A stretch of DNA of 54,245 bases from positions 1-54,245 of the forward strand of contig JAPPGM010000048.1 of assembly GCA_028874995.1 (NCBI GenBank). Direction: 5' to 3'. Source of the DNA: Gemmatimonadota bacterium. Its GTDB lineage: Bacteria; Gemmatimonadota; Gemmatimonadetes; Longimicrobiales; Gaopeijiaceae. The notes below the pieces were generated by a model that ran no database searches, had not been told where the DNA came from, and saw only the letters and a program-made list of their open reading frames with translations. Positions 1 through 54,245 of the stretch are shown here, one piece after another. A program made the translations under genes and the position numbers. Positions within the stretch are counted from its first letter, which is position 1. Each line of letters starts with the position of its first letter.

Positions 1-290
<290 letters not shown>

Positions 291-485
291 CGGACCCTAA
301 GGGCACCGCGCCACCCCCTGACCCTACTTTTGGAAACTGTAGTTGCGCCGGACCACCCGGTTTTCGTCAAGCGGAGCCCGCTCCCGCCCACGAACAGATC
401 GTCCTCCCGACCCGACGAGCAGCTTGCCGCAAGCCTGCGGCACTCGACAAACTTGCGGCGACCCTCAACCCCGGAAGCGAGCTTG
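291..485. other. Intergenic stretch
   Basis: No gene, repeat or clear promoter is recognised between the intron tail and the SRPBCC-like gene. A purine-rich GGAAG at about 472-477 is placed to act as ribosome binding site for the ATG at 486. Confidence 0.4.
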
Positions 486-968
486 ATGACCAGAACCGGA
501 GCGGACCGGCGAGTGCACATCGAGACGACAGGCGTAGTGCGCATTTCCCTGTCGGCTTCGGATGCATTCCCGCTCTTCAATGCGGAAGGTGAGCGAAGAT
601 GGGTTGCCGGGTGGGATCCCAGGTGCGTTTACCCGGCCGAGTCCGGCGTGGGAGAGGGTGCAGTCTTCCAGACCCGCAAGGGCGCCGGAACCGCGACATG
701 GGTCCAGACGCGGCACGAGCCCGCCACGGGCCACGCGTCGTTCGTGTATGTCCTGCCCGACCACCACGTCGCCATGGTGGACGTCTGCGTGACGCCAGAC
801 GGCGACGGACGAAGCCGCGCGTCGGTGCGGTATCGCATGACATCCCTCTCATGCGATGCGGACGACTTCGTGCGCGGATTCGCCGGCGGGTTCGGCGACC
901 TCATGATCCATTGGGAGAAGGCCATTCAGCGGCACATTGTGGAGGGGGTCCCGCTTTCCGCGGAGTGA
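486..968 (+). CDS. SRPBCC/START-like domain protein
   Basis: 160 residues. The ATG at 486 is chosen over the upstream one at 330 because the extra N-terminus is low-complexity and a GGAAG lies just before 486. The protein resembles the polyketide-cyclase/START-like fold: a beta strand with a VRISLSASDAFPLF segment, then a WVAGWDPRCVYP motif, a short glycine turn (EGAVFQT), several strands ending in YRMTSLS, and a long C-terminal helix beginning near FVRGFAGGF. No signal peptide is seen, so it is probably cytosolic. Such proteins bind hydrophobic ligands; the ligand is unknown. It stands alone, 82 bp from the convergent DadA-like gene. Confidence 0.65.
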   Translation: MTRTGADRRVHIETTGVVRISLSASDAFPLFNAEGERRWVAGWDPRCVYPAESGVGEGAVFQTRKGAGTATWVQTRHEPATGHASFVYVLPDHHVAMVDVCVTPDGDGRSRASVRYRMTSLSCDADDFVRGFAGGFGDLMIHWEKAIQRHIVEGVPLSAE

Positions 969-1050
969 AGTCGCGTCACGTTGCAAGCCCATACTTACGA
1001 CTGATTCGACCCCAATCCGTGATCTTCGGGGGCATTCACTGCTTCCCCTC

Positions 1051-2259
1051 TCAGACCATCTCCGACCCCCCTTCCACCATCAACCCGGCTAGCGCCCGAC
1101 CGCTACTCAACCCCAGCGTCACCCCCGACATCTGGTGCCCCGTATTCACATACACATTCTCACGCGACGGCACCCGGCCCATCACCGGGAGCGTATCGGG
1201 CAACATCGGCCGCATCCCCACCCACTCGCGGCCCCCATCCCGCGCCTCCGGGATGTCCACGTCGCGCCATACGACCCTCCGCAACGACCGCACGCGCGCT
1301 CGGTCCAACCGCTCATTCACTCCGGACAGCTCCATCGTCCCTCCGAACCGGAGCGCACCCTTGAACGGCGTGAGCCCGACGTGCGCGTCGCCCAGGTAGA
1401 GCGGCTGCCGCAGCTGGTTCCGGGGCTCCTTGATTGTCACCGAATACCCTTTTCCCGCGGTTAGTGGGATCCGCCACCCCAGCATCCTGGTCAACACGCC
1501 AGTGCTAGCACCAACTGCTAGCACTACCGCATCGCCATCCAGATCGCCCGCAGTCGTCCTCATCCCCGTCACCCGCCGCCCCTCCCCCCGGAACCCCACC
1601 ACTTTCGTCCCCTCCAGGATCTCCACACCCCGCCCACGCAACCCGGCCCCCAACCCCGCCGTCAGCGACTCCGGCCGCACATGGCAATCCGACTCCACGA
1701 AGAACCCGCGCGAAAACCCCGGTCGCAACATCGGCTCGAGCTCGTGGACCTCCGCCCCATCCACCTCCCACCACACGCTTTCACCCACCGCCGCCACCGC
1801 GGCCAGCTCCTCACGCCTCAAGGCCGCCTTGCCCCGATCCCGAAACGCAATCAAAGCCCCCACCCGCTCGAACTCGAAATCGACCCCTTCAGCCGCCAGC
1901 CCCTCATACAACTCCATCGTCCGCGCGTTCAGCTCCGCCAGCCTCCCGACCCCGTGCTCCCAGTCCGCCCGGTTACAGTGCGACCTGAACCGCAACAGCC
2001 ACGGCAGCAGCCCAGGCACCGCCGCCGGCCGCACATACAACGGACCGTCCCGCCGCAACGCCCACATCAGCGACTTCCAGGTCAGCCCCGGCGCCGGCAC
2101 CGGCGTCGAGATCGACGGACAGACCCAACCAAGGTTGCCCGCCGAACACCCGCCCCCCACCACCCCCGCCTCCACCACAAACGGCTCCGCTCCCGCCTTC
2201 TTCAGATACCACGCGGTCGCCAGCCCGATCACCCCGCCGCCAACCACCCCAACGCGCAT
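1051..2259 (-). CDS. FAD-dependent D-amino-acid dehydrogenase (DadA-like)
   Basis: 402 residues from the ATG at 2259; an upstream in-frame start at 2307 would add 16 residues but the dinucleotide-binding motif begins immediately at 2259 (VGVVGGGVIGLATAWYL). The N-terminal GxGxxG Rossmann motif, the CSAGNLGWV segment and the C-terminal NTGHQMSGVTLGLSSGR motif are those of the DAO/DadA family. These flavoenzymes oxidise D-amino acids to 2-oxo acids and ammonia. It is the last gene of a five-gene operon and follows the D-aminoacylase gene by about 50 bp, which fits deacylation followed by oxidation. Substrate is inferred from family and context only. Confidence 0.85.
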   Translation of the reverse strand: MRVGVVGGGVIGLATAWYLKKAGAEPFVVEAGVVGGGCSAGNLGWVCPSISTPVPAPGLTWKSLMWALRRDGPLYVRPAAVPGLLPWLLRFRSHCNRADWEHGVGRLAELNARTMELYEGLAAEGVDFEFERVGALIAFRDRGKAALRREELAAVAAVGESVWWEVDGAEVHELEPMLRPGFSRGFFVESDCHVRPESLTAGLGAGLRGRGVEILEGTKVVGFRGEGRRVTGMRTTAGDLDGDAVVLAVGASTGVLTRMLGWRIPLTAGKGYSVTIKEPRNQLRQPLYLGDAHVGLTPFKGALRFGGTMELSGVNERLDRARVRSLRRVVWRDVDIPEARDGGREWVGMRPMLPDTLPVMGRVPSRENVYVNTGHQMSGVTLGLSSGRALAGLMVEGGSEMV

Positions 2260-2310
2260 CACGCCCAGCCCGGACCTGCCCCCACACCTAGTTCGCTCAC
2301 CCCGCACAGC

Positions 2311-4113
2311 CTACCCCTCCCCCCGGTACCCCGCCCCCCGCACGATCATCCCCGGCTTCGCACCCGTGTGCACCCCACCCCGCATCACCGCCACCCCGTT
2401 CACGAACACCTCCTCGATCCCCACCGACAGCTGGTGCGGTTCCTCGAACGTCGCCCGGTCCCCGACGGTCACCGGATCGAACACGACCACGTCCGCGTAC
2501 ATCCCCGCCCTGAGCAGCCCCCGGTCCGGGATCGACAACCGGGTCGCGACCGCCGAGGTCATCTTGCGCACGGCGTCCTCGAGGGTGATGACCCCCTGGT
2601 CCCGCACGTACCGCCCCAGGATGCGTGGGTACGTCCCGTACGACCTCGGGTGGACCATCCCGGTCGCGGTTTCCGGATCGTGCCCCCCCGCGTCCGTTCC
2701 GATCTTGATCCAGGGCTGCTGCAGCTGCAGCGCGATGTTCTCCTCGGTCATCATGAAGAGGACCATCCCCGTGCCGCCCTGCGTCATGAGCAGCAGTTCG
2801 ATCGCCGCGTCCACCCAGTCAACCCCCATGTCGGCGGCGATGTCGGCCAGCCACATCCCCACATAGCCCGCGGCCCCGCTGGGCTCGCCGTCCGGTCCCG
2901 TCTCGGCGACCGCCGTGATCATGATCCCCTCGGGAGTCGCGAGCACCCCCAGATTCTCCCAGTCGCCGTCGTCCGCCAGGACCTCGTCGTGAATGCGCTG
3001 CCGGATTTCCGGATCCCGCAGGTTGTCGAGGAGCGCCCCTCCCTCCGACGCCCACGGGGGCAGCACGGCCGAGAGTCCCGTCCCCCCGGCCGGATAGGGG
3101 TACATGTCGGCCTGCACATCCATCCCGGCGGCGCGCGCCGAATCGATCTTCGCGATCGCCAGGGCGGCCTTGTGGTGGTTGCGCCGTCCGGCGGCCTTCA
3201 GGTGGTAGATCTCGACCGGCACGCCCGCCCGCTCCCCGATCTCGATGGATTCGTCGATCGCCTCCAGCAGACGGTCCGCCTCGGAGCGCAGGTGGGTGAT
3301 GTAGAGCCCGTGCGGCGCGCTCGCCGCCACCACCTCCACCAGTTCATCCGTAGATGCGAAGCTGCCCGGCGGGTAGATCAGCGCGGTTGCCACCCCGAAG
3401 GCGCCGTCCTCCATGGCCCGCCGCACCACCGCCCGCATGGTGTCCAGTTCGGCCTCGGTCGCGTCCCCGGCAGCCTCGCCCTTCGCGTACACCCGCACCG
3501 TGGTCGCGCCCACGAACGACCCAAAGTTCGGCGAGGCGCCGTTTTCCGCCATTGCCCTGAGCCAGCGGTCGAAGCCGCGCGGACCCGAGAAGTCGAGCCG
3601 TTCCCCCCGCGCCTCGGGGTCCACCAGCCCGGCGCCCCGGTGCGTGTTCGCATTGGCGGGGGCGTTCGTCCACCCCTCGCCCATGATCTCGGTGGTGATG
3701 CCCTGGGTGATCTTGCCGAGCAGCCGCCCGTCGCCCGTCAGCAGCTGCCCGCGCGAGTGCGACTGGATGTCGATGAAGCCGGGCGCCACCACCTTGCCGG
3801 TTGCGTCGATCCGCTCACCGGCCTCAACGCCGGCCAACCCGCCCACCGGCACCACCGCCGCGATCCGGTCCCCGCGAATGCCGACATCGCCGTAGAACCA
3901 GGCCGCCCCCGTCCCGTCCACCACCCGCCCGTTCTCGATCACCACATCCATCGCGCCCCCTCCCTCGCCGAACCCGCCGGTTCCCTCGCCGGACGCACCG
4001 CCTCCGGACCCGTATCCGCCAGCTCCCCGACCGCCCCCATCCCCGCAGGCGGCCAGCGAGACCGACATCCCGAGCGCGACGAAACCCCTCAGCAAGTCGA
4101 TCCTCCCTCTCAT
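2311..4113 (-). CDS. N-acyl-D-amino-acid deacylase family lipoprotein
   Basis: 600 residues; the ATG at 4113 lies just after the stop of the preceding gene (stop codon 4115-4117). A signal peptide ends in a lipobox with Cys23, followed by a Gly-rich linker of about 45 residues, so it is probably membrane-anchored outside the cytoplasm. The amidohydrolase barrel begins at VVIENGRVVDGTG. Metal-site motifs are FIDIQSHSRG (first His of the usual HxH replaced by Gln), EIMGEGWTNAP where classical D-aminoacylases have a Cys, then LYITHLRSE, VEIYHLKAAG and IGTDAGGHD. The family removes acyl groups from N-acyl-D-amino acids. The Gln and Glu substitutions suggest a sub-branch whose substrate may differ. 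Confidence 0.82.
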   Translation of the reverse strand: MRGRIDLLRGFVALGMSVSLAACGDGGGRGAGGYGSGGGASGEGTGGFGEGGGAMDVVIENGRVVDGTGAAWFYGDVGIRGDRIAAVVPVGGLAGVEAGERIDATGKVVAPGFIDIQSHSRGQLLTGDGRLLGKITQGITTEIMGEGWTNAPANANTHRGAGLVDPEARGERLDFSGPRGFDRWLRAMAENGASPNFGSFVGATTVRVYAKGEAAGDATEAELDTMRAVVRRAMEDGAFGVATALIYPPGSFASTDELVEVVAASAPHGLYITHLRSEADRLLEAIDESIEIGERAGVPVEIYHLKAAGRRNHHKAALAIAKIDSARAAGMDVQADMYPYPAGGTGLSAVLPPWASEGGALLDNLRDPEIRQRIHDEVLADDGDWENLGVLATPEGIMITAVAETGPDGEPSGAAGYVGMWLADIAADMGVDWVDAAIELLLMTQGGTGMVLFMMTEENIALQLQQPWIKIGTDAGGHDPETATGMVHPRSYGTYPRILGRYVRDQGVITLEDAVRKMTSAVATRLSIPDRGLLRAGMYADVVVFDPVTVGDRATFEEPHQLSVGIEEVFVNGVAVMRGGVHTGAKPGMIVRGAGYRGEG

Positions 4114-4114
4114 C

Positions 4115-5464
4115 TCACTCCTGCCTCTCAAACACCAGGCGGCCGTCCACATACACCCGGCTCGCCCACGTTCGAATGCTCAGCGGATCGCCGTCGAAGA
4201 CGACCACGTCCGCGTCCTTCCCCACCTCCAGACTGCCCATCCGGTCCGCCACCCCCAGCACCTCCGCCGGGCTCAGCGTCACCGCCCGCAGGACATCCGC
4301 CTCGCTCATCCCGTGCCCCCGCGCGATCGACGCATCGATGAGCAGCCACTGACCCGCGACACCCGGCCCGAATCGGCCGAACCCCCGCGAGAAGCTTGCC
4401 AGCGAGACGTGCACCCCCGCCTCGTTCAGCCAGACCGCGTTGCGCTCGTCCACGGCCCCGTACTCGCCCTCGTCGGGAATCTCCTCGCCGGAGACGTACG
4501 GGTGCGAAATCGGCCCCAGAACGACCGGAATCGCCCAATTCGCAAGCTCCTCCCGCATCTCGTGCGCCCCAGCGCCCCCGTCGATCACCAGTTGGAAGCC
4601 GAACTCCTCCGACAACTCCATCGCCACCCGGATGTCGCGCGCCGCGTTGGCCTGCACCCGCGCCGGGACCTCGCCCTTCAGCAGCCGCGCGAGCGCCTCC
4701 ATGCCGAGATCGCGCGGAGTCGCCCCAGCCTCCCCGGCGCCGGTCGCGGCCACCCACTCCTGCGCCCTCACCAGCAACTCCCGCAGCTGAGCGACAACCG
4801 CCATCCGCGTCGAGGGCGACCGCGACTGCTCCCGGTAGGTCGACGCAGGACGTCCCCCCAGCGTGATATCGATCGCCGCCGGCTCGCGCACGATCAGATC
4901 GTCGAAGCGCGCCGCGGCCGTCTTCACCACCGCACCCTGCCCACCGAGCACCGTCGCGTCCCCCGGCCCGACATACATCGCCGTGACGCCCCCCGACAGC
5001 AGCTCGCGCACCCGTATCTCGCCCGCCTCCCCCGAGCCGAAGTCCCCGAACGGCGAAAACGCCTCGATGATCCGCAGTTCGGGCGTGAGCGGGTTCGGCA
5101 CCTCGTTCATGTCCTCGCCGGCGATCCCGTAGTAGCTCATCGCGTCGATGATCCCCGGCATGACCACGCTCCCGGTCACGTCCACGACCTCCGCTCCCGC
5201 GGGAATCGCAACGTCCGCGCCCACCGCCGCGATCCTGCCGTCCACGATCAGCACCGTCCCCCCTGGCACGGGTTCCGAGGAGATGGGAAAAACCAGCCCC
5301 CCGGTAAGGGCGATGGCCTGTGCCTGGACCCCGGCGCCTCCGCCATGGATCGCGGCCATGGTCATCACGGCCACCCCGATCGCCCCTATCCTGGCGCGCC
5401 CGCTGGCCCATCCAGCCATTGCCCCGCCCACCATCCCGTGCCCGACCTGCGCCCAAGCCCCCAT
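4115..5464 (-). CDS. Imidazolonepropionase-type amidohydrolase, metal ligands lost (probable pseudoenzyme)
   Basis: 449 residues, start ATG at 5464 overlapping the upstream stop by one base (TGATG). A signal peptide runs to about residue 50 (GGGAGVQAQA), so the protein is exported. The fold is that of COG1228 amidohydrolases: an N-terminal beta-sandwich strand set (VLIVDGRIAAVGA), barrel, and C-terminal LGVADRMGSLEVGKDADVVVFDG. The usual HxH of strand 1 reads DAMSYYG (Met109, Tyr111), the strand-5/6 histidines are replaced (VQANAARDI), and the final Asp region reads VSLASFSRG. The sister gene just upstream keeps all of them. The frame is intact, so the protein is likely made but not a conventional metallohydrolase. 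Confidence 0.8.
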   Translation of the reverse strand: MGAWAQVGHGMVGGAMAGWASGRARIGAIGVAVMTMAAIHGGGAGVQAQAIALTGGLVFPISSEPVPGGTVLIVDGRIAAVGADVAIPAGAEVVDVTGSVVMPGIIDAMSYYGIAGEDMNEVPNPLTPELRIIEAFSPFGDFGSGEAGEIRVRELLSGGVTAMYVGPGDATVLGGQGAVVKTAAARFDDLIVREPAAIDITLGGRPASTYREQSRSPSTRMAVVAQLRELLVRAQEWVAATGAGEAGATPRDLGMEALARLLKGEVPARVQANAARDIRVAMELSEEFGFQLVIDGGAGAHEMREELANWAIPVVLGPISHPYVSGEEIPDEGEYGAVDERNAVWLNEAGVHVSLASFSRGFGRFGPGVAGQWLLIDASIARGHGMSEADVLRAVTLSPAEVLGVADRMGSLEVGKDADVVVFDGDPLSIRTWASRVYVDGRLVFERQE

Positions 5465-6675
5465 CACGACCCCTCCCGCTCCCGGTCATACGCCACCAAT
5501 CCGTCCACATACACCCGCGTCACCAGGCTGCTCACCTCGTACCACGTCCCGTTCAGCACCACGATGTCCGCGTCCTTGCCCACCTCCAGACTCCCCACGC
5601 GGTCCTCCACCCCCGCGATCGCGGCCGGGTTGATCGTCACCGCCTCGAGCGCCTGCTGCTCGGTCATCCCGTAGCGGATCCCGAGCCCGGCGTTGCCCCG
5701 CTGCCACTTCGACCCCACCACCGGGTCATCGGTGTGAAAGGCGAAGCGGACCCCCTTCTCGTTCATCACGGTGCCTGTCGCCATCACTTCGTCGGAGAGC
5801 GCGATGCGGGTGAAGAGCGGCATCCCCACCACGTCGATCCCGGCCTCCGCGATCTCGTCGGCGACCTTGTACGCTTCGGTCGAGTGGTGGATCGTCAGCC
5901 CGAAGCCGAACTCCCGCGACAGCCGAATGATCGCGAGGATGTCGTGCGCCTGGTGGACGTGGGAGCGGATCCGGTCCTCGCCGTTCAGGACGCGGACCAG
6001 CGCCTCCATGGCCAGGTCGCGGGGCGGTGCCGGCCCCTCGCGGCCGCCCGCCTCCCATGCGTCCCGCTTCGCCCGGTACTCGCGCGCCTCGATGAACTTG
6101 GCGCGCAGCAGCGCCGTGACCGCCATGCTGGTAGTGGGCGACTGATCGGGACGTTTGCGGCCCATCGCGATCTTGAGTCCGCCGCGCTCGCGTACGATCC
6201 GTTCTTCTATTGACTCGCCCCAAGTCTTGATCACGATCGCCTGACCGCTCGAAACCTCGCCGCTCCCCGGCCCCGTCACGACCGTGGTCACCCCGCCCTT
6301 CACCGCCCCCTTCCAGAAGGCGTCGTCGGGCGAGAGTACGTCGCGGATGCGGTGCTGCGGACCGAACCGGACCGGGAACTCGTTGAGGTCGCGGCTGTCC
6401 ACGCCGATGTGCGAGTGGTTGTCCAGCATGCCGGGCATGATGACCATGCCGCTCAGATCAACGACCTCGGCGCCGTCGGGCGGGGAGAGATCCGCGCCCA
6501 GCGCCGTGATCACCCCGTTCCGGAAGACGATCGTGCCGTTGTCAACGGGCGGCCCGGCCGCCGTGTGGATCCGCGCGCCGACGAGTGCCACCGCGGTGGC
6601 CTGCGCGGTCGCCTCCGTCGCGGTGGCGCTCGGCAGGAACCCGAGCGCGACGGCACACGCCAGCCGCGCGGACAT
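5464..6675 (-). CDS. Imidazolonepropionase-type amidohydrolase, exported
   Basis: 403 residues from the ATG at 6675, 8 bp after the GNAT gene. A short signal peptide (to about residue 25) indicates export. Metal ligands are present: His87 and His89 in DNHSHIG, His241/His244 in SHVHQAHDI, His263/264 in LTIHHSTEA, and an HTDD motif at 314-317. The C-terminus carries the NPAAIAGVEDRVGSLEVGKDADIVVLNG strand signature of the COG1228 group, which includes Xaa-Pro and Xaa-Arg dipeptidases and carnosinase-like enzymes. A dipeptide or acylated amino acid substrate fits the operon. It is coupled to the next gene by a TGATG overlap. Confidence 0.85.
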   Translation of the reverse strand: MSARLACAVALGFLPSATATEATAQATAVALVGARIHTAAGPPVDNGTIVFRNGVITALGADLSPPDGAEVVDLSGMVIMPGMLDNHSHIGVDSRDLNEFPVRFGPQHRIRDVLSPDDAFWKGAVKGGVTTVVTGPGSGEVSSGQAIVIKTWGESIEERIVRERGGLKIAMGRKRPDQSPTTSMAVTALLRAKFIEAREYRAKRDAWEAGGREGPAPPRDLAMEALVRVLNGEDRIRSHVHQAHDILAIIRLSREFGFGLTIHHSTEAYKVADEIAEAGIDVVGMPLFTRIALSDEVMATGTVMNEKGVRFAFHTDDPVVGSKWQRGNAGLGIRYGMTEQQALEAVTINPAAIAGVEDRVGSLEVGKDADIVVLNGTWYEVSSLVTRVYVDGLVAYDREREGS

Positions 6676-6683
6676 CAGCGTCC

Positions 6684-7541
6684 TCACACGCCGTGCGCGA
6701 CCGGCGCGGAAACACCCCGCCCCTTCGCCGCGATGTACCTCCCGTACTCCTCCCCCACCTTGAACCCCACGATCTCGTATCCCTCCGAGAAAAGGCCTGT
6801 CATGGCCGCTCCATTCGACCGACGCCACGCGAGAGCCTCGTCGAACGATCCCTCCGCCAGCGCATCGATGTCGCGCGGGACCGGCACTTCGATCACATCG
6901 GCGCCGGGCGGCACATGCCCGTTGCAACCGGGCCTTCCCATGTACGGGTGCCCGCCTCCCGGGATCCGGACGGACGGCGATCCGACCGATCCCGCGTCCC
7001 CCTTCATCGACCACCGCGCAATGAACCGGTCCGTGCCCAGCCGGTGCAGGTTGCTGTCCGTTGCCCCGTACATGTCCGGAACGAATTCGGCGATCGAGGC
7101 GCCCAGGCGGTTGAGGTTGAAGTGGGCGTTGCGCGCCACCAGCGGATCGAAGCTCCAATACAGTGCGTCCACGCCCAGTTCCGCCAGTGCTTTCTTCTGG
7201 GCCAACTTGAGGCGTCTCCCGATCCCGGCGTTGCGGGCGTCTCCGCGCACCGCGAGCATGTGGGACCAGTGGGCGAGTTCACCATGCCTGGGTCCCGTCA
7301 CTCCGAAGACGAAACCGAGCATTCCGCCGCCGGCATCGAACGCACCCAGGCAGATCCCGCCCATCTTCACCGCAATCCCCATCATGCTGACCGGCACGAT
7401 ATCGGAGAAGGACCGGCCCCACGTCTCGCGCTGCAGCTCGAGGCAGGCTTCGTACTCCGCCCGCGTCTTCACCGGCCGGATCCGAATTCCCGCTTCTGCC
7501 GGGTGAACCGGATCGGTTCCAGGTGTCGGGACCTCCGCCAT
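6684..7541 (-). CDS. GNAT-superfamily acyltransferase (COG3375-like)
   Basis: 285 residues, ATG at 7541, first gene of the operon. The GNAT core is visible: an acyl-CoA binding loop HMLAVRGDARNAGIGRRLK around residues 94-112, followed by the motif YWSFDPLVARNAHFNLNRLG that marks the COG3375 group. Members of this group occur next to N-succinylamino acid racemases, where they have been proposed to succinylate D-amino acids. No racemase is in this window. In this setting an N-acylation of a D-amino acid or dipeptide is a reasonable inference, not a demonstrated role. No signal peptide: cytosolic. Confidence 0.8.
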   Translation of the reverse strand: MAEVPTPGTDPVHPAEAGIRIRPVKTRAEYEACLELQRETWGRSFSDIVPVSMMGIAVKMGGICLGAFDAGGGMLGFVFGVTGPRHGELAHWSHMLAVRGDARNAGIGRRLKLAQKKALAELGVDALYWSFDPLVARNAHFNLNRLGASIAEFVPDMYGATDSNLHRLGTDRFIARWSMKGDAGSVGSPSVRIPGGGHPYMGRPGCNGHVPPGADVIEVPVPRDIDALAEGSFDEALAWRRSNGAAMTGLFSEGYEIVGFKVGEEYGRYIAAKGRGVSAPVAHGV

Positions 7542-7604
7542 GATTCTCCGGTTGAAGTGGGTTGCCTCCGGCCAACGGTCGGGAACCGGACAACGCTACG
7601 GCAT

Positions 7605-7672
7605 GGAACTGTATACGGCAAGGAATACAAAGACGGGCTCCCGGGTAGGTGGGGAATCGTTTTCCAACCCGT
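7605..7672. promoter_or_regulatory. Candidate GntR/FCD operator region
   Basis: The 219-bp gap between the divergent GNAT and GntR genes contains the palindrome TGTATAC (7610-7616) with a second TAC/GTA-rich half (GAATACA, 7623-7629), resembling the GTATAC-centred sites of FCD-type GntR regulators. A second loose inverted repeat, GGGGAA...TTTTCC, lies at 7651-7665. Position and family make an operator plausible; nothing here proves binding. Confidence 0.3.
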
Positions 7673-7760
7673 GATGCCAACGTATGTTAGGTTAGGTTGG
7701 GTGCCGGGATACCGGGAGGACCAGCCCCACCCAGCGATTTCCCACCATCGACGGAGACCC

Positions 7761-8459
7761 ATGGCGACACGCATCTCCGCTGCGCGCGATCGTGGCAGGC
7801 AGGCATACACCAAGCTGCGCAAGCTGATCGTCCATGGCCGTCTCGCCCCGGGTTCCCGACTCATCGAAACGGAGATCGCCGAACGCCTGCGGCTCAGCCG
7901 CACACCTGTCCGCAGCGCGCTGCAGCGCCTCATGCAGGAGGGGTACATCTCGGATCCCGGCAAGGGCCGCCAGAGCCGCCCGTTCGTCGCCCCCCTCACC
8001 AGGGACGACGCCGAGGAGCTGTTTCAGATCGTCGGCGAACTGGAGGGCCTGGCCGCATGGCGGGCCGCCCAGCTGGTGCATCGCCGCCGTCTCGTCAACA
8101 AGCTGAACCGGCTCAACGAAAAACTGCGTGTGGAAATCGAGGAGCCCGGACCGTCGAAGGAACTCATCCATCAGGTCGACACGCGGTTCCATCGATGCTA
8201 CGTGGAAGGAGGCGCCGGACCCCGTCTCCTGTCCCTGCACAACGCCATCAAGCCGCAGGCCGAACGGTACGCGCGCCTCTACGTCGACGCCCTGATGGAC
8301 CAGCTCGCCCTGTCCATCGACGAGCACCAGGCCACGATCGATGCCATCGAGGACGGCGACGCGGACCGGGCGCAGCTGGCGGTGCAAACCAATTGGCGCA
8401 ACGCGGGCGAGCGTCTCGGCGACGTGATCGAGCGGGCGGGGGAGCTGGGCAGCTGGTAA
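7761..8459 (+). CDS. GntR-family transcriptional regulator, FCD type
   Basis: 232 residues; the ATG at 7761 follows an ACGGAG ribosome binding site. Residues 10-75 form the GntR winged helix (AYTKLRKLIVHGRLAPG, then ETEIAERLRLSRTPVRSALQRL), and the rest is an all-helical FCD effector domain with the metal-ligand pattern DTRFHR and a later EHQATIDAIEDGD. It is divergent from the D-amino-acid operon, the usual arrangement for a local repressor answering to a pathway acid or amino acid. Effector unknown. Confidence 0.88.
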   Translation: MATRISAARDRGRQAYTKLRKLIVHGRLAPGSRLIETEIAERLRLSRTPVRSALQRLMQEGYISDPGKGRQSRPFVAPLTRDDAEELFQIVGELEGLAAWRAAQLVHRRRLVNKLNRLNEKLRVEIEEPGPSKELIHQVDTRFHRCYVEGGAGPRLLSLHNAIKPQAERYARLYVDALMDQLALSIDEHQATIDAIEDGDADRAQLAVQTNWRNAGERLGDVIERAGELGSW

Positions 8460-8546
8460 CCGGTCCACAAACCGCTACCTTCCGTCTCCTTCGCGAAGTG
8501 GCTCGTCCGCGCTTGTTGTAGTCTCCGGACAAGGAGGGGTCGAACG

Positions 8547-9788
8547 ATGTTCCGCCCAGCAGTCACCCCGGCCACGGCCCCCGCGCCCAACATCCTCCTC
8601 CTTCTCGCGCTGACCACCGCGCTCTCCTCCTGCGAAACCGAATCGCGCACAGGAAACCCGACGCGCGCCACCCTTCCAAGCGGGGGCGTCCTGGTGCGCT
8701 ACTCCGGCCTCCCCGCCATCGACTCGGTCGGGCCCGATGTCACCGACGTGCGGATCGACCTGCAGTTCGGGAGCCGCGAGGGGGACGACCCGAACCTCAC
8801 CTTCGGCAACATCCGGGGCGTACAGGCCGCCAGCGACGGTACGATCTACGTGCTGGACTACCAGGCGGCCGAGGTCCGGGTGTTCGGTCCCGACGGCGAA
8901 TACCTGCGCACCATCGCGCGGCGCGGCGAGGGCCCCGGCGAGATCGCGGAAGCCAACGGCATCCTCCTCTCGGGCGACACCCTCCTGTGGATCCACGACT
9001 ATGCACAGAACCGGATCGAAGGCGTCGATCCCGCCGGTGAGGAGATTCGCTGGTTCACCAAGCCGATCTTCGGCTACGGCTACATATGGGACGGGGCGTT
9101 CGACCGGCAGGGTCGCTACTGGAAGGAGACCGAGCATCGGGATGGGGACGAACTCGACCGCGCGGATCCCGGGCCCGGGTTGCTCTCGAGCACCTCTCGC
9201 GTCTACTTCAAGTCCCATGACCTCTCCACGGAGCACGTCGACTCGGTCTACGTGGGCGAGACGACCGGCCGTGCCTACCGCTCCGCCGCGGACTGGGGCA
9301 CCCAGATCCCCTTCGACGCCTCCGACAACCACGTCGTCAACCCGCCCGGCGGGTTCTGGAGCGCGAACACGGGCTCATACCGCCTGACCCGCACCGGCGA
9401 TGGCGGCGACACTCTCCTGGTGATCGAAGCGGCGCTGCCCGGCATCCCGGTGACATCGGACGACCGATCCGCCTACGTCGAGAGCAGGGCCGAGCGCGAA
9501 CCGGAGTACCGCCGTGACTTCGAAGCGGTCGCCGCCCTCATGCCGGACTCCAAACCCATCCTCCAGGGCATCCTGATGGACGACCATGACCGGCTCTGGG
9601 TGCGCCGGACCGTCCCGCCCGATGCCTCACCCTTCTTCGACCTGTTCTCACAGAACGGCGACTATCTGGGTTCCGTACGTCTGGCCTTCCAGCCCGGGTA
9701 CCGGTACTGGATCCTGCACGGCGCCATCTACACCTGGATCGTGGACGACGTGGGTGTGCAGTTTGTGGTGAGGGCACCGTTGTCGTGA
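8547..9788 (+). CDS. Six-bladed beta-propeller lipoprotein (subfamily A, copy 1)
   Basis: 413 residues. A hydrophobic stretch ends in LSSC (Cys29), a lipobox, so the protein is probably an exported lipoprotein. Repeated blades follow, with DGTIYVLD and the near-universal family motif GEGPGE at 127-132. It matches the 6-bladed beta-propeller family (DUF5128-like), whose role is not established. Subfamily A is recognised by AIDSVGPDVT and LQFGSREGDDPNLTFG near the N-terminus and by the ending VVRAPLS. Two neighbours downstream are close paralogues, forming a run that ends in an FAD oxidoreductase. Confidence 0.85.
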   Translation: MFRPAVTPATAPAPNILLLLALTTALSSCETESRTGNPTRATLPSGGVLVRYSGLPAIDSVGPDVTDVRIDLQFGSREGDDPNLTFGNIRGVQAASDGTIYVLDYQAAEVRVFGPDGEYLRTIARRGEGPGEIAEANGILLSGDTLLWIHDYAQNRIEGVDPAGEEIRWFTKPIFGYGYIWDGAFDRQGRYWKETEHRDGDELDRADPGPGLLSSTSRVYFKSHDLSTEHVDSVYVGETTGRAYRSAADWGTQIPFDASDNHVVNPPGGFWSANTGSYRLTRTGDGGDTLLVIEAALPGIPVTSDDRSAYVESRAEREPEYRRDFEAVAALMPDSKPILQGILMDDHDRLWVRRTVPPDASPFFDLFSQNGDYLGSVRLAFQPGYRYWILHGAIYTWIVDDVGVQFVVRAPLS

Positions 9789-9825
9789 AGCCATCGCTCA
9801 CACCTCATCACCCGGGGCGGAGAGC

Positions 9826-11082
9826 GTGAAGAAACCAGGCCTGTTCCGAGGGAGATGGACCGTGTTCCGCGATGCGACGCGAATCGCACTGATCGCCACT
9901 GCATTCTCCTGCACCACTGACTCCCCCGCAGGAGCCCCCGCGCGCGAGACGCTCCCCAACGGGGCGGTGCTCGTTCGCTACCCCGACCTCCCCGCCATCG
10001 ACTCCGTCGGTCCCGAAGTCACCGAAGTGCACGTGGACCTCCAGTTCGGAAGCCGTGAGGGGGACGATCCCAACCTCACCTTCGGCCGAATCCAGGGCAT
10101 CCAGGCCGGGAGCGACGGCACCATCTACGTGCTGGACGGCCAGCCGGACGACGTGCGGGTATTCAGTCCCGATGGCGAGTACCTGCGGACGATCGTGCGG
10201 CGCGGCGAGGGCCCCGGTGAGACTACCGGCGCCTCGGGGATCCTCCTTTCGGGCGACACGCTGCTCTGGATGAACGACCGCAGGGGGGTCATCGGGGTGG
10301 ACCCCAACGGTGAAGAGGTTCGCCGGTTCAAGAGGCTGGCATACGATCCCGCATACTACTGGAGCGGAGCCTTCGACAACTACGGACGCTACTGGATCGG
10401 CGCGTATCATGCGGACGAGGAGCGCAGCGGCGATCTCACCAGGGCGAGCGCGGGCCCGCATACGGAGACCTACCTGCGCTACTACAAGTCATACGACCTC
10501 TCCACGGAAGCGATCGACTCCGTTCCCCTCGGGGAGAGAGTTACGCAAACCTACCTGTTCGACATCGGCGGCGGTGGGTTGGGCATCATGGACATCCCCT
10601 TCGTGTCGTCCGATGTGACAGCGGTGAGGCCGGCCGGAGGATTCTGGCACTCCGGCAACACGGCATACCGCATCACCCGCAGCAGCGAACAGGGCGATAC
10701 GCTGGTCGTCATCGAGGCCGCGTTGCCCGCGCTGCCCGTCACCCCGGAGGAACGTTCCGCATACATGGACCGCACAGTGGACAGACAGCCCGGGCAGCGC
10801 AGTGCGGCCGAGCGCGCCGCTGCTGTCATCGCCGACTTCAAGCCAATCTTCCACAGTTTCTTCGTGGACGACGAAGACCGGCTCTGGGCAAGAAGGACCA
10901 CGCGCAATGGGGCCTATCCCTTCTATGACCTCTTTTCCGAAGCCGGCGACTATCTGGGTTCCGTTCGCCTCGGATTCCCGCCTGCGCGCGGCAGCAGGGT
11001 CTGGGTCCGGCACGGCAACCTCTACACCTGGGTCGTGGACGAACTGGATGTCCAATATGTGGTGAGGGCACCGTTGTCGTGA
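9826..11082 (+). CDS. Six-bladed beta-propeller lipoprotein (subfamily A, copy 2)
   Basis: 418 residues starting at a GTG (9826) behind GGAG. Lipobox Cys29 (TAFSC). It shares with copy 1 the AIDSVGPEVTEV, LQFGSREGDDPNLTFG, RRGEGPGE and terminal VVRAPLS segments, so the two arose by tandem duplication. The stop overlaps the next start in a GTGA, implying translational coupling with copy 3. Function unknown. Confidence 0.85.
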   Translation: MKKPGLFRGRWTVFRDATRIALIATAFSCTTDSPAGAPARETLPNGAVLVRYPDLPAIDSVGPEVTEVHVDLQFGSREGDDPNLTFGRIQGIQAGSDGTIYVLDGQPDDVRVFSPDGEYLRTIVRRGEGPGETTGASGILLSGDTLLWMNDRRGVIGVDPNGEEVRRFKRLAYDPAYYWSGAFDNYGRYWIGAYHADEERSGDLTRASAGPHTETYLRYYKSYDLSTEAIDSVPLGERVTQTYLFDIGGGGLGIMDIPFVSSDVTAVRPAGGFWHSGNTAYRITRSSEQGDTLVVIEAALPALPVTPEERSAYMDRTVDRQPGQRSAAERAAAVIADFKPIFHSFFVDDEDRLWARRTTRNGAYPFYDLFSEAGDYLGSVRLGFPPARGSRVWVRHGNLYTWVVDELDVQYVVRAPLS

Positions 11083-12323
11083 AGCTGTACGGACTGCTCA
11101 CCGCTTTCTGCCGACGCACACCGCTGGCGCTCATCGCCGCCGCCATCGTCTCCTCCTGCACCACCGATGCACCCGCCGGCAGTCCGACACGCGAGACGCT
11201 CCCCAACGGCGCCACCCTCGTCCGCTACCCCGGCCTCCCCGCCATCGACTCCGTCGGCCCCGACGTCACAGAAGCACGGATCGACCTGCAGTTCGGGAGT
11301 GTCGAAGGCGAAGACCTCAACTTCATCTTCGGCGATATCCGGGGCATCCAGGCCGCCGGCGACGGCACCATCTACGTGCTGGACAACCAGGCTCTCGAGG
11401 TGCGGGTGTTCTCACCGGAGGGCGAATACCTGCGCACGATCATGCGGCGCGGAGAGGGCCCTGGAGAAATCCTCAGATCCAACGGATTCATCCTGTCGGG
11501 CGATACGCTGCTGTGGGTTCATGAAACAACGAAGTATGTGGTCATCGGCGTGGATGCCCACGGTGAGGAGGTTCGCCGATTCGACGCACCGCTTCGACGG
11601 CGAGGCTACTTCTGGGACGGGGCGTTCGACCTTCGAGGACGCTACTGGAGGAGCACTTCCGTTTGCGACGACGAGGAGTTGGACCCCGAGCCGGGACTGC
11701 TGGCGGGCTCCTGTCGCCGCCACTACGTGTCCTACGACCTCGCCATTGAAGTCATCGACTCCGTGTACCTCGGTGAAGAGACCTATCGGTCGTTCATGGC
11801 CAGGATGCCCGGCGACGGGCGGCGGTTCTACACGATCCCCTTCCAGTCATCGCGGCTCACACTGCTGAACCCGTCGGGAGGGTTCTGGGATGCGAACAAG
11901 GGATCCTACCGCCTGACGCGTACCGCTGAGGGCGGAGATACGCTGCTGGTGATTGAGGCGTCCCTGCCCCCAATCCCCGTGACGGCAGAGGACCGATCCG
12001 CCTACGTCCAGGCCCAGATCGAGCGCAGCCCGGAAATGCGGAGTGCCGTCGAGGAGGTCGCCGCACTCATGCCGTATTTCAAGCCGATCCTCGAAGACGG
12101 CTTCGTGGACGACGAAGAGCGCCTGTGGGTGCAGAGATCCACTCCGTTGGGCGCCCCCCGCTTCTATGATCTCTTTTCGGGGGATGGCAACCATCTCGGC
12201 TCCATCCGCTTCGCCTTCCAACCCGCTCCCTACAGTCCGCTCTGGGTTCGGCACGGCCACATCTACGCGTTGGTCCTGGACGACCTGGATGTACAGTACG
12301 TCGTGAGGGCGCCCATTTCATGA
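11079..12323 (+). CDS. Six-bladed beta-propeller lipoprotein (subfamily A, copy 3)
   Basis: 414 residues, GTG start at 11079 inside the GTGA overlap with copy 2. Lipobox Cys27 (IVSSC). Conserved blocks are AIDSVGPDVTEARIDLQFGS, DGTIYVLD and RRGEGPGE. Its stop overlaps the start of the FAD oxidoreductase in an ATGA, so an exported propeller and a flavoprotein are produced as one coupled set. Function unknown. Confidence 0.85.
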   Translation: MKLYGLLTAFCRRTPLALIAAAIVSSCTTDAPAGSPTRETLPNGATLVRYPGLPAIDSVGPDVTEARIDLQFGSVEGEDLNFIFGDIRGIQAAGDGTIYVLDNQALEVRVFSPEGEYLRTIMRRGEGPGEILRSNGFILSGDTLLWVHETTKYVVIGVDAHGEEVRRFDAPLRRRGYFWDGAFDLRGRYWRSTSVCDDEELDPEPGLLAGSCRRHYVSYDLAIEVIDSVYLGEETYRSFMARMPGDGRRFYTIPFQSSRLTLLNPSGGFWDANKGSYRLTRTAEGGDTLLVIEASLPPIPVTAEDRSAYVQAQIERSPEMRSAVEEVAALMPYFKPILEDGFVDDEERLWVQRSTPLGAPRFYDLFSGDGNHLGSIRFAFQPAPYSPLWVRHGHIYALVLDDLDVQYVVRAPIS

Positions 12324-13498
12324 CGCCGGACCCGCGCCCCGCCCCCAACGGCGAGGCGAACAGTCCCACCGCCGACGTCGTCGTCATCGGCGCCGGGATC
12401 GTCGGAGCCTCCTGCGCATACGAGCTCGCCAGGCGCGGACTCCGCGTCACCGTCCTGGAACGCGAAAACGCCCCCGCCCTCGGCTCCACCGGTCGTAGCG
12501 CCGCCGGGGTGCGCGTCCAGTTCACCACCCGTCCCAACATCGAGTTCTCGATGTACTCGCTGCCCGTCTACCGCTCCTTCCGAGAGCGGCACGGTTTCGA
12601 GGTCGGCTACCGCGACATCGGCTACCTGCTCCTGGTTCCCCCCGACCGCTGGGAGGACCACCTGGCCTCGGTCGCGCTCCAACACAGCTTGGGTGCCCCC
12701 GTCGATGTCCTCACCCCGGACGAAGCCCTGCGCCACGTCCCCCTCGCCACCGGCGGCCTCGCCGGCGCGACCTACGGCCCCTGGGACGGCGTGATCGACC
12801 CCCACATGGCCACCCACGCCTGGGTCGCCATGGGCCGCGCAGCGGGGGTGGAGTACCGCTTCAACCGCACCGTTACCGCGCTGCGGCCCGAGGGGGACGG
12901 CTGGCGACTCGATACAGGCACCGAGTCATTCTCCTGCGGCCACCTGGTCAACGCCGCCGGTGCCTGGTCCGCCGTCATCGCACGTCTCGCCAACCTCGAA
13001 GTCCCCGTCCGCCCCAAGCGCATCCAGATCTTCCTGAGCGGCCCCATCGCCGACGAGCGCGTCTACCCCCTCACCATCGACCTGGAGACGGGGGTCTACC
13101 TGCGCAGCGAGGGCGACCGCATCCTGTTCGGGCTCGACACCCACGCCGACGACGGCTTCACCGAAGGGATCGACTGGAACTGGCTGGAAGAGGTGCTGCT
13201 CACCGGCGTCGACCGTTTCCCCTGGTGGGTGGATCTGGGGGTCGACCGCCTGGGGAGCTGGTGGGGCTACTACGGCGTCACCCCCGACAACAACCCGGTG
13301 ATCGGCTACAATCCCGGCGCCCGCGGCTGGGTCGACGCCTGCGGGTTCTCCGGCCACGGGATCATGCACGCTCCGGCCACGGGGCTGGCGGTGTCGGAGC
13401 TGATCGCGGACAGGCGTTCGCACACGCTGGACGTGACGGCGTTCCGGCACGGGAGGTTCGAGGAGGAGACCCGAGAGGTCGAGGTGAACATATTCTGA
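12320..13498 (+). CDS. FAD-dependent oxidoreductase (DAO family, sarcosine oxidase beta-like)
   Basis: 392 residues, ATG at 12320 overlapping the previous stop. After a 17-residue tail comes the FAD-binding motif VVVIGAGIVGASCAYELARRG, then GRSAAGVRVQFTTRPN, and near the C-terminus GYYGVTPDNNPVIG and CGFSGHGIMHAPATG, which are typical of the sarcosine oxidase beta / D-amino-acid oxidase group. The reaction would be oxidation of a secondary or primary amine carbon-nitrogen bond; the substrate is not evident. No signal peptide. Confidence 0.85.
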   Translation: MTPDPRPAPNGEANSPTADVVVIGAGIVGASCAYELARRGLRVTVLERENAPALGSTGRSAAGVRVQFTTRPNIEFSMYSLPVYRSFRERHGFEVGYRDIGYLLLVPPDRWEDHLASVALQHSLGAPVDVLTPDEALRHVPLATGGLAGATYGPWDGVIDPHMATHAWVAMGRAAGVEYRFNRTVTALRPEGDGWRLDTGTESFSCGHLVNAAGAWSAVIARLANLEVPVRPKRIQIFLSGPIADERVYPLTIDLETGVYLRSEGDRILFGLDTHADDGFTEGIDWNWLEEVLLTGVDRFPWWVDLGVDRLGSWWGYYGVTPDNNPVIGYNPGARGWVDACGFSGHGIMHAPATGLAVSELIADRRSHTLDVTAFRHGRFEEETREVEVNIF

Positions 13499-13534
13499 CA
13501 AGCCACTCCGATTGGCGGATGTCGGCAGGTCAGG

Positions 13535-13589
13535 CCGGAGATTGTTGCCTATTGGGGTCTCCATCATCAGATATTCAACAATCTCCCGG
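13535..13589. repeat. Inverted repeat downstream of the FAD oxidoreductase
   Basis: GGAGATTGTTG (13537-13547) is repeated in inverted form at 13576-13586, with CCGG flanks extending the arms and a 28-base loop. There is no T-run, so it is not a standard terminator. It could be an mRNA hairpin or an operator for the GPP34 gene that starts at 13665. Confidence 0.35.
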
Positions 13590-13664
13590 AACCCTGGCTC
13601 GCCCAGCCGGATACCTTTGAGCGGTTGCCACAGGACCCCGATACCACCCTTTGAAAGGCCCCCA

Positions 13665-14306
13665 ATGCTGAGATTCGCCGAAGAAATCATGCTCCTTCTC
13701 CTTGAAGACGAGGGGAAGAGGTTCCTGAATGTGCCCGACTCGTCCCTGCGCTACGCACTCGCCGGCGGGGTCCTCATGGATCTCGCGATGGAGGACCGGA
13801 TCGACACCGACCTCGACAAGCTGATCCTGGTGGACCCGACTCCGCTCGACGACGATATCCTCGACCCGGTGCTCGCCGACATCGCTGCCGCGACCGGGAC
13901 CCACGATGCACGCTACTGGGTGGAGCGGGCCGCCAGCCGCGCCTTCGACACCCGGGAGGCGGCCATGGAACGGCTGGTCGCGCGGGGAATTCTGGAGCGT
14001 CGCGATGACCGGTTCCTGTGGATGTTCCCGTCGCGCCGCTACCCCCTGGTCGACGGCGAGGCCGAAATCGAGGTCAAGCTGCGCATCATGGAGGTCCTCT
14101 TCGCCGAGGTGGTCCCCACGCCCCGGGATGTCGTCATCATCTGTCTGGCCGACGGCTGCGGGATCTTCACCGAACTGCTTTCCAGCGAGGATCTCCGGGA
14201 GGTGAAGCCGCGTATCGAGCTCGTTCGCAGGATGGACCTGATCGGTCGGGCGGTGATGGCGGCCATCCGGGACATCTGGCGATTCGGCCGCTCATCGTCC
14301 GGCTGA
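13665..14306 (+). CDS. GPP34-family protein, copy 1
   Basis: 213 residues, ATG at 13665 behind GAAAGG. The start MLRFAEEIMLLLLEDEG and the block LRYALAGGVLMDLAMEDRIDTD are characteristic of GPP34 (Golgi phosphoprotein 3/Vps74-like) domains, here a single domain filling the protein. The eukaryotic relatives bind phosphatidylinositol-4-phosphate at Golgi membranes; bacterial members have no settled function. No signal peptide or membrane segment. A near-duplicate follows 83 bp downstream. Confidence 0.88.
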   Translation: MLRFAEEIMLLLLEDEGKRFLNVPDSSLRYALAGGVLMDLAMEDRIDTDLDKLILVDPTPLDDDILDPVLADIAAATGTHDARYWVERAASRAFDTREAAMERLVARGILERRDDRFLWMFPSRRYPLVDGEAEIEVKLRIMEVLFAEVVPTPRDVVIICLADGCGIFTELLSSEDLREVKPRIELVRRMDLIGRAVMAAIRDIWRFGRSSSG

Positions 14307-14389
14307 CACCCACCCGTCCTTGTGGACACGCTGCGGCGAGGGCACTTTCCATTCCCCGCCGGAAACCTCTCAACGCATGAAGGCCCGCA

Positions 14390-15043
14390 ATGCTGAGATT
14401 TGCAGAAGAGATCATGCTCCTCCTCCTCGACGACGAGGGCGAAAGGTTCCTGCGGGTGCCCGACTGGTCCCTGCGCTACGCCCTCGCGGGCGGGGTCCTC
14501 ATGGATCTGGCGATGGAGGACCGGATCGACACCGACCTCGAGAAGCTGATCCTGGTGGACCCGGCTCCGCTCGGCGACGACATCCTCGACCCGGTGCTGG
14601 CCGACATCGCCGCCGCGACGGAAACGCACGACGCGCGCTACTGGGTCGAGCGTGCCGCCAACCGCGCCGACGAGACCCGCGAGGCGGCCATCGAACGGCT
14701 CGTTGCGCGCGGCATCCTGGAGCGCCGCGAGGACCGGTTCCTGTGGGTGTTCCGGTCGCGCCGCTACCCGCTGGTGGACGGGAGGGCCGAGCGCGAGGTG
14801 AAGCTGCGCATCATGGAGGTGCTCTTCAGCGACGTCATCCCCACGCCGCGGGACGTCGTCATCATCTGCCTGGCCGACGCCTGCGGGATCTTCACCGAGC
14901 TGCTCTCGAAGCGGGAGGTGCGGCACGCGCTGCCGCGCATCGAACTCATCCGCAAGATGGACCTGATCGGACGCGCGGTCACGGCCGCCATCTGGGACAT
15001 CGAGGTCTCCCTGGCCAAGGCGATCCGGCCTCACATGGCCTGA
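14390..15043 (+). CDS. GPP34-family protein, copy 2
   Basis: 217 residues, ATG at 14390. It is very similar to copy 1 along its whole length, at both protein and DNA level, differing mainly in the last 20 residues (IEVSLAKAIRPHMA against RFGRSSSG). This is a recent tandem duplication with divergence confined to the tail. Function unknown in bacteria. Confidence 0.88.
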   Translation: MLRFAEEIMLLLLDDEGERFLRVPDWSLRYALAGGVLMDLAMEDRIDTDLEKLILVDPAPLGDDILDPVLADIAAATETHDARYWVERAANRADETREAAIERLVARGILERREDRFLWVFRSRRYPLVDGRAEREVKLRIMEVLFSDVIPTPRDVVIICLADACGIFTELLSKREVRHALPRIELIRKMDLIGRAVTAAIWDIEVSLAKAIRPHMA

Positions 15044-15111
15044 CGGACGACGGCGGCAGTCCCGCCGACCCTCGCGCCAATCTCGATCCGTACCCGTTCT
15101 GACAACCCTGC

Positions 15112-15140
15112 TTTACATCTTGTAATGTAGACATTACATT
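15112..15140 (+). promoter_or_regulatory. Promoter with palindromic operator for the molybdate operon
   Basis: A -35 like TTTACA (15112-15117) and a -10 like TACATT (15135-15140) are separated by 17 bases. The spacer and -10 are covered by TGTAATGT-AG-ACATTACA (15121-15138), an 8+8 perfect palindrome with a two-base centre. The arrangement is that of a repressor site blocking RNA polymerase. The next gene encodes a DNA-binding protein with a molybdate-binding-like domain, so autoregulation by molybdate is a natural inference. Confidence 0.65.
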
Positions 15141-15248
15141 GCACCTACGGTGGCACCGTGCGCGGACCGGCAGAGTCCACGGCGTGCCACCACCCACGCA
15201 ATGGCGTTCAACAACGCCCGCGCGAATCCAGTCCAACGGAGGAAGCCG

Positions 15249-16346
15249 ATGTCCGAATCCCGTCTCGAAAACCACCTCAAGCACCAACGCAAGGCCGCCG
15301 GTCTGTCACAGAACGCATTGGCCGAACGCGTGGGGGTCTCGCGACAGGCGATCCTCGCCGTCGAGGCCGGTCGCAACGTGCCCTCGACCAGCCTGGGACT
15401 CAAGCTGGCCTACGCCCTGGGTTGCAGCGTCGAGGACATCTTCCAACTGGCTCCGGCCCCGGGAATCCACGCGCACCTCGCGCCCGTCCCCCGCGCCAAC
15501 GAGGGCGGCACGCGGGTCGCCCTGGGCCGGGTCGCGGACCGCTGGGTCGCGCACCGGTTGCCTTCTCACGGTGTCGGTGCCGCCGACGGGACCATCGCCG
15601 GCGCGGATGGCGACATGGTCAAGGTGACTCCACTCGTGAGCTCCAGCAGCCTCCGGCGAAACGTTCTGGTTGCAGGATGCGCGCCGCTGCTAGGGGCTGT
15701 CGCCGCTCGGGTGGGGCAACGCTTCAGCGACGCGCGGGTTACCTGGCTGCCCAGGGGCAACCGCCGCTCCATGCAGCTCCTGGCGGACGGACTGGTTCAT
15801 ATGGCGGGTCTGCACCTTTCCGAAGAAGGTGGCGGCGGGACGGAAGCGGCGGCGAAGAAGGCGCTTCCGGGCCAGCGGCTGCTGGTTGTCAACCTGACGC
15901 GCTGGCGCATGGGAGTGGCCACGGCCGCGGGCAACCCGCTGGGGCTCGCCGCAGCCGGCGACCTGGCGCGGCCGGGCCTCCGCCTTGCCCGTCGCGAAGA
16001 GGGCTCCGGCGCTCACGCACTCGCCTCCCGGCTCACCGACGGCGCCTCCGACAACCAGGACGGACCCCGCGCCGGGGATCACCGTGAGGTGGCCCGGATG
16101 GTGCGGTCGGACTCCGCCGATGCCGGCATCACGATTGAAAGCGCGGCCCTGGCCGAAGGGCTGGACTTCATCCCGCTGGTTTCGGAGCGCTTCGACCTGA
16201 TTGTTCCCGCCGACATCGCCGCAAGCGACGCGGTCTCCCGCGTGATCGAGATGCTCGACGATCCGGCCTTCCGGGCCGAGGTGGAACACCTGCCCGGATA
16301 TGACAGCTCACTGAGCGGGCAGGTGACCACCGTGGATGGCGCGTGA
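15249..16346 (+). CDS. XRE-type regulator with periplasmic-binding-protein-like (molybdate-type) domain
   Basis: 365 residues from the ATG at 15249, preceded by GGAGG; a GTG at 15150 would add 33 unlikely residues. Residues 5-62 are an XRE helix-turn-helix (LKHQRKAAGLSQNALAERVGVSRQAILAVE). From about 125 to 350 is a binding-protein-like domain of the COG1910 type: LVAGCAPLLGAVAARVG, VTWLPRGNRRSMQLLADGLVHMAGLHL, LVVNLTRWRMGV, REEGSGAHALASRL and LDFIPLVSERFDLIVP. Such fusions sense molybdate or tungstate and control uptake genes. Its stop overlaps the modA start (GTGA). Confidence 0.88.
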   Translation: MSESRLENHLKHQRKAAGLSQNALAERVGVSRQAILAVEAGRNVPSTSLGLKLAYALGCSVEDIFQLAPAPGIHAHLAPVPRANEGGTRVALGRVADRWVAHRLPSHGVGAADGTIAGADGDMVKVTPLVSSSSLRRNVLVAGCAPLLGAVAARVGQRFSDARVTWLPRGNRRSMQLLADGLVHMAGLHLSEEGGGGTEAAAKKALPGQRLLVVNLTRWRMGVATAAGNPLGLAAAGDLARPGLRLARREEGSGAHALASRLTDGASDNQDGPRAGDHREVARMVRSDSADAGITIESAALAEGLDFIPLVSERFDLIVPADIAASDAVSRVIEMLDDPAFRAEVEHLPGYDSSLSGQVTTVDGA

Positions 16347-17212
16347 GAACCGGCGCCCCGGCACCGCGTGGAAAGAGCCGTCCCCGCATTCGCGCGCCGA
16401 GAGACTCGCGCGGTTTCGTACGGGGGCTGCCGGCCGTAGCGGTCACGCTCTTCTGCATTCTGGGATTGGCCGCGGTGGCCGCTGGGGGCGACGGGGACGA
16501 GGGGCGGCGGACTCTGCAGGTCTTCGCCGCCTCATCGCTCGCCGACGCCTTCCGGGACATGGAAACCGCCTTCGAAGCTTCGCACCCCCGCACGAATGTG
16601 GAACTCGTCTTCGCCGGCAGCCAGATCCTGCGCCTCCAGATCGAGCAGGGCGCCCGCGCCGACGTCTTCGCCTCCGCCGACCGACGCCACATCGAATCCC
16701 TGGCCCGCGCCGGACTGTTGGCGGAATATGTGGAGTTCGCGAGTAACGAGCTGGCGGTCATCGTGCCGCTGGACAATCCCGCCGGAATCGAGTCCTTCGA
16801 TGATCTTCCGCACGCCGAACGCCTGGTGATTGGAACCGAACACGTTCCGGTCGGCGGATACACGCACGAGGCGCTCCGCCGGGCGGCCGCGCGGAACGGC
16901 CCCGGGTTCGAGACCGCGGTGCTCGACAGGGTCGTGTCCAGGGAGAGCAACGTCCGCCTGGTGCGCGCCAAGGTGGAGCTGGGGGTGGCCGACGCGGCCA
17001 TCGTGTACCGCACCGATGCGGCTCCGGGCAGGGTTCGCACGATCGCCGTGCCGCCTTGGGCCAACGTGCGCGCGGGCTACCTGACGGGAGCGGTGGCAGG
17101 GTCGGCCAACCCGGAGGGCGCGGAGCAGTGGATCCGCTTCGTCGCGTCGCCCGCGGGACGGGAGATCCTGTCGCGCCGCGGTTTCAGGGCGGGCTCCGCG
17201 CCCGCGTGGTGA
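16343..17212 (+). CDS. modA: Molybdate ABC transporter, substrate-binding protein
   Basis: 289 residues, GTG at 16343 inside a GTGA overlap. A long basic N-region precedes a hydrophobic signal core (VAVTLFCILGLAAVAAG). The mature part starts with LQVFAASSLADAFRDMETAFE and contains VELVFAGSQILRLQIEQGARADVFASAD, the SS and GS segments that hold the oxyanion in ModA, and VELGVADAAIVYRTDA. It captures molybdate in the periplasm for ModB. The last residues (AGSAPAW) are echoed in a decayed copy just downstream, see the repeat feature. Confidence 0.92.
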   Translation: MRTGAPAPRGKSRPRIRAPRDSRGFVRGLPAVAVTLFCILGLAAVAAGGDGDEGRRTLQVFAASSLADAFRDMETAFEASHPRTNVELVFAGSQILRLQIEQGARADVFASADRRHIESLARAGLLAEYVEFASNELAVIVPLDNPAGIESFDDLPHAERLVIGTEHVPVGGYTHEALRRAAARNGPGFETAVLDRVVSRESNVRLVRAKVELGVADAAIVYRTDAAPGRVRTIAVPPWANVRAGYLTGAVAGSANPEGAEQWIRFVASPAGREILSRRGFRAGSAPAW

Positions 17213-17276
17213 GGGGTGCCGGGTGATCTCCGGCCGCGCCAGGTCCGACGCGGGCTCCGCTCCCGTGTGGTGAGGG
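17189..17276 (+). repeat. Imperfect direct repeat at the modA-modB junction
   Basis: A 27-bp unit at 17189-17215 recurs at 17250-17276 with two mismatches, period 61. The first copy encodes the modA C-terminus (AGSAPAW-stop); the second, read in the same frame, would encode AGSAPVW-stop. The simplest reading is a 61-bp tandem duplication that separated modA from modB, which formerly overlapped in a GTGA. Confidence 0.6.
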
Positions 17277-18115
17277 AGCCGCGCGGGGGGTTGTGGGGGG
17301 GGCGGGGGGCGCTGCTCGCCGCGATTCCCATGCTGGCCATCGTCGCCATTCCCCTGATCGCGCTCGCCGCCGGGTCGTCACCCTCCGAGATTGCCGCCGG
17401 CGCGCGCCACCCTCTCTTCGCGCCCGCCCTGTGGCTCAGCGCACGCACCACCGTCGCCGCGCTGGCCGTGATCGTGCTGGCGGGCACACCGCTGGCCTGG
17501 TGGCTCGCGCGCGCCTCCGGCCGCGGAGTGCGCGCCGCCGAGCTGCTGGTGGACCTTCCGGTCGTCATACCGCCCGCGGTCATGGGAATCGCGCTCCTGC
17601 AGACCTTCGGACCGCACGGCCTCCTCGGCCCGGCCCTCGCATCGCTCGGGATTCACCTCCCCTTCACCACCTCCGCCGTCGTGGCGGCGCAGGTGGTGGT
17701 CTCGGCGCCCTTCTACATCCAGGGCGCAGCCGCCGCCTTTCGGCGCGTCGACGACGACCTGCTGATCGTCGCCCGCACCCTGGGCCAGTCCCCATTGGGC
17801 GCCTTCTTCCGGGTTGCGGTCCCCCTCGCGCTTCCCGGTATGGTGGCCGGGGCGGCCCTCTCCTGGGCCCGTGCCCTGGGCGAATTCGGAGCGACCCTGT
17901 TCTTCGCCGGCAACTTCACCGGGTCCACCCAGACCATGCCCCTGGCCATCTACACCGCGCTGGAATCCGACACGCGGGTGGCTGTCGCACTGGCCCTGGT
18001 CCTGGCTGCGGCGAGCGTCCTGCTGCTGGTCCCTCTCCGTACCCTCCCTTCGCTGCTCTCGCGTCGGCTGGACCGCCCGTCGCGTCCCCTGCACGCCCAC
18101 TCCCTCCCCAAATGA
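17270..18115 (+). CDS. modB: Molybdate ABC transporter, permease
   Basis: 281 residues from the GTG at 17270; a GTG at 17216 (299 residues) is an alternative, but the intervening segment appears to be duplicated modA tail. About six membrane segments start with [21 protein letters not shown]. The cytoplasmic EAA-type loop [45 protein letters not shown] docks the ATPase. This is the membrane channel for molybdate import with ModA and ModC. Its stop overlaps modC in an ATGA. Confidence 0.88.
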
Positions 18116-18831
18116 GGTGGCAGGTCCAGGTTCGCGCCCGCGCTGGGGACTTCGACCTCGACGCAGCGGTGGCCGGCGACGGCGCGCCGGTCGTCCTGAT
18201 CGGGCCCAACGGGTCCGGCAAGACCACATTGCTGCGCGTCGTTTCCGGGGGACATCCTCCGCTCGCGGGGCGCATCACCATCGGCGGGCACGTCCTGTAC
18301 GACTCCCAAGCGGGGGTATGCCTCGCCCCCGAGGAGCGGCGCATCGGATACGTGCCGCAGGGATACGGCCTCTTTCCGCACCTGAGCGTGCTCGAGAACG
18401 TCGCCTTCGGCCTCGCCGCCGCACGGCCCAGACCGCCACGCAGCCACCGCCGAACCGCGGCGGCGGCGCTCCTTGAGGAAATCGACTGCGCGCACCTGGC
18501 GGCGCGCTTTCCCGCGACCCTCTCCGGGGGAGAAAAGCAGCGTGTGGCCCTGGCCCGCGCACTTCTCTCCGAGCCCGACCTCCTCCTCCTTGACGAACCC
18601 CTCGCCGCACTCGACGCGGCGAGCCGCCGGGACATGCGCGGCTACCTGGCCGGCCACCTCGCCGCCCGGGACAAGCCGGCCCTCGTGGTCACCCACGACG
18701 AACGGGATGTGCGCGCTCTCGAAGCGCCTGCGGTCTATGCCATGGAGGAGGGCGCGATCATCCAGAGCGGTTCGCCAACGGACCTGGCCGAACACCCGGC
18801 GTCGGACTTCGTCAGAGAGTTCTTTCGGTAA
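18112..18831 (+). CDS. modC: Molybdate ABC transporter, ATP-binding protein
   Basis: 239 residues, ATG at 18112 in the ATGA overlap with modB. Walker A is GPNGSGKTT, the Q-loop is [14 protein letters not shown], the signature [16 protein letters not shown], Walker [13 protein letters not shown] and the switch His is in VVTHDERDV. The protein lacks the C-terminal molybdate-binding (MOP) domain of classical ModC, so feedback must come from elsewhere, perhaps the upstream regulator. It powers molybdate uptake. Confidence 0.9.
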
Positions 18832-18858
18832 GGCGCGACGAGAGGCCGATCGCGGAAT

Positions 18859-19437
18859 TCAGCGCCGGACCAGGTAGCGAAGTGTAACGGACAACACCCC
18901 GTTCACGATCTCGAGCCCTTCCAAATCGGCCTTGACCGTACTCAGGCCGGCCTCGTAGCGCACGCCGAGCCCGGCTCCGAAGACCTCAACCTCGCCTCCC
19001 ACGACCAGGCTGGAATCGAAATCGTCGGCGTCACAGTCGACCTGTTCGCGCGTGCAGCCGAGTAGCACTGCGAAGGACATTCCGCCGTACAGGTGCGGGC
19101 TGAGCAGGTCTCCGCTACCGGTGCCGACCTGCACGAGCAACGGGAGCTCGAGGTACGCCAGTTCGAGCGCATTGTCGGCCGTCCTCCCCACCCGTGCCCG
19201 TGCGCCCTTGGTGGCGAAGTGCAACTCGGATCGAATCGAGAAGGTCTCGCCAAGGGGCATGACCCCAACCGCGCCCGCCAGGAAAGTCGTCCGCCAGGTG
19301 ATGCCCTGCGAACCGCCGCCGGTGAAGGTCGCCTGGCTGACCCCGCCGATGACTCCGAACGCGGCTTGCGCCTGGGCGGCCACCGCGGACCCGGCCAGCA
19401 GCGCCACCGCCGTCAATATCGCAAACCTCTGCCGCAT
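18859..19437 (-). CDS. Outer-membrane beta-barrel protein (PorT/OmpW-like size)
   Basis: 192 residues from the ATG at 19437, behind GGAGGTG. A clear signal peptide (AVALLAGSAVAAQAQA) is followed by alternating amphipathic strands (FGVIGGVSQATFTGG, FSIRSELHFATKGA, LAYLELPLLVQVG, LGVRYEAGLS) and a terminal strand ending in aromatic/basic residues (VTLRYLVRR), as in eight-stranded barrels of the outer-membrane beta-barrel domain family. Two cysteines lie in one extracellular loop (CTREQVDC). Convergent with modC; ligand unknown. Confidence 0.75.
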   Translation of the reverse strand: MRQRFAILTAVALLAGSAVAAQAQAAFGVIGGVSQATFTGGGSQGITWRTTFLAGAVGVMPLGETFSIRSELHFATKGARARVGRTADNALELAYLELPLLVQVGTGSGDLLSPHLYGGMSFAVLLGCTREQVDCDADDFDSSLVVGGEVEVFGAGLGVRYEAGLSTVKADLEGLEIVNGVLSVTLRYLVRR

Positions 19438-19585
19438 TTCACCTCCAGTCGGATTCAATCGAATACCGACAGCCCGTGGAAACCCTCCCGGCATTCGACC
19501 GGCGATGCATGCGGGCTGGACCGCTTCGCTCGCCTGCTCGCAATGTAACGAGAACTCCAATGATGTCATGTACGGTGTTCCGTGC

Positions 19586-19616
19586 TTGACAGCACGGGGA
19601 CCAACGGGCCCATAAT
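19586..19616 (+). promoter_or_regulatory. Promoter for plug-like lipoprotein 1
   Basis: TTGACA (19586-19591) and CATAAT (19611-19616) are separated by 19 bases. The same spacing and a GTGCTTGACAG context recur upstream of the paralogue at 20149, so the promoter was duplicated with the gene. A strong AAAGGAGG ribosome site lies just before the ATG at 19722. Confidence 0.55.
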
Positions 19617-19721
19617 GTCACCAGGGCTGTTAGTGAAGAAACCGCGCCAGGCCGGGACGTTCGCAAGCGGTCGGACCCCGGGGCGCGGGCCATCAGTGTT
19701 CTCACAAGAAAGGAGGACGCA

Positions 19722-20111
19722 ATGCACCCCAGTCGTCGCCTGACCATTCTCACCTTCGTTGCCGCTCTTGGCCTGACCGCCATGGTTGCGGGTTGCGCCA
19801 CCGGCGGTGGTGAGGGTGAAGAAGGCGGACCCCGGCGAGACCCCAACACGATTACGGCAGAGGAACTCGCCCCCCTCGCCAACCTGAGCGCCCGGGAGGC
19901 CATCGATCAGCTCCGGCCACGCTGGTTCCAACGCACGGATAGTCCCCTCGTGGTCCGGGACGGCACCCACATGGCGGCGAGCATCCTGGACAGGATTCGT
20001 GCCAGCGATGTCGAATCGATGAAGTACTTCAGCGTCGCTGACGCAAGAGTGCGGTTCGGCCAGACGGTACAGAACGGGGCGATCGAGGTGACCACCCGCC
20101 GAGGCAGATAG
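19722..20111 (+). CDS. Small lipoprotein with TonB-plug-like ending, copy 1
   Basis: 129 residues. A basic N-terminus and hydrophobic core end in MVAGC (lipobox Cys25), followed by a glycine/acid linker. The body (ITAEELAPLANLSAREAIDQLRPRWFQR, VVRDGTHM, IRASDVESMKYFSVADARVRFG, GAIEVTTRRGR) resembles the plug-domain ending of TonB-dependent receptors, but with no barrel attached. Possibly a free plug-like adaptor at the outer membrane; this is inference. The next gene is a paralogue. Confidence 0.75.
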   Translation: MHPSRRLTILTFVAALGLTAMVAGCATGGGEGEEGGPRRDPNTITAEELAPLANLSAREAIDQLRPRWFQRTDSPLVVRDGTHMAASILDRIRASDVESMKYFSVADARVRFGQTVQNGAIEVTTRRGR

Positions 20112-20148
20112 CGGCCCGCACCCACCGGTTGCCCCGCACGCCTGGTGC

Positions 20149-20179
20149 TTGACAGGGCGGGGGCACCACGACCGATATT
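20149..20179 (+). promoter_or_regulatory. Promoter for plug-like lipoprotein 2
   Basis: TTGACA (20149-20154) and GATATT (20174-20179), again 19 bases apart and in the same GTGCTTGACAG..CGGGG context as the promoter at 19586. Confidence 0.5.
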
Positions 20180-20284
20180 GGGTGCTCACCATTTGGCGAG
20201 GGCAGCGCGTCACACCGAAGGCCGCAGAGGTTCGTGCGTCCAGTGGCGCCGGCCTCCAGGGCTCACAGGGAAAAGGAAGACGGA

Positions 20285-20677
20285 ATGCACCCGAATCGTC
20301 GACAGATCATCCTGACATTCGCTGCCGCCTTCGGCTTCGCCGCGCTGATTGCCGGTTGCGCCAGCGGTGGAGGGGAGGGCAGGCCCCGGCAGGACCCCAA
20401 CCAGATCACCGCCGAGGAACTCGCAAACTACGGCAGCCTCACCTGCTACGAGGTCATCCAGCGCCTCCGGCCACGGTGGCTGCAGAGACGGGGATCGGAG
20501 CAGGATCCCGTCGTGTATCAGGACGGGAACCGGGTCGGTTCGGCTGCGGACGTGCTCGGTGGAATGATCGTCACGGATGTCCAGTCCATGAGATACCTCG
20601 ATGCCTCGAACGCCACGACGCGCTACGGCACGGGTCATGGGTCCGGGGCAATCGAAATCACCACCCGTCGCAGGTAG
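20285..20677 (+). CDS. Small lipoprotein with TonB-plug-like ending, copy 2
   Basis: 130 residues, ATG at 20285 behind AAAAGGAAG. It has the same layout as copy 1: lipobox Cys25 (LIAGC), linker, ITAEELANYGSLTCYEVIQRLRPRWLQR, VVYQDGNRVGS, VTDVQSMRYLDASNATTRYG and GAIEITTRRR. The single extra Cys in SLTCYEV distinguishes it. Its own promoter suggests independent expression. Function unknown. Confidence 0.75.
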   Translation: MHPNRRQIILTFAAAFGFAALIAGCASGGGEGRPRQDPNQITAEELANYGSLTCYEVIQRLRPRWLQRRGSEQDPVVYQDGNRVGSAADVLGGMIVTDVQSMRYLDASNATTRYGTGHGSGAIEITTRRR

Positions 20678-20692
20678 GACAACCGCGCCGGA

Positions 20693-21886
20693 TCACTTCC
20701 CGCGGGCCAGGAAGCGCCGCGAGAAGTCGGTCAGGATTGACGCGCCGGTCCTGATCTCGTCGATCGGGATCCATTCCCCGGTTGTGTGGGCCTGGGCGAT
20801 CGATCCCGGCCCGAAGCAGACGGCCGGGACTCCGATCCGGTTGAGGAAGCAGGCGTCCACCCACGCGGACATCCCGGCGACCCTGCCCGGTATTCCCGCG
20901 CGCTCGCAGGCGGCCTGGAGTTCTCGAACCACCGGTGACCCGGACGGCACTTCGGTCGCCGCCCGGTAGAGACCCGGCTCCAGGCGGGCATCCAGCCTCG
21001 GGCACCCCTCGCGAGCCCTGGCCAGCACGGCTTCGGCCTCACGCATGACTTGCGCCGCGGATTCTCCCGGCAACGTTCGCCGCTCGAACACCACCTCACA
21101 GCGGTCTGGATAGACCGATGGCGCGGTGCCGCCGGAGACGGTTCCGGCATGGAGCGAGCCCGGCCCCAGGAGCGCATGGCCGGTGTCGCGCGCCAGCCGT
21201 GCCGCCTCGGCCTCGAAAGCGACCAGCAGGTGGCCCGCGCAGGCGATCGCGTCCACCCCCAGATCCGGCCGCGATCCATGGGCCGCCCGCCCCTTCACCG
21301 CCGCATTGATCCACAGGAACCCCTTGTGGGCGGGCATCACCGCCAGACCCGTCGGTTCACAGACGACGGCGGCGTCGGCGCGAATACCGGACGCAACCAA
21401 TGCCTCCATCCCCAGTGAGGCGTGCTCTTCGTCGGCGGTCAGAGCCACGATCAGCTCGCCGGGCCGATCCTCGTTCGCCAGCCGGGCGGCGGCGGCCAGG
21501 ATGCATGCGACACCCCCCTTCATGTCGGCGGCGCCCCGGCCGTGGAGCCGGCCTTCGCGCACATCGCCGGAGAAGGGGTCGCGCATGCCTTCGACGCCCA
21601 CGGTGTCCAGATGGCCGTTGAGGAGCAGTACTGGGCCCGAACCCCGTCCCCGCCGCGCCACCACGTTGAACCGGCCCGGGGCGACCTCGGTGGTCTCGCT
21701 GCGGTATCCCCATCGGTCGAGCCACCCCGCGGCCAGCGCGGCGATCTCCGCTTCGCCGGTTCCGTTCTTCTCCAGAACGGGGTTCACGGACGCCGTCCGC
21801 ACCAGCCTCTGCGTCATCGCGACCGGGTCCGGCGGCGGGTACGTGCCGGACCGAAGGCCGGGATCGCTGTCCTGACTGTGGTTCAT
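20693..21886 (-). CDS. M20-family metallo-deacylase (ArgE/DapE-like)
   Basis: 397 residues from the ATG at 21886. Zinc-site motifs of the M20 family are present: LLLNGHLDTVG (His and catalytic Asp), GRGAADMKGG (bridging Asp), TADEEHASLG (general-base Glu-Glu), AVVCEPT and, near the end, AHTTGEWIPIDE. A lid/dimerisation domain begins at HKGFLWINAAVKGRAAHGS. The family cleaves acetylornithine, succinyl-diaminopimelate and related N-acyl amino acids; the specific substrate cannot be read. No signal peptide. Convergent with the lipoprotein pair. Confidence 0.85.
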   Translation of the reverse strand: MNHSQDSDPGLRSGTYPPPDPVAMTQRLVRTASVNPVLEKNGTGEAEIAALAAGWLDRWGYRSETTEVAPGRFNVVARRGRGSGPVLLLNGHLDTVGVEGMRDPFSGDVREGRLHGRGAADMKGGVACILAAAARLANEDRPGELIVALTADEEHASLGMEALVASGIRADAAVVCEPTGLAVMPAHKGFLWINAAVKGRAAHGSRPDLGVDAIACAGHLLVAFEAEAARLARDTGHALLGPGSLHAGTVSGGTAPSVYPDRCEVVFERRTLPGESAAQVMREAEAVLARAREGCPRLDARLEPGLYRAATEVPSGSPVVRELQAACERAGIPGRVAGMSAWVDACFLNRIGVPAVCFGPGSIAQAHTTGEWIPIDEIRTGASILTDFSRRFLARGK

Positions 21887-22126
21887 TTTCTGACACGTGG
21901 TCGGGAAACCGATACACGCAGGTGTCGTGCAGCGCTTCCGCGGAAGGGAACGTCGAGCAGCCAAAAACGTAGCAAACAGAAAGAGTTCCCGTCAGCGCAC
22001 CGAACCATCCGATCCACCCCGCGCACGATGGCACGGTTCTTGCTGACTTAATCGAGCCGTAGGTCATGGGACTCGCCCGAGACCGACCACTCTCAACGCG
22101 GGAGGAGAGCGATTCGCAAATCAACC

Positions 22127-22291
22127 GTGAACCTGTTGGGCGCGGCCGCCCTGGTGGCCGCCGGCCTGGCTCTGCTTCGGCATGGCAACGATCGTCCCGA
22201 GCCCGAAGCGGCGAAGGACGGCGGTGTGCCTCCGGGCGAGAAGGTCCCCGCGAACATCCGGCTGGAGAGGCTCAGAGAACTGGGCATCTAG
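22127..22291 (+). CDS. Small membrane-anchored protein
   Basis: A short frame from GTG 22127 to TAG 22289-22291 (54 residues). Residues 2-16 are hydrophobic (NLLGAAALVAAGLALL) and the rest is a charged, proline-rich tail ending ERLRELGI. A strong GGAGGAG at 22101-22107 lies better placed for an ATT at 22112 in the same frame, which would add a basic N-terminus (RKST) before the hydrophobic segment; the start is therefore uncertain. A strong terminator follows 60 bp downstream, supporting a real transcript. Not recognised. Confidence 0.45.
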   Translation: MNLLGAAALVAAGLALLRHGNDRPEPEAAKDGGVPPGEKVPANIRLERLRELGI

Positions 22292-22350
22292 CGATCCCGG
22301 GGACCCGGCCCGTGGCGCACGCCGCCGCGGGTATCCGGGCCTGACCCGAG

Positions 22351-22394
22351 ACGAGGGGGGTGACCGGTCACCGGTTACCCCCCTCGTTGTTTTT
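22351..22394 (+). terminator. Rho-independent terminator
   Basis: A 17-bp stem (22351-22367 with 22371-22387, one G-T pair, three-base loop) is followed by TGTTTTTC. It ends the transcript of the small membrane protein and lies between two convergent genes. Confidence 0.85.
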
Positions 22395-22452
22395 CTGGTC
22401 CACCCCCCGGCCGGCACCTCCCGGCCTTCGTGCGGCTTCCGTCCGCGGACCC

Positions 22453-22689
22453 CTATTCGTCGAAGTGGGAGATATTCTTCTCGATGTAGTCGTGCCACTC
22501 GGGCGGAACGTCGGTGTCCGGGAAGATGGCCTGGACGGGACACTCCGGTTCGCAGGCGCCGCAGTCGATACACTCGTCGGGGTGAATCAGGTACTGGTCC
22601 TCGGATTCGTAGATGCAGTCCACCGGACACACCTCGACGCAACTGGCGTCCTTGGTTCCGATGCACGGTTCCGTAATGATGTAGGTCAA
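22453..22689 (-). CDS. Ferredoxin, 7Fe or 2[4Fe-4S] type (FdxA-like)
   Basis: 78 residues, from a TTG (22689) preceded by AGAGGTGATC; the typical family N-terminus [13 protein letters not shown] starts directly after it. Cluster-binding cysteines are arranged as C-x7-C-x3-C-P...C for the first cluster ([17 protein letters not shown]) and [12 protein letters not shown] for the second. The acidic C-terminal extension ([14 protein letters not shown]) is usual in this group. A small electron carrier; partner unknown. Confidence 0.92.
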
Positions 22690-22797
22690 CAGATCACCTC
22701 TGTGATTCGCATGTATTCGGCGCCCCAATGATTGCGGAACGGGGTTGAAGCCGCAACCCTCGCGGTCGGGGTCGCCCGCCCCCCACCGCAGCCCGCC

Positions 22798-23640
22798 CTA
22801 CAACGACGCGCGGAAGTGTCGCAGCGTGGCCTCGACCGCGGCCTCCAGCCCGGGCGTCGATTCCTCCATGGGATGCACGGCTTCGAAGGTATGTCCCGAC
22901 CCGGCGATGACCCGCAGCGCCGCCGAGGGCCCCGCCTCCTTCAACCGGTGGGCTTCGGCAACGTGCACGGTGGCGTCCTCTTCCCCGTGGACGATGAGCC
23001 ACGGCACGCGCACCATGGCCGCCGCCGCCGTGACGTCCAGGCGGTCCGCGTTGGCCTGCAGGTCGTCCCACAGGGTGCGGTAGAGCGGCATCTGCTGGCC
23101 GGTCCGCGCATTCGGTACGTAGGTCACGCCGCGGGTGGTCCAGTCCCTCACGTGCTCATCGCCCCAGCGGTGGAAGCTCGACACCGCGGCCCATGTGACG
23201 AGCGCGGCCACCCCGCTGTGCTCCGCGGCCGTGACGATGCCGGCGCCTCCACCGCGGCTGTGCCCCAGGAGGCCGGTTGCGGCGGGGGCGCGGCCACCGC
23301 TCCAATCCCCGGCCATCGTGCGGTCCACCATCCAGCGCAGGTCCTCCAGTTCGCGCGAAAGGGTGTTGCGGCCGAACGCCTCCAGGTCGGTGAAGTCCAC
23401 CAGATCGGGGCCCGTGCCGTTCAGCGAGAAGTTGAAGGAGACAACCAGGTGGCCGTCCTCCGCCAGGCGTTCCGAGAGACGGGGGAAGAACCCCCAGTCC
23501 TTGAAGCCCTTGAAGCCGTGTGCGACGAGTACGGCGGTGCGGGGGTCGCCCCGGGCGGGGGCGCGGACGTCGGCGCGGATGACGTCGCCGTGCGGGGGGG
23601 TGGTCTCGACGCGGTCGTGTCTCACGAACGTCCCTTCCAT
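22798..23640 (-). CDS. Alpha/beta hydrolase (dienelactone-hydrolase-like)
   Basis: 280 residues, ATG at 23640, whose start overlaps the 3' end of the adenosyltransferase gene (19 bp). The fold signature is complete: AVLVAHGFKGFKDWGFF (oxyanion region), nucleophile elbow GLLGHSRGGG (Ser in GHSRG), acid in IVHGEEDATV and catalytic His in GSGHTF. No signal peptide. The substrate is not evident; this shape covers esterases and acyl-peptidase-like enzymes. Confidence 0.85.
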   Translation of the reverse strand: MEGTFVRHDRVETTPPHGDVIRADVRAPARGDPRTAVLVAHGFKGFKDWGFFPRLSERLAEDGHLVVSFNFSLNGTGPDLVDFTDLEAFGRNTLSRELEDLRWMVDRTMAGDWSGGRAPAATGLLGHSRGGGAGIVTAAEHSGVAALVTWAAVSSFHRWGDEHVRDWTTRGVTYVPNARTGQQMPLYRTLWDDLQANADRLDVTAAAAMVRVPWLIVHGEEDATVHVAEAHRLKEAGPSAALRVIAGSGHTFEAVHPMEESTPGLEAAVEATLRHFRASL

Positions 23641-24179
23641 TCGTGGTCCTCGTGGCCGCCTTCGAGGTTCTCGAGGCGGGCCGCCGCGAACAGATAGTCC
23701 GAGAGCCGGTTGAGGTGGCGGATGATCACGGGATCGACCTGTTCCGCCGCCGCCAGCGTGACCACGCGCCGCTCGGCACGCCGACACACCGCCCGTGCGA
23801 GGTGGAGGCCGCTTGCGCTGGAGCTTCCCGCCGGCAGGATGAAGTTGCGGAGCGGGGGCGCAGCCTCCATGGCCTCGTCGATCCAGTCCTCCATCTCCGC
23901 GACGCGTCCGGCCGGCAGTTCGGGCAGGGCCGGGGCCGTGCGGCCCGCGCGCGGGGGCGGGGTGGCCAGGTGCGCGCCGATCGCGAACAGGTCCGACTGG
24001 ATGAGTTCCAGCCGGTCCCGCGTCGCGGCGCCGGCGACGTGAACGGAGGCGTTGCCGATCGCCGCGTTCAGTTCGTCGACGGTCCCGTACGCCTCCACGC
24101 GGGTGTCGTCCTTGCGGGTGCGTCCACCGCCGAAAAGCGCGGTCTCGCCGGTATCGCCGCGCCGTGTGTAGATCTTCAC
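23622..24179 (-). CDS. Cob(I)alamin adenosyltransferase, PduO type
   Basis: 185 residues from a GTG at 24179 in a GTGA overlap with the upstream gene. The N-terminus KIYTRRGDTGETALFGGGRTRKDD is the ATP-binding signature of PduO/MMAB enzymes, and YGTVDELNAAIG and the later RAVCRRAERRV and LNRLSDYLFAAAR helices complete the family pattern. It transfers the adenosyl group of ATP to cob(I)alamin to form coenzyme B12. No B12-dependent enzyme is in the window. Confidence 0.93.
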   Translation of the reverse strand: MKIYTRRGDTGETALFGGGRTRKDDTRVEAYGTVDELNAAIGNASVHVAGAATRDRLELIQSDLFAIGAHLATPPPRAGRTAPALPELPAGRVAEMEDWIDEAMEAAPPLRNFILPAGSSSASGLHLARAVCRRAERRVVTLAAAEQVDPVIIRHLNRLSDYLFAAARLENLEGGHEDHEWKGRS

Positions 24180-24433
24180 CGCGTCCCCAGCCGCGTGAAC
24201 TTCCGGATCGCGCGGGCCTTGTCGAGGAGGCTCGGCTCCGGGGGCGCGCCGTCGGCCCGGATCTCCGAGAGGAGGTCGCGCACGTCGAGCAGGGCCTCCA
24301 GCATGACCTGGTCCCGTTGAAAGCCGAAGTCCAGAGCGTCCATGCGCGCCCGGTCTTCGGCCCCGTCCGCCTTCTCGAACGCCTCGCGGTACACCCCCTC
24401 GAGGCTGCCGATGACATCGTCCCTGGTGCGCAT
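24176..24433 (-). CDS. Small helical protein of unknown function
   Basis: 85 residues from the ATG at 24433, overlapping the adenosyltransferase start by four bases. It is predicted to be all helical and charged (VIGSLEGVYREAFEKADGAEDRARMDALDFGFQRDQVMLEALLDVRDLL). No family is recognised. Tight coupling suggests a role linked to the adenosyltransferase. Confidence 0.7.
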   Translation of the reverse strand: MRTRDDVIGSLEGVYREAFEKADGAEDRARMDALDFGFQRDQVMLEALLDVRDLLSEIRADGAPPEPSLLDKARAIRKFTRLGTR

Positions 24434-24492
24434 GTCCACCCTCCGGTTCGCGTTTTTCAGCGGGAAGCGACGCGCCCGGATGCGCGCCCCCG

Positions 24493-24526
24493 TACATACA
24501 TCGTATCGTGCAGCGTATGTTGTATG
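24493..24526. promoter_or_regulatory. Inverted repeats in a divergent promoter region
   Basis: ACATAC (24494-24499) and GTATGT (24515-24520) form an inverted pair, extended by a second pair CATACA/TGTATG (24495-24500 and 24521-24526). They lie between the divergent genes starting at 24433 and 24566, an AT-richer patch suited to a shared operator. Confidence 0.35.
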
Positions 24527-24565
24527 GTAGCGCGCCCGACGAGTCCAACCTCCGGCACGGAAGAA

Positions 24566-25051
24566 ATGAACCCCTTGAAGCAGTCCACCGCACCACGCAA
24601 CCAGGTCCCCGATGAAGTGGTCGAAAGGGCCAACGACCTCTACTGGCGCTCCGGCGCCAGCGTCAACCAGCTGACCCGGGAGCTGGACCTCTCCAAGGGA
24701 GCCCTCTACGAGATCATCACCCCCATGGCCGCCGACCTCCCCTGTCCCTGTGGTGGCGGCGAGATGGCGTACACCAACAGGACGGCACGCGAACGCGGCT
24801 TCGTGTCCTGTACCACGTGCGGTCTCGAGGACGAGGAGGAGCACGTTCGCGACTACCTGGAGGAACGGGACTACACGGCGGAACTCGGGTTGGCGGCTTC
24901 CGACGCAGGCTTGCCGCAGGTCGGCGCGGACTCCGCAACGGAGGTGGCGGCCACGACTCCGTCCCGGAATCTGGAGAAGCTGCTGGTGGCTTCGGCGCTC
25001 GCCGGCCTTGCCGTCGGGGTGGTGCTTGGCCGGTTGCTGAGACGACGATGA
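24566..25051 (+). CDS. HTH / zinc-ribbon / membrane-anchor protein
   Basis: 161 residues, ATG at 24566 behind ACGGAAGAA. Residues 12-55 look like a helix-turn-helix (PDEVVERANDLYWRSGASVNQLTRELDLSKGALYEII), then a four-cysteine zinc-ribbon pattern (CPCGG...SCTTCG), an acidic helix and a C-terminal membrane segment (LLVASALAGLAVGVVLGRLL) with a basic end. A DNA-binding-like module tied to the membrane is unusual. Not assigned to a named family. Confidence 0.7.
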   Translation: MNPLKQSTAPRNQVPDEVVERANDLYWRSGASVNQLTRELDLSKGALYEIITPMAADLPCPCGGGEMAYTNRTARERGFVSCTTCGLEDEEEHVRDYLEERDYTAELGLAASDAGLPQVGADSATEVAATTPSRNLEKLLVASALAGLAVGVVLGRLLRRR

Positions 25052-25133
25052 TCAAACGATGATGACGGTCCACAATGGTCCGCGCAGGGCGCGCGCGGCA
25101 ATCACCCCACGATCGGCAGAAAGTATAGCAGAC

Positions 25134-25946
25134 ATGACATTTTGTAACGTTGAGTTTACACATCAGACCAGGCAAGCGAAGCGGCCCGCGAGGGTTCTGC
25201 GCGAATACTCCCCCGGCTTCGCCGTCCTCTTCATCCTCCTCGCCGGGTGCGGCGGAGGAAACGACGCCGCCGAGGGCTCCGCCGCCAACCCCGACCAGTC
25301 CGTTACGGCCGCCATGCTGACGGAGGGGGGCATCGTCGACCGGTTCGAAGCCCAGGAGGTCCCGCTCGTGGAACTCGGCTTCGAATACGGTGCCCGGGAG
25401 GCGCCGATCAAGGTGGTCGAGTTCAGCGACTACGGCTGCGGTTACTGCAGGCGCTTCCACACCGAGACCTTCCCCACGCTCCTTGAGGATTACATCGAGA
25501 CCGGCAAGGTGCACTGGAGGTACGTCACCTACGTGAGCGGGATGTTCCAGAACGGCACGGCGGCGGCCTTCGTGGCCGAGTGCGCGGGTGAACAGGGATT
25601 CTTCAAGCCGGTCAACGACCTGCTTTACCAGCGCCAGGGAGACTGGAAGAACCTCGGCGACCCGTTCCCCGTCTTCGACGAGCTGGCACGGGAGGTGGGC
25701 GCCGATGTCGAGGAGTTCAACGCCTGCCTCGACGAGAGGCGACCGGAGTCGCGGGTGCGGAGCGGGATGGTGTCGGGGCGCAACCTGGGTGTGCGCGGCA
25801 CACCGGCGTTCGTGGCCAACGGGATCCCGGTGATGGGCGCTCAGCCGCTGGAATGGTGGGTCGAGTTCTTCGCTACCATCGAGGAGGCGCTCGCCGAGAT
25901 GGCGGCCGGCGGCGGCGAGCCGTCCGGACAGGCGCCTCCTCCATGA
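25134..25946 (+). CDS. DsbA-family thiol-disulfide lipoprotein
   Basis: 270 residues from the ATG at 25134; an ATG at 25059 is possible but less likely, and no good ribosome site is seen for either. A hydrophobic stretch ends in LLAGC (lipobox Cys39). The thioredoxin fold starts at IKVVEFSDYGCGYCRRFHTETFP, with the active pair CGYC, and includes a helical insertion and a cis-Pro region GVRGTPAFVANG. It oxidises or isomerises disulfides outside the cytoplasm. Its last 27 bases (25920-25946, including the stop) lie within a 50-bp repeat found again at 27800. Confidence 0.85.
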   Translation: MTFCNVEFTHQTRQAKRPARVLREYSPGFAVLFILLAGCGGGNDAAEGSAANPDQSVTAAMLTEGGIVDRFEAQEVPLVELGFEYGAREAPIKVVEFSDYGCGYCRRFHTETFPTLLEDYIETGKVHWRYVTYVSGMFQNGTAAAFVAECAGEQGFFKPVNDLLYQRQGDWKNLGDPFPVFDELAREVGADVEEFNACLDERRPESRVRSGMVSGRNLGVRGTPAFVANGIPVMGAQPLEWWVEFFATIEEALAEMAAGGGEPSGQAPPP

Positions 25947-25968
25947 CGACCTCGAAGTCCTCCTCGTA
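25919..25968. repeat. 50-bp direct repeat, left copy
   Basis: Identical over 50 bp to 27800-27849. This copy contains the 3' end of the DsbA-like gene; the right copy contains the 3' end of the minus-strand membrane-protein gene. The two flank a low-GC segment. Confidence 0.9.
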
Positions 25969-27799
25969 CCGCATGAGGGACAGGAGTCGGCCGAGACAGC
26001 TGAGGTGCTCAACGCAACTTGAGCCTGCGGCATCCTCATTCCTAGCCTTTCCCCGTCTCCGCAGGCCAGAGCCAACTACCGTTCCCCCGTCAGTAATCCG
26101 TATAATCCGAGCAAATCACAATCTGATGCCAAGCACAACGAGCCTTCCGATGCAACGCAGTTGCCCACTGTTGGTTATCGCCCTCGCTCTCATTTCCTCG
26201 CTACAAACGCTAGGCTGTGACGAACCGGTGCTCCCACCCTCAACCCCACGTGATGATTTTGACGAGGTTGCACGAGCTATCGCACACGCTTTAGAATCAA
26301 GAGACCTTCGCGACACCCTGATCGCCAACATGGCGAAGAGCACCTATCCCAATCACGTCCTTCTCTTCAGCGAGTTGGGCGACACCTCATCTTGGTCGCC
26401 CGCCATAGTCACCAGCATCGAAGGACACCTTGGTACAAACGTTGACGCCTTGGACAGACTTCCTGCGAACGACACAGTCATTACCATCCTCGTCGTGACT
26501 TCCGCATTGGATCGAGCTACATGGGATGGAAACGCCGACGTCCTTGTCCTCACTCTAAGTGACACGATCCTCCGAGAGGAATCACTTCCCAATCGTGGGT
26601 TCTACACGGACGGCACCGTTATGACTGCGCCTTTGGCCTTTGTAGAGTACGAGTTGCCAGTCCTTACAGTTCGAGCTGTGCCGGCCAGTTTTCTCGACCC
26701 CGACACAACCGAAGCCATCGGTCGGGTCGATATGCGGCCCGACGGACGTACCATTAGTTCCTTCGAGGAGGAATTCTGGTTTCCCCTTAGTGCAGATAGA
26801 TCTTCCACAGCAACACCGGATACTCTCCCGAGCACGAAGAGTTTCCGAGACTGTACCGAGAATGTGCCCGATACTCTAGACTTGGATGGAGATTTGCTTG
26901 ATGATGAATGTGAATTTGAGCTCGCTCGAACGTTTGCTCCTCACATGATCTTTGATTCGGCTGATCTCGTCTTCGACTCCTCTGTTCCGCCTCGTCGCCT
27001 TGGCGATCATGAGGTTTTCTGGGAGGCCCGGCGTCCATTGCAGAATGAAGAACTGATTATGCCTTTTGCGGTTACTGAAGGAGATCTGAAGGACGAGGTA
27101 TGGATTTTCTTTGCGGTCGCCTACTATCGTGACGGTGGTACTGGAAGCGATTTCTGGGACAACTTTGGTGGCCCGCATCCTGGTGATTCAGAGTTCATTG
27201 TTATGTCGGTGACGTACAGCGATAGTAGCGACTCGGAAGGCTGGGTATTCTCTCGATACTGCCTTTCGGCCCACTGGGGCAAGTGGCCGGTTGATAGCAG
27301 CAAGTGCTACAAGAGTTCCACGGGACGAGTGCCGCCCGTCTGGGTGGCGCGTTGGAAACATGCGAACTATGCGACACAGGCGAAATGTGAGTCGGGGGCT
27401 GCTGGTGTGGATCAATGCGCGAGTCCGCGTCTCGATACTGTTGTTGTTGCGACCTTCCCGGGTGAGGATGTGTATAGATGGAAAATTGGGGTACGTGATA
27501 CAGCTTATAGACACTACAATTCAGACTCGACCGCGTTTGAGAGACTGTGGAATCGCCAGAATTTCTGTGGATGGCTGGGATTGAGTGACAGATCTGAGTG
27601 TGCTGGTAGCTATGATAAGCGCTTGCGCTTTTTTCGATTTGACAGGCAACTCCGTAATGATTGATTTGCAGCGCTTTGAGATAGTCTACCCGGAGGCTAC
27701 GCCAGCCGCGGATGACGAGTTTATAGGTCGACTCCAAATCATGCAGTCGCGACCGAATTAGAGAGATCCTTTCATCGGGGAGGTCGGCGGGGCCGAAGC
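25969..27799. mobile_element. Repeat-bounded low-GC cassette
   Basis: An 1831-bp segment between perfect 50-bp direct repeats. Its base composition is near 50% GC in places, far below its neighbours, and codon use differs accordingly. It encodes one lipoprotein (26126-27664), preceded by a consensus TATAAT at 26101-26106, and possibly a 34-residue frame at 27657-27761. No recombinase or transposase is present and no terminal inverted repeats are seen. The layout is like an element integrated at a gene 3' end that carried a copy of that end. Confidence 0.6.
26126..27664 (+). CDS. Low-GC lipoprotein with Vps62-like C-terminal region
   Basis: 512 residues from ATG 26126, or 504 from ATG 26150. 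A signal ends in LQTLGC, a probable lipobox. The first 250 residues are not recognised. After a calcium-loop-like DLDGDLLDDECEFELA comes a region with the pattern LARTFAPHMIFDSADLVF, EVWIFFAVAYYRDGG, PHPGDSEFIVMSVTY, and VWVARWKHANYATQAKC, which faintly recalls Vps62/NPP1-type beta-sandwich proteins. Several cysteines may form disulfides. Composition marks it as horizontally acquired; it is the sole sizeable gene of the cassette. Confidence 0.6.
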   Translation: MPSTTSLPMQRSCPLLVIALALISSLQTLGCDEPVLPPSTPRDDFDEVARAIAHALESRDLRDTLIANMAKSTYPNHVLLFSELGDTSSWSPAIVTSIEGHLGTNVDALDRLPANDTVITILVVTSALDRATWDGNADVLVLTLSDTILREESLPNRGFYTDGTVMTAPLAFVEYELPVLTVRAVPASFLDPDTTEAIGRVDMRPDGRTISSFEEEFWFPLSADRSSTATPDTLPSTKSFRDCTENVPDTLDLDGDLLDDECEFELARTFAPHMIFDSADLVFDSSVPPRRLGDHEVFWEARRPLQNEELIMPFAVTEGDLKDEVWIFFAVAYYRDGGTGSDFWDNFGGPHPGDSEFIVMSVTYSDSSDSEGWVFSRYCLSAHWGKWPVDSSKCYKSSTGRVPPVWVARWKHANYATQAKCESGAAGVDQCASPRLDTVVVATFPGEDVYRWKIGVRDTAYRHYNSDSTAFERLWNRQNFCGWLGLSDRSECAGSYDKRLRFFRFDRQLRND

Positions 27800-29361
27800 G
27801 CCGTCCGGACAGGCGCCTCCTCCATGACGACCTCGAAGTCCTCCTCGTAGCCCGCCCGGCCCGGCGAGGGGAGGTAGCGCGACACGTCGACCTCGGCGCG
27901 GGCCAGTTCCCTGTCGAAGGCGTCCTGGTCCCGCCGGGAGGCCTCGGTGTCCGAATCCGACGTGGCGTAGACGATGCGGCCCAGCTTCTGGTCTTGGAGC
28001 TTCAGCCGGCGGCGCATCAGTTCGGCCTCGACGAAGCTCTCGCGCACGGCGGGGAAGCGGTAGCGGAACCCGGCGTCGTCCGCCTCGACCGACGCGTCGA
28101 ACTCGGCGGCCAGCTTCTCCAGTTCGCGCAGCACGACCTTGGGGCTCACCTCCCAGTTCTTCATCCGCTTCTGCACGTGGGCGATCGCGTCGCCCACCGG
28201 CACCCAGCGCACCGCGGAAATGCTCCGCTGGTAGACCAGGCCGACCAGCAGGCGCCTGACGTTGCGCCTGAGGCGGGCCCGGTTCTCCCCTCTCAGCGTC
28301 AGTGAACGCAACAGCGGAATGCCGAAGAACATGCTGCTGAAGGTGGCCGGCACCACGCCGAGGCCGTAGAACCAGGCCGCGCCCACCGGCACGGCCTCCA
28401 CCGTCGCCGTCCCCAGGGCGGGACCCAGCCCCAGCACGAACGACGCCACCAGGTTGAACCCGTTGAGCGCGCCGATGCCCACGTTCGACCCCACCGCGTT
28501 GCCGGTCAGCTTCTTCGGGTACTCGAGGCGCATCCACGCCGGGTTGGGCTCCTTCGCGCGCACGCGGCCGTGGGCGCTCTTCATGAGGCCGGGGAAGGCG
28601 TAGACCACCTCGCCCCGGTCTGAGACGCGGGGGTCGCCGCCGTACGCGCCGGTCAGCCGGCCCATCTCCTCGTCTGCGTCGGCCACCGACAGGCCCGTGT
28701 GCTCCACCAATTCGGCCGATGTGAGCACGCCCTTGCGCGCGCGGATCAGCCTCAGCACGCTCCGGTCCTTCTGCACCTGGGTGGGCCGCGGCTCCTCGGG
28801 GCCGAAGATGAAGGCGAAGACCTTCTTGTAGAAGGGCGGCTGGGCCTCCTTCGGGAGCCGCTTGGCGTAGCGGTCGCCGTAGTAGAGGCTGCCCCGGCTC
28901 CAGCCGCGCCCGCCCATGAGCCAGTGGAGGATCAGGAAGTCCCCGAGCCCGAAGCCGCCGCCCCGGCGTCCCCCGAAGCCGCCGCCCCGGTCGTCCTTGT
29001 TGGCGAACATGAGCGCGATGATGAGCGCCACGAACACCACGACGTAGACAACCAGCATGACCGCGGTCCACACCTTGAACCCGGTCTTGAAGGCCGACCA
29101 GGCCGCCTTTCGGAAGCGGACGCCGAACGGGACTTGGTCGCGCGCGATCAGCTTGCGGTCGAACCGGTAGAGGAGATCGCCCGAGTCGGAGACCTCGAGA
29201 TGGCCGCGGTGCGTCTCGAGGAGGGACTTCAGCGCGGTCTCGGCCTCGTGGTCGGGCATGCCGGTGGCGGAAACGACGTCTCCCAGGGTGGCGCGGCCGC
29301 CGAGGTTGCGGAGCGCGGCGGTGAGGGTGGGATCGGGGGTGGTGGGGGCAATGTCGGGCAA
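27772..29361 (-). CDS. Membrane protein with two winged-helix-like modules
   Basis: 529 residues from a TTG at 29361; no ATG fits and the true start may lie slightly upstream. An N-terminal winged-helix-like segment (LGGRATLGDVVSATGMPDHEAETALKSLL) precedes a membrane helix (WTAVMLVVYVVVFVALIIALMF), a Gly/Arg-rich patch, and a second winged-helix-like segment (RSVLRLIRARKGVLTSAELVEHTGLSVADADEEM). More hydrophobic segments follow (residues about 300-360), then a helical C-terminus. Homologous layout is known in uncharacterised membrane proteins; function not assigned. Its last codons were altered by the adjacent cassette junction. Confidence 0.75.
   Translation of the reverse strand: MPDIAPTTPDPTLTAALRNLGGRATLGDVVSATGMPDHEAETALKSLLETHRGHLEVSDSGDLLYRFDRKLIARDQVPFGVRFRKAAWSAFKTGFKVWTAVMLVVYVVVFVALIIALMFANKDDRGGGFGGRRGGGFGLGDFLILHWLMGGRGWSRGSLYYGDRYAKRLPKEAQPPFYKKVFAFIFGPEEPRPTQVQKDRSVLRLIRARKGVLTSAELVEHTGLSVADADEEMGRLTGAYGGDPRVSDRGEVVYAFPGLMKSAHGRVRAKEPNPAWMRLEYPKKLTGNAVGSNVGIGALNGFNLVASFVLGLGPALGTATVEAVPVGAAWFYGLGVVPATFSSMFFGIPLLRSLTLRGENRARLRRNVRRLLVGLVYQRSISAVRWVPVGDAIAHVQKRMKNWEVSPKVVLRELEKLAAEFDASVEADDAGFRYRFPAVRESFVEAELMRRRLKLQDQKLGRIVYATSDSDTEASRRDQDAFDRELARAEVDVSRYLPSPGRAGYEEDFEVVMEEAPVRTALRPRRPPR
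27800..27849. repeat. 50-bp direct repeat, right copy
   Basis: Identical to 25919-25968. On the minus strand it encodes YEEDFEVVMEEAPVRTA near the C-terminus of the membrane protein. Read through the left copy, that gene would instead have ended about 12 codons later, inside the DsbA-like gene, showing how the two genes overlapped before the insertion. Confidence 0.9.
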
Positions 29362-29821
29362 GATGGGTCTGCTTTCGGATTCCGGCGGAGTGGACAGCGT
29401 GGGGTGGGGAGCGTATCCTGACGATACGATCCCTCACGGAAAGATCATTTCCGGAGTGGAGGGTGCGCAACGGGGGATGGGTCGCGAGGGTCGTGACGGG
29501 CCGAGCGACTCCATCAAGGTGATGGGCGACAATAGTTCGGACCTGCGATACCCTTCCTGGCTACGGGGTCGGCTTTACGGAACCGCGCAATGCCCCCATT
29601 AAGAGGAACGACAATCAACGTCGACTCCTCTCCTCCCTCTCCGCAAATTCTTCTTGGGATGACTACACCCCGCACCGCCAAGCATGCGCTCGTCATGGAC
29701 AAGAAGGCCCAGATCTCCATTCGTCGTCATCTCCGAGTGGAAGACAAAGCCTTCGCAGCCCGTCGAATCCCCAGTGCCAGTTCACGCCGAACCCCTCGAT
29801 TGTATTTCCGTCCGACTCGGC
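29362..29821. other. Intergenic region with a short hairpin
   Basis: No convincing gene in 460 bp. CGTATC and GATACG (29412-29417 and 29423-29428) form a perfect hairpin or operator with a five-base centre about 50 bp upstream of the membrane-protein start. GC falls from about 29580 on, marking the edge of the SIR2-STAND island. Confidence 0.5.
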
Positions 29822-32320
29822 CTATTCGCTCACTCCCAACATTAGGTAGCTACGCTTCACACTCTTCACGATCTCCTTGATTCTCGGGTTTCCCCCACAC
29901 TCCTTCTCCGCCTGCGCCGCAACTTTCATGAGTTGCCGCATCCATTCAAGCTTAGGCCCTCGGTCTTCCCATTCCCAAGTGTCCACCCACAACAACGTTT
30001 GACTCAAGTAGACATGGTACGGATAATCGTCTCTCGGCTTGCTTTCAATCTGCTTCTCAAGGGACTCCTGAGCTGTCAGCAACATCCGCTTTGCCTCATC
30101 ATAGTGTAACGCACCAATTGCTTCCTTCATCGTCAAGAGTGCCCTAGTCGTGACCACCAGCGGGTTTCTTGGCATGAGTCCCTCGGCATGGGCTAAATGC
30201 AAACGCGCATAGTCCAGTTCCCCATATTCAATCTCTAAACTCGCGAACTGCAACCAATAATGACCATCGGCACGGAACCATTCGCCAATTGATTCATAGA
30301 TCGTCCGAGCCTTCACCATGTCTTGCGAAAACCGTTCAAATATACGTCGGTGGTCGATCAAACGAACGAACAATCGCCAACTCCGTCCCCTACGCCCTTC
30401 GCCCCTATATATGTCTTGCGACAGTGCCGATAGAACGCGACAATAGGCGTCAACTAAGTCATTTCGCCCAGCAATTCTGTCAACAACGAGCGCCGCGATA
30501 ACCGCATGTCGCGCCGCGATGCGATGGCCACTGGCCGTACGAACAAGGAGCCCCTTCAAGCCTGTCGACAGGTAACCGATTGCAGTCGCTGCTGGAACCA
30601 TAGCACACGCGATCCACTGGCCCCGGCCCAAGTCGATCAACTCCGCAGTCGCCAGGGCTGCACACAAATAGAGAACTCGGGCTTCCTGATTGTCGATTTC
30701 ACCGAATTCGCTCCTTATGATGTCGTCGAAGCCCTTTCCTTGCGTGGCTTCTCTCATTGCTACGAGGATTTGCTTTCGTGCACGGATCTTAAACGCTCTT
30801 ACTCGCTCGTTATGCGTCTTCGGTTCTAGTGTGCCTAGCTGCCGGTGACGCTCCAACGTCTCGAGCAGGGCCACAATGTCGGCGCCGCTCAGGTCAGGAA
30901 TGCTGAGGACATTAAGGTTGGGAAAGCCCACAACTTCTGAGATGTTGCGTTCAAACAGCGAATATCGAGCCGCAAATACCACAACCGGTGGCGTCGGCAC
31001 GGTTCGCAGAGCTTTGAGCAACTCAAGTAACGAATAGCTCAATAGATGTGCATTGTCAATAAACAGAATCGCCCGCGTGCCCAGTACTGTTAGGCCTTTC
31101 GTGATGCTCGGTATATCGGGACGTTCCACGCCTTCCGAAAACAACACCTCGCGCCCGGCTTGGCGAAGAGTAAGGGCAACTCTCATCATCGTGGTCGTCT
31201 TTCCGGAACCGCCCGAGCCAGTAAGGCCGATCACCCGTAAGTGGGCTGGTTGTTTTAAGGCGTAACTAATCTCACTGCTGACTTCATTTGCGAAATCTCT
31301 CGGCGCGTCGAAGTCGGCAGCGATGTCGGTCCAAGTAGGCGGGGTCCCAAGAAAGAACTCCTTGGGCTGGTCCGATCGTGACTTCGCTCTCGGGACACGC
31401 CGAAAGACGGAAATCAACTCGACAAGGGCATCGCGTTCCCCGGGTGGCATCGCGAGCGCCAAGGCATCTGCCTCCTCTGGAACCACAAGGCGTAGCACTT
31501 CCATGCGAACTGGAAACCGGTAATTGTCTCCCAACCAATTCGAGAAGTCCTCCGCGGTTCCCGGCACATGGTTGACGTTGAGGGTTGCCAGCGTGGGAAC
31601 GCGGGCTGGCGAGATGTTGGGCGTAATGAGGAATGACCGAGGTCGTTCCTCTGGATTATCACCTCGACGTTGACGGTCTGCCAACGCTCGCCAGAAGTTC
31701 GGTTCATCTAAGTCGGTACCAATAAAGACCGTCGGATTCCATATGTAGTCTCGGACGAAATGGCTGTACCATGTGTCATGATGAGCAATACGCTCTGCAT
31801 ATTGACGCGTAGCGAAGGTAAGGTCTCTCGGGTCCCCGGGAAGCGAACCGTTGAGTTTGATGTACTGGATAGACTCCAAGAACTGGTCTCGCTCACGATA
31901 GTCTTGCTTGGGGGCAGATAGGCTGCAAAGGGAAGTGGGAATGCCCGAATCCTGATAGGCGGTTTCGATGACGTCGTCTACATTCGTAGTATAGATTCGG
32001 TACCAGAATACACCCGCGAAGCGGTGGTACCATTCGGGAACCCGCGATGTGAGCAGGCGATCCTCAAGGAAGCTCTTGAGTTTCTGAAGGGGACGGCCCG
32101 AGTCTAGCGCGGCTTGATAGACGACAGCCAAGGGGGATTCGTCGTATGGGCCAGGGAAGCCACACCATTCCCAGAGTAGCTTCGCCAGTTCGTCGCCGCA
32201 TGGGATACTATCGCCGTGTCGGTTCGTTGCACCAGCAGCGAAGCCTGCTCCGAGAAAGAGGACGCAGTTGTTCCGGTCTAGCGCACGTCTGAGGAAGTGC
32301 CTGTCGTTGTTCCTTAGCAT
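29822..32320 (-). CDS. SIR2-STAND NTPase, probable antiphage defence protein
   Basis: 832 residues, ATG at 32320. Residues 15-270 form a SIR2-like domain: CVLFLGAGFAAG (24-26 GAG), IYTTNVDD (TTN at 111-113), YIKLNGS (155-158) and VFIGTDLDEPNFW. A STAND-type P-loop NTPase follows, with Walker A GSGGSGKTT (368-376) and Walker B AILFIDNAH (417-425). The C-terminal 300 residues are helical and TPR-like (TIYESIGEWFRADGHYWLQFASLE, ARLHLAHAEGLMPRNP). SIR2-STAND proteins of the Avs5 kind sense phage and deplete NAD. The sirtuin His of KLHG is Asn here, also seen in some SIR2 subgroups. GC is lower than its surroundings. Confidence 0.85.
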   Translation of the reverse strand: MLRNNDRHFLRRALDRNNCVLFLGAGFAAGATNRHGDSIPCGDELAKLLWEWCGFPGPYDESPLAVVYQAALDSGRPLQKLKSFLEDRLLTSRVPEWYHRFAGVFWYRIYTTNVDDVIETAYQDSGIPTSLCSLSAPKQDYRERDQFLESIQYIKLNGSLPGDPRDLTFATRQYAERIAHHDTWYSHFVRDYIWNPTVFIGTDLDEPNFWRALADRQRRGDNPEERPRSFLITPNISPARVPTLATLNVNHVPGTAEDFSNWLGDNYRFPVRMEVLRLVVPEEADALALAMPPGERDALVELISVFRRVPRAKSRSDQPKEFFLGTPPTWTDIAADFDAPRDFANEVSSEISYALKQPAHLRVIGLTGSGGSGKTTTMMRVALTLRQAGREVLFSEGVERPDIPSITKGLTVLGTRAILFIDNAHLLSYSLLELLKALRTVPTPPVVVFAARYSLFERNISEVVGFPNLNVLSIPDLSGADIVALLETLERHRQLGTLEPKTHNERVRAFKIRARKQILVAMREATQGKGFDDIIRSEFGEIDNQEARVLYLCAALATAELIDLGRGQWIACAMVPAATAIGYLSTGLKGLLVRTASGHRIAARHAVIAALVVDRIAGRNDLVDAYCRVLSALSQDIYRGEGRRGRSWRLFVRLIDHRRIFERFSQDMVKARTIYESIGEWFRADGHYWLQFASLEIEYGELDYARLHLAHAEGLMPRNPLVVTTRALLTMKEAIGALHYDEAKRMLLTAQESLEKQIESKPRDDYPYHVYLSQTLLWVDTWEWEDRGPKLEWMRQLMKVAAQAEKECGGNPRIKEIVKSVKRSYLMLGVSE

Positions 32321-32635
32321 GTAGAGACTGTTGGTGAGAGTGGATGTTCAGCAGCTCTGCGGATCCGGGAGCGCGGGCGTGCCTAGGGTCCGCTTTCGGT
32401 CCCTGCGGCTCGTGGTAGCGTAAGTCTTGGTCAATATCCGCACCGGCGCAAGTCGGCCTGCTCCCTGCGGGGTGTCCGACGACACTCACTCCTGACTCGT
32501 CAGGCGATCGTCGTGGTGGCAGCAACTGGGGTTCAATTCAAATCTCGGATTTGTCCATCGAATCCGGCGCCCGTCGTGTGCCACGGCCCGTTCCAATGCC
32601 CCCGGAACACCGACTCCGTCTCGCTCAAGAATCGC
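32321..32635. promoter_or_regulatory. Upstream region of the SIR2-STAND gene
   Basis: A 315-bp gap with no gene. It holds two perfect short palindromes: CCTGAC-TC-GTCAGG (32491-32504) and CAAATC-TCG-GATTTG (32539-32553). They could be operators or, being downstream of qhpE, parts of a weak terminator; no T-run is present. Confidence 0.35.
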
Positions 32636-33346
32636 TCACACCTCCCCACCCCCCCGCGCCAACACCCCCGTCACATTCGCCACCGCAAAGCTGATTCCGT
32701 GCAGATTGCGTTCCACCGGCACCCCCGGGATCGGCCTCGGATACGGCGATCCAGCCACCACCCCGTCCCCCCCCTCCCCCCGCACCTCCACGCAGTCGCG
32801 CGGCAAGTCCTCATCCATCACCACCCCCACCGCCGAATCGAGCGACCCCGGCCACCACATCTGCCCACCGGCCTCCGCCGCCCCCACAACCACTCCCCCC
32901 ACCTCCGCCAACCTCCCCACCGCCCCCTCCAGCAACCCCGCGTGCTCCTCGCGAACCGTCCCTAGGCTCAGGTTCACGATCCGGATCGCCCGCTCCGCCG
33001 CCCAGTCGATCGCGGCCACCAGCGTCCGCACGCTCGTCCTGAGCCGGTCGTCGAAGACACGGACCGCGAAGATCTCCGCCTCGGGCGCCTTCTCCTGAAT
33101 GGCCGCGAAGACCGCCGTGCCGTGACCCAGCAGGTCCACGAAGTCCTCCGAGACATCGCCCGACAGGCCGATCGTCACTCCGCCCGCCACGGCGCTGACA
33201 TGGGGGTGCTCCGGGTTCACCCCGCTGTCGATGACCGCGACCGAAACGCCGCGTCCCCGAAGGTCGCGCATCCGGGGGGACTGGATGCAGATCCGCCCCG
33301 GCGGATGGAGTCCGGGCGTGGATTTGCGCGGGTTTTCGAAGGTCAT
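32636..33346 (-). CDS. qhpE: Subtilisin-like protease, QhpE type
   Basis: 236 residues from the ATG at 33346. The catalytic triad is visible: Asp40 in VAVIDSGVNPEHPHV, His75 in DLLGHGTAV and Ser219 in HGISFAVANVTG, in a small S8 domain with no propeptide or signal. Compactness, the HPHV and GHGTAVFAAIQEKAPEAEIFAVRVFD blocks and proximity to a QhpF-like exporter point to QhpE, the cytosolic protease that removes the leader from the cross-linked QhpC precursor. The usual oxyanion-hole Asn is not obvious (GAAEAGGQ). qhpC itself lies 17 kb away. Confidence 0.7.
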   Translation of the reverse strand: MTFENPRKSTPGLHPPGRICIQSPRMRDLRGRGVSVAVIDSGVNPEHPHVSAVAGGVTIGLSGDVSEDFVDLLGHGTAVFAAIQEKAPEAEIFAVRVFDDRLRTSVRTLVAAIDWAAERAIRIVNLSLGTVREEHAGLLEGAVGRLAEVGGVVVGAAEAGGQMWWPGSLDSAVGVVMDEDLPRDCVEVRGEGGDGVVAGSPYPRPIPGVPVERNLHGISFAVANVTGVLARGGGEV

Positions 33347-33865
33347 CGGATCGGCATCATTCCATCGCTGGAACTTTTTCGAGGGACCGTGGTAATAGCG
33401 CACATACGCGTGATGATCGCCATCGGCGGGGAACGGTGGCAATCGGTCGCGAACAGCAGGACGGGCAGTACTCGCCTGGTTGGCAGGGGCGGCTCTCGTG
33501 GTGGGCTGCGGGATGCAGTGATGGGGCTGACGATCCGTCCCCTGTCAACCAGGCGTTTTTCCTGCTCGCGATTCTCGGGATTCGACCGTCGGCGCGCAAG
33601 CCCGCGAAGCCCGACAACCCCTTGGTGGGGCGCCGCTTCCAGCGGTGGGTGCCAAGGCTGGACTGGCCGGGAATCGATGGGGTGGCCGAGGTGATCGATG
33701 TGCGCACACGTCGTTGGGTTGCCCGCACCGTGAACGATGAAGTGTTGTGGGGGACGGGCGACGAATCCCTGCTGTACACGATTCGGGAAGACGGCCTGAT
33801 GCCGCGCGCTGCGCTCTTTGCGCCCTCGGTGGCCGGGGAGGCGCGTTCCGGGAGGCCGCCAATAA
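33347..33865. other. Gap between qhpE and qhpF
   Basis: 520 bp without a convincing minus-strand gene. A plus-strand frame is listed separately. This is where a further qhp gene might once have stood; nothing recognisable remains. Confidence 0.4.
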
Positions 33866-33951
33866 CTACGGGGCGCCCCGATTCCCGGCAGGCGCGAACA
33901 TTTCCACCACCCTCCCCCCCTCCAGCACCACCACCCGGTCCGCCGACCTGA
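33436..33951 (+). CDS. Uncertain plus-strand frame between qhpE and qhpF
   Basis: 171 residues from a GTG at 33436. The middle (RRFQRWVPRLDWPGIDGVAEVIDVRTRRWVARTVNDEVLWGTGDESLLYTIREDG) reads like real protein with GC-rich third positions, but the final 35 residues are proline-rich and overlap the qhpF 3' end. It may be a degraded or shortened gene. No family recognised and no ribosome site seen. Confidence 0.3.
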   Translation: MAIGREQQDGQYSPGWQGRLSWWAAGCSDGADDPSPVNQAFFLLAILGIRPSARKPAKPDNPLVGRRFQRWVPRLDWPGIDGVAEVIDVRTRRWVARTVNDEVLWGTGDESLLYTIREDGLMPRAALFAPSVAGEARSGRPPITTGRPDSRQARTFPPPSPPPAPPPGPPT

Positions 33952-35560
33952 CCACCTCTTCCCGGTGCGAGATCAACACCGTCGTCCGCCCTTTCATCAC
34001 CTCCGCGTAGGCCGCCACCACCGTCGCCTGCGCCTCCGCGTCCAGCGCGCTCGTCGCCTCGTCCAGCACCAGAACGGCCGGATCGGCAAGCAGCGCCCGC
34101 GCGATCGCCACGCGCTGACGCTCCCCCGCCGAGAGCGCCCGGCCCTCTTCGCCCACCACCGTGTCGAGCCCGTCCGGGAGCGACGCGACGAAATCCCCCA
34201 GCCCCGCCCGCTCCACCGCCCGCGACACGGCCCCCCGGTCCGCCTCCGGACGCGCGTACCGCACGTTCTCCAGGATCGAGGTGTTGAAGACGAAGGTGTC
34301 CTGCGCCACCACCGCCACCTGCGCCCGGAGCTCCGCCAGCGCGACGTCGCGCAGGTCGGTGCCGTCGAGGAGGACACGGCCGCGGTCGGGGTCCAGGTGG
34401 CGCACCAGCAGGTCGGCGACGGTGGACTTGCCGCTCCCCGACCGCCCCGCCAGCGCCACCACCTCGCCCGGCGCGACGGTCAGCGCGAAGCCGTCCAGCA
34501 CGTCGGCGCCGCGGCCGTGGCCGCACGACACGTCCTCGAAGACGATCTCGCCGCGCACGGGGCCGAGGGGGACGGGCGCGGCCGGGTCCTCCACCTCGAC
34601 CGGCTCGTCGAGCAGTTCGTGCACGCGCCTCAGCGACACCCGCGCGGCCCCGAGTCCCGTGTAGAGCCCCATGAGACCCTGCACCGGACCGATCAGGCGG
34701 ATCTGGTAGGCCATGAAGGCGGTGAAGGTCCCGAGCGTCATCGCCCCGTCGATCACCCGCGACCCGCCGTAGAGGAAGACCACCGCCGTGCTGGCCGAGA
34801 GCAGGATCCCCGGCAGTCCCCCGGCCAGGTAGCTGAGGCGCTGCATCTTCATGAGCGCGGACACGAAGGCGTCGTTCAGCCGGCTGAAGCGCGCGGCCTC
34901 GCGTTCGCCCGCGTTCGCCGCGGCCACCAGGCGCGCACCGCGCAGCGTCTCGATCAGGAAGGCGCCGATCCCCGCGCTACGCTCCCGCATGACGCGCACG
35001 CGTACCACCAGGCGGCGCCGGTACGCCACGATCGCCCAGATCGCGGGGGGCAGCAGGGCGGTGGCGGCCAGGAAGAGCCGCCAGTCGAGCCAGAGCAGCA
35101 TGCCCACCGCGCCCGCCAGGAAGGCCACGTTGCCGAGCCACGCCAGCGCCGCGTCGGCCAAAACCCGTTGAATTTCGCTCACATCGTTGTTAATTCGTGA
35201 AATTATTTCACCAAGTGGCGTTTTTGCGAAAAACCGTGGCGAGAGGCGGTGCAGGTGGCGGTAGACGGTCACGCGCATGCGGAAGAGGATCTCGGCCGAG
35301 ACCTTCGTGTAGCGCATCCCGCTGACGAAGTTCAGAACGAAGCTGGCCGCGGTGACGAGGACGAAGAGGACGACGACCCGCTTGAGCGCGTCCATGTCCG
35401 CGCCGAGGAGGGCGTCGTCGACCAGGGTGCGGGTGAGGAAGGGGACGTAGAGGGCGAGCGCAGTGCCCGCGAGGTTGAGGAGGATGATGACCGCGAGGCG
35501 GCCCTTGAAGGGGACGATGTAGGCGAAGCCGCGGCGGATTTCGGGGTCGAGGATGGCCAT
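33866..35560 (-). CDS. qhpF: ABC transporter (fused permease-ATPase), QhpF type
   Basis: 564 residues, ATG at 35560. The first 310 residues are a six-helix exporter domain (VIILLNLAGTALALYVPFLTRTLVDDAL onward), the rest an ATPase with Walker A GRSGSGKST, signature LSAGERQRVAIARALL, Walker B VLVLDEATSALD and switch His in VLISHREEVV. This is a type I half-exporter. In qhp loci such a protein, QhpF, exports the processed QhpC peptide to the periplasm; that assignment rests on the neighbouring qhpE and on the qhpBC genes further upstream. Confidence 0.75.
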   Translation of the reverse strand: MAILDPEIRRGFAYIVPFKGRLAVIILLNLAGTALALYVPFLTRTLVDDALLGADMDALKRVVVLFVLVTAASFVLNFVSGMRYTKVSAEILFRMRVTVYRHLHRLSPRFFAKTPLGEIISRINNDVSEIQRVLADAALAWLGNVAFLAGAVGMLLWLDWRLFLAATALLPPAIWAIVAYRRRLVVRVRVMRERSAGIGAFLIETLRGARLVAAANAGEREAARFSRLNDAFVSALMKMQRLSYLAGGLPGILLSASTAVVFLYGGSRVIDGAMTLGTFTAFMAYQIRLIGPVQGLMGLYTGLGAARVSLRRVHELLDEPVEVEDPAAPVPLGPVRGEIVFEDVSCGHGRGADVLDGFALTVAPGEVVALAGRSGSGKSTVADLLVRHLDPDRGRVLLDGTDLRDVALAELRAQVAVVAQDTFVFNTSILENVRYARPEADRGAVSRAVERAGLGDFVASLPDGLDTVVGEEGRALSAGERQRVAIARALLADPAVLVLDEATSALDAEAQATVVAAYAEVMKGRTTVLISHREEVVRSADRVVVLEGGRVVEMFAPAGNRGAP

Positions 35561-35591
35561 GCACCACATTCGGCAGGTGGCGCGGTTCTGG

Positions 35592-36887
35592 CTAGCCGCC
35601 CCGCCGAATCCGGTAGGCCTCCACCCTCTCGGAATCGAACCGGTCCCGTCCCACGACCAGAAGGAAGTCCCTGTCGATCCAGCAGACGAACAGATGGCCG
35701 CGGCACAGGAAGAACACCGGTACGTCCTTGGCCAGGACACCGAGCCATCGCCCATCCGGACCGAAGATGCTCCATTGATCCGCCGCCCACGTCTCCGAGT
35801 CGGAATACTCGCTGACCCACAGATACCCCTCCGCATCTACCATGAGACCGTCGATCGGCGGATAGGTCTGCACGCTCCGCATCGCCTCGAGTTTGCTTTC
35901 CGGAAGCGAAAAGCCCTGCGACTCGTAGAACCTGGCATTCCGATCTTCCCATGCCCTCCTTGCCTTGTCGGTTACGCGGAAAGGATCGGTCGTGCGCCTA
36001 ATGATCCTGAGCAGGACGCCATCGGGCGAGAACTGGTGGATCTCGTTCCGGTCGCCGCGGCTGACGTAGATCGCAGGGGGATCGCGTCGCGTTGCGATGA
36101 ACCTGGGGCACGCGAACGAGTGGGCCCTGTAGGTAGTGTCGACTCTGAGGAATTCGTCGGCGGGGTCCTCGCTCACCTGCGCCTCGTCGAGGATCTCGCC
36201 CCTCATCGACACCCGAATCCTGTCCCAGCGCCGTGTCGGCGAACAGTCGCTCCACGCCGGCTCGGCCTCGGATTGCCGGCCCGTCTTCGACGATACGAAC
36301 GATCCATCGCTTAACGGGAAGCGGAAACTCTCGCCCCAGAGGTCGTGCTCCCTCAGCCTCAAGTGGTCTACGGACCGTTCTTTCAAGAGCGTGCCGGCCG
36401 TATTGAAGTAGTCGATCGACGTCATGTGGTAGTCCCACACGACCAGCGTGTCGGGCGGCAGGTACTGGAGCTTTTCCGGACGGGTGAACTCGCCCGGGCC
36501 ATCGCCTGCCCGGCCGATGATCCGCGACAGCTCGCCCGAGGGTTCGAAGAGCAGGAGCTGCTGGTTCTCGGACGACAGGACCGCCACGCGGCCGTCGGGC
36601 AAGCGCACCAACCCCACCACCCGCCAGATCAGCTGGGCGGAATCGTCGGCCAGCGCGTCGATATCCTCCACCCCGCCCAGTACGAACTCGGGGTCCGGAT
36701 CGATGGTCCAGAACCGCCCTGCAGCGTGTTCCGGCGCGTGGTTCTCGACGATTTCGACGCCGGCGGAATCCCACACGGTGAAGGTCGGAGCTTCGGCGGA
36801 ATCACTTCCGTCGCCGGGCATGCGGTCGCACGCCGACACGGTGATCGCCACCGCCACGGTGGCACGGAAGGCAGGGCGGCAACGCAT
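35592..36887 (-). CDS. Six-bladed beta-propeller lipoprotein (subfamily B, copy 1)
   Basis: 431 residues, ATG at 36887, lipobox Cys20 (TVSAC). Subfamily B is marked by DSAGVEIVENHAPEH, FWTIDPDPEFVLGG, the blade motif RAGDGPGEF, LQYLPPDTLVVWDY, the IIRRTTDP segment, and a C-terminal VEAYRIRRGG. It ends 31 bp before qhpF, so it may share a transcript with the exporter. Role unknown. Confidence 0.85.
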   Translation of the reverse strand: MRCRPAFRATVAVAITVSACDRMPGDGSDSAEAPTFTVWDSAGVEIVENHAPEHAAGRFWTIDPDPEFVLGGVEDIDALADDSAQLIWRVVGLVRLPDGRVAVLSSENQQLLLFEPSGELSRIIGRAGDGPGEFTRPEKLQYLPPDTLVVWDYHMTSIDYFNTAGTLLKERSVDHLRLREHDLWGESFRFPLSDGSFVSSKTGRQSEAEPAWSDCSPTRRWDRIRVSMRGEILDEAQVSEDPADEFLRVDTTYRAHSFACPRFIATRRDPPAIYVSRGDRNEIHQFSPDGVLLRIIRRTTDPFRVTDKARRAWEDRNARFYESQGFSLPESKLEAMRSVQTYPPIDGLMVDAEGYLWVSEYSDSETWAADQWSIFGPDGRWLGVLAKDVPVFFLCRGHLFVCWIDRDFLLVVGRDRFDSERVEAYRIRRGG

Positions 36888-36921
36888 CACGAGTCTCCTC
36901 TGGCTGTGTCCCGGCGGACCG

Positions 36922-38223
36922 TCAGTCCCTCTGTTCAATGAACCCATGGAGCACCACCGACTCCACATCGAGTTCGTCCCTGACCCGCAGCAGCACATGG
37001 TCGTCGCCGATGTCCAGGATTCTCGCGCCGCGGGGCAGGTCCATCGTGGCCTCGAGGGAGCCGGAGGGTGTGAACGCGAGCCACGTCGCGGAGGATGCGC
37101 CCGGCGGCACGAACTGCTGGACCCAGAGCAACCCGTCGCTCCCGACCTGAAACCCCTCGTAGGACCGCGCCGTGTCGGGGTAGGGGAACTGATCCGCGGT
37201 CCGGCGGTGTTCCGCAATGGACTGGTCATCGTAACTGCCCCGCGAAAGCCGCTCCTCGATCCAGGTCTTCTTGAGGTCGTCCGTGACCGGAACGCGCGGT
37301 GCCGTCCACCGAATGATGGTCTTGAGTTGGCCCGTCCGATTCAGCACCTCGATCTCGGGCCTGCCTCCCTCGCCGACCGCAACCGCCGATCCCCATGCCA
37401 GGGCCAGGCCGTGCGGGGCGAACGGAACAGCGGTCGTCCCGTTCATCGGCCCGATCTCCGTCTGCATCTCGACCCGAGCGAGGCTGAGGCCGGGCACGCG
37501 ACCGATGGCACCCTCGTATTCACCGTCCTCCCCGAAGGTGTGCATGACGAGAGTCTCCCTCCACGACTGGTTGCCGGAATACACGACAATCCCCCGGTCG
37601 TCCACACCCGCCGGCTCCGGGCGGTCGCGTATCTCCACCATCAGGTAGCCGCGGTCGAACCTCCCGGCAAGCCGCGGTCCCGGCGTCAGCGCTCCCGTCT
37701 CCAGGACGTGCGTACCCACCATCGCGCCCGAGGAATCGAAGACCCTGACACGGCGGACTCGGTGGTCCCAGGTCTCCACGCGCCCGCCGCTCAGGGCGAA
37801 GATCTCGAAGAGCCTGGCGCAGGCCCCGGCCGAAAACTCGTCGGGGCCCTCACCCTCGCGCCCGGCCCCCGTCAGGTAGACCCCGGAGGTGTCGTACCAC
37901 CTGAGGATGGGCGGCAGACAGTTGGACACGACGATTTGCCCGTTGTCGAGGAGCCGGGCGCCGGAGACATCGTAGAAGAGGTAGGCGGTATCGCCGCTGA
38001 CGACTCCGATTCGCGTCCGCGGTTCGTCGGAGAGGACAAGGCGCGCCGGCGGCGTATGCGAGACCACCACGGTGATGCCCGCGCTGTCGTAGCGCTGTGC
38101 GGGGACGATCTCGACGGGCGGGTCGCCACACCCGGCGGCCGCCGTCGAGGCCACGGCCAGAGTGAACAGCCCGCGCGCCCGCATGACCATCACGGCGGCG
38201 TCGTTCGGTCGCTGGCACATCAT
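36922..38223 (-). CDS. Six-bladed beta-propeller lipoprotein (divergent, subfamily D1)
   Basis: 433 residues from the first of two adjacent ATGs (38223), which has GGAGG seven bases upstream. Lipobox Cys32 (TAAAGC). It keeps the GREGEGPDEF motif and a VTDDLKKTWIEERL segment analogous to subfamily B, but otherwise its blades differ. It lies 34 bp upstream of the subfamily B copy 1 gene and is probably co-transcribed with it. Function unknown. Confidence 0.82.
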   Translation of the reverse strand: MMCQRPNDAAVMVMRARGLFTLAVASTAAAGCGDPPVEIVPAQRYDSAGITVVVSHTPPARLVLSDEPRTRIGVVSGDTAYLFYDVSGARLLDNGQIVVSNCLPPILRWYDTSGVYLTGAGREGEGPDEFSAGACARLFEIFALSGGRVETWDHRVRRVRVFDSSGAMVGTHVLETGALTPGPRLAGRFDRGYLMVEIRDRPEPAGVDDRGIVVYSGNQSWRETLVMHTFGEDGEYEGAIGRVPGLSLARVEMQTEIGPMNGTTAVPFAPHGLALAWGSAVAVGEGGRPEIEVLNRTGQLKTIIRWTAPRVPVTDDLKKTWIEERLSRGSYDDQSIAEHRRTADQFPYPDTARSYEGFQVGSDGLLWVQQFVPPGASSATWLAFTPSGSLEATMDLPRGARILDIGDDHVLLRVRDELDVESVVLHGFIEQRD

Positions 38224-38321
38224 GCTTCTGCCTCCGTGGGTCTGACGCACCGCCCTTGGTCCCATTACTTGGAGAGGCGTGCTCCCCGCCCGGGTTGTCT
38301 TCCGGCGCGTCGCCGTCCTCG

Positions 38322-39620
38322 CTATCCATCCCGCCGAACGCGGTACCCCTCGACCCGTTCCCGGCCCAGCTCGTCCCTTCGCACGACTAGAAAGTAGTCC
38401 TTCCCCACCCGGCAGTTGGAGGTAGCCCGCGCACACAGGCCCACATCCGGAGCCGCGGGATCCGGCGGGAAGGCCAGGACTCCCAGCCATCGCCCCTCCG
38501 GGCTGAAGACGCCCCACTGGTCCGGTATCCCGGACTCCGAAGCCGACCACTCCCTGACCCAGAGGTAGCCGTCGGCGTCCACCAGGATGGACTCGATCGC
38601 GGGGTACTTCTCCCTCCTGGGAATCGGTTCGTCGTCTTCGGTTTGCGGGGGCCAACCGTCCATTGCACGGTTCCGGGTCCGATGAGCCAACTCGGCCTCC
38701 CACGCCTTGTCGGTCACCGGCGGCGGCTCGGTCGTGCGCCGGATGATGCGCACCAGCGTACCGTCCAGCGACCACTGCCGGATCTCCACGTGGTCGTTGC
38801 TGATGTAGACAAACGGGGGATCGCCGCCCGCCGCCACGTGAGTCCCATATGGCCTGGCACAGCCGAATGAGTGCGCGGCGTAGGCGTCGTCGATTCGCAG
38901 GAGTTCTTCGCCATGCACTGTCACTCCTTCGGCCCGAAGCGGGCTGCCCATCAACGCCCAGGACAGACCGTGCGCCGCCAGGTGAGAGCAATCGCCGGGG
39001 GATTCGTCAGCGGTCAGGTCCGGGACACCCGCCAGGAAGGACCCGTGCGGCAGGGGGAGCCTGAGCGATTCCGCCCCGGCCCCGTGCACGCTCATCCTGG
39101 CGAAATCGAGCGAACGCTCCTTCAGGAGATTCCCATCGGGATCGAAGTAGTCGATGGACGACAGGAAGTAGTCCCATACGACCAGCGTGTCGGGCGGCAG
39201 ATGCTGGAGCGCCAGCGGGTGGGTGAACTCGCCGGGGCCTTCTCCCGGTCCACCGATGATCCGGGACAGTTCGCCCGAGGGTTCGAAGAGCATGAGTTGA
39301 CGGCTCCCGGAAGATAGGACCGCCACTCGGCCGTCGGGCAAACGCGCCAGTCCCGCCACACGCCAGATCAACTGCGCCGAATCATCGGCCAGGCCGCTCA
39401 GGTCTTCGGACCCGCCGAGCACGAACTCCGGCTCGGGGTCGACGGTCCAGAAGCTCTCGGCGGGATGCTCGGGGGCGTGGTTCTCGACGATCTCGATGCC
39501 GGCGGAATCCCGGACGGTGACGGTGGGGTTTTCGGCTGTGTCACCAAAGGGCGCCCGGTCGCACCCGAACACGGCCGGCGAGATCGCGAGGGCAACGGGA
39601 AGGGTCAGTCGTTCGAGCAT
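38322..39620 (-). CDS. Six-bladed beta-propeller lipoprotein (subfamily B, copy 2)
   Basis: 432 residues from the ATG at 39620, behind GGGAGG; an upstream GTG would lengthen it by 10. Lipobox Cys20 (AVFGC). It carries DSAGIEIVENHAPEH, FWTVDPEPEFVLGG, GGPGEGPGEF, HLPPDTLVVWDY, IIRRTTEPPPVTDKAW and the ending VEGYRVRRDG. It follows the 168-residue membrane protein gene by 30 bp, a pairing repeated at 42948-44755. Confidence 0.86.
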   Translation of the reverse strand: MLERLTLPVALAISPAVFGCDRAPFGDTAENPTVTVRDSAGIEIVENHAPEHPAESFWTVDPEPEFVLGGSEDLSGLADDSAQLIWRVAGLARLPDGRVAVLSSGSRQLMLFEPSGELSRIIGGPGEGPGEFTHPLALQHLPPDTLVVWDYFLSSIDYFDPDGNLLKERSLDFARMSVHGAGAESLRLPLPHGSFLAGVPDLTADESPGDCSHLAAHGLSWALMGSPLRAEGVTVHGEELLRIDDAYAAHSFGCARPYGTHVAAGGDPPFVYISNDHVEIRQWSLDGTLVRIIRRTTEPPPVTDKAWEAELAHRTRNRAMDGWPPQTEDDEPIPRREKYPAIESILVDADGYLWVREWSASESGIPDQWGVFSPEGRWLGVLAFPPDPAAPDVGLCARATSNCRVGKDYFLVVRRDELGRERVEGYRVRRDG

Positions 39621-39650
39621 CCGCAACCTCCCTGCCGCGAAACAAGACAT

Positions 39651-40157
39651 TCAGAAGCGAAGCGACACCCCCAACCCGAGCTGCCCGTTCGGCGTGACCG
39701 ACAGGGCGAGGCCCGCGTCGTCGAGGTTGAGACGCCTCCGGTAGAACGCATTGGTTCTGTTTGCCAGCCTCCACGCAGAAACAGATGCCCAAATGCGACT
39801 TCCGTAGAACACTGCGACACCGGCAACACCCACGATGGTTTCCACAGTGCACGGATCGTGTCGGCAATCAGGGTGGTTCGCAACGAAGCCGGCCGCGAGC
39901 CATGTGATCGCTCCTCCCGCCGTCAGCCAGGCCGCCAGCTTGCCCGCATCCCGATCGCCCGCGTAGTCGTAGCCGGCAGTGGGAATGATCAATTCGAGCG
40001 TTGCAGCGAGGAACGGGCTCTTCTTCATGTCCTCATAGCGTTCCTCGGGACTCTTCTGGGGGGGCCGCACGATAGTCGGTCGCTGGGCGTGGACCTGGCC
40101 GGCATGGCCGAGGAGAGCGCCGAGAACGAGCAGGGAGGTGACGTAACGGTGCTTCAT
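39651..40157 (-). CDS. Small exported membrane protein paired with propeller (copy 1)
   Basis: 168 residues, ATG at 40157. A signal peptide ends near LGHAGQVHAQ. The mature start RPTIVRPPQKSPEERYEDMKKSPFLAATLELIIPTAGYDYAGD is followed by two or three hydrophobic segments and an ending SVTPNGQLGLGVSLRF that looks like a beta strand. It resembles small DUF5683-type membrane proteins only loosely. It is close to the 44249 gene, and both precede a subfamily B propeller gene. Confidence 0.75.
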   Translation of the reverse strand: MKHRYVTSLLVLGALLGHAGQVHAQRPTIVRPPQKSPEERYEDMKKSPFLAATLELIIPTAGYDYAGDRDAGKLAAWLTAGGAITWLAAGFVANHPDCRHDPCTVETIVGVAGVAVFYGSRIWASVSAWRLANRTNAFYRRRLNLDDAGLALSVTPNGQLGLGVSLRF

Positions 40158-40334
40158 CTGCGAATCTCCTGCCGTTCAAGCTCCCATCCCGGTGCGCTTC
40201 TTTGCACCCCCTCCGCGAGCAAACGTGCACCTCCCGGGTTCCAGCGGCAATGGTCCGCCTCCCCTGTGTGGCCCGTCTTCGGGTGCTACCCTGAGCGTTT
40301 GCTTCGGACGAATAGTGCTGCGAGCCTTGTAGCC

Positions 40335-41576
40335 ATGAGGTACGTCAACCGGAAGTGCCACGTCGCCATCGTCCTGTACTGCACGGCGTGCGGCCCTTCC
40401 GACCGGACCGAGGAGAGCCTTCCCAGCCGCGTGGACAGCGCGGGCGTGGCGATCGTCCGGAACACGGATCAGCCGTGGCCTCGCGGGGAACTGGTCCAGC
40501 CCGCCAGGCGCGTCTTCGGTTCCGAGACCGAAGGCCCGGAGCTGTTCGGTGGACTCGGCAACGTTCGCTTGCACCCGAATGGATCGCTGTGGATCAAGGA
40601 GCGGCAAACCCAGGAGATTCGGGTGTTCGACTCCGGCTCCGGGGCGCATCTGTTCACGGTCGGTGGGCGGGGTGACGGCCCTGGTGACTTCCGGCAGAGC
40701 AAGTTCCTGGGGTTCGACGGCGAAGGAATCGCCTACGTGTATGACTTTGAACACCGGCGACTGTCCGTGTTTTCCGAGAGCGGTGAGTTGCTGCGCACCG
40801 ACCTGATGCCGTCGTCCCTCGGCTTCCGGCCGGATCCACACCACGTGACCCGGGCGGGAACCCTTCTTGGCCAGATCGCGAGAGAAATGGGGCGCATACC
40901 GGCAGACGGCTCGACGTTCAGGGATACGGTCCGCATGTGGACCATGCCGCTGGACGGGACGGCCCCCGCTCTCGTGTCGGAGACACCTGGCGCACTGTGG
41001 TACTTCCGGGATCGAACGCAGGTCGTCGTACCGTACACCGGGATCCTGCCGTCCCCGTACGCCGGCGGCCCCCTTCACGGATTCCGGGACGACCGCGTCT
41101 ACGTGGTCGATGACACCGGGGAGGCGTCGTTTTCCGTGTACGGCCCGGTAGGTCTCGAGCGCAGGGTCGAGATGGCCCGGGCACCCCGAACGATCGATGG
41201 CCGCTCCACGGCGATGTTCGTTGAGCATTTGCGGGGCATCCGCTTTCCCGAATACCAGGTGCGGATCTACGAGGAGCACCTGTCCGACATGCCGATACCG
41301 GAGACGCGACGTCATTGGGATGCGCTCGTGGTCACGGATCGAGGTGGCGTGTGGCTCCAGCAAGTCGGCGGCACCGAAGCGGCGCCGGCGGACCTCCCAC
41401 CGGAGAATCGATTCTGGGACGTATTCGACGCCGAGGGCTTCCTTGTCGGCCATATTCAACTGCCCGGCAACGTCTCGCCGGCGCAGGTGAGGGGACAGTC
41501 CGTGGTCGTGGTCGTCCGTGACGAGATGGACCGCGCCACGGTCGCGATCCACGAGGTTCGATGGACGGGGGCGTAG
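40335..41576 (+). CDS. Six-bladed beta-propeller lipoprotein (divergent, subfamily D2)
   Basis: 413 residues, ATG at 40335, with lipobox Cys19 (YCTAC). It keeps the VDSAGVAIVRNTDQ start and GGRGDGPGDF motif of the family but the blades diverge from subfamilies A-C. It is the only plus-strand propeller inside the array and is divergent from the 168-residue protein gene, 177 bp away. Function unknown. Confidence 0.82.
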   Translation: MRYVNRKCHVAIVLYCTACGPSDRTEESLPSRVDSAGVAIVRNTDQPWPRGELVQPARRVFGSETEGPELFGGLGNVRLHPNGSLWIKERQTQEIRVFDSGSGAHLFTVGGRGDGPGDFRQSKFLGFDGEGIAYVYDFEHRRLSVFSESGELLRTDLMPSSLGFRPDPHHVTRAGTLLGQIAREMGRIPADGSTFRDTVRMWTMPLDGTAPALVSETPGALWYFRDRTQVVVPYTGILPSPYAGGPLHGFRDDRVYVVDDTGEASFSVYGPVGLERRVEMARAPRTIDGRSTAMFVEHLRGIRFPEYQVRIYEEHLSDMPIPETRRHWDALVVTDRGGVWLQQVGGTEAAPADLPPENRFWDVFDAEGFLVGHIQLPGNVSPAQVRGQSVVVVVRDEMDRATVAIHEVRWTGA

Positions 41577-41585
41577 GAGGCTCCC

Positions 41586-42866
41586 CTACGTCCGCCGCCG
41601 AATCCGGTACCCCTCCACCCTCTCCACCCCCAGCTCGTCGCGCCTGACGGCCAGGAAGTAGTCCCTTCCCACCCAGCAGGGGGTGGCGTCCCGACCACAC
41701 ATCTGATAGTCCGGCGCCCCGGGATCCGGCGGGAAGGGCAGCACGCCCAGCCATCGCCCATCCGGGCTGAAGACGCTCCACTGGTCCGGAATCCCGGACT
41801 CCGACGCCGACCACTCCTTGACCCACAGGAATCCCTCCGGACTCACAAGCATGGATTCGACCGAGGCGTACTTCTCCCTCCTGGGTACCGGCCCTTCCTC
41901 TTCCGGTCGCGGCGGCCAGCCCATCATTTCCCGATACGCCTCCAGGTGCGCCAGTTCGGCCTGCCACGCCTTGTCGGTGACGGGCGGCGGCTCGGTGGTG
42001 CGGCGAATGATCCGCACAAGCGTACCGTCCATCGATCGCTGATGCACCTCGTTGCCGCCGTTGCGGATGTAGAACGAGGGGGGATCGCCTCCCGCGGCCA
42101 GCAGGCTGAAGAAACTGCTGGAGCATCCGAACGGGTGCGCGGCGTAGCTGTCGTCGATCTTCAGGAGTTCTTCCGCGTGCAGGACCATCTCCCCGAAGCG
42201 GGCGGACTGGCTCGTGACCGTCAGGTGGGTGCAATCGTCCGGGGATGCGTCGGCAATCGTGTCCATGACCCCGACCAGGAAGGACCCGTCCGGAAGCGGG
42301 ATCCTGCGCGACTCGCCCCAGGCGCCGAGGTCCCTCAGCCTGGCGTAGTCGACCGTGCGTTCCCTGAGCAGCTCGCCGCTGGAATCGAAGTAGTCGACCG
42401 CCCTCAGAAAGTAGTCCCACACGACCAGCGTGTCGGGGGGCAGGTACTGCAGCCGTTCCGGCCGGGTGAACTCGCCGGGACCCTCGCCCGGCCCGCCTAC
42501 GATCCTGGCCAGCTCTCCCGAAGCTTCAAAGAGCATGAGCTGCTTGTTCTCGGAGGACAGGACGGCCACCGTGCCATCCGGCAGCCGCGCCAGTCCGACC
42601 ACGCTCCAGATCAGTTGGGCCGAGTCGTTGGCGAGTTCGCCCGGGTTCTCGGACCCTCCCAGTACGAATTCGGGTTCCGGGTCGATGGTCCAGAACTCCC
42701 CGTCCGCGTACTCGGGCGCGTGGTTCTCGACGATTTCGACGCCGGCCGAGTCCCAAACGGTGAAGGTCGGATCCGCCTCGGCCGCGCTGTCGTCCGCGGG
42801 CCGTTCACAACCGGACGCGGCCAGGGAAAGGGAAAGAGCGGCGACAATGGTCACTTGCCTGAACAT
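41586..42866 (-). CDS. Six-bladed beta-propeller lipoprotein (subfamily B, copy 3)
   Basis: 426 residues from the ATG at 42866, preceded by GGAGA. Lipobox Cys20 (AASGC). It shows DSAGVEIVENHAPEY, FWTIDPEPEFVLGG, GGPGEGPGEF, YLPPDTLVVWDY, IIRRTTEPPPVTDKAW and a final VEGYRIRRRT. Closest in sequence to copies 2 and 4, from which it seems recently derived. Convergent with the D2 gene, whose stop is 9 bp away. Function unknown. Confidence 0.86.
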   Translation of the reverse strand: MFRQVTIVAALSLSLAASGCERPADDSAAEADPTFTVWDSAGVEIVENHAPEYADGEFWTIDPEPEFVLGGSENPGELANDSAQLIWSVVGLARLPDGTVAVLSSENKQLMLFEASGELARIVGGPGEGPGEFTRPERLQYLPPDTLVVWDYFLRAVDYFDSSGELLRERTVDYARLRDLGAWGESRRIPLPDGSFLVGVMDTIADASPDDCTHLTVTSQSARFGEMVLHAEELLKIDDSYAAHPFGCSSSFFSLLAAGGDPPSFYIRNGGNEVHQRSMDGTLVRIIRRTTEPPPVTDKAWQAELAHLEAYREMMGWPPRPEEEGPVPRREKYASVESMLVSPEGFLWVKEWSASESGIPDQWSVFSPDGRWLGVLPFPPDPGAPDYQMCGRDATPCWVGRDYFLAVRRDELGVERVEGYRIRRRT

Positions 42867-42947
42867 TCGCGGTCTCCTGTCCAAAATATGACTAGATAAT
42901 CTGACTAACTTTAGCACCTCTACGGTTCCCCGAAACACGTCAAGAGG

Positions 42948-44240
42948 TCACGAGCCCGATTCCGCGCCCGCAGATCCTGCTTGCCCGCGCCGAATCCGGT
43001 ACCCCTCCACCCTCTCTCTCCCAAGCTCATCACGCCGAATCATCAGGAAATAGTCCTTTCCCACCCAGCAGGGGGAGAACATCGAGCAGAGGTCAAGATC
43101 CGTCGGCTCCGGATTCGGTGGCAGCGCGAGGGCGCCGAGCCACCGTCCCTCCGCATTGAACACACTCCACCGGTCGGGTAGGCCCGACTCCGAATCCGAC
43201 CACTCGTTGACCCAGAGATAGCCTTCGGCATCCACGAGAAGAGCTTCGATCGCGGGGTATGCCATCCTCCTGCGGGGTTCGCCATCGCCTCCCATCCACA
43301 TTGGCCCGCTCAGCGCTTCCCTTGATCTCTCCCGGGCTTCCAACTCCGCCGCCCACGCCTTGTCGGTGACGGGCGGCGGATCGGTCGTACGCCGAATGAT
43401 CCGCACCAGAGTACCGTCGAGCGATCGCTGATGCACCTCGTCGCCCGTGTTGCTGATGTAGACCGACAAGGGATCGCCACCCACCGCCATGCGAGACCCG
43501 GGGCGGGAACACCCGAACGGGTGGGCAGCGTAGGCACCGTCGATCCTGAGGAGCTGTTCGCCGGGCACGGTGATTTCGTCCTGACCGGCGAAGCTGACCT
43601 TGGTGTCCAGGTGGGAGCAATCCTCTTGCGGCCGGCCGGCAGCTCTTTTCCTGACTCCGATCAGGAATGACCCATCCGGAAGGGGAAGCCGAAACGGGTT
43701 TTCATAGGTGGCCCCGTGCTCCATCAGCCCGGCATAGTCGACCGACCGCTCTCCGAGCACCGTCCCGGCGGTGTCGAAATAGTCGATCGATGCCCCGAAG
43801 CGCTCCCACACGACCAGCGTGTCGGGCGGCAGATACTGCATGAGTTCCGGTATGCCGAACTCGCCCGGGCCCTCTCCCGGGCGGCCGATGGTACGGGACA
43901 GCTCTCCTGAAGGGTCGAAGATGAAGAGTTGCTTGTTCGAGAAGGAAAGTGTCGCCACCCTGCCGTCCGGAAGCCGTGCGATTCCGGCCGTCCAATCCAA
44001 CCGGGCGGAGTCGTCGGCCAGCACGAATTCGGGCTCGGGGTCGATGGTCCAGAACTCCCCGGCGGGATACCTCGGGGCGTGGTTTTCGATGATTTCGATG
44101 CCCGCGGAGTCCCGGACGGTGAAGCCGTGATCTTGGACGGCCAGACTCTCGTCCCGTGATGCGGAGTCGCACCCGGACACGATGACTGCAATCGTCACGA
44201 CTGCGCTGACCGTCGTCCCCCGGAACTTGGCGAGCGTCAT
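42948..44240 (-). CDS. Six-bladed beta-propeller lipoprotein (subfamily B, copy 4)
   Basis: 430 residues, ATG at 44240, eight bases after the stop of the 168-residue protein gene. Lipobox Cys24 (IVSGC). Motifs are DSAGIEIIENHAPRY, FWTIDPEPEFVL, GRPGEGPGEF, YLPPDTLVVWE, IIRRTTDPPPVTDKAW and VEGYRIRRGQ. The blade after PEFVL is shorter than in other copies, with the GGSED-type linker deleted (VLADDSARL). Function unknown. Confidence 0.86.
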   Translation of the reverse strand: MTLAKFRGTTVSAVVTIAVIVSGCDSASRDESLAVQDHGFTVRDSAGIEIIENHAPRYPAGEFWTIDPEPEFVLADDSARLDWTAGIARLPDGRVATLSFSNKQLFIFDPSGELSRTIGRPGEGPGEFGIPELMQYLPPDTLVVWERFGASIDYFDTAGTVLGERSVDYAGLMEHGATYENPFRLPLPDGSFLIGVRKRAAGRPQEDCSHLDTKVSFAGQDEITVPGEQLLRIDGAYAAHPFGCSRPGSRMAVGGDPLSVYISNTGDEVHQRSLDGTLVRIIRRTTDPPPVTDKAWAAELEARERSREALSGPMWMGGDGEPRRRMAYPAIEALLVDAEGYLWVNEWSDSESGLPDRWSVFNAEGRWLGALALPPNPEPTDLDLCSMFSPCWVGKDYFLMIRRDELGRERVEGYRIRRGQAGSAGAESGS

Positions 44241-44248
44241 TGCGCTAA

Positions 44249-44755
44249 TCAGAAGCGCAGCCGCACTCCCAACCCGAGTTGCCTGCCCGGCGTGACCGAC
44301 AGGGCGAGCCCCGCGTCGTTCAGACCGAGACGCCTCCGGTAGAACGCATTGGTCCGTCTTGCGAGCCTCAAGGCCGAATCGAACGCCCAAACGCGACTGC
44401 CAATGATAGCCATCGCGCAAGTCTTGACTGTAATCTCGCGCCCCCAACAGCGCGGTTTGTCCCTCGTACAGTGGTGTCCGGTCATTGCAGTGGCCCAGAA
44501 GATGACCGCCGCCGCACCCATCAGCCCGGCCATCGGCTTTCCCCCATCCTCGTCGCCGGCATACGCGTGGCCCACGGTGGGGAGGATCAGCTCGAGTGTT
44601 GCGGCGAGCCACGGACTCTTCTTCATGTCCTCGTAGCGTTCTTCCGGACTCTTCTGCGGGGGCCGCACGATCCTGGGTCGCTGGGCGTGGAGTTGGTCGG
44701 CATGCCCGAGCAGGACACCGAGAACGAGGAGCAAGTTGATGTGACGGTGCTTCAT
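44249..44755 (-). CDS. Small exported membrane protein paired with propeller (copy 2)
   Basis: 168 residues, the same length as the 39651 gene. Signal peptide to about LHAQ; RPRIVRPPQKSPEERYEDMKKSPWLAATLELILPTVGHAYAGD is nearly identical, while the middle differs and adds cysteines (HHCTRDKPRCWG). The end SVTPGRQLGLGVRLRF is conserved. Its pairing with a subfamily B propeller immediately downstream repeats the 38322-40157 module. Confidence 0.75.
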   Translation of the reverse strand: MKHRHINLLLVLGVLLGHADQLHAQRPRIVRPPQKSPEERYEDMKKSPWLAATLELILPTVGHAYAGDEDGGKPMAGLMGAAAVIFWATAMTGHHCTRDKPRCWGREITVKTCAMAIIGSRVWAFDSALRLARRTNAFYRRRLGLNDAGLALSVTPGRQLGLGVRLRF

Positions 44756-44864
44756 GTGCGAAACTCCTTCCGTTCCAGCTCCCATCCGGGGTGGAAAACG
44801 TGCCCCCACCGGCTTCGAACGGCAACCACCCGTCTCCCAAGTGGGGGCGAGCGGGTCGAGAGAA

Positions 44865-46005
44865 TCAGTTGCCCGGCAAACTGTAGCGTTCCAGAAACGC
44901 CTGGTCGACATCGTTGAAGGCGACCACATAGACCGATTCCGCCCCGAAACCCGCCACGCGCCGGTCTCCGTCAGCGACCAGGCGGAGCACCAGACGCCCC
45001 TGCCGGTCGAAGACGTCATAGGGGCTGTCGCCGCCGCCCGCATCGTGGCGGAGCACCCAGGCCCGGTCCATAGGGTCGACATGAACGGTCTGGTAGTGGA
45101 AGGCCGGCATCACCTCCGGCCATTGGTCGCTGTCGTAACTCAGCTGTTCCGTGTCGGGATTGCGTCGGTAGGGAATGAAACGCGTGTCGCCGGTCGGACC
45201 GAAAACCCCGCGAATGGCCCGGGAGTGGCGCTGGAGGTCGCGAAAGAACTCTTCCATGAGCGTCTGGGTGACGGGGATGGCGGCGAACGCCACGGTGTCG
45301 CCGTGAAGCACCGAGCCGCCGGGCGAGATCCAGTCGACGCCGTAAAGCGTCAAAGCGTGCCACAACGACCGATCCGTCGGCGGCCACACCCCAGGCATCG
45401 TGCGGCATCAGCGTACCGGCCCACTTCGTCTTGATGGTCCGGAGACTGTCGACCGTTTCGCGTGCCGGATCGACGCGCAGGATCGTGGCGGTGTCGGCAC
45501 CCGTCGGAGGCCACGGCTCCGGTGCGACATAGATGTGTCCGCGAGCGTCCACTGCGTGGGGTGCCGCCAGCAGGACGCTCCCCCCTTCCGGATGCACGGT
45601 GATGGACTGCGTGGCCGCGACTTCCAGGTTTGGCGCAAGCCGCATCAGGCGGCCGTTGCCCAGGTCCACCAGCAGCGTTGAGTCGCCCGGCAGCGGCCAG
45701 ACGGCATCCGGCTCGAGGTATTCGTCGGGCCCCTCCCCCCGTCCCCCCACCGTCGTGCGCGTCTGCGCCTCCATGTCCACGCGATAGACGGCCCTGTCGA
45801 ACAGGTCGGCGAGCAGGACGTCGCCGCCGGGCAGCTCGCGCACCACGTGCAGATATCCGAACGCCTCGGGGAAGACTGCCGTGGGCGGTCCGAGTGGTGC
45901 GCGCGGCTGTTCCGCAACCTCGTCTTCGGCGACGTCGCCGCACGCAAGCCCGCAGGCGAGCGATATGGCCACCACCATTCGACGCCAGAGTATCGTTGAA
46001 CCCAT
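44865..46005 (-). pseudogene. Frameshifted beta-propeller lipoprotein (subfamily C, copy 1)
   Basis: The gene starts at ATG 46005 with a lipobox Cys22 (CGLAC) and reads RGEGPDEY and HDAWGVAADGSVVVAR, then shifts frame. One extra T in a run of three (plus-strand A at 45344-45346) breaks it; after that point the other frame continues with YGVDWISPGG, HYQTVHVDPMDRAW, DVFDRQGRLVLRLVADGDRRVAGFG to the stop at 44865. The intact paralogue at 47433 shows the expected unbroken order. Either a genuine recent inactivation or a sequencing error. Confidence 0.8.
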
Positions 46006-46051
46006 GTCGGGGCCTTTCCAGCCGGGGTGAGTCGACCGTCCGCCCTGGTCC

Positions 46052-47377
46052 CTAGTCCGCCCGCCGAATCCTGTACCCCTCCACCCGCTCCACGCCATAG
46101 TCGTCGCGCCTGATCGTCAGGAACATGTCCCGGTCCACCCAGCAGGGCACCATGTACTTGTAACACGTGAAGAGATCCGAGAGCGCGGGTTCCGGCGGCA
46201 CGGTGAGGATTCCCAGCCAGCGTCCCCACGGACTGAAGACGCTCCACCGGTCCGGCCATCCGGTCTCCGACTCCGACCACTCCCTTACCCAGAGATAGCC
46301 TTCCGCGTCCACGACGAGTCCGCCCACCGCCGGATACGACTCCTTGCGGGGCATCCCGTCGAAGACGCCCGGAGGCAGAGGCTCGCCGATCACTTCGCCG
46401 AACGCGTACATGTCATCCATCCACGCGCCGTGCGATCTGTCGGTTACGGCCAGCGGATCGGTCGTTCGCCGGATGATGCGCAGCAGCTTGCCGTCGAGGG
46501 CGAACTGGAGGATTTCGTTGCGGTCGCCCTCGCTGATGTAGACCGAGAGCGGATCGCCTCCGACCGCGATGTGGGAATCGAGTGCAAAGGTGGGGACGAA
46601 GGGGATGCCGAAGTCGGAATCGATGTCCATCTCCGGAACCCACATCTCCATCCCTGCCCATTTCCCGAAGGATTGGATGCCGTATTCATCGTCGACCCTC
46701 AGGTATTCTTCGGGCATGAATCTGAACGTGCTGCCGGGCATCGGTTCGCCGAGCTCCCTGGCCGCCTCCGGGTCACCGCGACCCACGATAAAGGACCCGT
46801 CCGGAAGGGTCATTCTCATGGACTCGCCGGACGCGCCGGGCACGCGCTCCATCAGGACGGCGTGGTCGATGGTCCGTTCCCGCAGCAGCGAACCTTCGGT
46901 ATCGAAATAGTTGATCGAGGTCATGTGGTAGTCCCAGACGACCAGCGTGTCCGGCGGAAGGTACTGCAGCCGTTCCGGCCGCAGGAACTCACCGGGACCC
47001 TCTCCCGCACGTCCGATTGTGGCGGACAGCTTGCCGGAAGCCTCGAAGAGGAACAGCGCCCGGCCCTCGCCGGAGAGGACCGCCACCCTGCCGTCCGTCA
47101 AGCGGGCGATTCCGACCACATCCCAGATCAGCTGTGCCGAGTCGTTCGCCGCGCCGCGCGGGTTTTCTTCCCCACCCAGCACGATCTCGGGCTCGGGGTC
47201 GACCGTCCAGAACTGCCCGGGCAGGTGTTCGGGCGTGTGGTTCACAACAATCTCGACGCCCGCGGAGTCGTGGACGGTGTAGCCGGTGCCGTTGGCGCCG
47301 GGCACCGCAGGCCGGTCGCAGGCCGCGGCGGTGATCGCCATCGCGCAGACGGTGGAGAGGGCGGTCGGCTTGTTCAT
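46052..47377 (-). CDS. Six-bladed beta-propeller lipoprotein (subfamily B, copy 5)
   Basis: 441 residues, ATG at 47377, with lipobox Cys20 (TAAAC). It keeps DSAGVEIVVNHTPEH, FWTVDPEPEIVLGG, GRAGEGPGEF, YLPPDTLVVWDY, IIRRTTDPLAVTDRS and VEGYRIRRAD. It is about ten residues longer than its relatives, with an extra loop around MWVPEMDIDSDFGIP. It sits between the two subfamily C genes. Function unknown. Confidence 0.86.
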   Translation of the reverse strand: MNKPTALSTVCAMAITAAACDRPAVPGANGTGYTVHDSAGVEIVVNHTPEHLPGQFWTVDPEPEIVLGGEENPRGAANDSAQLIWDVVGIARLTDGRVAVLSGEGRALFLFEASGKLSATIGRAGEGPGEFLRPERLQYLPPDTLVVWDYHMTSINYFDTEGSLLRERTIDHAVLMERVPGASGESMRMTLPDGSFIVGRGDPEAARELGEPMPGSTFRFMPEEYLRVDDEYGIQSFGKWAGMEMWVPEMDIDSDFGIPFVPTFALDSHIAVGGDPLSVYISEGDRNEILQFALDGKLLRIIRRTTDPLAVTDRSHGAWMDDMYAFGEVIGEPLPPGVFDGMPRKESYPAVGGLVVDAEGYLWVREWSESETGWPDRWSVFSPWGRWLGILTVPPEPALSDLFTCYKYMVPCWVDRDMFLTIRRDDYGVERVEGYRIRRAD

Positions 47378-47432
47378 CGGGGGGACTCCCTGTGGTGTAC
47401 GTGGATGATCGGTGGAATGTGTCGTGAAAGGG

Positions 47433-48728
47433 TCAACCACCCGGCAGCCGGTGGCGTTCCAGGAACACGCGGTCGAGGTCGTCGAAGGCCGCGACGTAGA
47501 CGGCACCGGCCCCGAACCCCACCACTCGCCGGTCGCCGTCCGCCACAATCCGCAGCGCGAGCCGTCCCTGGCGGTCGAAGATGTCGTAGGGACTGTCGCC
47601 CCCGGCCGAGTCGTGGCGGTGCACCCAGGCGCGGTCAAGCGGGTCGACATGGACGGTCTGGTAGTGGAAGGCCGGCATCACCTCCGGCCAGAAATCCCGG
47701 TCATACTGTGCCGGCTCCAGGTCCGGATTGCGTCTGTAGAGAATGAAGCGCGCGCCGGCGGCACCGATGACCACACTCCGAATGACCCGGGAGTGGCGCT
47801 GGAGGTCACGATAGTACTCGGCCTTCTCGGCAGTGGTGACGGGGACCGGGTCATAGGGCACGGTGTCGCCGCGGATCACCGAGCCATCGGGCGAGAGCCA
47901 GTCCACACCGTACGCGTCGGCCCGCGCCACGACGACCGAACCGTCGGCGGCCACACCCCAGGCGTCGTGCGGCATGAGACCTCCCGCCCACCTGGTTCTG
48001 ATGGTGCGTAGGCTGTCGACCGTTTCGCGCACCGGATCGATGCGGAGAATCGTGGCAGTGTCGGCCCCGGTAGGGGGCCACGGCTCCGGTGTGGTGTAGA
48101 TGTACCCGTGACGATCGACGGCGTGCGGCACCGCCAGCACCATGCTTCCCGCCTCGGGACGGACGGTCATGGAGCGGGTCGCTCCGAACGCCAGATCCGG
48201 CCCGATTCTGACCAGGCGTCCGCGGCCCACGTCGACCAGCAGCGTGGAGTCCCCTGGCAGCGGCCACACGGCGTCCGGTGCGAGGTATTCGTCAGGGCCC
48301 TCTCCCCGTCCCCCCACCATCGTGCGGGTCTGCGTCGCCATGTCCACGCGATAGATCGCCTCGTCCAGCAGGTCGGCGACGAGGACATCGCCGTCGGGCA
48401 GCTCGCGCACCGAGTGCAGGTACCCGAATTCACCCGCGAAGACTGCCGTGGGCGGGCCGAGTGGTCCGCGAGGCGGCTCGTCGATCCGGCGTTCCATGAC
48501 GCGGTCTGTGGCAACATCGGCGCAGGCGGGAGCGCACAAGAGGATTGGGGCAACTGCGATTCCAAGCCGCCTGGCCGCCGATTTCAGCGCCGACGATGAC
48601 CGTGATTCGCGGCCACTGCCGGGTCCGTCGCTGTGGAAAAGGGGTCGCTTGCTGATCGGATGGACTCCCTGCCAACAGTGGGGACGTGTCCGGCGCGCCG
48701 GGCACCGGGCGGGGGGGGACACCACCAT
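47433..48728 (-). CDS. Beta-propeller lipoprotein (subfamily C, copy 2; start uncertain)
   Basis: From ATG 48728 the frame encodes 431 residues, but the signal peptide (LGIAVAPILLCAPAC) lies about 60 residues in, which is odd. A CTG at 48587 would place it at the N-terminus and give 384 residues; the 5' end may also hide a frameshift. The body shows GPLGPPTAVFAGEFGYLHSVRELPDGDVLVADL, GGRGEGPDEY, WPLPGDSTLLVD, and the ending FLERHRLPGG shared with the broken copy. Function unknown. Confidence 0.7.
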   Translation of the reverse strand: MVVSPPARCPARRTRPHCWQGVHPISKRPLFHSDGPGSGRESRSSSALKSAARRLGIAVAPILLCAPACADVATDRVMERRIDEPPRGPLGPPTAVFAGEFGYLHSVRELPDGDVLVADLLDEAIYRVDMATQTRTMVGGRGEGPDEYLAPDAVWPLPGDSTLLVDVGRGRLVRIGPDLAFGATRSMTVRPEAGSMVLAVPHAVDRHGYIYTTPEPWPPTGADTATILRIDPVRETVDSLRTIRTRWAGGLMPHDAWGVAADGSVVVARADAYGVDWLSPDGSVIRGDTVPYDPVPVTTAEKAEYYRDLQRHSRVIRSVVIGAAGARFILYRRNPDLEPAQYDRDFWPEVMPAFHYQTVHVDPLDRAWVHRHDSAGGDSPYDIFDRQGRLALRIVADGDRRVVGFGAGAVYVAAFDDLDRVFLERHRLPGG

Positions 48729-48922
48729 GTCCAAGCAAGAACGGGACCAGCGCCGAGCCGGTCGGTAACCCGGCACAGGGCATCGAAGCCCGCGAATCGC
48801 TCGTTCGCAGCCACCCCGCCCGTCACACCTGTGTCCATCCTCCCACACCCCGTGTCCGTCCGGCCACAACGGGGCCCGCGGGCATTCGTCCCCCTCAGCT
48901 CTCTCCGGAATGTATACTGGAG

Positions 48923-48952
48923 ATTACATTATGGAAACTTGCCATTACATTA
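48923..48952. promoter_or_regulatory. Paired ATTACATTA direct repeats
   Basis: ATTACATTA occurs at 48923-48931 and 48944-48952, 21 bp apart (two helical turns), between qhpB and the subfamily C propeller gene and upstream of the latter. The first eight bases resemble one arm (ACATTACA) of the palindrome upstream of the molybdate regulator. Confidence 0.3.
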
Positions 48953-50050
48953 ACCCCCCGGCCCCGTCCCCTCCGGAATCATGATGAACGAGGTCATGTC
49001 CGCGTCGTACGCCACCGTGCGCAGGAACTCGTACGTGGCCGCGTCGTACACGTCGACTGTGCCGCCCGCGTTGTAGATGTACAGGAGCTCGCCGTTCGAG
49101 CTGACCTCCAAGCTCATCCGGGGCCGTCCCGCAAACCGCTGGCGGCTCTCCACCCGGCGGCCCTCAAGGTCGAAGGTCCAGAACTCGTAGTTCCCGATCT
49201 GCTGCACCAGCCCGTACCCCTTCCTGCCCCCCGGCGCCAGACGAAAGCTGACCCCCCGGCTTGGCCCCAGGGTGAAGAAGTCGAACTCCCTCTCGGCAAG
49301 GTTGACCCGCGCGATCCCCATGATGCGGCGGTTCTGCACCGGGTCCGTGAAGTTGAACAGCCCGGTGTGGATGCCCGGCTCGTCGTGCGAGCTGCGGGGG
49401 AAGCCGAAGCTGAAGCGGCCCAGCCCCTCCTCGAGCGGCCGGGACAGTTCCCAGCGATCCGCTTCCGTGTAGTTCTCCGTCTCCAGCACGAGAATGTCGC
49501 GGCCGAAGAAGTACAGGTACTCACCGTCGGGCGAGAACATGAGGCGCACCCGCTGGCGCTCCTCGCCGTCCGGCCACGGGATCGTGTCGGTGACCTCCTT
49601 CTCCTTCAGGTCGTACTTGAGGAGGACCGGATCGTCAATCTCCCAACGGTCGATCCGCTTCGTGTAGCGCATCGTGTTGAGGATGACGAACTCCTCCTGC
49701 GGGTCGACCGTCATCCCCCAGATCCGCACCTTCGACCGTCCCCGGCTCAGCGTGAAGCTGTCGATGGACTTGCGCGCGGCCACGTCGATGATCTCGATCT
49801 CCTCGAATTCGGCGTTGCGCAGGTAGATGCGTTCGTGGTTCTGCGATAGCGTTAGGCTGATGGGGATCCCGGTCGTCGTCTCGATCCGGTCGACTACCTC
49901 CAGCGTGCTCTCGTCGATGACCAGGATGGACCGGTCGTAGGCACCCATGTAGATGATGCCGTTGCCGCCGCTTTGGGCCTGGGCGGGTGGGGTGGTGAGG
50001 GTGAGGGCGGCGAGGGCCGCGGCCGCGAGCGGGGCGGAAGAACCCCTCAC
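48950..50050 (-). CDS. qhpB: Quinohemoprotein amine dehydrogenase beta subunit-like propeller
   Basis: 366 residues from a GTG at 50050, overlapping the qhpC stop by four bases (GTGA). A signal peptide is present (PLAAAALAALTLTTPPAQAQ). The mature part is a YVTN-like propeller: IIYMGAYDRSILVIDESTLEVVDRIETTTG, RSKVRIWGMTVDPQEEFVILNT, VRLMFSPDGEYLYFFGRDILVLE and ELLYIYNAGGTVDVYDAATYEFLRTV. In QHNDH the beta subunit is a seven-bladed propeller packed against the gamma subunit in the periplasm. Assignment rests on this fold and on the translational coupling to qhpC. Confidence 0.8.
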   Translation of the reverse strand: MRGSSAPLAAAALAALTLTTPPAQAQSGGNGIIYMGAYDRSILVIDESTLEVVDRIETTTGIPISLTLSQNHERIYLRNAEFEEIEIIDVAARKSIDSFTLSRGRSKVRIWGMTVDPQEEFVILNTMRYTKRIDRWEIDDPVLLKYDLKEKEVTDTIPWPDGEERQRVRLMFSPDGEYLYFFGRDILVLETENYTEADRWELSRPLEEGLGRFSFGFPRSSHDEPGIHTGLFNFTDPVQNRRIMGIARVNLAEREFDFFTLGPSRGVSFRLAPGGRKGYGLVQQIGNYEFWTFDLEGRRVESRQRFAGRPRMSLEVSSNGELLYIYNAGGTVDVYDAATYEFLRTVAYDADMTSFIMIPEGTGPGG

Positions 50051-50454
50051 GGGAAGATCAGGTCGATCTTGCGCCAGTCCTTCTGGGCGGACGCGCACTT
50101 CCCGGTCCAGTCGGGCGCGTGGTTCAGCTGGTCGGGGACGTGGGCGGGCCAGAAGCAGGCCAGGTGGCAGTCGAAGAGGTCGCGCTCGACGGGTTGGCAG
50201 AGGCCGGCGGTGCCGCCGGTGGAGTCGACCTCCCAGCCGGGGGCGAAGACGAGGGAGCAGCCGAGGGGGATGTGGGGGCCGGAGCGGCTTTCGAGGCCGA
50301 CGACGTCGAGGTCGGCGGAGGCGGCAGCGGTTGCTTCGGGTGAAGCGTCACCGTTTTCGGCGGGTGAGGGTGCCGCAGGCGTTACCGGGTCCGGCGTGCC
50401 CACATGCTCCTCAATCCGCCGGGCCTTCTGGTTGATGGCTTTCAGGTGGTCCAC
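50047..50454 (-). CDS. qhpC: Quinohemoprotein amine dehydrogenase gamma subunit precursor
   Basis: 135 residues from a GTG at 50454, behind GGAGGG. The core GCSLVFAPGWEVDSTGGTAG and following LCQPVERDLFDCHLACFWP match the CTQ-containing gamma subunit. Cys66, Glu75, Cys86, Asp92, Cys96, Cys100, Trp102 and Asp108 have exactly the spacing of the Cys-Glu, Cys-Asp and Cys-Trp cross-link residues of Paracoccus QHNDH (7, 16, 27, 33, 37, 41, 43, 49), so cofactor formation is intact in sequence. The leader keeps LKAINQKARR but is lengthened by about 30 Pro/Ala-rich residues. It acts in the periplasm to oxidise primary amines, with subunits not present here. Confidence 0.92.
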   Translation of the reverse strand: MDHLKAINQKARRIEEHVGTPDPVTPAAPSPAENGDASPEATAAASADLDVVGLESRSGPHIPLGCSLVFAPGWEVDSTGGTAGLCQPVERDLFDCHLACFWPAHVPDQLNHAPDWTGKCASAQKDWRKIDLIFP

Positions 50455-50605
50455 TCGTCGCCCTCCTTGGGGTGTACGGTGCTGGCCGGTTGCAACATAG
50501 GGGGCTGAGGGGCCGCTGGCGAGACTGGGACCGCGGCGCTCTTTGCCCCTTCGATCGCGGTCGGGTTAGCATACACCACTCGTTCCGCCAGGCAAGGAGG
50601 GGATC
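50455..50605. promoter_or_regulatory. Divergent promoter region, qhpC and membrane protein
   Basis: 151 bp between divergent genes. A GGAGGG precedes the qhpC start and AAGGAGGGG precedes the ATG at 50606. No clear -10/-35 or operator is recognised. It is the point where qhpA and qhpD would be expected in a complete qhp cluster; none is present. Confidence 0.4.
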
Positions 50606-51319
50606 ATGGAACAGCGCCGGGACTTCGACCTTGACGCGCAGGTCGGCGAGTGGAGGAGATGGCAGGAGCGCACCTCGTCACTATCACCGCGCGAACTCGA
50701 CGAGCTGGAGGACCACCTGAGGGCGCATGTCGATCTCGAAAAGGAGTTGAATCCGGGGATGGGACCTTCCCGCGCGTTCCGGGTCGCGTGCGATGAGATC
50801 GGCAGGGCCACCGCGCTCTCGAAGGAGTTCGCCAAGGTGGGCAAGGTGCGGTGGCGGAGAATGTTCATGCAGGGCTGGGTCCTGTACGCGGCTTCGTTCC
50901 TCTTGCCCTCGAGCGAACTCGAATTCAGTCACGGCTACCAGTTTCTCCTCGACTTCACATTGAGCGATCTCACCTATCCCAATGTCCTGGCGTTCGCCTT
51001 TCTTCCAAACCTCGTGATGTTCATGACGACCCCGGTGTTCCTGGGCCGCAAGCCACCGTCCCCTCGTTGCTTGAAGTGGTTGCTCGGCATTGCTGGGGTC
51101 GGTGCGCTCGGAGCCGCAGTGGTCCACTCGGCCCGTTTTATGGTCGGCCCTCCGAATCTCGGCTTGTGGGACCCGCTCGCCGCCTTTGGCATCGGTTTCT
51201 GGGCCTGGACCGCCTCACTGATCTTCGTGGCCGCGGCACTTCAGCTGCGCGCTCGCGAGTGGGCATCGGCGAAGCCCGAACCGTGGACCCGTGTCCCGGA
51301 CCGGGGAGCATACCAATGA
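50606..51319 (+). CDS. Membrane protein with permease-prefix-like N-terminus
   Basis: 237 residues, ATG at 50606 behind AAGGAGGGG. Residues 10-85 are helical and charged (LSPRELDELEDHLRAHVDLEKELNPG, SRAFRVACDEIGRATALSKEF), like the permease prefix domain found on ABC-type permeases and DUF1700 proteins. Four or so membrane helices follow (residues about 90-225). It is coupled by ATGA to a PadR regulator, a common pairing. Function unknown. Confidence 0.75.
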   Translation: MEQRRDFDLDAQVGEWRRWQERTSSLSPRELDELEDHLRAHVDLEKELNPGMGPSRAFRVACDEIGRATALSKEFAKVGKVRWRRMFMQGWVLYAASFLLPSSELEFSHGYQFLLDFTLSDLTYPNVLAFAFLPNLVMFMTTPVFLGRKPPSPRCLKWLLGIAGVGALGAAVVHSARFMVGPPNLGLWDPLAAFGIGFWAWTASLIFVAAALQLRAREWASAKPEPWTRVPDRGAYQ

Positions 51320-51657
51320 CGAAGCCGGTCTCCCGGGAACTCGTCGGCGCCTCGTCCCGTCCGCTGGTGCTCTCCATCCTGGCGGGGGGCGAGAGCTACG
51401 GCTACGAAATCCTCAAGCAGGTCAAGCTGCTCTCCGGGGGCAGGCTGGAGTGGTCCGACGGAATGCTCTATCCGGTCCTCCACCGGCTGGAGCGTGACGG
51501 GCTCATCGTAGGACGTTGGCAGCTTACCGAGGAAGGACGGCGCCGCAAGTACTACCGGCTCACCAGGCTCGGCAAGGGTCAATTGGCCTCCGACCGTGAG
51601 AACTGGCGAGCGGTCCATGGAGCCCTCGAGATGTCCTGGCGGGGTAATCGGGGCTGA
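51316..51657 (+). CDS. PadR-family transcriptional regulator
   Basis: 113 residues, ATG at 51316 overlapping the previous stop. The PadR winged helix is complete: LVLSILAGGESYGYEILKQVKLLSGGRLEWSDGMLYPVLHRLERDGLIVGRW, and RKYYRLTRLGKGQL. PadR proteins repress local genes, often membrane proteins next to them, and respond to small molecules. The probable target is the upstream membrane-protein gene, which is in its own operon. Confidence 0.9.
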   Translation: MTKPVSRELVGASSRPLVLSILAGGESYGYEILKQVKLLSGGRLEWSDGMLYPVLHRLERDGLIVGRWQLTEEGRRRKYYRLTRLGKGQLASDRENWRAVHGALEMSWRGNRG

Positions 51658-51730
51658 CCCGGTCAACCGCTCCCTCACGCGGCTGACATGCCTTCTCAAG
51701 TGATCTTGTGTCTCCCGCTTCCATCTTATA

Positions 51731-51762
51731 CATTGATGATCTAGATATATTCTTCATCGATG
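51731..51762. promoter_or_regulatory. Inverted repeat ahead of propeller subfamily E
   Basis: CATTGATGA (51731-51739) and TCATCGATG (51754-51762) pair with one mismatch around a 14-base AT-rich loop, in an AT-rich patch 60-90 bp upstream of the gene at 51821. It could be a terminator-free mRNA hairpin or an operator. Confidence 0.35.
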
Positions 51763-51820
51763 CTGCGGCCATCAACGCCTCACACAGGTGGAGACGGGAA
51801 TCGATCAAGGAGACACTCAC

Positions 51821-52861
51821 ATGAGCCTGGTTCTGAATGCTGTCAGCGCGATTCAGCTGTGTGCCGGATGCACGATCGAATTCGAACCCGTGGATACGCT
51901 GGGCGCGACGGAGGATCCGGCGGGGGTCGGGTTGTTCGCGGATGTCCTCAAGGTGGGGGACCAGGGATACCTCGTGAGCTCCGAAGTCCTGGGCGGCGTG
52001 GTGATCGTCTACGATTGGGAGGGGCGCTACCAGCGCGAGCTGACGCGCGAGGGTGACGGGCCGGGGGAGCTTCGCGGCGAGCCGAAGTTCGCCAGGGGGG
52101 CCGGCGGAATCGTCCTGTTTGAACCGGGCAGCCCCAGGCTACACCTATACTCGGCCGACCTTGTCTTCACGAAGACCATCCAGGTTGCCGGCATGGTCCG
52201 CTCGGTCCTGTGGGATTCGGTCGCCGGGGGTTGGCTGGTCAGCCACATGGCGGCGGGCGAAGGGCCCGATGGGTACCGCCCACAGTTGGACGCACGAATC
52301 CTGCTCCTGGATCAGGAAGGAGACTCGATCCGTTCAGGGCAGGCCGGTGAAGCCGGGCTGTGGCACTCGGTGTGGGACAAGATCCGCGGCGCGGAGGGCA
52401 CGATATGGACCACGACGGGCGCGGGCATGGTGCGGGTCTTCGACCGGGACCTGGGATTCGTGGATTCGCTGCAACTGGAACTGCCCGGGATGGACGAATG
52501 GAACCGTCGCGAACACGGGAGCGGTTATCCGGCCGAGGTCAACGATATTCGCCTGGCACCCGACGGGTCGACCGTTTGGGTGTTCGCATTCGCGACCGTA
52601 TTGAACGTTGACGATCTCGTGAAGGAGCTGGCAGAGGCCCGGGAACAGGGTGGCCCGCCCGATATTGAACGGTTGGCGGACACCTTCATCTACTCGGTTC
52701 GTCTGGACCCGAATGGCCTGACCCTTGTGGGAAGGGATCAATTGGATACCCGGGTGCGCCCGCTGGGCGATGGGGATCTGGCCTACGACCTCGTCGAGAC
52801 GCCGGATGGGAACCGGAGGGTGCGGGTGGGGCGGTTGCGATTCACGAAGGGGAGCGGGTGA
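51821..52861 (+). CDS. Beta-propeller lipoprotein (subfamily E, copy 1)
   Basis: 346 residues, ATG at 51821 behind AAGGAGA. The N-terminus MSLVLNAVSAIQLCAGC has a lipobox-like Cys17 but no Lys or Arg in the n-region. The propeller shows VGLFADVLKVGDQGYLVSSEVLGG, REGDGPGEL and a C-terminal RVRVGRLRF. It shares this layout with the next gene. Whether it is exported is uncertain because of the uncharged N-terminus. Function unknown. Confidence 0.82.
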   Translation: MSLVLNAVSAIQLCAGCTIEFEPVDTLGATEDPAGVGLFADVLKVGDQGYLVSSEVLGGVVIVYDWEGRYQRELTREGDGPGELRGEPKFARGAGGIVLFEPGSPRLHLYSADLVFTKTIQVAGMVRSVLWDSVAGGWLVSHMAAGEGPDGYRPQLDARILLLDQEGDSIRSGQAGEAGLWHSVWDKIRGAEGTIWTTTGAGMVRVFDRDLGFVDSLQLELPGMDEWNRREHGSGYPAEVNDIRLAPDGSTVWVFAFATVLNVDDLVKELAEAREQGGPPDIERLADTFIYSVRLDPNGLTLVGRDQLDTRVRPLGDGDLAYDLVETPDGNRRVRVGRLRFTKGSG

Positions 52862-53101
52862 GGGTCACTCAAACGGCGTGCGATCCCGTGGGAGAATCGC
52901 CCCGGCATTCGGGCGGCTCTATCCACGGACTGCCCGAACTGTGGTCCCGGCATCGGGTGAGTGAGGGACCGTCGGCGGAGTCGGACCCGACAACGCTTCG
53001 CAGTTCAACCGTAGTCACAGTAGGATACTCGCCCGGTCCCCAAAGCCCCATCCGCCGGCGTCTCCAGCAGAGGACGCGCAATCCCGCCAAGGAGGTCATT
53101 C

Positions 53102-54121
53102 ATGAGCCTGGTCCTGAACACCGTCAGCGCGATTCAGCTCTGCGCCGGATGCACCGTCGAATTCGAACCCATGGACACGCTTGGTGCGGCGGAGGACCCC
53201 GCGGGTGTCGGAATATTCGCGGACGTTCTGAAGATCGGGGACCAGGGCTACCTCGTCAGCTCCGGCGTCCTGGGCGGGGTGGTGATCGTCTACGATGCGG
53301 AGGGCCGGTACCAGCGGGAGCTGACCCGCGAGGGTGACGGACCAGGGGAGTTGCGCTCCCCTCCACAGTTCGCCATGGGGAGCGGCGGGATCGTCCTTCT
53401 TCCGCCGGCCTCATCCGCGTTGCACCTGTATTCGAGCGACCTCCAGTTCAACAAGACCTTCCAGGTTCCCGGGATCGCGCGGGCGATCGGCTTCGATCCG
53501 GTAACCGAGGGCTGGCTGGTCAGCTACTTCGGCGCGGGCGACGGATCCGAGTTCGGGATCCTGCTCGTCGATCAGGGCGGCGACGTGGTCCGCGCACTGC
53601 GCGCCGCCAGAGAGTCCCTCAGCCTGGGCAGCGCTGCGGCGGACGTGATGCGAGCTGCCGATGGCACCATCTGGGTGGCGACGAATGCGGGAATTGTGGA
53701 GGCTTTCGACCAGGATCTGGGACTGCTGGGTTCCCTGCGGCTGGAGCTTCCCGGAATGGACGAACGGGACCCTCGCGCGGGGCCCGGCGGTGCGCCGGCC
53801 GCAGTCTACGACATTCGCCGCGCACCCGACGGCACGGGTGTTTGGGTGTTCGCGTTTGCGCCCGTGGTGAGCCTGAGCGATCTCCTGGACGAACTGATGG
53901 AATCTCGAGGTCGCCCGCCCGACTTCGAGCGGCTGCTCGACACGTTCATCTACTCGGTTCGAATGGACCCGAGCGGACTGACCCTCGTCGGACGGGACCA
54001 ACTCGACACCCTGGTGCGCCCGTTGGGCGATGGGGAACTGGCCTACGATCTCGTCGACACGCCGGATGGAAACCGAAGGGTCCGGGTGGGACGGATACGC
54101 TTTGCCAACGGGAGCGGCTGA
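53102..54121 (+). CDS. Beta-propeller lipoprotein (subfamily E, copy 2)
   Basis: 339 residues, ATG at 53102 behind AAGGAGG. Nearly the same start as copy 1 (MSLVLNTVSAIQLCAGCTVEFEP) and the same blade motifs, REGDGPGEL and RVRVGRIRF. The middle blades differ more. The 240-bp gap between the two copies contains nothing recognised. Function unknown. Confidence 0.82.
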   Translation: MSLVLNTVSAIQLCAGCTVEFEPMDTLGAAEDPAGVGIFADVLKIGDQGYLVSSGVLGGVVIVYDAEGRYQRELTREGDGPGELRSPPQFAMGSGGIVLLPPASSALHLYSSDLQFNKTFQVPGIARAIGFDPVTEGWLVSYFGAGDGSEFGILLVDQGGDVVRALRAARESLSLGSAAADVMRAADGTIWVATNAGIVEAFDQDLGLLGSLRLELPGMDERDPRAGPGGAPAAVYDIRRAPDGTGVWVFAFAPVVSLSDLLDELMESRGRPPDFERLLDTFIYSVRMDPSGLTLVGRDQLDTLVRPLGDGELAYDLVDTPDGNRRVRVGRIRFANGSG

Positions 54122-54245
54122 AACGGCGGACATTCAGACAGTGTCATGCCACACGTGATATGTCGTAAGACGGTGCGGCGGGTGCTGAAAAGGCGCCATC
54201 AAACCGTTGCGGCGCGTCGGCAGGGTGATCCCGCCGCGGCGCAAT
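54122..54245. other. Window end, no gene recognised
   Basis: The last 124 bases after the subfamily E copy 2 stop hold no recognised gene, promoter or terminator. Confidence 0.4.

Follow-up and report, generated by a model that had tools for sequence, protein, structure and literature searches.

A stretched quinohemoprotein amine dehydrogenase gene cluster with intercalated propeller and ankyrin-repeat genes in Gemmatimonadota

Compact and stretched qhp clusters

The quinohemoprotein amine dehydrogenase (QHNDH) of Paracoccus denitrificans and Pseudomonas putida is encoded by the qhpABCDEFGR operon (PMC7876137), which spans about 9 kb. In that pathway QhpD crosslinks QhpC, QhpG dihydroxylates a tryptophan, QhpE cleaves the leader and QhpF is the exporter; single-turnover maturases have been argued to be consistent with the sharing of an operon by maturase and substrate (PMC7876137). 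The lineage described here shares with it the crosslink residues of QhpC, dihaem QhpA, QhpD and QhpF, and has probable counterparts of QhpB, QhpE and QhpG. It differs in that the genes extend across as much as 50 kb, with mobile genes and genes of the opposite strand lying between qhpA, qhpD, qhpC and qhpF. It also differs in a longer linker in the QhpC leader, a fifth cysteine in QhpC and a divergent QhpB.

We located the seven Qhp proteins in 80 named loci and in genomes of the source genus. Outside the genus, in Gemmatimonadota and Acidobacteriota, gene order hardly departs from G-A-D-C-B-F-E and the clusters are compact. The gaps there do not exceed 276 bp between qhpA and qhpD (A/D; 59 loci), 318 bp between qhpD and qhpC (D/C; 62 loci) and 249 bp between qhpC and qhpB (C/B; 61 loci). 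These clusters (e.g. L057, L070 and L102) are the closest to ours in sequence and identical in order and strand, but have no insertions at A/D or D/C. The genes A-D-C-B are also contiguous in proteobacterial plasmid clusters. The Leisingera caerulea plasmid cluster, from a different phylum, shares the G-A-D-C-B-F-E order but is fully compact, encodes a four-cysteine QhpC and has an AraC-family regulator gene adjacent to it.

Within the source genus, one cluster (G030) is compact throughout and nine others (G012, G013, G015, G017, G020, G023, G024, G027 and G032) are compact from qhpA to qhpB or qhpF, as far as their contigs reach; several of the latter have 5–14 kb between qhpF and qhpE. Other clusters of the genus are stretched over up to 50 kb with the order and strand of the qhp genes kept. 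Ankyrin genes occupy 3.9–17.5 kb at A/D in the source genome (G000) and in G018, G019, G021, G029 and G033. The D/C gap measures 1–24 kb in G018, G019, G021, G022, G026, G029 and G033, and in stretched genomes it contains IS elements, ATPase genes and propellers. Propeller genes fill 5.7–13.4 kb between qhpB and qhpF (B/F) in G000, G014, G019, G022, G029 and G033. The C/B gap is 12–322 bp in every genome of the genus and is never opened by insertion. In G033, a single-contig chromosome (OX639991.1), the whole stretched cluster lies in one piece of about 50 kb on one strand; within the region retrieved, QhpG is at 1.88 kb and QhpE at 51.57 kb. Stretching was seen in one subclade of the genus and one further species. 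The comparison of gene order proposed in the first-pass annotation of this DNA lends no support to a different catalytic subunit beside qhpCB.

The qhp genes of the source genome

The window, by which we mean the whole stretch of DNA analysed, is an entire contig (C30; 54,245 bp) of a 4.52-Mb metagenome-assembled genome (MAG) in 191 contigs. Among named genomes the closest are Gemmatimonadota MAGs, and several of these appear, judging by their isolate series, to come from sponges. The gamma-subunit gene qhpC (50047–50454, minus strand) matches NF037958 with 117 bits (cut-off 50) and PF08992 with 113 bits. Its product consists of a leader (HLKAINQKA), a long low-complexity linker and a core. 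In a gapless alignment with 1jju_C and 1jmx_G, QhpC shows the equivalents of Cys7/Glu16, Cys27/Asp33, Cys41/Asp49 and Cys37/Trp43 of 1jju_C. The six thioether partners and the CTQ Cys and Trp are therefore all in place, as the first reading of the sequence had claimed, and the core holds a fifth cysteine in addition.

The adjoining qhpB (48950–50050, minus strand) overlaps qhpC by 4 bp and lies next to it in every relative. Its identity as a divergent beta subunit derives mainly from this position, since it scores 43 bits against TIGR03907 for a cut-off of 223. The MsbA-like ABC exporter gene qhpF (about 33866–35569, minus strand), which adjoins qhpB in compact relatives, encodes ABC domains in which the Walker A, signature and Walker B motifs are all intact. 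QhpF is 42–98% identical to qhpB-adjacent homologues, compared with about 27–34% to other ABC proteins in the loci. The putative subtilisin-like leader protease gene qhpE (about 32636–33346, minus strand) is assigned from NF049966 (147 bits, cut-off 165) and from synteny next to qhpF, and the D/H/S triad is kept. The two minus-strand pairs, qhpC–qhpB and qhpF–qhpE, are separated at B/F by 13.4 kb with propellers between, in agreement with the initial description of the window.

Neither QhpA nor QhpD is encoded in the window, as originally noted, and both are found on a second contig of the same genome, C136 (16.8 kb). A search of the genome gives one PF09098 dihaem alpha subunit and one QhpD (TIGR03906), both on C136, while the PF08992 search of the genome matches QhpC only in the window; a second qhp cluster was not found in the source genome, which has one complete gene set. 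The order on C136 is a QhpG-like gene (194–1744, plus strand), qhpA (2549–4282, plus strand), three ankyrin-repeat genes that run the opposite way (14608–4299), qhpD (plus strand, ending at about 16140) and an AAA-ATPase/PDDEXK gene that runs off the contig. In QhpA all four domains of the QHNDH alpha subunit are present, together with two CxxCH motifs (TIGR03908, 464 bits, cut-off 274). QhpD carries CNLACTYC and a C-terminal cysteine cluster (TIGR03906, 487 bits, cut-off 453). A suspected frameshift in its gene was rejected, the feature being a 10-N assembly gap close to the 3' end. The best model for the QhpG-like flavoprotein is NF049967, at 214 bits for a cut-off of 240, and its match to 7ctq is weak; like QhpB and QhpE, it thus scores below the NCBIfam equivalog threshold. 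These searches, directed at the other qhp genes, brought to light no AraC-type qhpR. The search for these three homologues that the first-pass annotation suggested thus recovers dihaem QhpA and QhpD over their cut-offs and the QhpG-like protein below its own. Of the two explanations offered there for the missing genes, the one placing them elsewhere in the genome is correct.

The two contigs are almost certainly adjacent in the genome, as judged by collinearity with relatives; the join itself is absent from the assembly. One contig of G029 carries ankyrin genes, qhpD, an ATPase gene, qhpC, qhpB and propellers in succession. C136 is collinear with G029 DNA over bases 10845–16820, up to the very end of the contig, and reversed C30 matches from 3.7 kb further on, at qhpC. 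A genome search with the G029 interval for a bridging contig returned repeats and paralogues only. One repeat that lies beside qhpC in G029 occurs about 40 times in the source genome, and many of these copies are at the ends of contigs. The break between the contigs is artefactual and the insertions are real: the locus is one stretched cluster that is also cut by a contig end, and its genes are not scattered to unrelated places.

Intercalated genes and their origin

The B/F interval contains nine propeller genes, mostly for 6-bladed, PF17170-like lipoproteins, and two copies of a gene for a 168-residue protein. From the qhpB side, and on the minus strand unless stated, the array begins with a propeller gene (47433–48497), a 6-bladed PF17170-like lipoprotein gene (46052–47377) and a frameshift-broken paralogue (44865–46014) in which the tblastn frame changes mid-gene. 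The first copy of the small gene (44249–44755), of a kind found alongside array propellers, is followed by two genes for 6-bladed propellers (42948–44240 and 41586–42866). The array is interrupted by a plus-strand propeller gene (40335–41576), present too in G014 and G029, beyond which lie the second small-gene copy (39651–40157) and a 6-bladed propeller gene (38322–39620) that served as the query for the family count given below. A divergent propeller (36922–38223) falls outside the main array clade, as does its G029 orthologue, and a final 6-bladed propeller gene (35592–36857) ends 23 bp ahead of qhpF.

On the other side of qhpC, four plus-strand genes belong to the D/C intercalation. A membrane protein gene (50606–51319), divergent from qhpC, lies by a PadR-family regulator gene (51316–51657; PF03551) and is the same in G014 and G033. 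A propeller-like gene (51788–52861) has homologues at the same junction in G019, G022, G026 and G033, and a second one (53102–54121) is near the contig end. At A/D, the opposite-strand ankyrin genes extend over 10.4 kb. With this gap and that at B/F, the source genome lacks, as judged by gene layout, an undivided qhp operon.

In a tree built from the concatenated Qhp proteins, the stretched genomes are a single group of nine members (support 93/93) plus G018, and parsimony on this tree requires two changes each for A/D, D/C and B/F. The main B/F propellers group together in a single clade (95/95) that excludes the best matches at other places in the same genomes, which points to one founding insertion followed by tandem duplication and loss. 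In the close relative G014, A/D holds a 0.7-kb ankyrin remnant compared with 10.4 kb in G000; assembly collapse is a possible cause of its shortness. The D/C gap of G033 contains IS110, IS21, DDE_Tnp_1_4 and rve-type transposases, and G000 shows the empty site of one 9.5-kb IS-rich block of G033 (3718/3723 of reversed C30). Matches to the propeller family number at least 150 in G000 and 146 in G033, compared with 49, 34, 43 and 21 in G032, G018, G024 and G006. Ank_2 matches number 69 and 37 in the first two genomes, compared with 13, 17, 18 and 31 in the same four. As controls, two operons were aligned to G032, nuo from G033, G029 and G019 and atp from G033 and G019; neither has large insertions inside the main operon block. 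A literature search for stretched operons, and for propeller or ankyrin genes of Gemmatimonadota from sponges, gave no directly relevant result.

We consider it highly probable (about 0.9) that the source genome has a complete single-copy QHNDH gene set, in which an ancestral compact G-A-D-C-B-F-E cluster has been stretched by insertions in a subclade of sponge-type Gemmatimonadota. Ankyrin arrays would have entered A/D as unrelated, locally amplified genes, IS elements, ATPase genes and propellers would have entered D/C, and a propeller array would have entered B/F, leaving the order and strand of the qhp genes unchanged and C/B closed. The first-pass annotation had also entertained an enzyme rebuilt with a different catalytic subunit, which would put a propeller in place of QhpA. 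A window that lacks QhpA and QhpD and has propellers adjoining qhpCB gives this appearance, but four-domain dihaem QhpA and QhpD are each single-copy in the genome and the one QhpC has every crosslink residue, so the idea falls. Relatives without any B/F propeller carry the whole enzyme, relatives have one collinear cluster, and the propeller family is the amplified one counted above; a rebuilt enzyme is scarcely credible. Nor is the division at all likely to be a product of assembly or binning. Although MAG contigs and the repeat beside qhpC would lend themselves to such an error, several independent MAGs and the single-contig chromosome give the same stretched order.

Two other readings accept the insertions and differ from ours in what they make of them. 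The locus might be a decaying relic that is being broken up, and its loss from some congeners would fit this: neither QhpD nor QhpA is present in G025 and G028, and G031 has only a QhpD fragment. In the source genome, however, reading frames and catalytic residues are intact. Compared with its G033 counterpart, QhpB shows 95% protein identity and about 91% DNA identity, and QhpF 94% and 92%; protein identity above DNA identity is expected under purifying selection, and we regard decay as improbable. Somewhat less improbable, though still unlikely, is that the intercalated propellers and ankyrin proteins have been recruited as working parts of QHNDH and are held by selection. The single origin of the B/F array, its retention in two subclades and the co-direction of several array genes with qhpB and qhpF at short spacing would fit recruitment. 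Against it, compact congeners such as G030 lack the array genes, array content differs among closely related genomes, a frameshift breaks one array gene and another lies on the other strand, and the same families are amplified genome-wide. Stretching by insertion of such genes remains the preferred account.

Maturation, transcription and implications

QHNDH in this lineage is an enzyme of a known kind, and what is new is the layout of its cluster. Haem, radical-SAM, protease and ABC motifs are intact across the gene set, and the presence of every component with its active-site residues suggests the maturation pathway of Paracoccus and Pseudomonas. QhpD would make the thioether links in QhpC, QhpG would hydroxylate its tryptophan, QhpE would remove the leader and QhpF would export the protein, which would then join QhpB and dihaem QhpA in the periplasm. 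CTQ would then form, and the enzyme is predicted to be active in oxidising primary amines.

The fifth cysteine of QhpC, C120, occurs together with Asp95, which stands just before the CTQ Cys, in 111 of the 111 relatives' QhpC sequences with a readable motif; these include near-duplicates of the same genomes, and both residues are also invariant in 27 diverse ones. Both are absent from the compared Paracoccus, Pseudomonas, Cupriavidus and Leisingera proteins, and one Novosphingobium protein has both. QhpB has no cysteine in the genus, and the cysteines of QhpA are those of the haem sites plus one near the N-terminus in some genomes, leaving C120 without an obvious partner outside QhpC. A fourth thioether, C120–Asp95, is possible. 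An AlphaFold2 model of QhpC had a mean pLDDT of 46.8 and was uninformative about this contact.

The gene layout makes expression from at least three transcription units likely, in view of the opposite-strand ankyrin array and the plus-strand propeller gene. The ankyrin array runs in the opposite direction, which makes a common transcript of qhpA and qhpD unlikely, and qhpF–qhpE probably need their own start because the plus-strand propeller gene intervenes. A single long operon from qhpC to qhpE was rejected as it stands, since that gene lies inside it. G000, G014, G029 and G033 share about 70 bp of conserved sequence upstream of qhpC and differ from one another beyond it; the shared part is a candidate promoter region. 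More tentatively, and with the odds rather against the full proposal, maturation may work with QhpD, QhpG, QhpE, the exporter and QhpC supplied from at least three units, some intercalated lipoprotein genes may be in the regulon and C120 could add its thioether. With maturase and substrate genes in at least three units, one-to-one supply would not be enforced by a shared operon.

For MAG clusters in general, the locus is a caution that "missing" subunits may come from contig breaks and intercalation. The lineage offers a natural experiment against the claim that maturase and substrate belong in one operon, in that the same enzyme is encoded in the same order by separated genes: opposite-strand genes separate qhpA and qhpD and, in G033, mobile elements separate qhpD and qhpC. 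The locus also shows how a conserved cluster can be opened by amplified propeller and ankyrin genes while C/B stays closed, and the closure of this one junction points to a specific constraint on the expression of the gamma and beta subunits.

Gene content at the F|E junction and flanking the cluster

In five congeners (G020, G023, G024, G027 and G032), whose qhp clusters are otherwise compact, qhpF and qhpE are separated by 5–14 kb. Inspection by eye of this interval in G020, G024 and G032 revealed propeller, carboxypeptidase-regulatory-like and sigma-factor-type genes. In the window, a frameshifted propeller gene (44865–46014, minus strand) is a paralogue of the inserted propeller gene at 47433–48497 (minus strand), and is probably a pseudogene or the product of a sequencing error. 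Directly downstream of qhpE lies a gene for a SIR2_2 and nSTAND_NTPase5 protein (29822–32320, minus strand), whose sequence suggests a likeness to Avs-type anti-phage defence proteins.

Dispersed repeat and loss of the system in congeners

A dispersed repeat of ~60–300 bp is located just upstream of qhpC in G029, a congener with a stretched cluster (locus L151, 11901–12201). This repeat occurs at about 40 places in the genome that contains the window, where many copies coincide with contig ends, and it is probably a cause of the assembly breaks. Some congeners have lost the amine dehydrogenase system: G031 retains only a QhpD fragment (contig C202, 76324–76773) and has no match to QhpA or QhpC, and neither QhpD nor QhpA was found in G025 and G028.

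Residues of the QhpC gamma subunit

The window qhpC (50047–50454) encodes residues C120 and D95. In Gemmatimonadota and Acidobacteriota QhpC, C120 is an invariant fifth cysteine and is accompanied by Asp95, which lies beside the CTQ cysteine (111 of 111 sequences with a readable motif from relatives L009–L117, near-duplicates included). Neither residue occurs in the QhpC proteins compared from Paracoccus, Pseudomonas, Cupriavidus and Leisingera; Novosphingobium RL4 QhpC has both. At another position, the equivalent of the thioether-forming Cys27, the L053 protein (G026, contig C605) has Trp within the motif GLWQPVERD, reflecting either a sequencing error or loss of the thioether. The fifth Cys/Asp95 pair may form a fourth crosslink.

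Follow-up and report, generated by a model that had tools for sequence, protein, structure and literature searches.

A nine-gene array of propeller lipoproteins within the qhp locus of a Gemmatimonadota bacterium as one case of a genome-wide, lineage-specific expansion

The window, a stretch of 54,245 nucleotides from a Gemmatimonadota bacterium of the family Gaopeijiaceae (genome G000), carries genes of the quinohemoprotein amine dehydrogenase (qhp) locus together with 14 propeller genes grouped as three, nine and two, a total given in the original prediction and confirmed here. The nine genes of the middle group (a1 to a9) lie between the stop of qhpB (48950) and the start of qhpF (35482). 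The features are listed below by position, with bit scores for PF17170, whose curated cut-off is 22.9 bits.

8547-9788, 9826-11082 and 11079-12323, plus strand: p01 to p03, propeller lipoproteins outside the qhp genes; PF17170 29.9, 26.5 and 34.1 bits, all above the cut-off.
32636-33442, minus strand: qhpE, subtilisin-like protease; NF049966 147.4 bits against a cut-off of 165.
33866-35482, minus strand: qhpF, ABC exporter (ABC_membrane and ABC_tran); beside qhpB or qhpE in relatives.
35592-36884, minus strand: a1, subfamily B propeller lipoprotein; 27.3 bits; orthologues in G029, G033 and G014.
36922-38187, minus strand: a2, single-copy propeller lipoprotein; aligns with the array family; 90% orthologue in G029.
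38322-39617, minus strand: a3, subfamily B propeller lipoprotein; 19.1 bits (below cut-off); 65% identical to a5.
39651-40157, minus strand: small array protein, first copy; the G033, G014 and G029 arrays have homologues.
40338-41576, plus strand: a4, single-copy propeller lipoprotein; 22.6 bits, just under the cut-off; orthologues in G029 (93%) and G014 (69-70%).
41586-42863, minus strand: a5, subfamily B propeller lipoprotein; 20.9 bits (below cut-off); AF2 model.
42948-44237, minus strand: a6, subfamily B propeller lipoprotein; 23.7 bits; 59-62% identical to a3 and a5.
44249-44755, minus strand: small array protein, second copy; DNA repeat families D11 and D12.
44865-46005, minus strand: a7, subfamily C propeller, frameshifted.
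46052-47374, minus strand: a8, subfamily B propeller lipoprotein; 31.1 bits; orthologues in G014, G029 and G033.
47433-48593, minus strand: a9, subfamily C propeller lipoprotein; strict motif GRGEGPDE; start codon uncertain.
48950-50098, minus strand: qhpB, beta subunit; TIGR03907 3e-11, 43 bits against a cut-off of 223.2.
50047-50454, minus strand: qhpC, gamma subunit of quinohemoprotein amine dehydrogenase; PF08992 8.7e-33; NF037958 119.7 bits against 50.
51821-52861, plus strand: p13, propeller of subfamily D, oriented divergently to qhpC.
53102-54121, plus strand: p14, subfamily D propeller; 69% identical to p13.

Pairwise identities within the array gave the proposed five, two and two: subfamily B comprises a1, a3, a5, a6 and a8 (53-65% identity), subfamily C comprises a7 and a9 (72%), and a2 and a4 are identical to the rest of the array at about 30% of positions or less. 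Direct DNA repeats of 62-82% identity occur within the array, to which the two small-protein copies (67% identical) also belong; no Pfam family matched this small protein. The gaps between the members are 9-180 bp, a4 lies on the strand opposite to the others, and a7 is frameshifted by one extra T relative to a9, its sequence falling in two reading frames.

Among the qhp genes, only C, B, F and E are inside the window. QhpA (TIGR03908, 463.9 against 274.35), QhpD (TIGR03906, 487.8 against 453) and QhpC exceed their curated cut-offs, and QhpB and QhpE, which miss theirs, were assigned by conserved gene order and identity, the relatives of QhpB being 62-94% identical and placed in a conserved A-D-C-B-F-E order. 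QhpB is itself a propeller subunit of the enzyme, outside the array family. The qhpA and qhpD genes are on another contig (C136), separated from each other by a 10.4 kb ankyrin stretch, together with a FAD-type ORF (C136:185-1741), a candidate qhpG whose homologues adjoin qhpA in relatives. Thus, the nine propellers do lie between qhp genes as predicted, but the locus is split into three pieces or more and not into the two halves that had been proposed.

The motif G-x-G-(E/D)-G-P-(G/D)-(E/D), said to be kept by all subfamilies, is present exactly in that form in 5 of the 14 (a3, a4, a5, a7 and a9), and it is the core G-[ED]-G-P-[GD]-[ED] that all 14 share. The same core was found in 119 of 134 long members of the family, a collection drawn mostly from outside qhp, which rules it out as a qhp-specific binding mark and lets it read as a blade signature. 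It falls within the part of the protein aligned with the NHL repeats of TRIM proteins and, in the predicted model of a5, between two strands. A common binding surface is thus unsupported, and the GEGP core is probably a structural blade turn. The AF2 model of a5, the one copy modelled, is a beta-propeller (pLDDT 82, pTM 0.84) and NHL propellers rank top in its structure comparison, so the array family is predicted to have an NHL-type fold, with the number of blades deduced from the NHL matches. In the PF17170 scan, three of the eight scored array copies (a1, a6 and a8) passed the cut-off, three fell below it (a3, a4 and a5) and a2 and a9 had no match at E <= 1. A lipobox pattern was found in a1, a2, a5, a6 and a8, and C19 (a5 numbering) is invariant across a 13-sequence alignment, an N-terminal signature by which the array proteins are recognized as putative bacterial lipoproteins.

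In the other genera mapped, qhp forms one cluster. None of 39 qhp loci from other genera of the family had propellers inside the operon as far as it was visible, nor were there any at the junction between qhpB and qhpF (B/F) in the 33 loci in which it could be seen, and the GTDB contigs gave the same picture (0 of 46 qhp loci from outside the genus). Within the window's genus, 14 of 19 qhp loci have propellers at the operon. They occupy 6 of 17 visible B/F junctions, 4 of 16 D/C and 6 of 12 F/E, and the remaining propellers counted adjoin qhpC or qhpF at contig ends. Relatives of p13 sit in the D/C interval of G033, G019 and G022, one F/E propeller type is common to G012, G023, G024 and G027, a propeller together with qhpE is duplicated in G032, and ankyrins of more than 3 kb are found at A/D in 4 of 14 visible loci of the genus. 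Two genomes of the genus, G030 (with a gap of 5 bp between qhpF and qhpE) and G018, have an operon without propellers and qhp genes that look intact, and no propeller remnant was matched in the B-F gap (885-1078 bp) of G012, G013, G015, G020 and G023. G030 may have lost an F/E insertion cleanly, may never have received one, or may have had the region replaced through recombination. A loss of qhp in G016, where no QhpC was matched, was considered and rejected: on its contig C228, QhpF is preceded by three copies of subfamily B, and the gap is therefore probably an assembly break. The near relatives are MAGs, which from their titles we take to be largely from sponge projects; G032 and G033 (OX638356.1, OX639991.1) are complete.

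Subfamily B is kept at the B/F junction in seven of the eight clade I genomes of the tree, being absent in G021, and lies directly upstream of qhpF in G016, which is not in the tree, and in G026; in nine clade II genomes it was not detected at E <= 1e-45. Its copies are orthologous across the clade at this same junction and differ in number between relatives, which agrees with the repeated local duplication that had been read from the window. By these comparisons, subfamily B at B/F derives from one ancestral insertion, followed by local duplication and decay. Decayed copies are present in G000, G033 and G029, and the relative of a7 in G033 is frameshifted at a different position. For orthologous array copies, dN/dS is 0.15-0.32 (0.49-0.60 for a4), and for QhpB 0.07-0.10.

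The family is found throughout these genomes: G000 has 141 family matches genome-wide, a separate comparison gave 103 matches in 20 of its other stretches with up to 11 per stretch, and the complete G033 has about 137 genes in 77 clusters with arrays of up to 6. Other conserved gene runs are broken as well: three propellers split an amidohydrolase/flavoprotein gene pair on contig C58 of G000 and six interrupt another run on C37, in a small control that used 840 kb of one relative and comprised 35 one-to-one orthologues and 10 operon-like pairs. Since the family-wide count scored only 16 candidates per genome, first-look counts were used as a proxy of family load. These are at least 89 in all 14 genomes with qhp propellers and at most 79 in the 39 other-genus genomes, G018 and G030; G013, G015 and G017, in which F/E was not scorable, have 92, 79 and 130. 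Propellers at qhp thus occur only in genomes with a high family load, by a proxy count that is confounded with ancestry. With 77 clusters over some 4,000 junctions (an assumed round number), about 0.12 would be expected in six junctions, and the two invaded qhp junctions of G033 have a probability of about 0.006 before allowing for their post hoc choice; given this low value, qhp may be a favoured site for propeller insertion. The nine-gene array is one case of a genome-wide, lineage-specific expansion. The association with qhp implied at the outset is accordingly positional and lineage-specific, and copies in relatives are largely scattered independently of qhp genes, with the reservation that subfamily B is kept at B/F.

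The explanation that we favour, and consider likely, is that the array consists of members of a proliferating lipoprotein family, NHL-type propellers of PF17170 and its divergent relatives, inserted into a once contiguous qhp operon (G-A-D-C-B-F-E). As the genome comparison shows, in one clade of the genus a subfamily B propeller entered B/F a single time, and its copies there increased in number and diverged, some of them decaying. Other propeller subfamilies and ankyrin-repeat genes occupy D/C, F/E and A/D in this clade or its sister, and the same propeller family has invaded other gene runs. Copies may have spread through ordinary duplication, with similar copies recombining. The insertions were probably tolerated because the Qhp proteins remain intact, and read-through or internal promoters presumably keep them expressed. 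Most copies would be working lipid-anchored envelope proteins with putative ligand binding on the propeller face, perhaps each with its own target, in dense host-associated communities. Several points count against this explanation. The persistence of subfamily B at B/F could reflect selection for that place, qhp may be a favoured site, the control of other gene runs is small, the separation by load is confounded with ancestry, and a look for a transposase or att-like element that would account for copy movement gave none.

A possible but less probable account takes the arrays as surface antigens or receptors that form a recombining repertoire, with conversion between local copies varying what the host or phages see. 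It is compatible with the insertion of a proliferating family and would describe what the arrays do. Apart from the local duplication and the decayed copies, the propeller-plus-qhpE duplication in G032 would fit, as would the uneven identity of orthologues (a8, 93% to G014 and 77% to G029; a1, 67% and 82%) next to a QhpB that is 96% identical to both counterparts. However, hidden paralogy could yield an identical pattern, surface exposure is putative, and dN/dS values of 0.15-0.60 show no positive selection averaged over genes.

It is doubtful that the B/F array is a functional part of qhp, that is, a set of outer-membrane or periplasmic propellers, translated from the qhp transcript, which would capture amines from the host or community for the periplasmic dehydrogenase or assist its assembly. 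The orientation of the array along the qhp genes except for a4, its short gaps, the purifying selection on its copies and the position of subfamily B directly upstream of qhpF throughout most of clade I, with none detected in clade II, are what such a part would show. But the 39 loci of other genera, G030 and G018 do without propellers, G021 has qhp and no B/F array, subfamilies B and D are found away from qhp as well, a4 is antisense, a7 is frameshifted, and at the other junctions there are ankyrins and propellers of different types. A functional coupling of the array to amine oxidation is therefore possible but unsupported. Quite unlikely, in our view, is the wider proposal that propellers and ankyrins preferentially land and multiply in the qhp operon of this genus, and that the B/F propellers were recruited as lipid-anchored, amine-presenting receptors; if true, the catabolic operon would have merged with a repertoire of receptors into one unit. 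An origin as cassettes of a mobile or integron-like system that inserts at a dedicated site, as mostly head-to-tail arrays (54 of 60 neighbouring propellers co-oriented in G033) and many insertion points might suggest, is highly improbable for these genes: the 118 flanks gave no recombination site shared per unit as in an integron, no 11-mer common to more than 5 of them and no excess of perfect 8-bp stems (3 and 2 against 1 and 2 in shuffles), one array member is inverted, and orthologous copies stay put at one junction clade-wide without shuffling.

The comparison reveals a large expansion of envelope propellers in bacteria that we presume to be mostly sponge-derived, an expansion of which the literature library searched gave no description. 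QhpD, QhpG and QhpE are thought to require joint expression with QhpC. A passage of the published work on these proteins (PMC7876137) has all three acting in a single-turnover manner and describes their placement in one operon as consistent with this. With an operon interrupted at as many as three junctions and Qhp proteins that seem intact, the genus offers a natural experiment on whether co-transcription of qhp matters.

Compared with known systems, the array has in common with the 6-bladed beta-propellers of PF17170/DUF5128 the motif core, the lipobox cysteine and the fold class, and the genus differs in that its copies are very numerous and tend to stand in arrays; no description of propeller arrays of this family was found in the literature library searched. 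The Bacteroides propellers BF0058 (4RAA) and the DUF4221 protein BVU_1028 (3S9J) are exported, as is predicted here, and match the a5 model (VIA-align Z 16.2, rmsd 4.5 over 289 residues, and Z 16.4, rmsd 4.8 over 300 residues) at an identity of 9-14%. Foldseek matches of the model include B12 surface lipoproteins (BtuG-type); none of the Pfam-scanned window genes is a TonB-dependent transporter, and partners need not adjoin the array. Among solved folds, the best matches are NHL domains of TRIM/Brat proteins, with Brat 1q7f at Z 18.6 and an rmsd of 3.6 over 263 residues; these domains also give the best sequence-profile match (Thin, 3.8e-38). These are, however, eukaryotic and bind RNA or protein, whereas the array is predicted to encode exported bacterial lipoproteins, and a common fold shows no function. 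Expansions of ankyrin and other eukaryotic-like repeats in sponge symbionts involve the same kind of host, and ankyrin genes stand in the same operon here. The qhp operon itself agrees with known ones in that A, C and D pass NCBIfam cut-offs and B, E and F are conserved in order, but what is one cluster in the other genera mapped is cut here by propellers and ankyrins, in a given genome at as many as three junctions.

The association between the nine-gene propeller array of the window and the quinohemoprotein amine dehydrogenase (qhp) operon is best explained as an invasion of that operon by a proliferating lipoprotein family, within one genus. The window is a whole contig (C30, 54,245 bases) of an assembly of 4.52 Mb and 191 contigs, and further qhp genes lie on contig C136 of the same genome (G000).

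Window, 50454-48950, minus strand: qhpC and qhpB
Window, down to 35592, minus strand (a4 excepted): nine propeller genes (a1-a9), plus a small protein encoded in two copies
Window, 35482-32636, minus strand: qhpF and qhpE
Window, 51821-54121, divergent from qhpC: two propellers beyond qhpC
Window, 8547-12323: three further propellers (p01-p03)
C136, before qhpA: QhpG-like flavoprotein
C136, 2654-4204: QhpA
C136 (locus L035), 4302-14875 (-): three long reading frames with ankyrin repeats, separating qhpA from qhpD
C136, 14743-16138: QhpD

The original prediction described the array well: it is real, and its subfamilies hold, with five copies in B (a1, a3, a5, a6 and a8; 53-65% identity), two in C (a7 and a9; 72%), and a2 and a4 each without a partner. 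The reading frame of a7 is broken by one extra base. The motif claimed for all subfamilies is present as its core, G-[ED]-G-P-[GD]-[ED], in all 14 window propellers, but in the exact form G-x-G-(E/D)-G-P-(G/D)-(E/D) in just five. Nor is the qhp locus confined to two halves, as had been proposed, given that QhpA and QhpD are found on C136. Homologues of the C136 ankyrin frames also occupy the A-D junction in G029, G021 and G018, so that ankyrin genes fill this junction in 4 of the 14 genomes where it is visible. The complete genome of the genus, G033, has qhpD, 24 kb with three propellers, qhpC-qhpB, a propeller array and qhpF-qhpE in succession; at ~3.85-3.87 Mb its ankyrin and propeller genes are intermixed. 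Just after qhpD on C136 lies a reading frame (L035, 16175-16819, minus strand), presumably PD-(D/E)XK/AAA-like, with a 99% identical copy in the D-C interval of G029. Elsewhere in the window, a SIR2-like and STAND NTPase protein (PF13289, PF25199; 29822-32320, minus strand) is encoded just downstream of qhpE and resembles Avs5 anti-phage proteins, its NF041814 match being weak and far below the cut-off. Two neighbouring GPP34 genes (Golgi phosphoprotein 3 family, PF05719) lie at 13512-15043 (plus strand).

QhpC (PF08992) is present in 58 of the 121 genomes of the family, and all 58 loci were mapped, 39 outside the genus and 19 within. Outside it, the visible genes run G-A-D-C-B-F-E, except that G lies elsewhere in G037, and propellers are missing from inside the operon in all 39 loci, 33 of which show the B-F junction. 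Likewise, of 63 qhp loci fetched from GTDB contigs, 17 came from the genus and none of the other 46, many titled Acidobacteria, contains one. Four records titled Gammaproteobacteria (L148, L149, L152 and L154) carry the qhp locus of g2, a related genus otherwise represented by records titled Gemmatimonadetes; these four are probably mislabelled bins. Within the genus, propellers occur inside the operon or at its edge in 14 of 19 loci: at B-F in 6 of 17 visible junctions, at D-C in 4 of 16 and at F-E in 6 of 12, the remainder lying beside C or F at contig ends. G030 and G018 have none inside the operon, and the contigs of G013, G015 and G017 end before F-E.

The presence of propellers is mostly not special to qhp. 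G000 contains 141 matches to the family, with up to 11 in single stretches elsewhere in the genome, and G033 contains ~137 family genes, grouped into 77 clusters (from 150 of 159 matches, listed and merged). There, 21% of random 11.5-kb windows contain a propeller, and 4% of random windows reach the six found in the 37-kb qhpD-qhpE interval. As a control, G000 stretches were compared with 840 kb of its relative G036. The 35 one-to-one orthologues yielded 10 operon-like pairs whose two genes fall within a single G000 stretch. Six of these pairs are intact. Three, all at qhp, are opened: propellers separate B from F, ankyrins separate A from D, and a propeller-free 928 bp parts G from A. The last, on contig C58, has three propellers between amidohydrolase and flavoprotein genes. 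A second non-qhp run is broken on contig C37, where six propellers stand in place of 553 bp in G036, although this case was picked out visually and does not involve a same-strand pair. Since the stretches were chosen as propeller-rich, the control establishes that breaks occur in other runs, but not their frequency. Propellers adjoin amidohydrolases in the window as on C58: a row of four genes (1051-7158, minus strand), three for amidohydrolases and one for a DAO-type oxidoreductase, is followed by p01-p03 and a second DAO gene (8547-13498). First-look family counts, a proxy whose pattern tracks ancestry, range over 89-238 among the 14 genomes carrying propellers at qhp; G018 scores 74 and G030 42, and none of the 39 genomes of other genera exceeds 79. 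Pointing the other way, two invaded junctions out of six in one genome exceed chance expectation (p ~0.006, from 77 clusters and round 4000 junctions), but the operon was picked because it was hit.

In a tree of concatenated Qhp proteins, from which G016 is absent, the genus splits into clade I (G000, G014, G029, G033, G019, G022, G021 and G026; support 81) and clade II (support 96). A propeller tree of the 145 of 186 segments with at least 220 residues makes the subfamily B copies at B-F orthologous across clade I, and in G016 and G026, too, a search with a5 located subfamily B immediately upstream of QhpF. It is thus retained at B-F in seven of the eight clade I genomes and in G016; G021 lacks it, with a B-F gap of 173 bp. 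This pattern is read as a single insertion, after which copies were gained and lost in place. Propeller genes at B-F number 9, 6, 4, 4, 4 and 3 in G000, G029, G033, G019, G022 and G014, and segments 10, 7, 5, 4, 4 and 3, because one gene in each of the first three is split by a break. In G032 (L039-L041), a qhpE fragment follows one propeller and the larger part of qhpE follows a second propeller ~20 kb on, as expected if a propeller-qhpE segment of the array had been duplicated. A working link between the array and amine oxidation may also exist, and is kept as possible mainly because subfamily B stayed at B-F through most of clade I.

Orthologous array copies have dN/dS values of 0.15-0.32 (a4, 0.49-0.60) against 0.07-0.10 for QhpB, which indicates purifying selection less strict than on QhpB; given such selection, most propeller copies look like working genes. 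Their N-terminal cysteine is invariant among the aligned propellers. An AlphaFold2 model of a5, from a 30-sequence alignment, predicts a propeller (pLDDT 82, pTM 0.84), in which the motif sits between strands 118-123 and 135-141, on a stretch aligned with NHL repeats, and can thus be read as a blade turn. Fold and lipobox together would suggest ligand binding in the cell envelope. Among solved folds, the model comes closest to NHL domains (Brat, Z 18.6, rmsd 3.6 over 263 residues), in agreement with the sequence-profile matches, and exported Bacteroides proteins are also near (3S9J, Z 16.4; 4RAA, Z 16.2).
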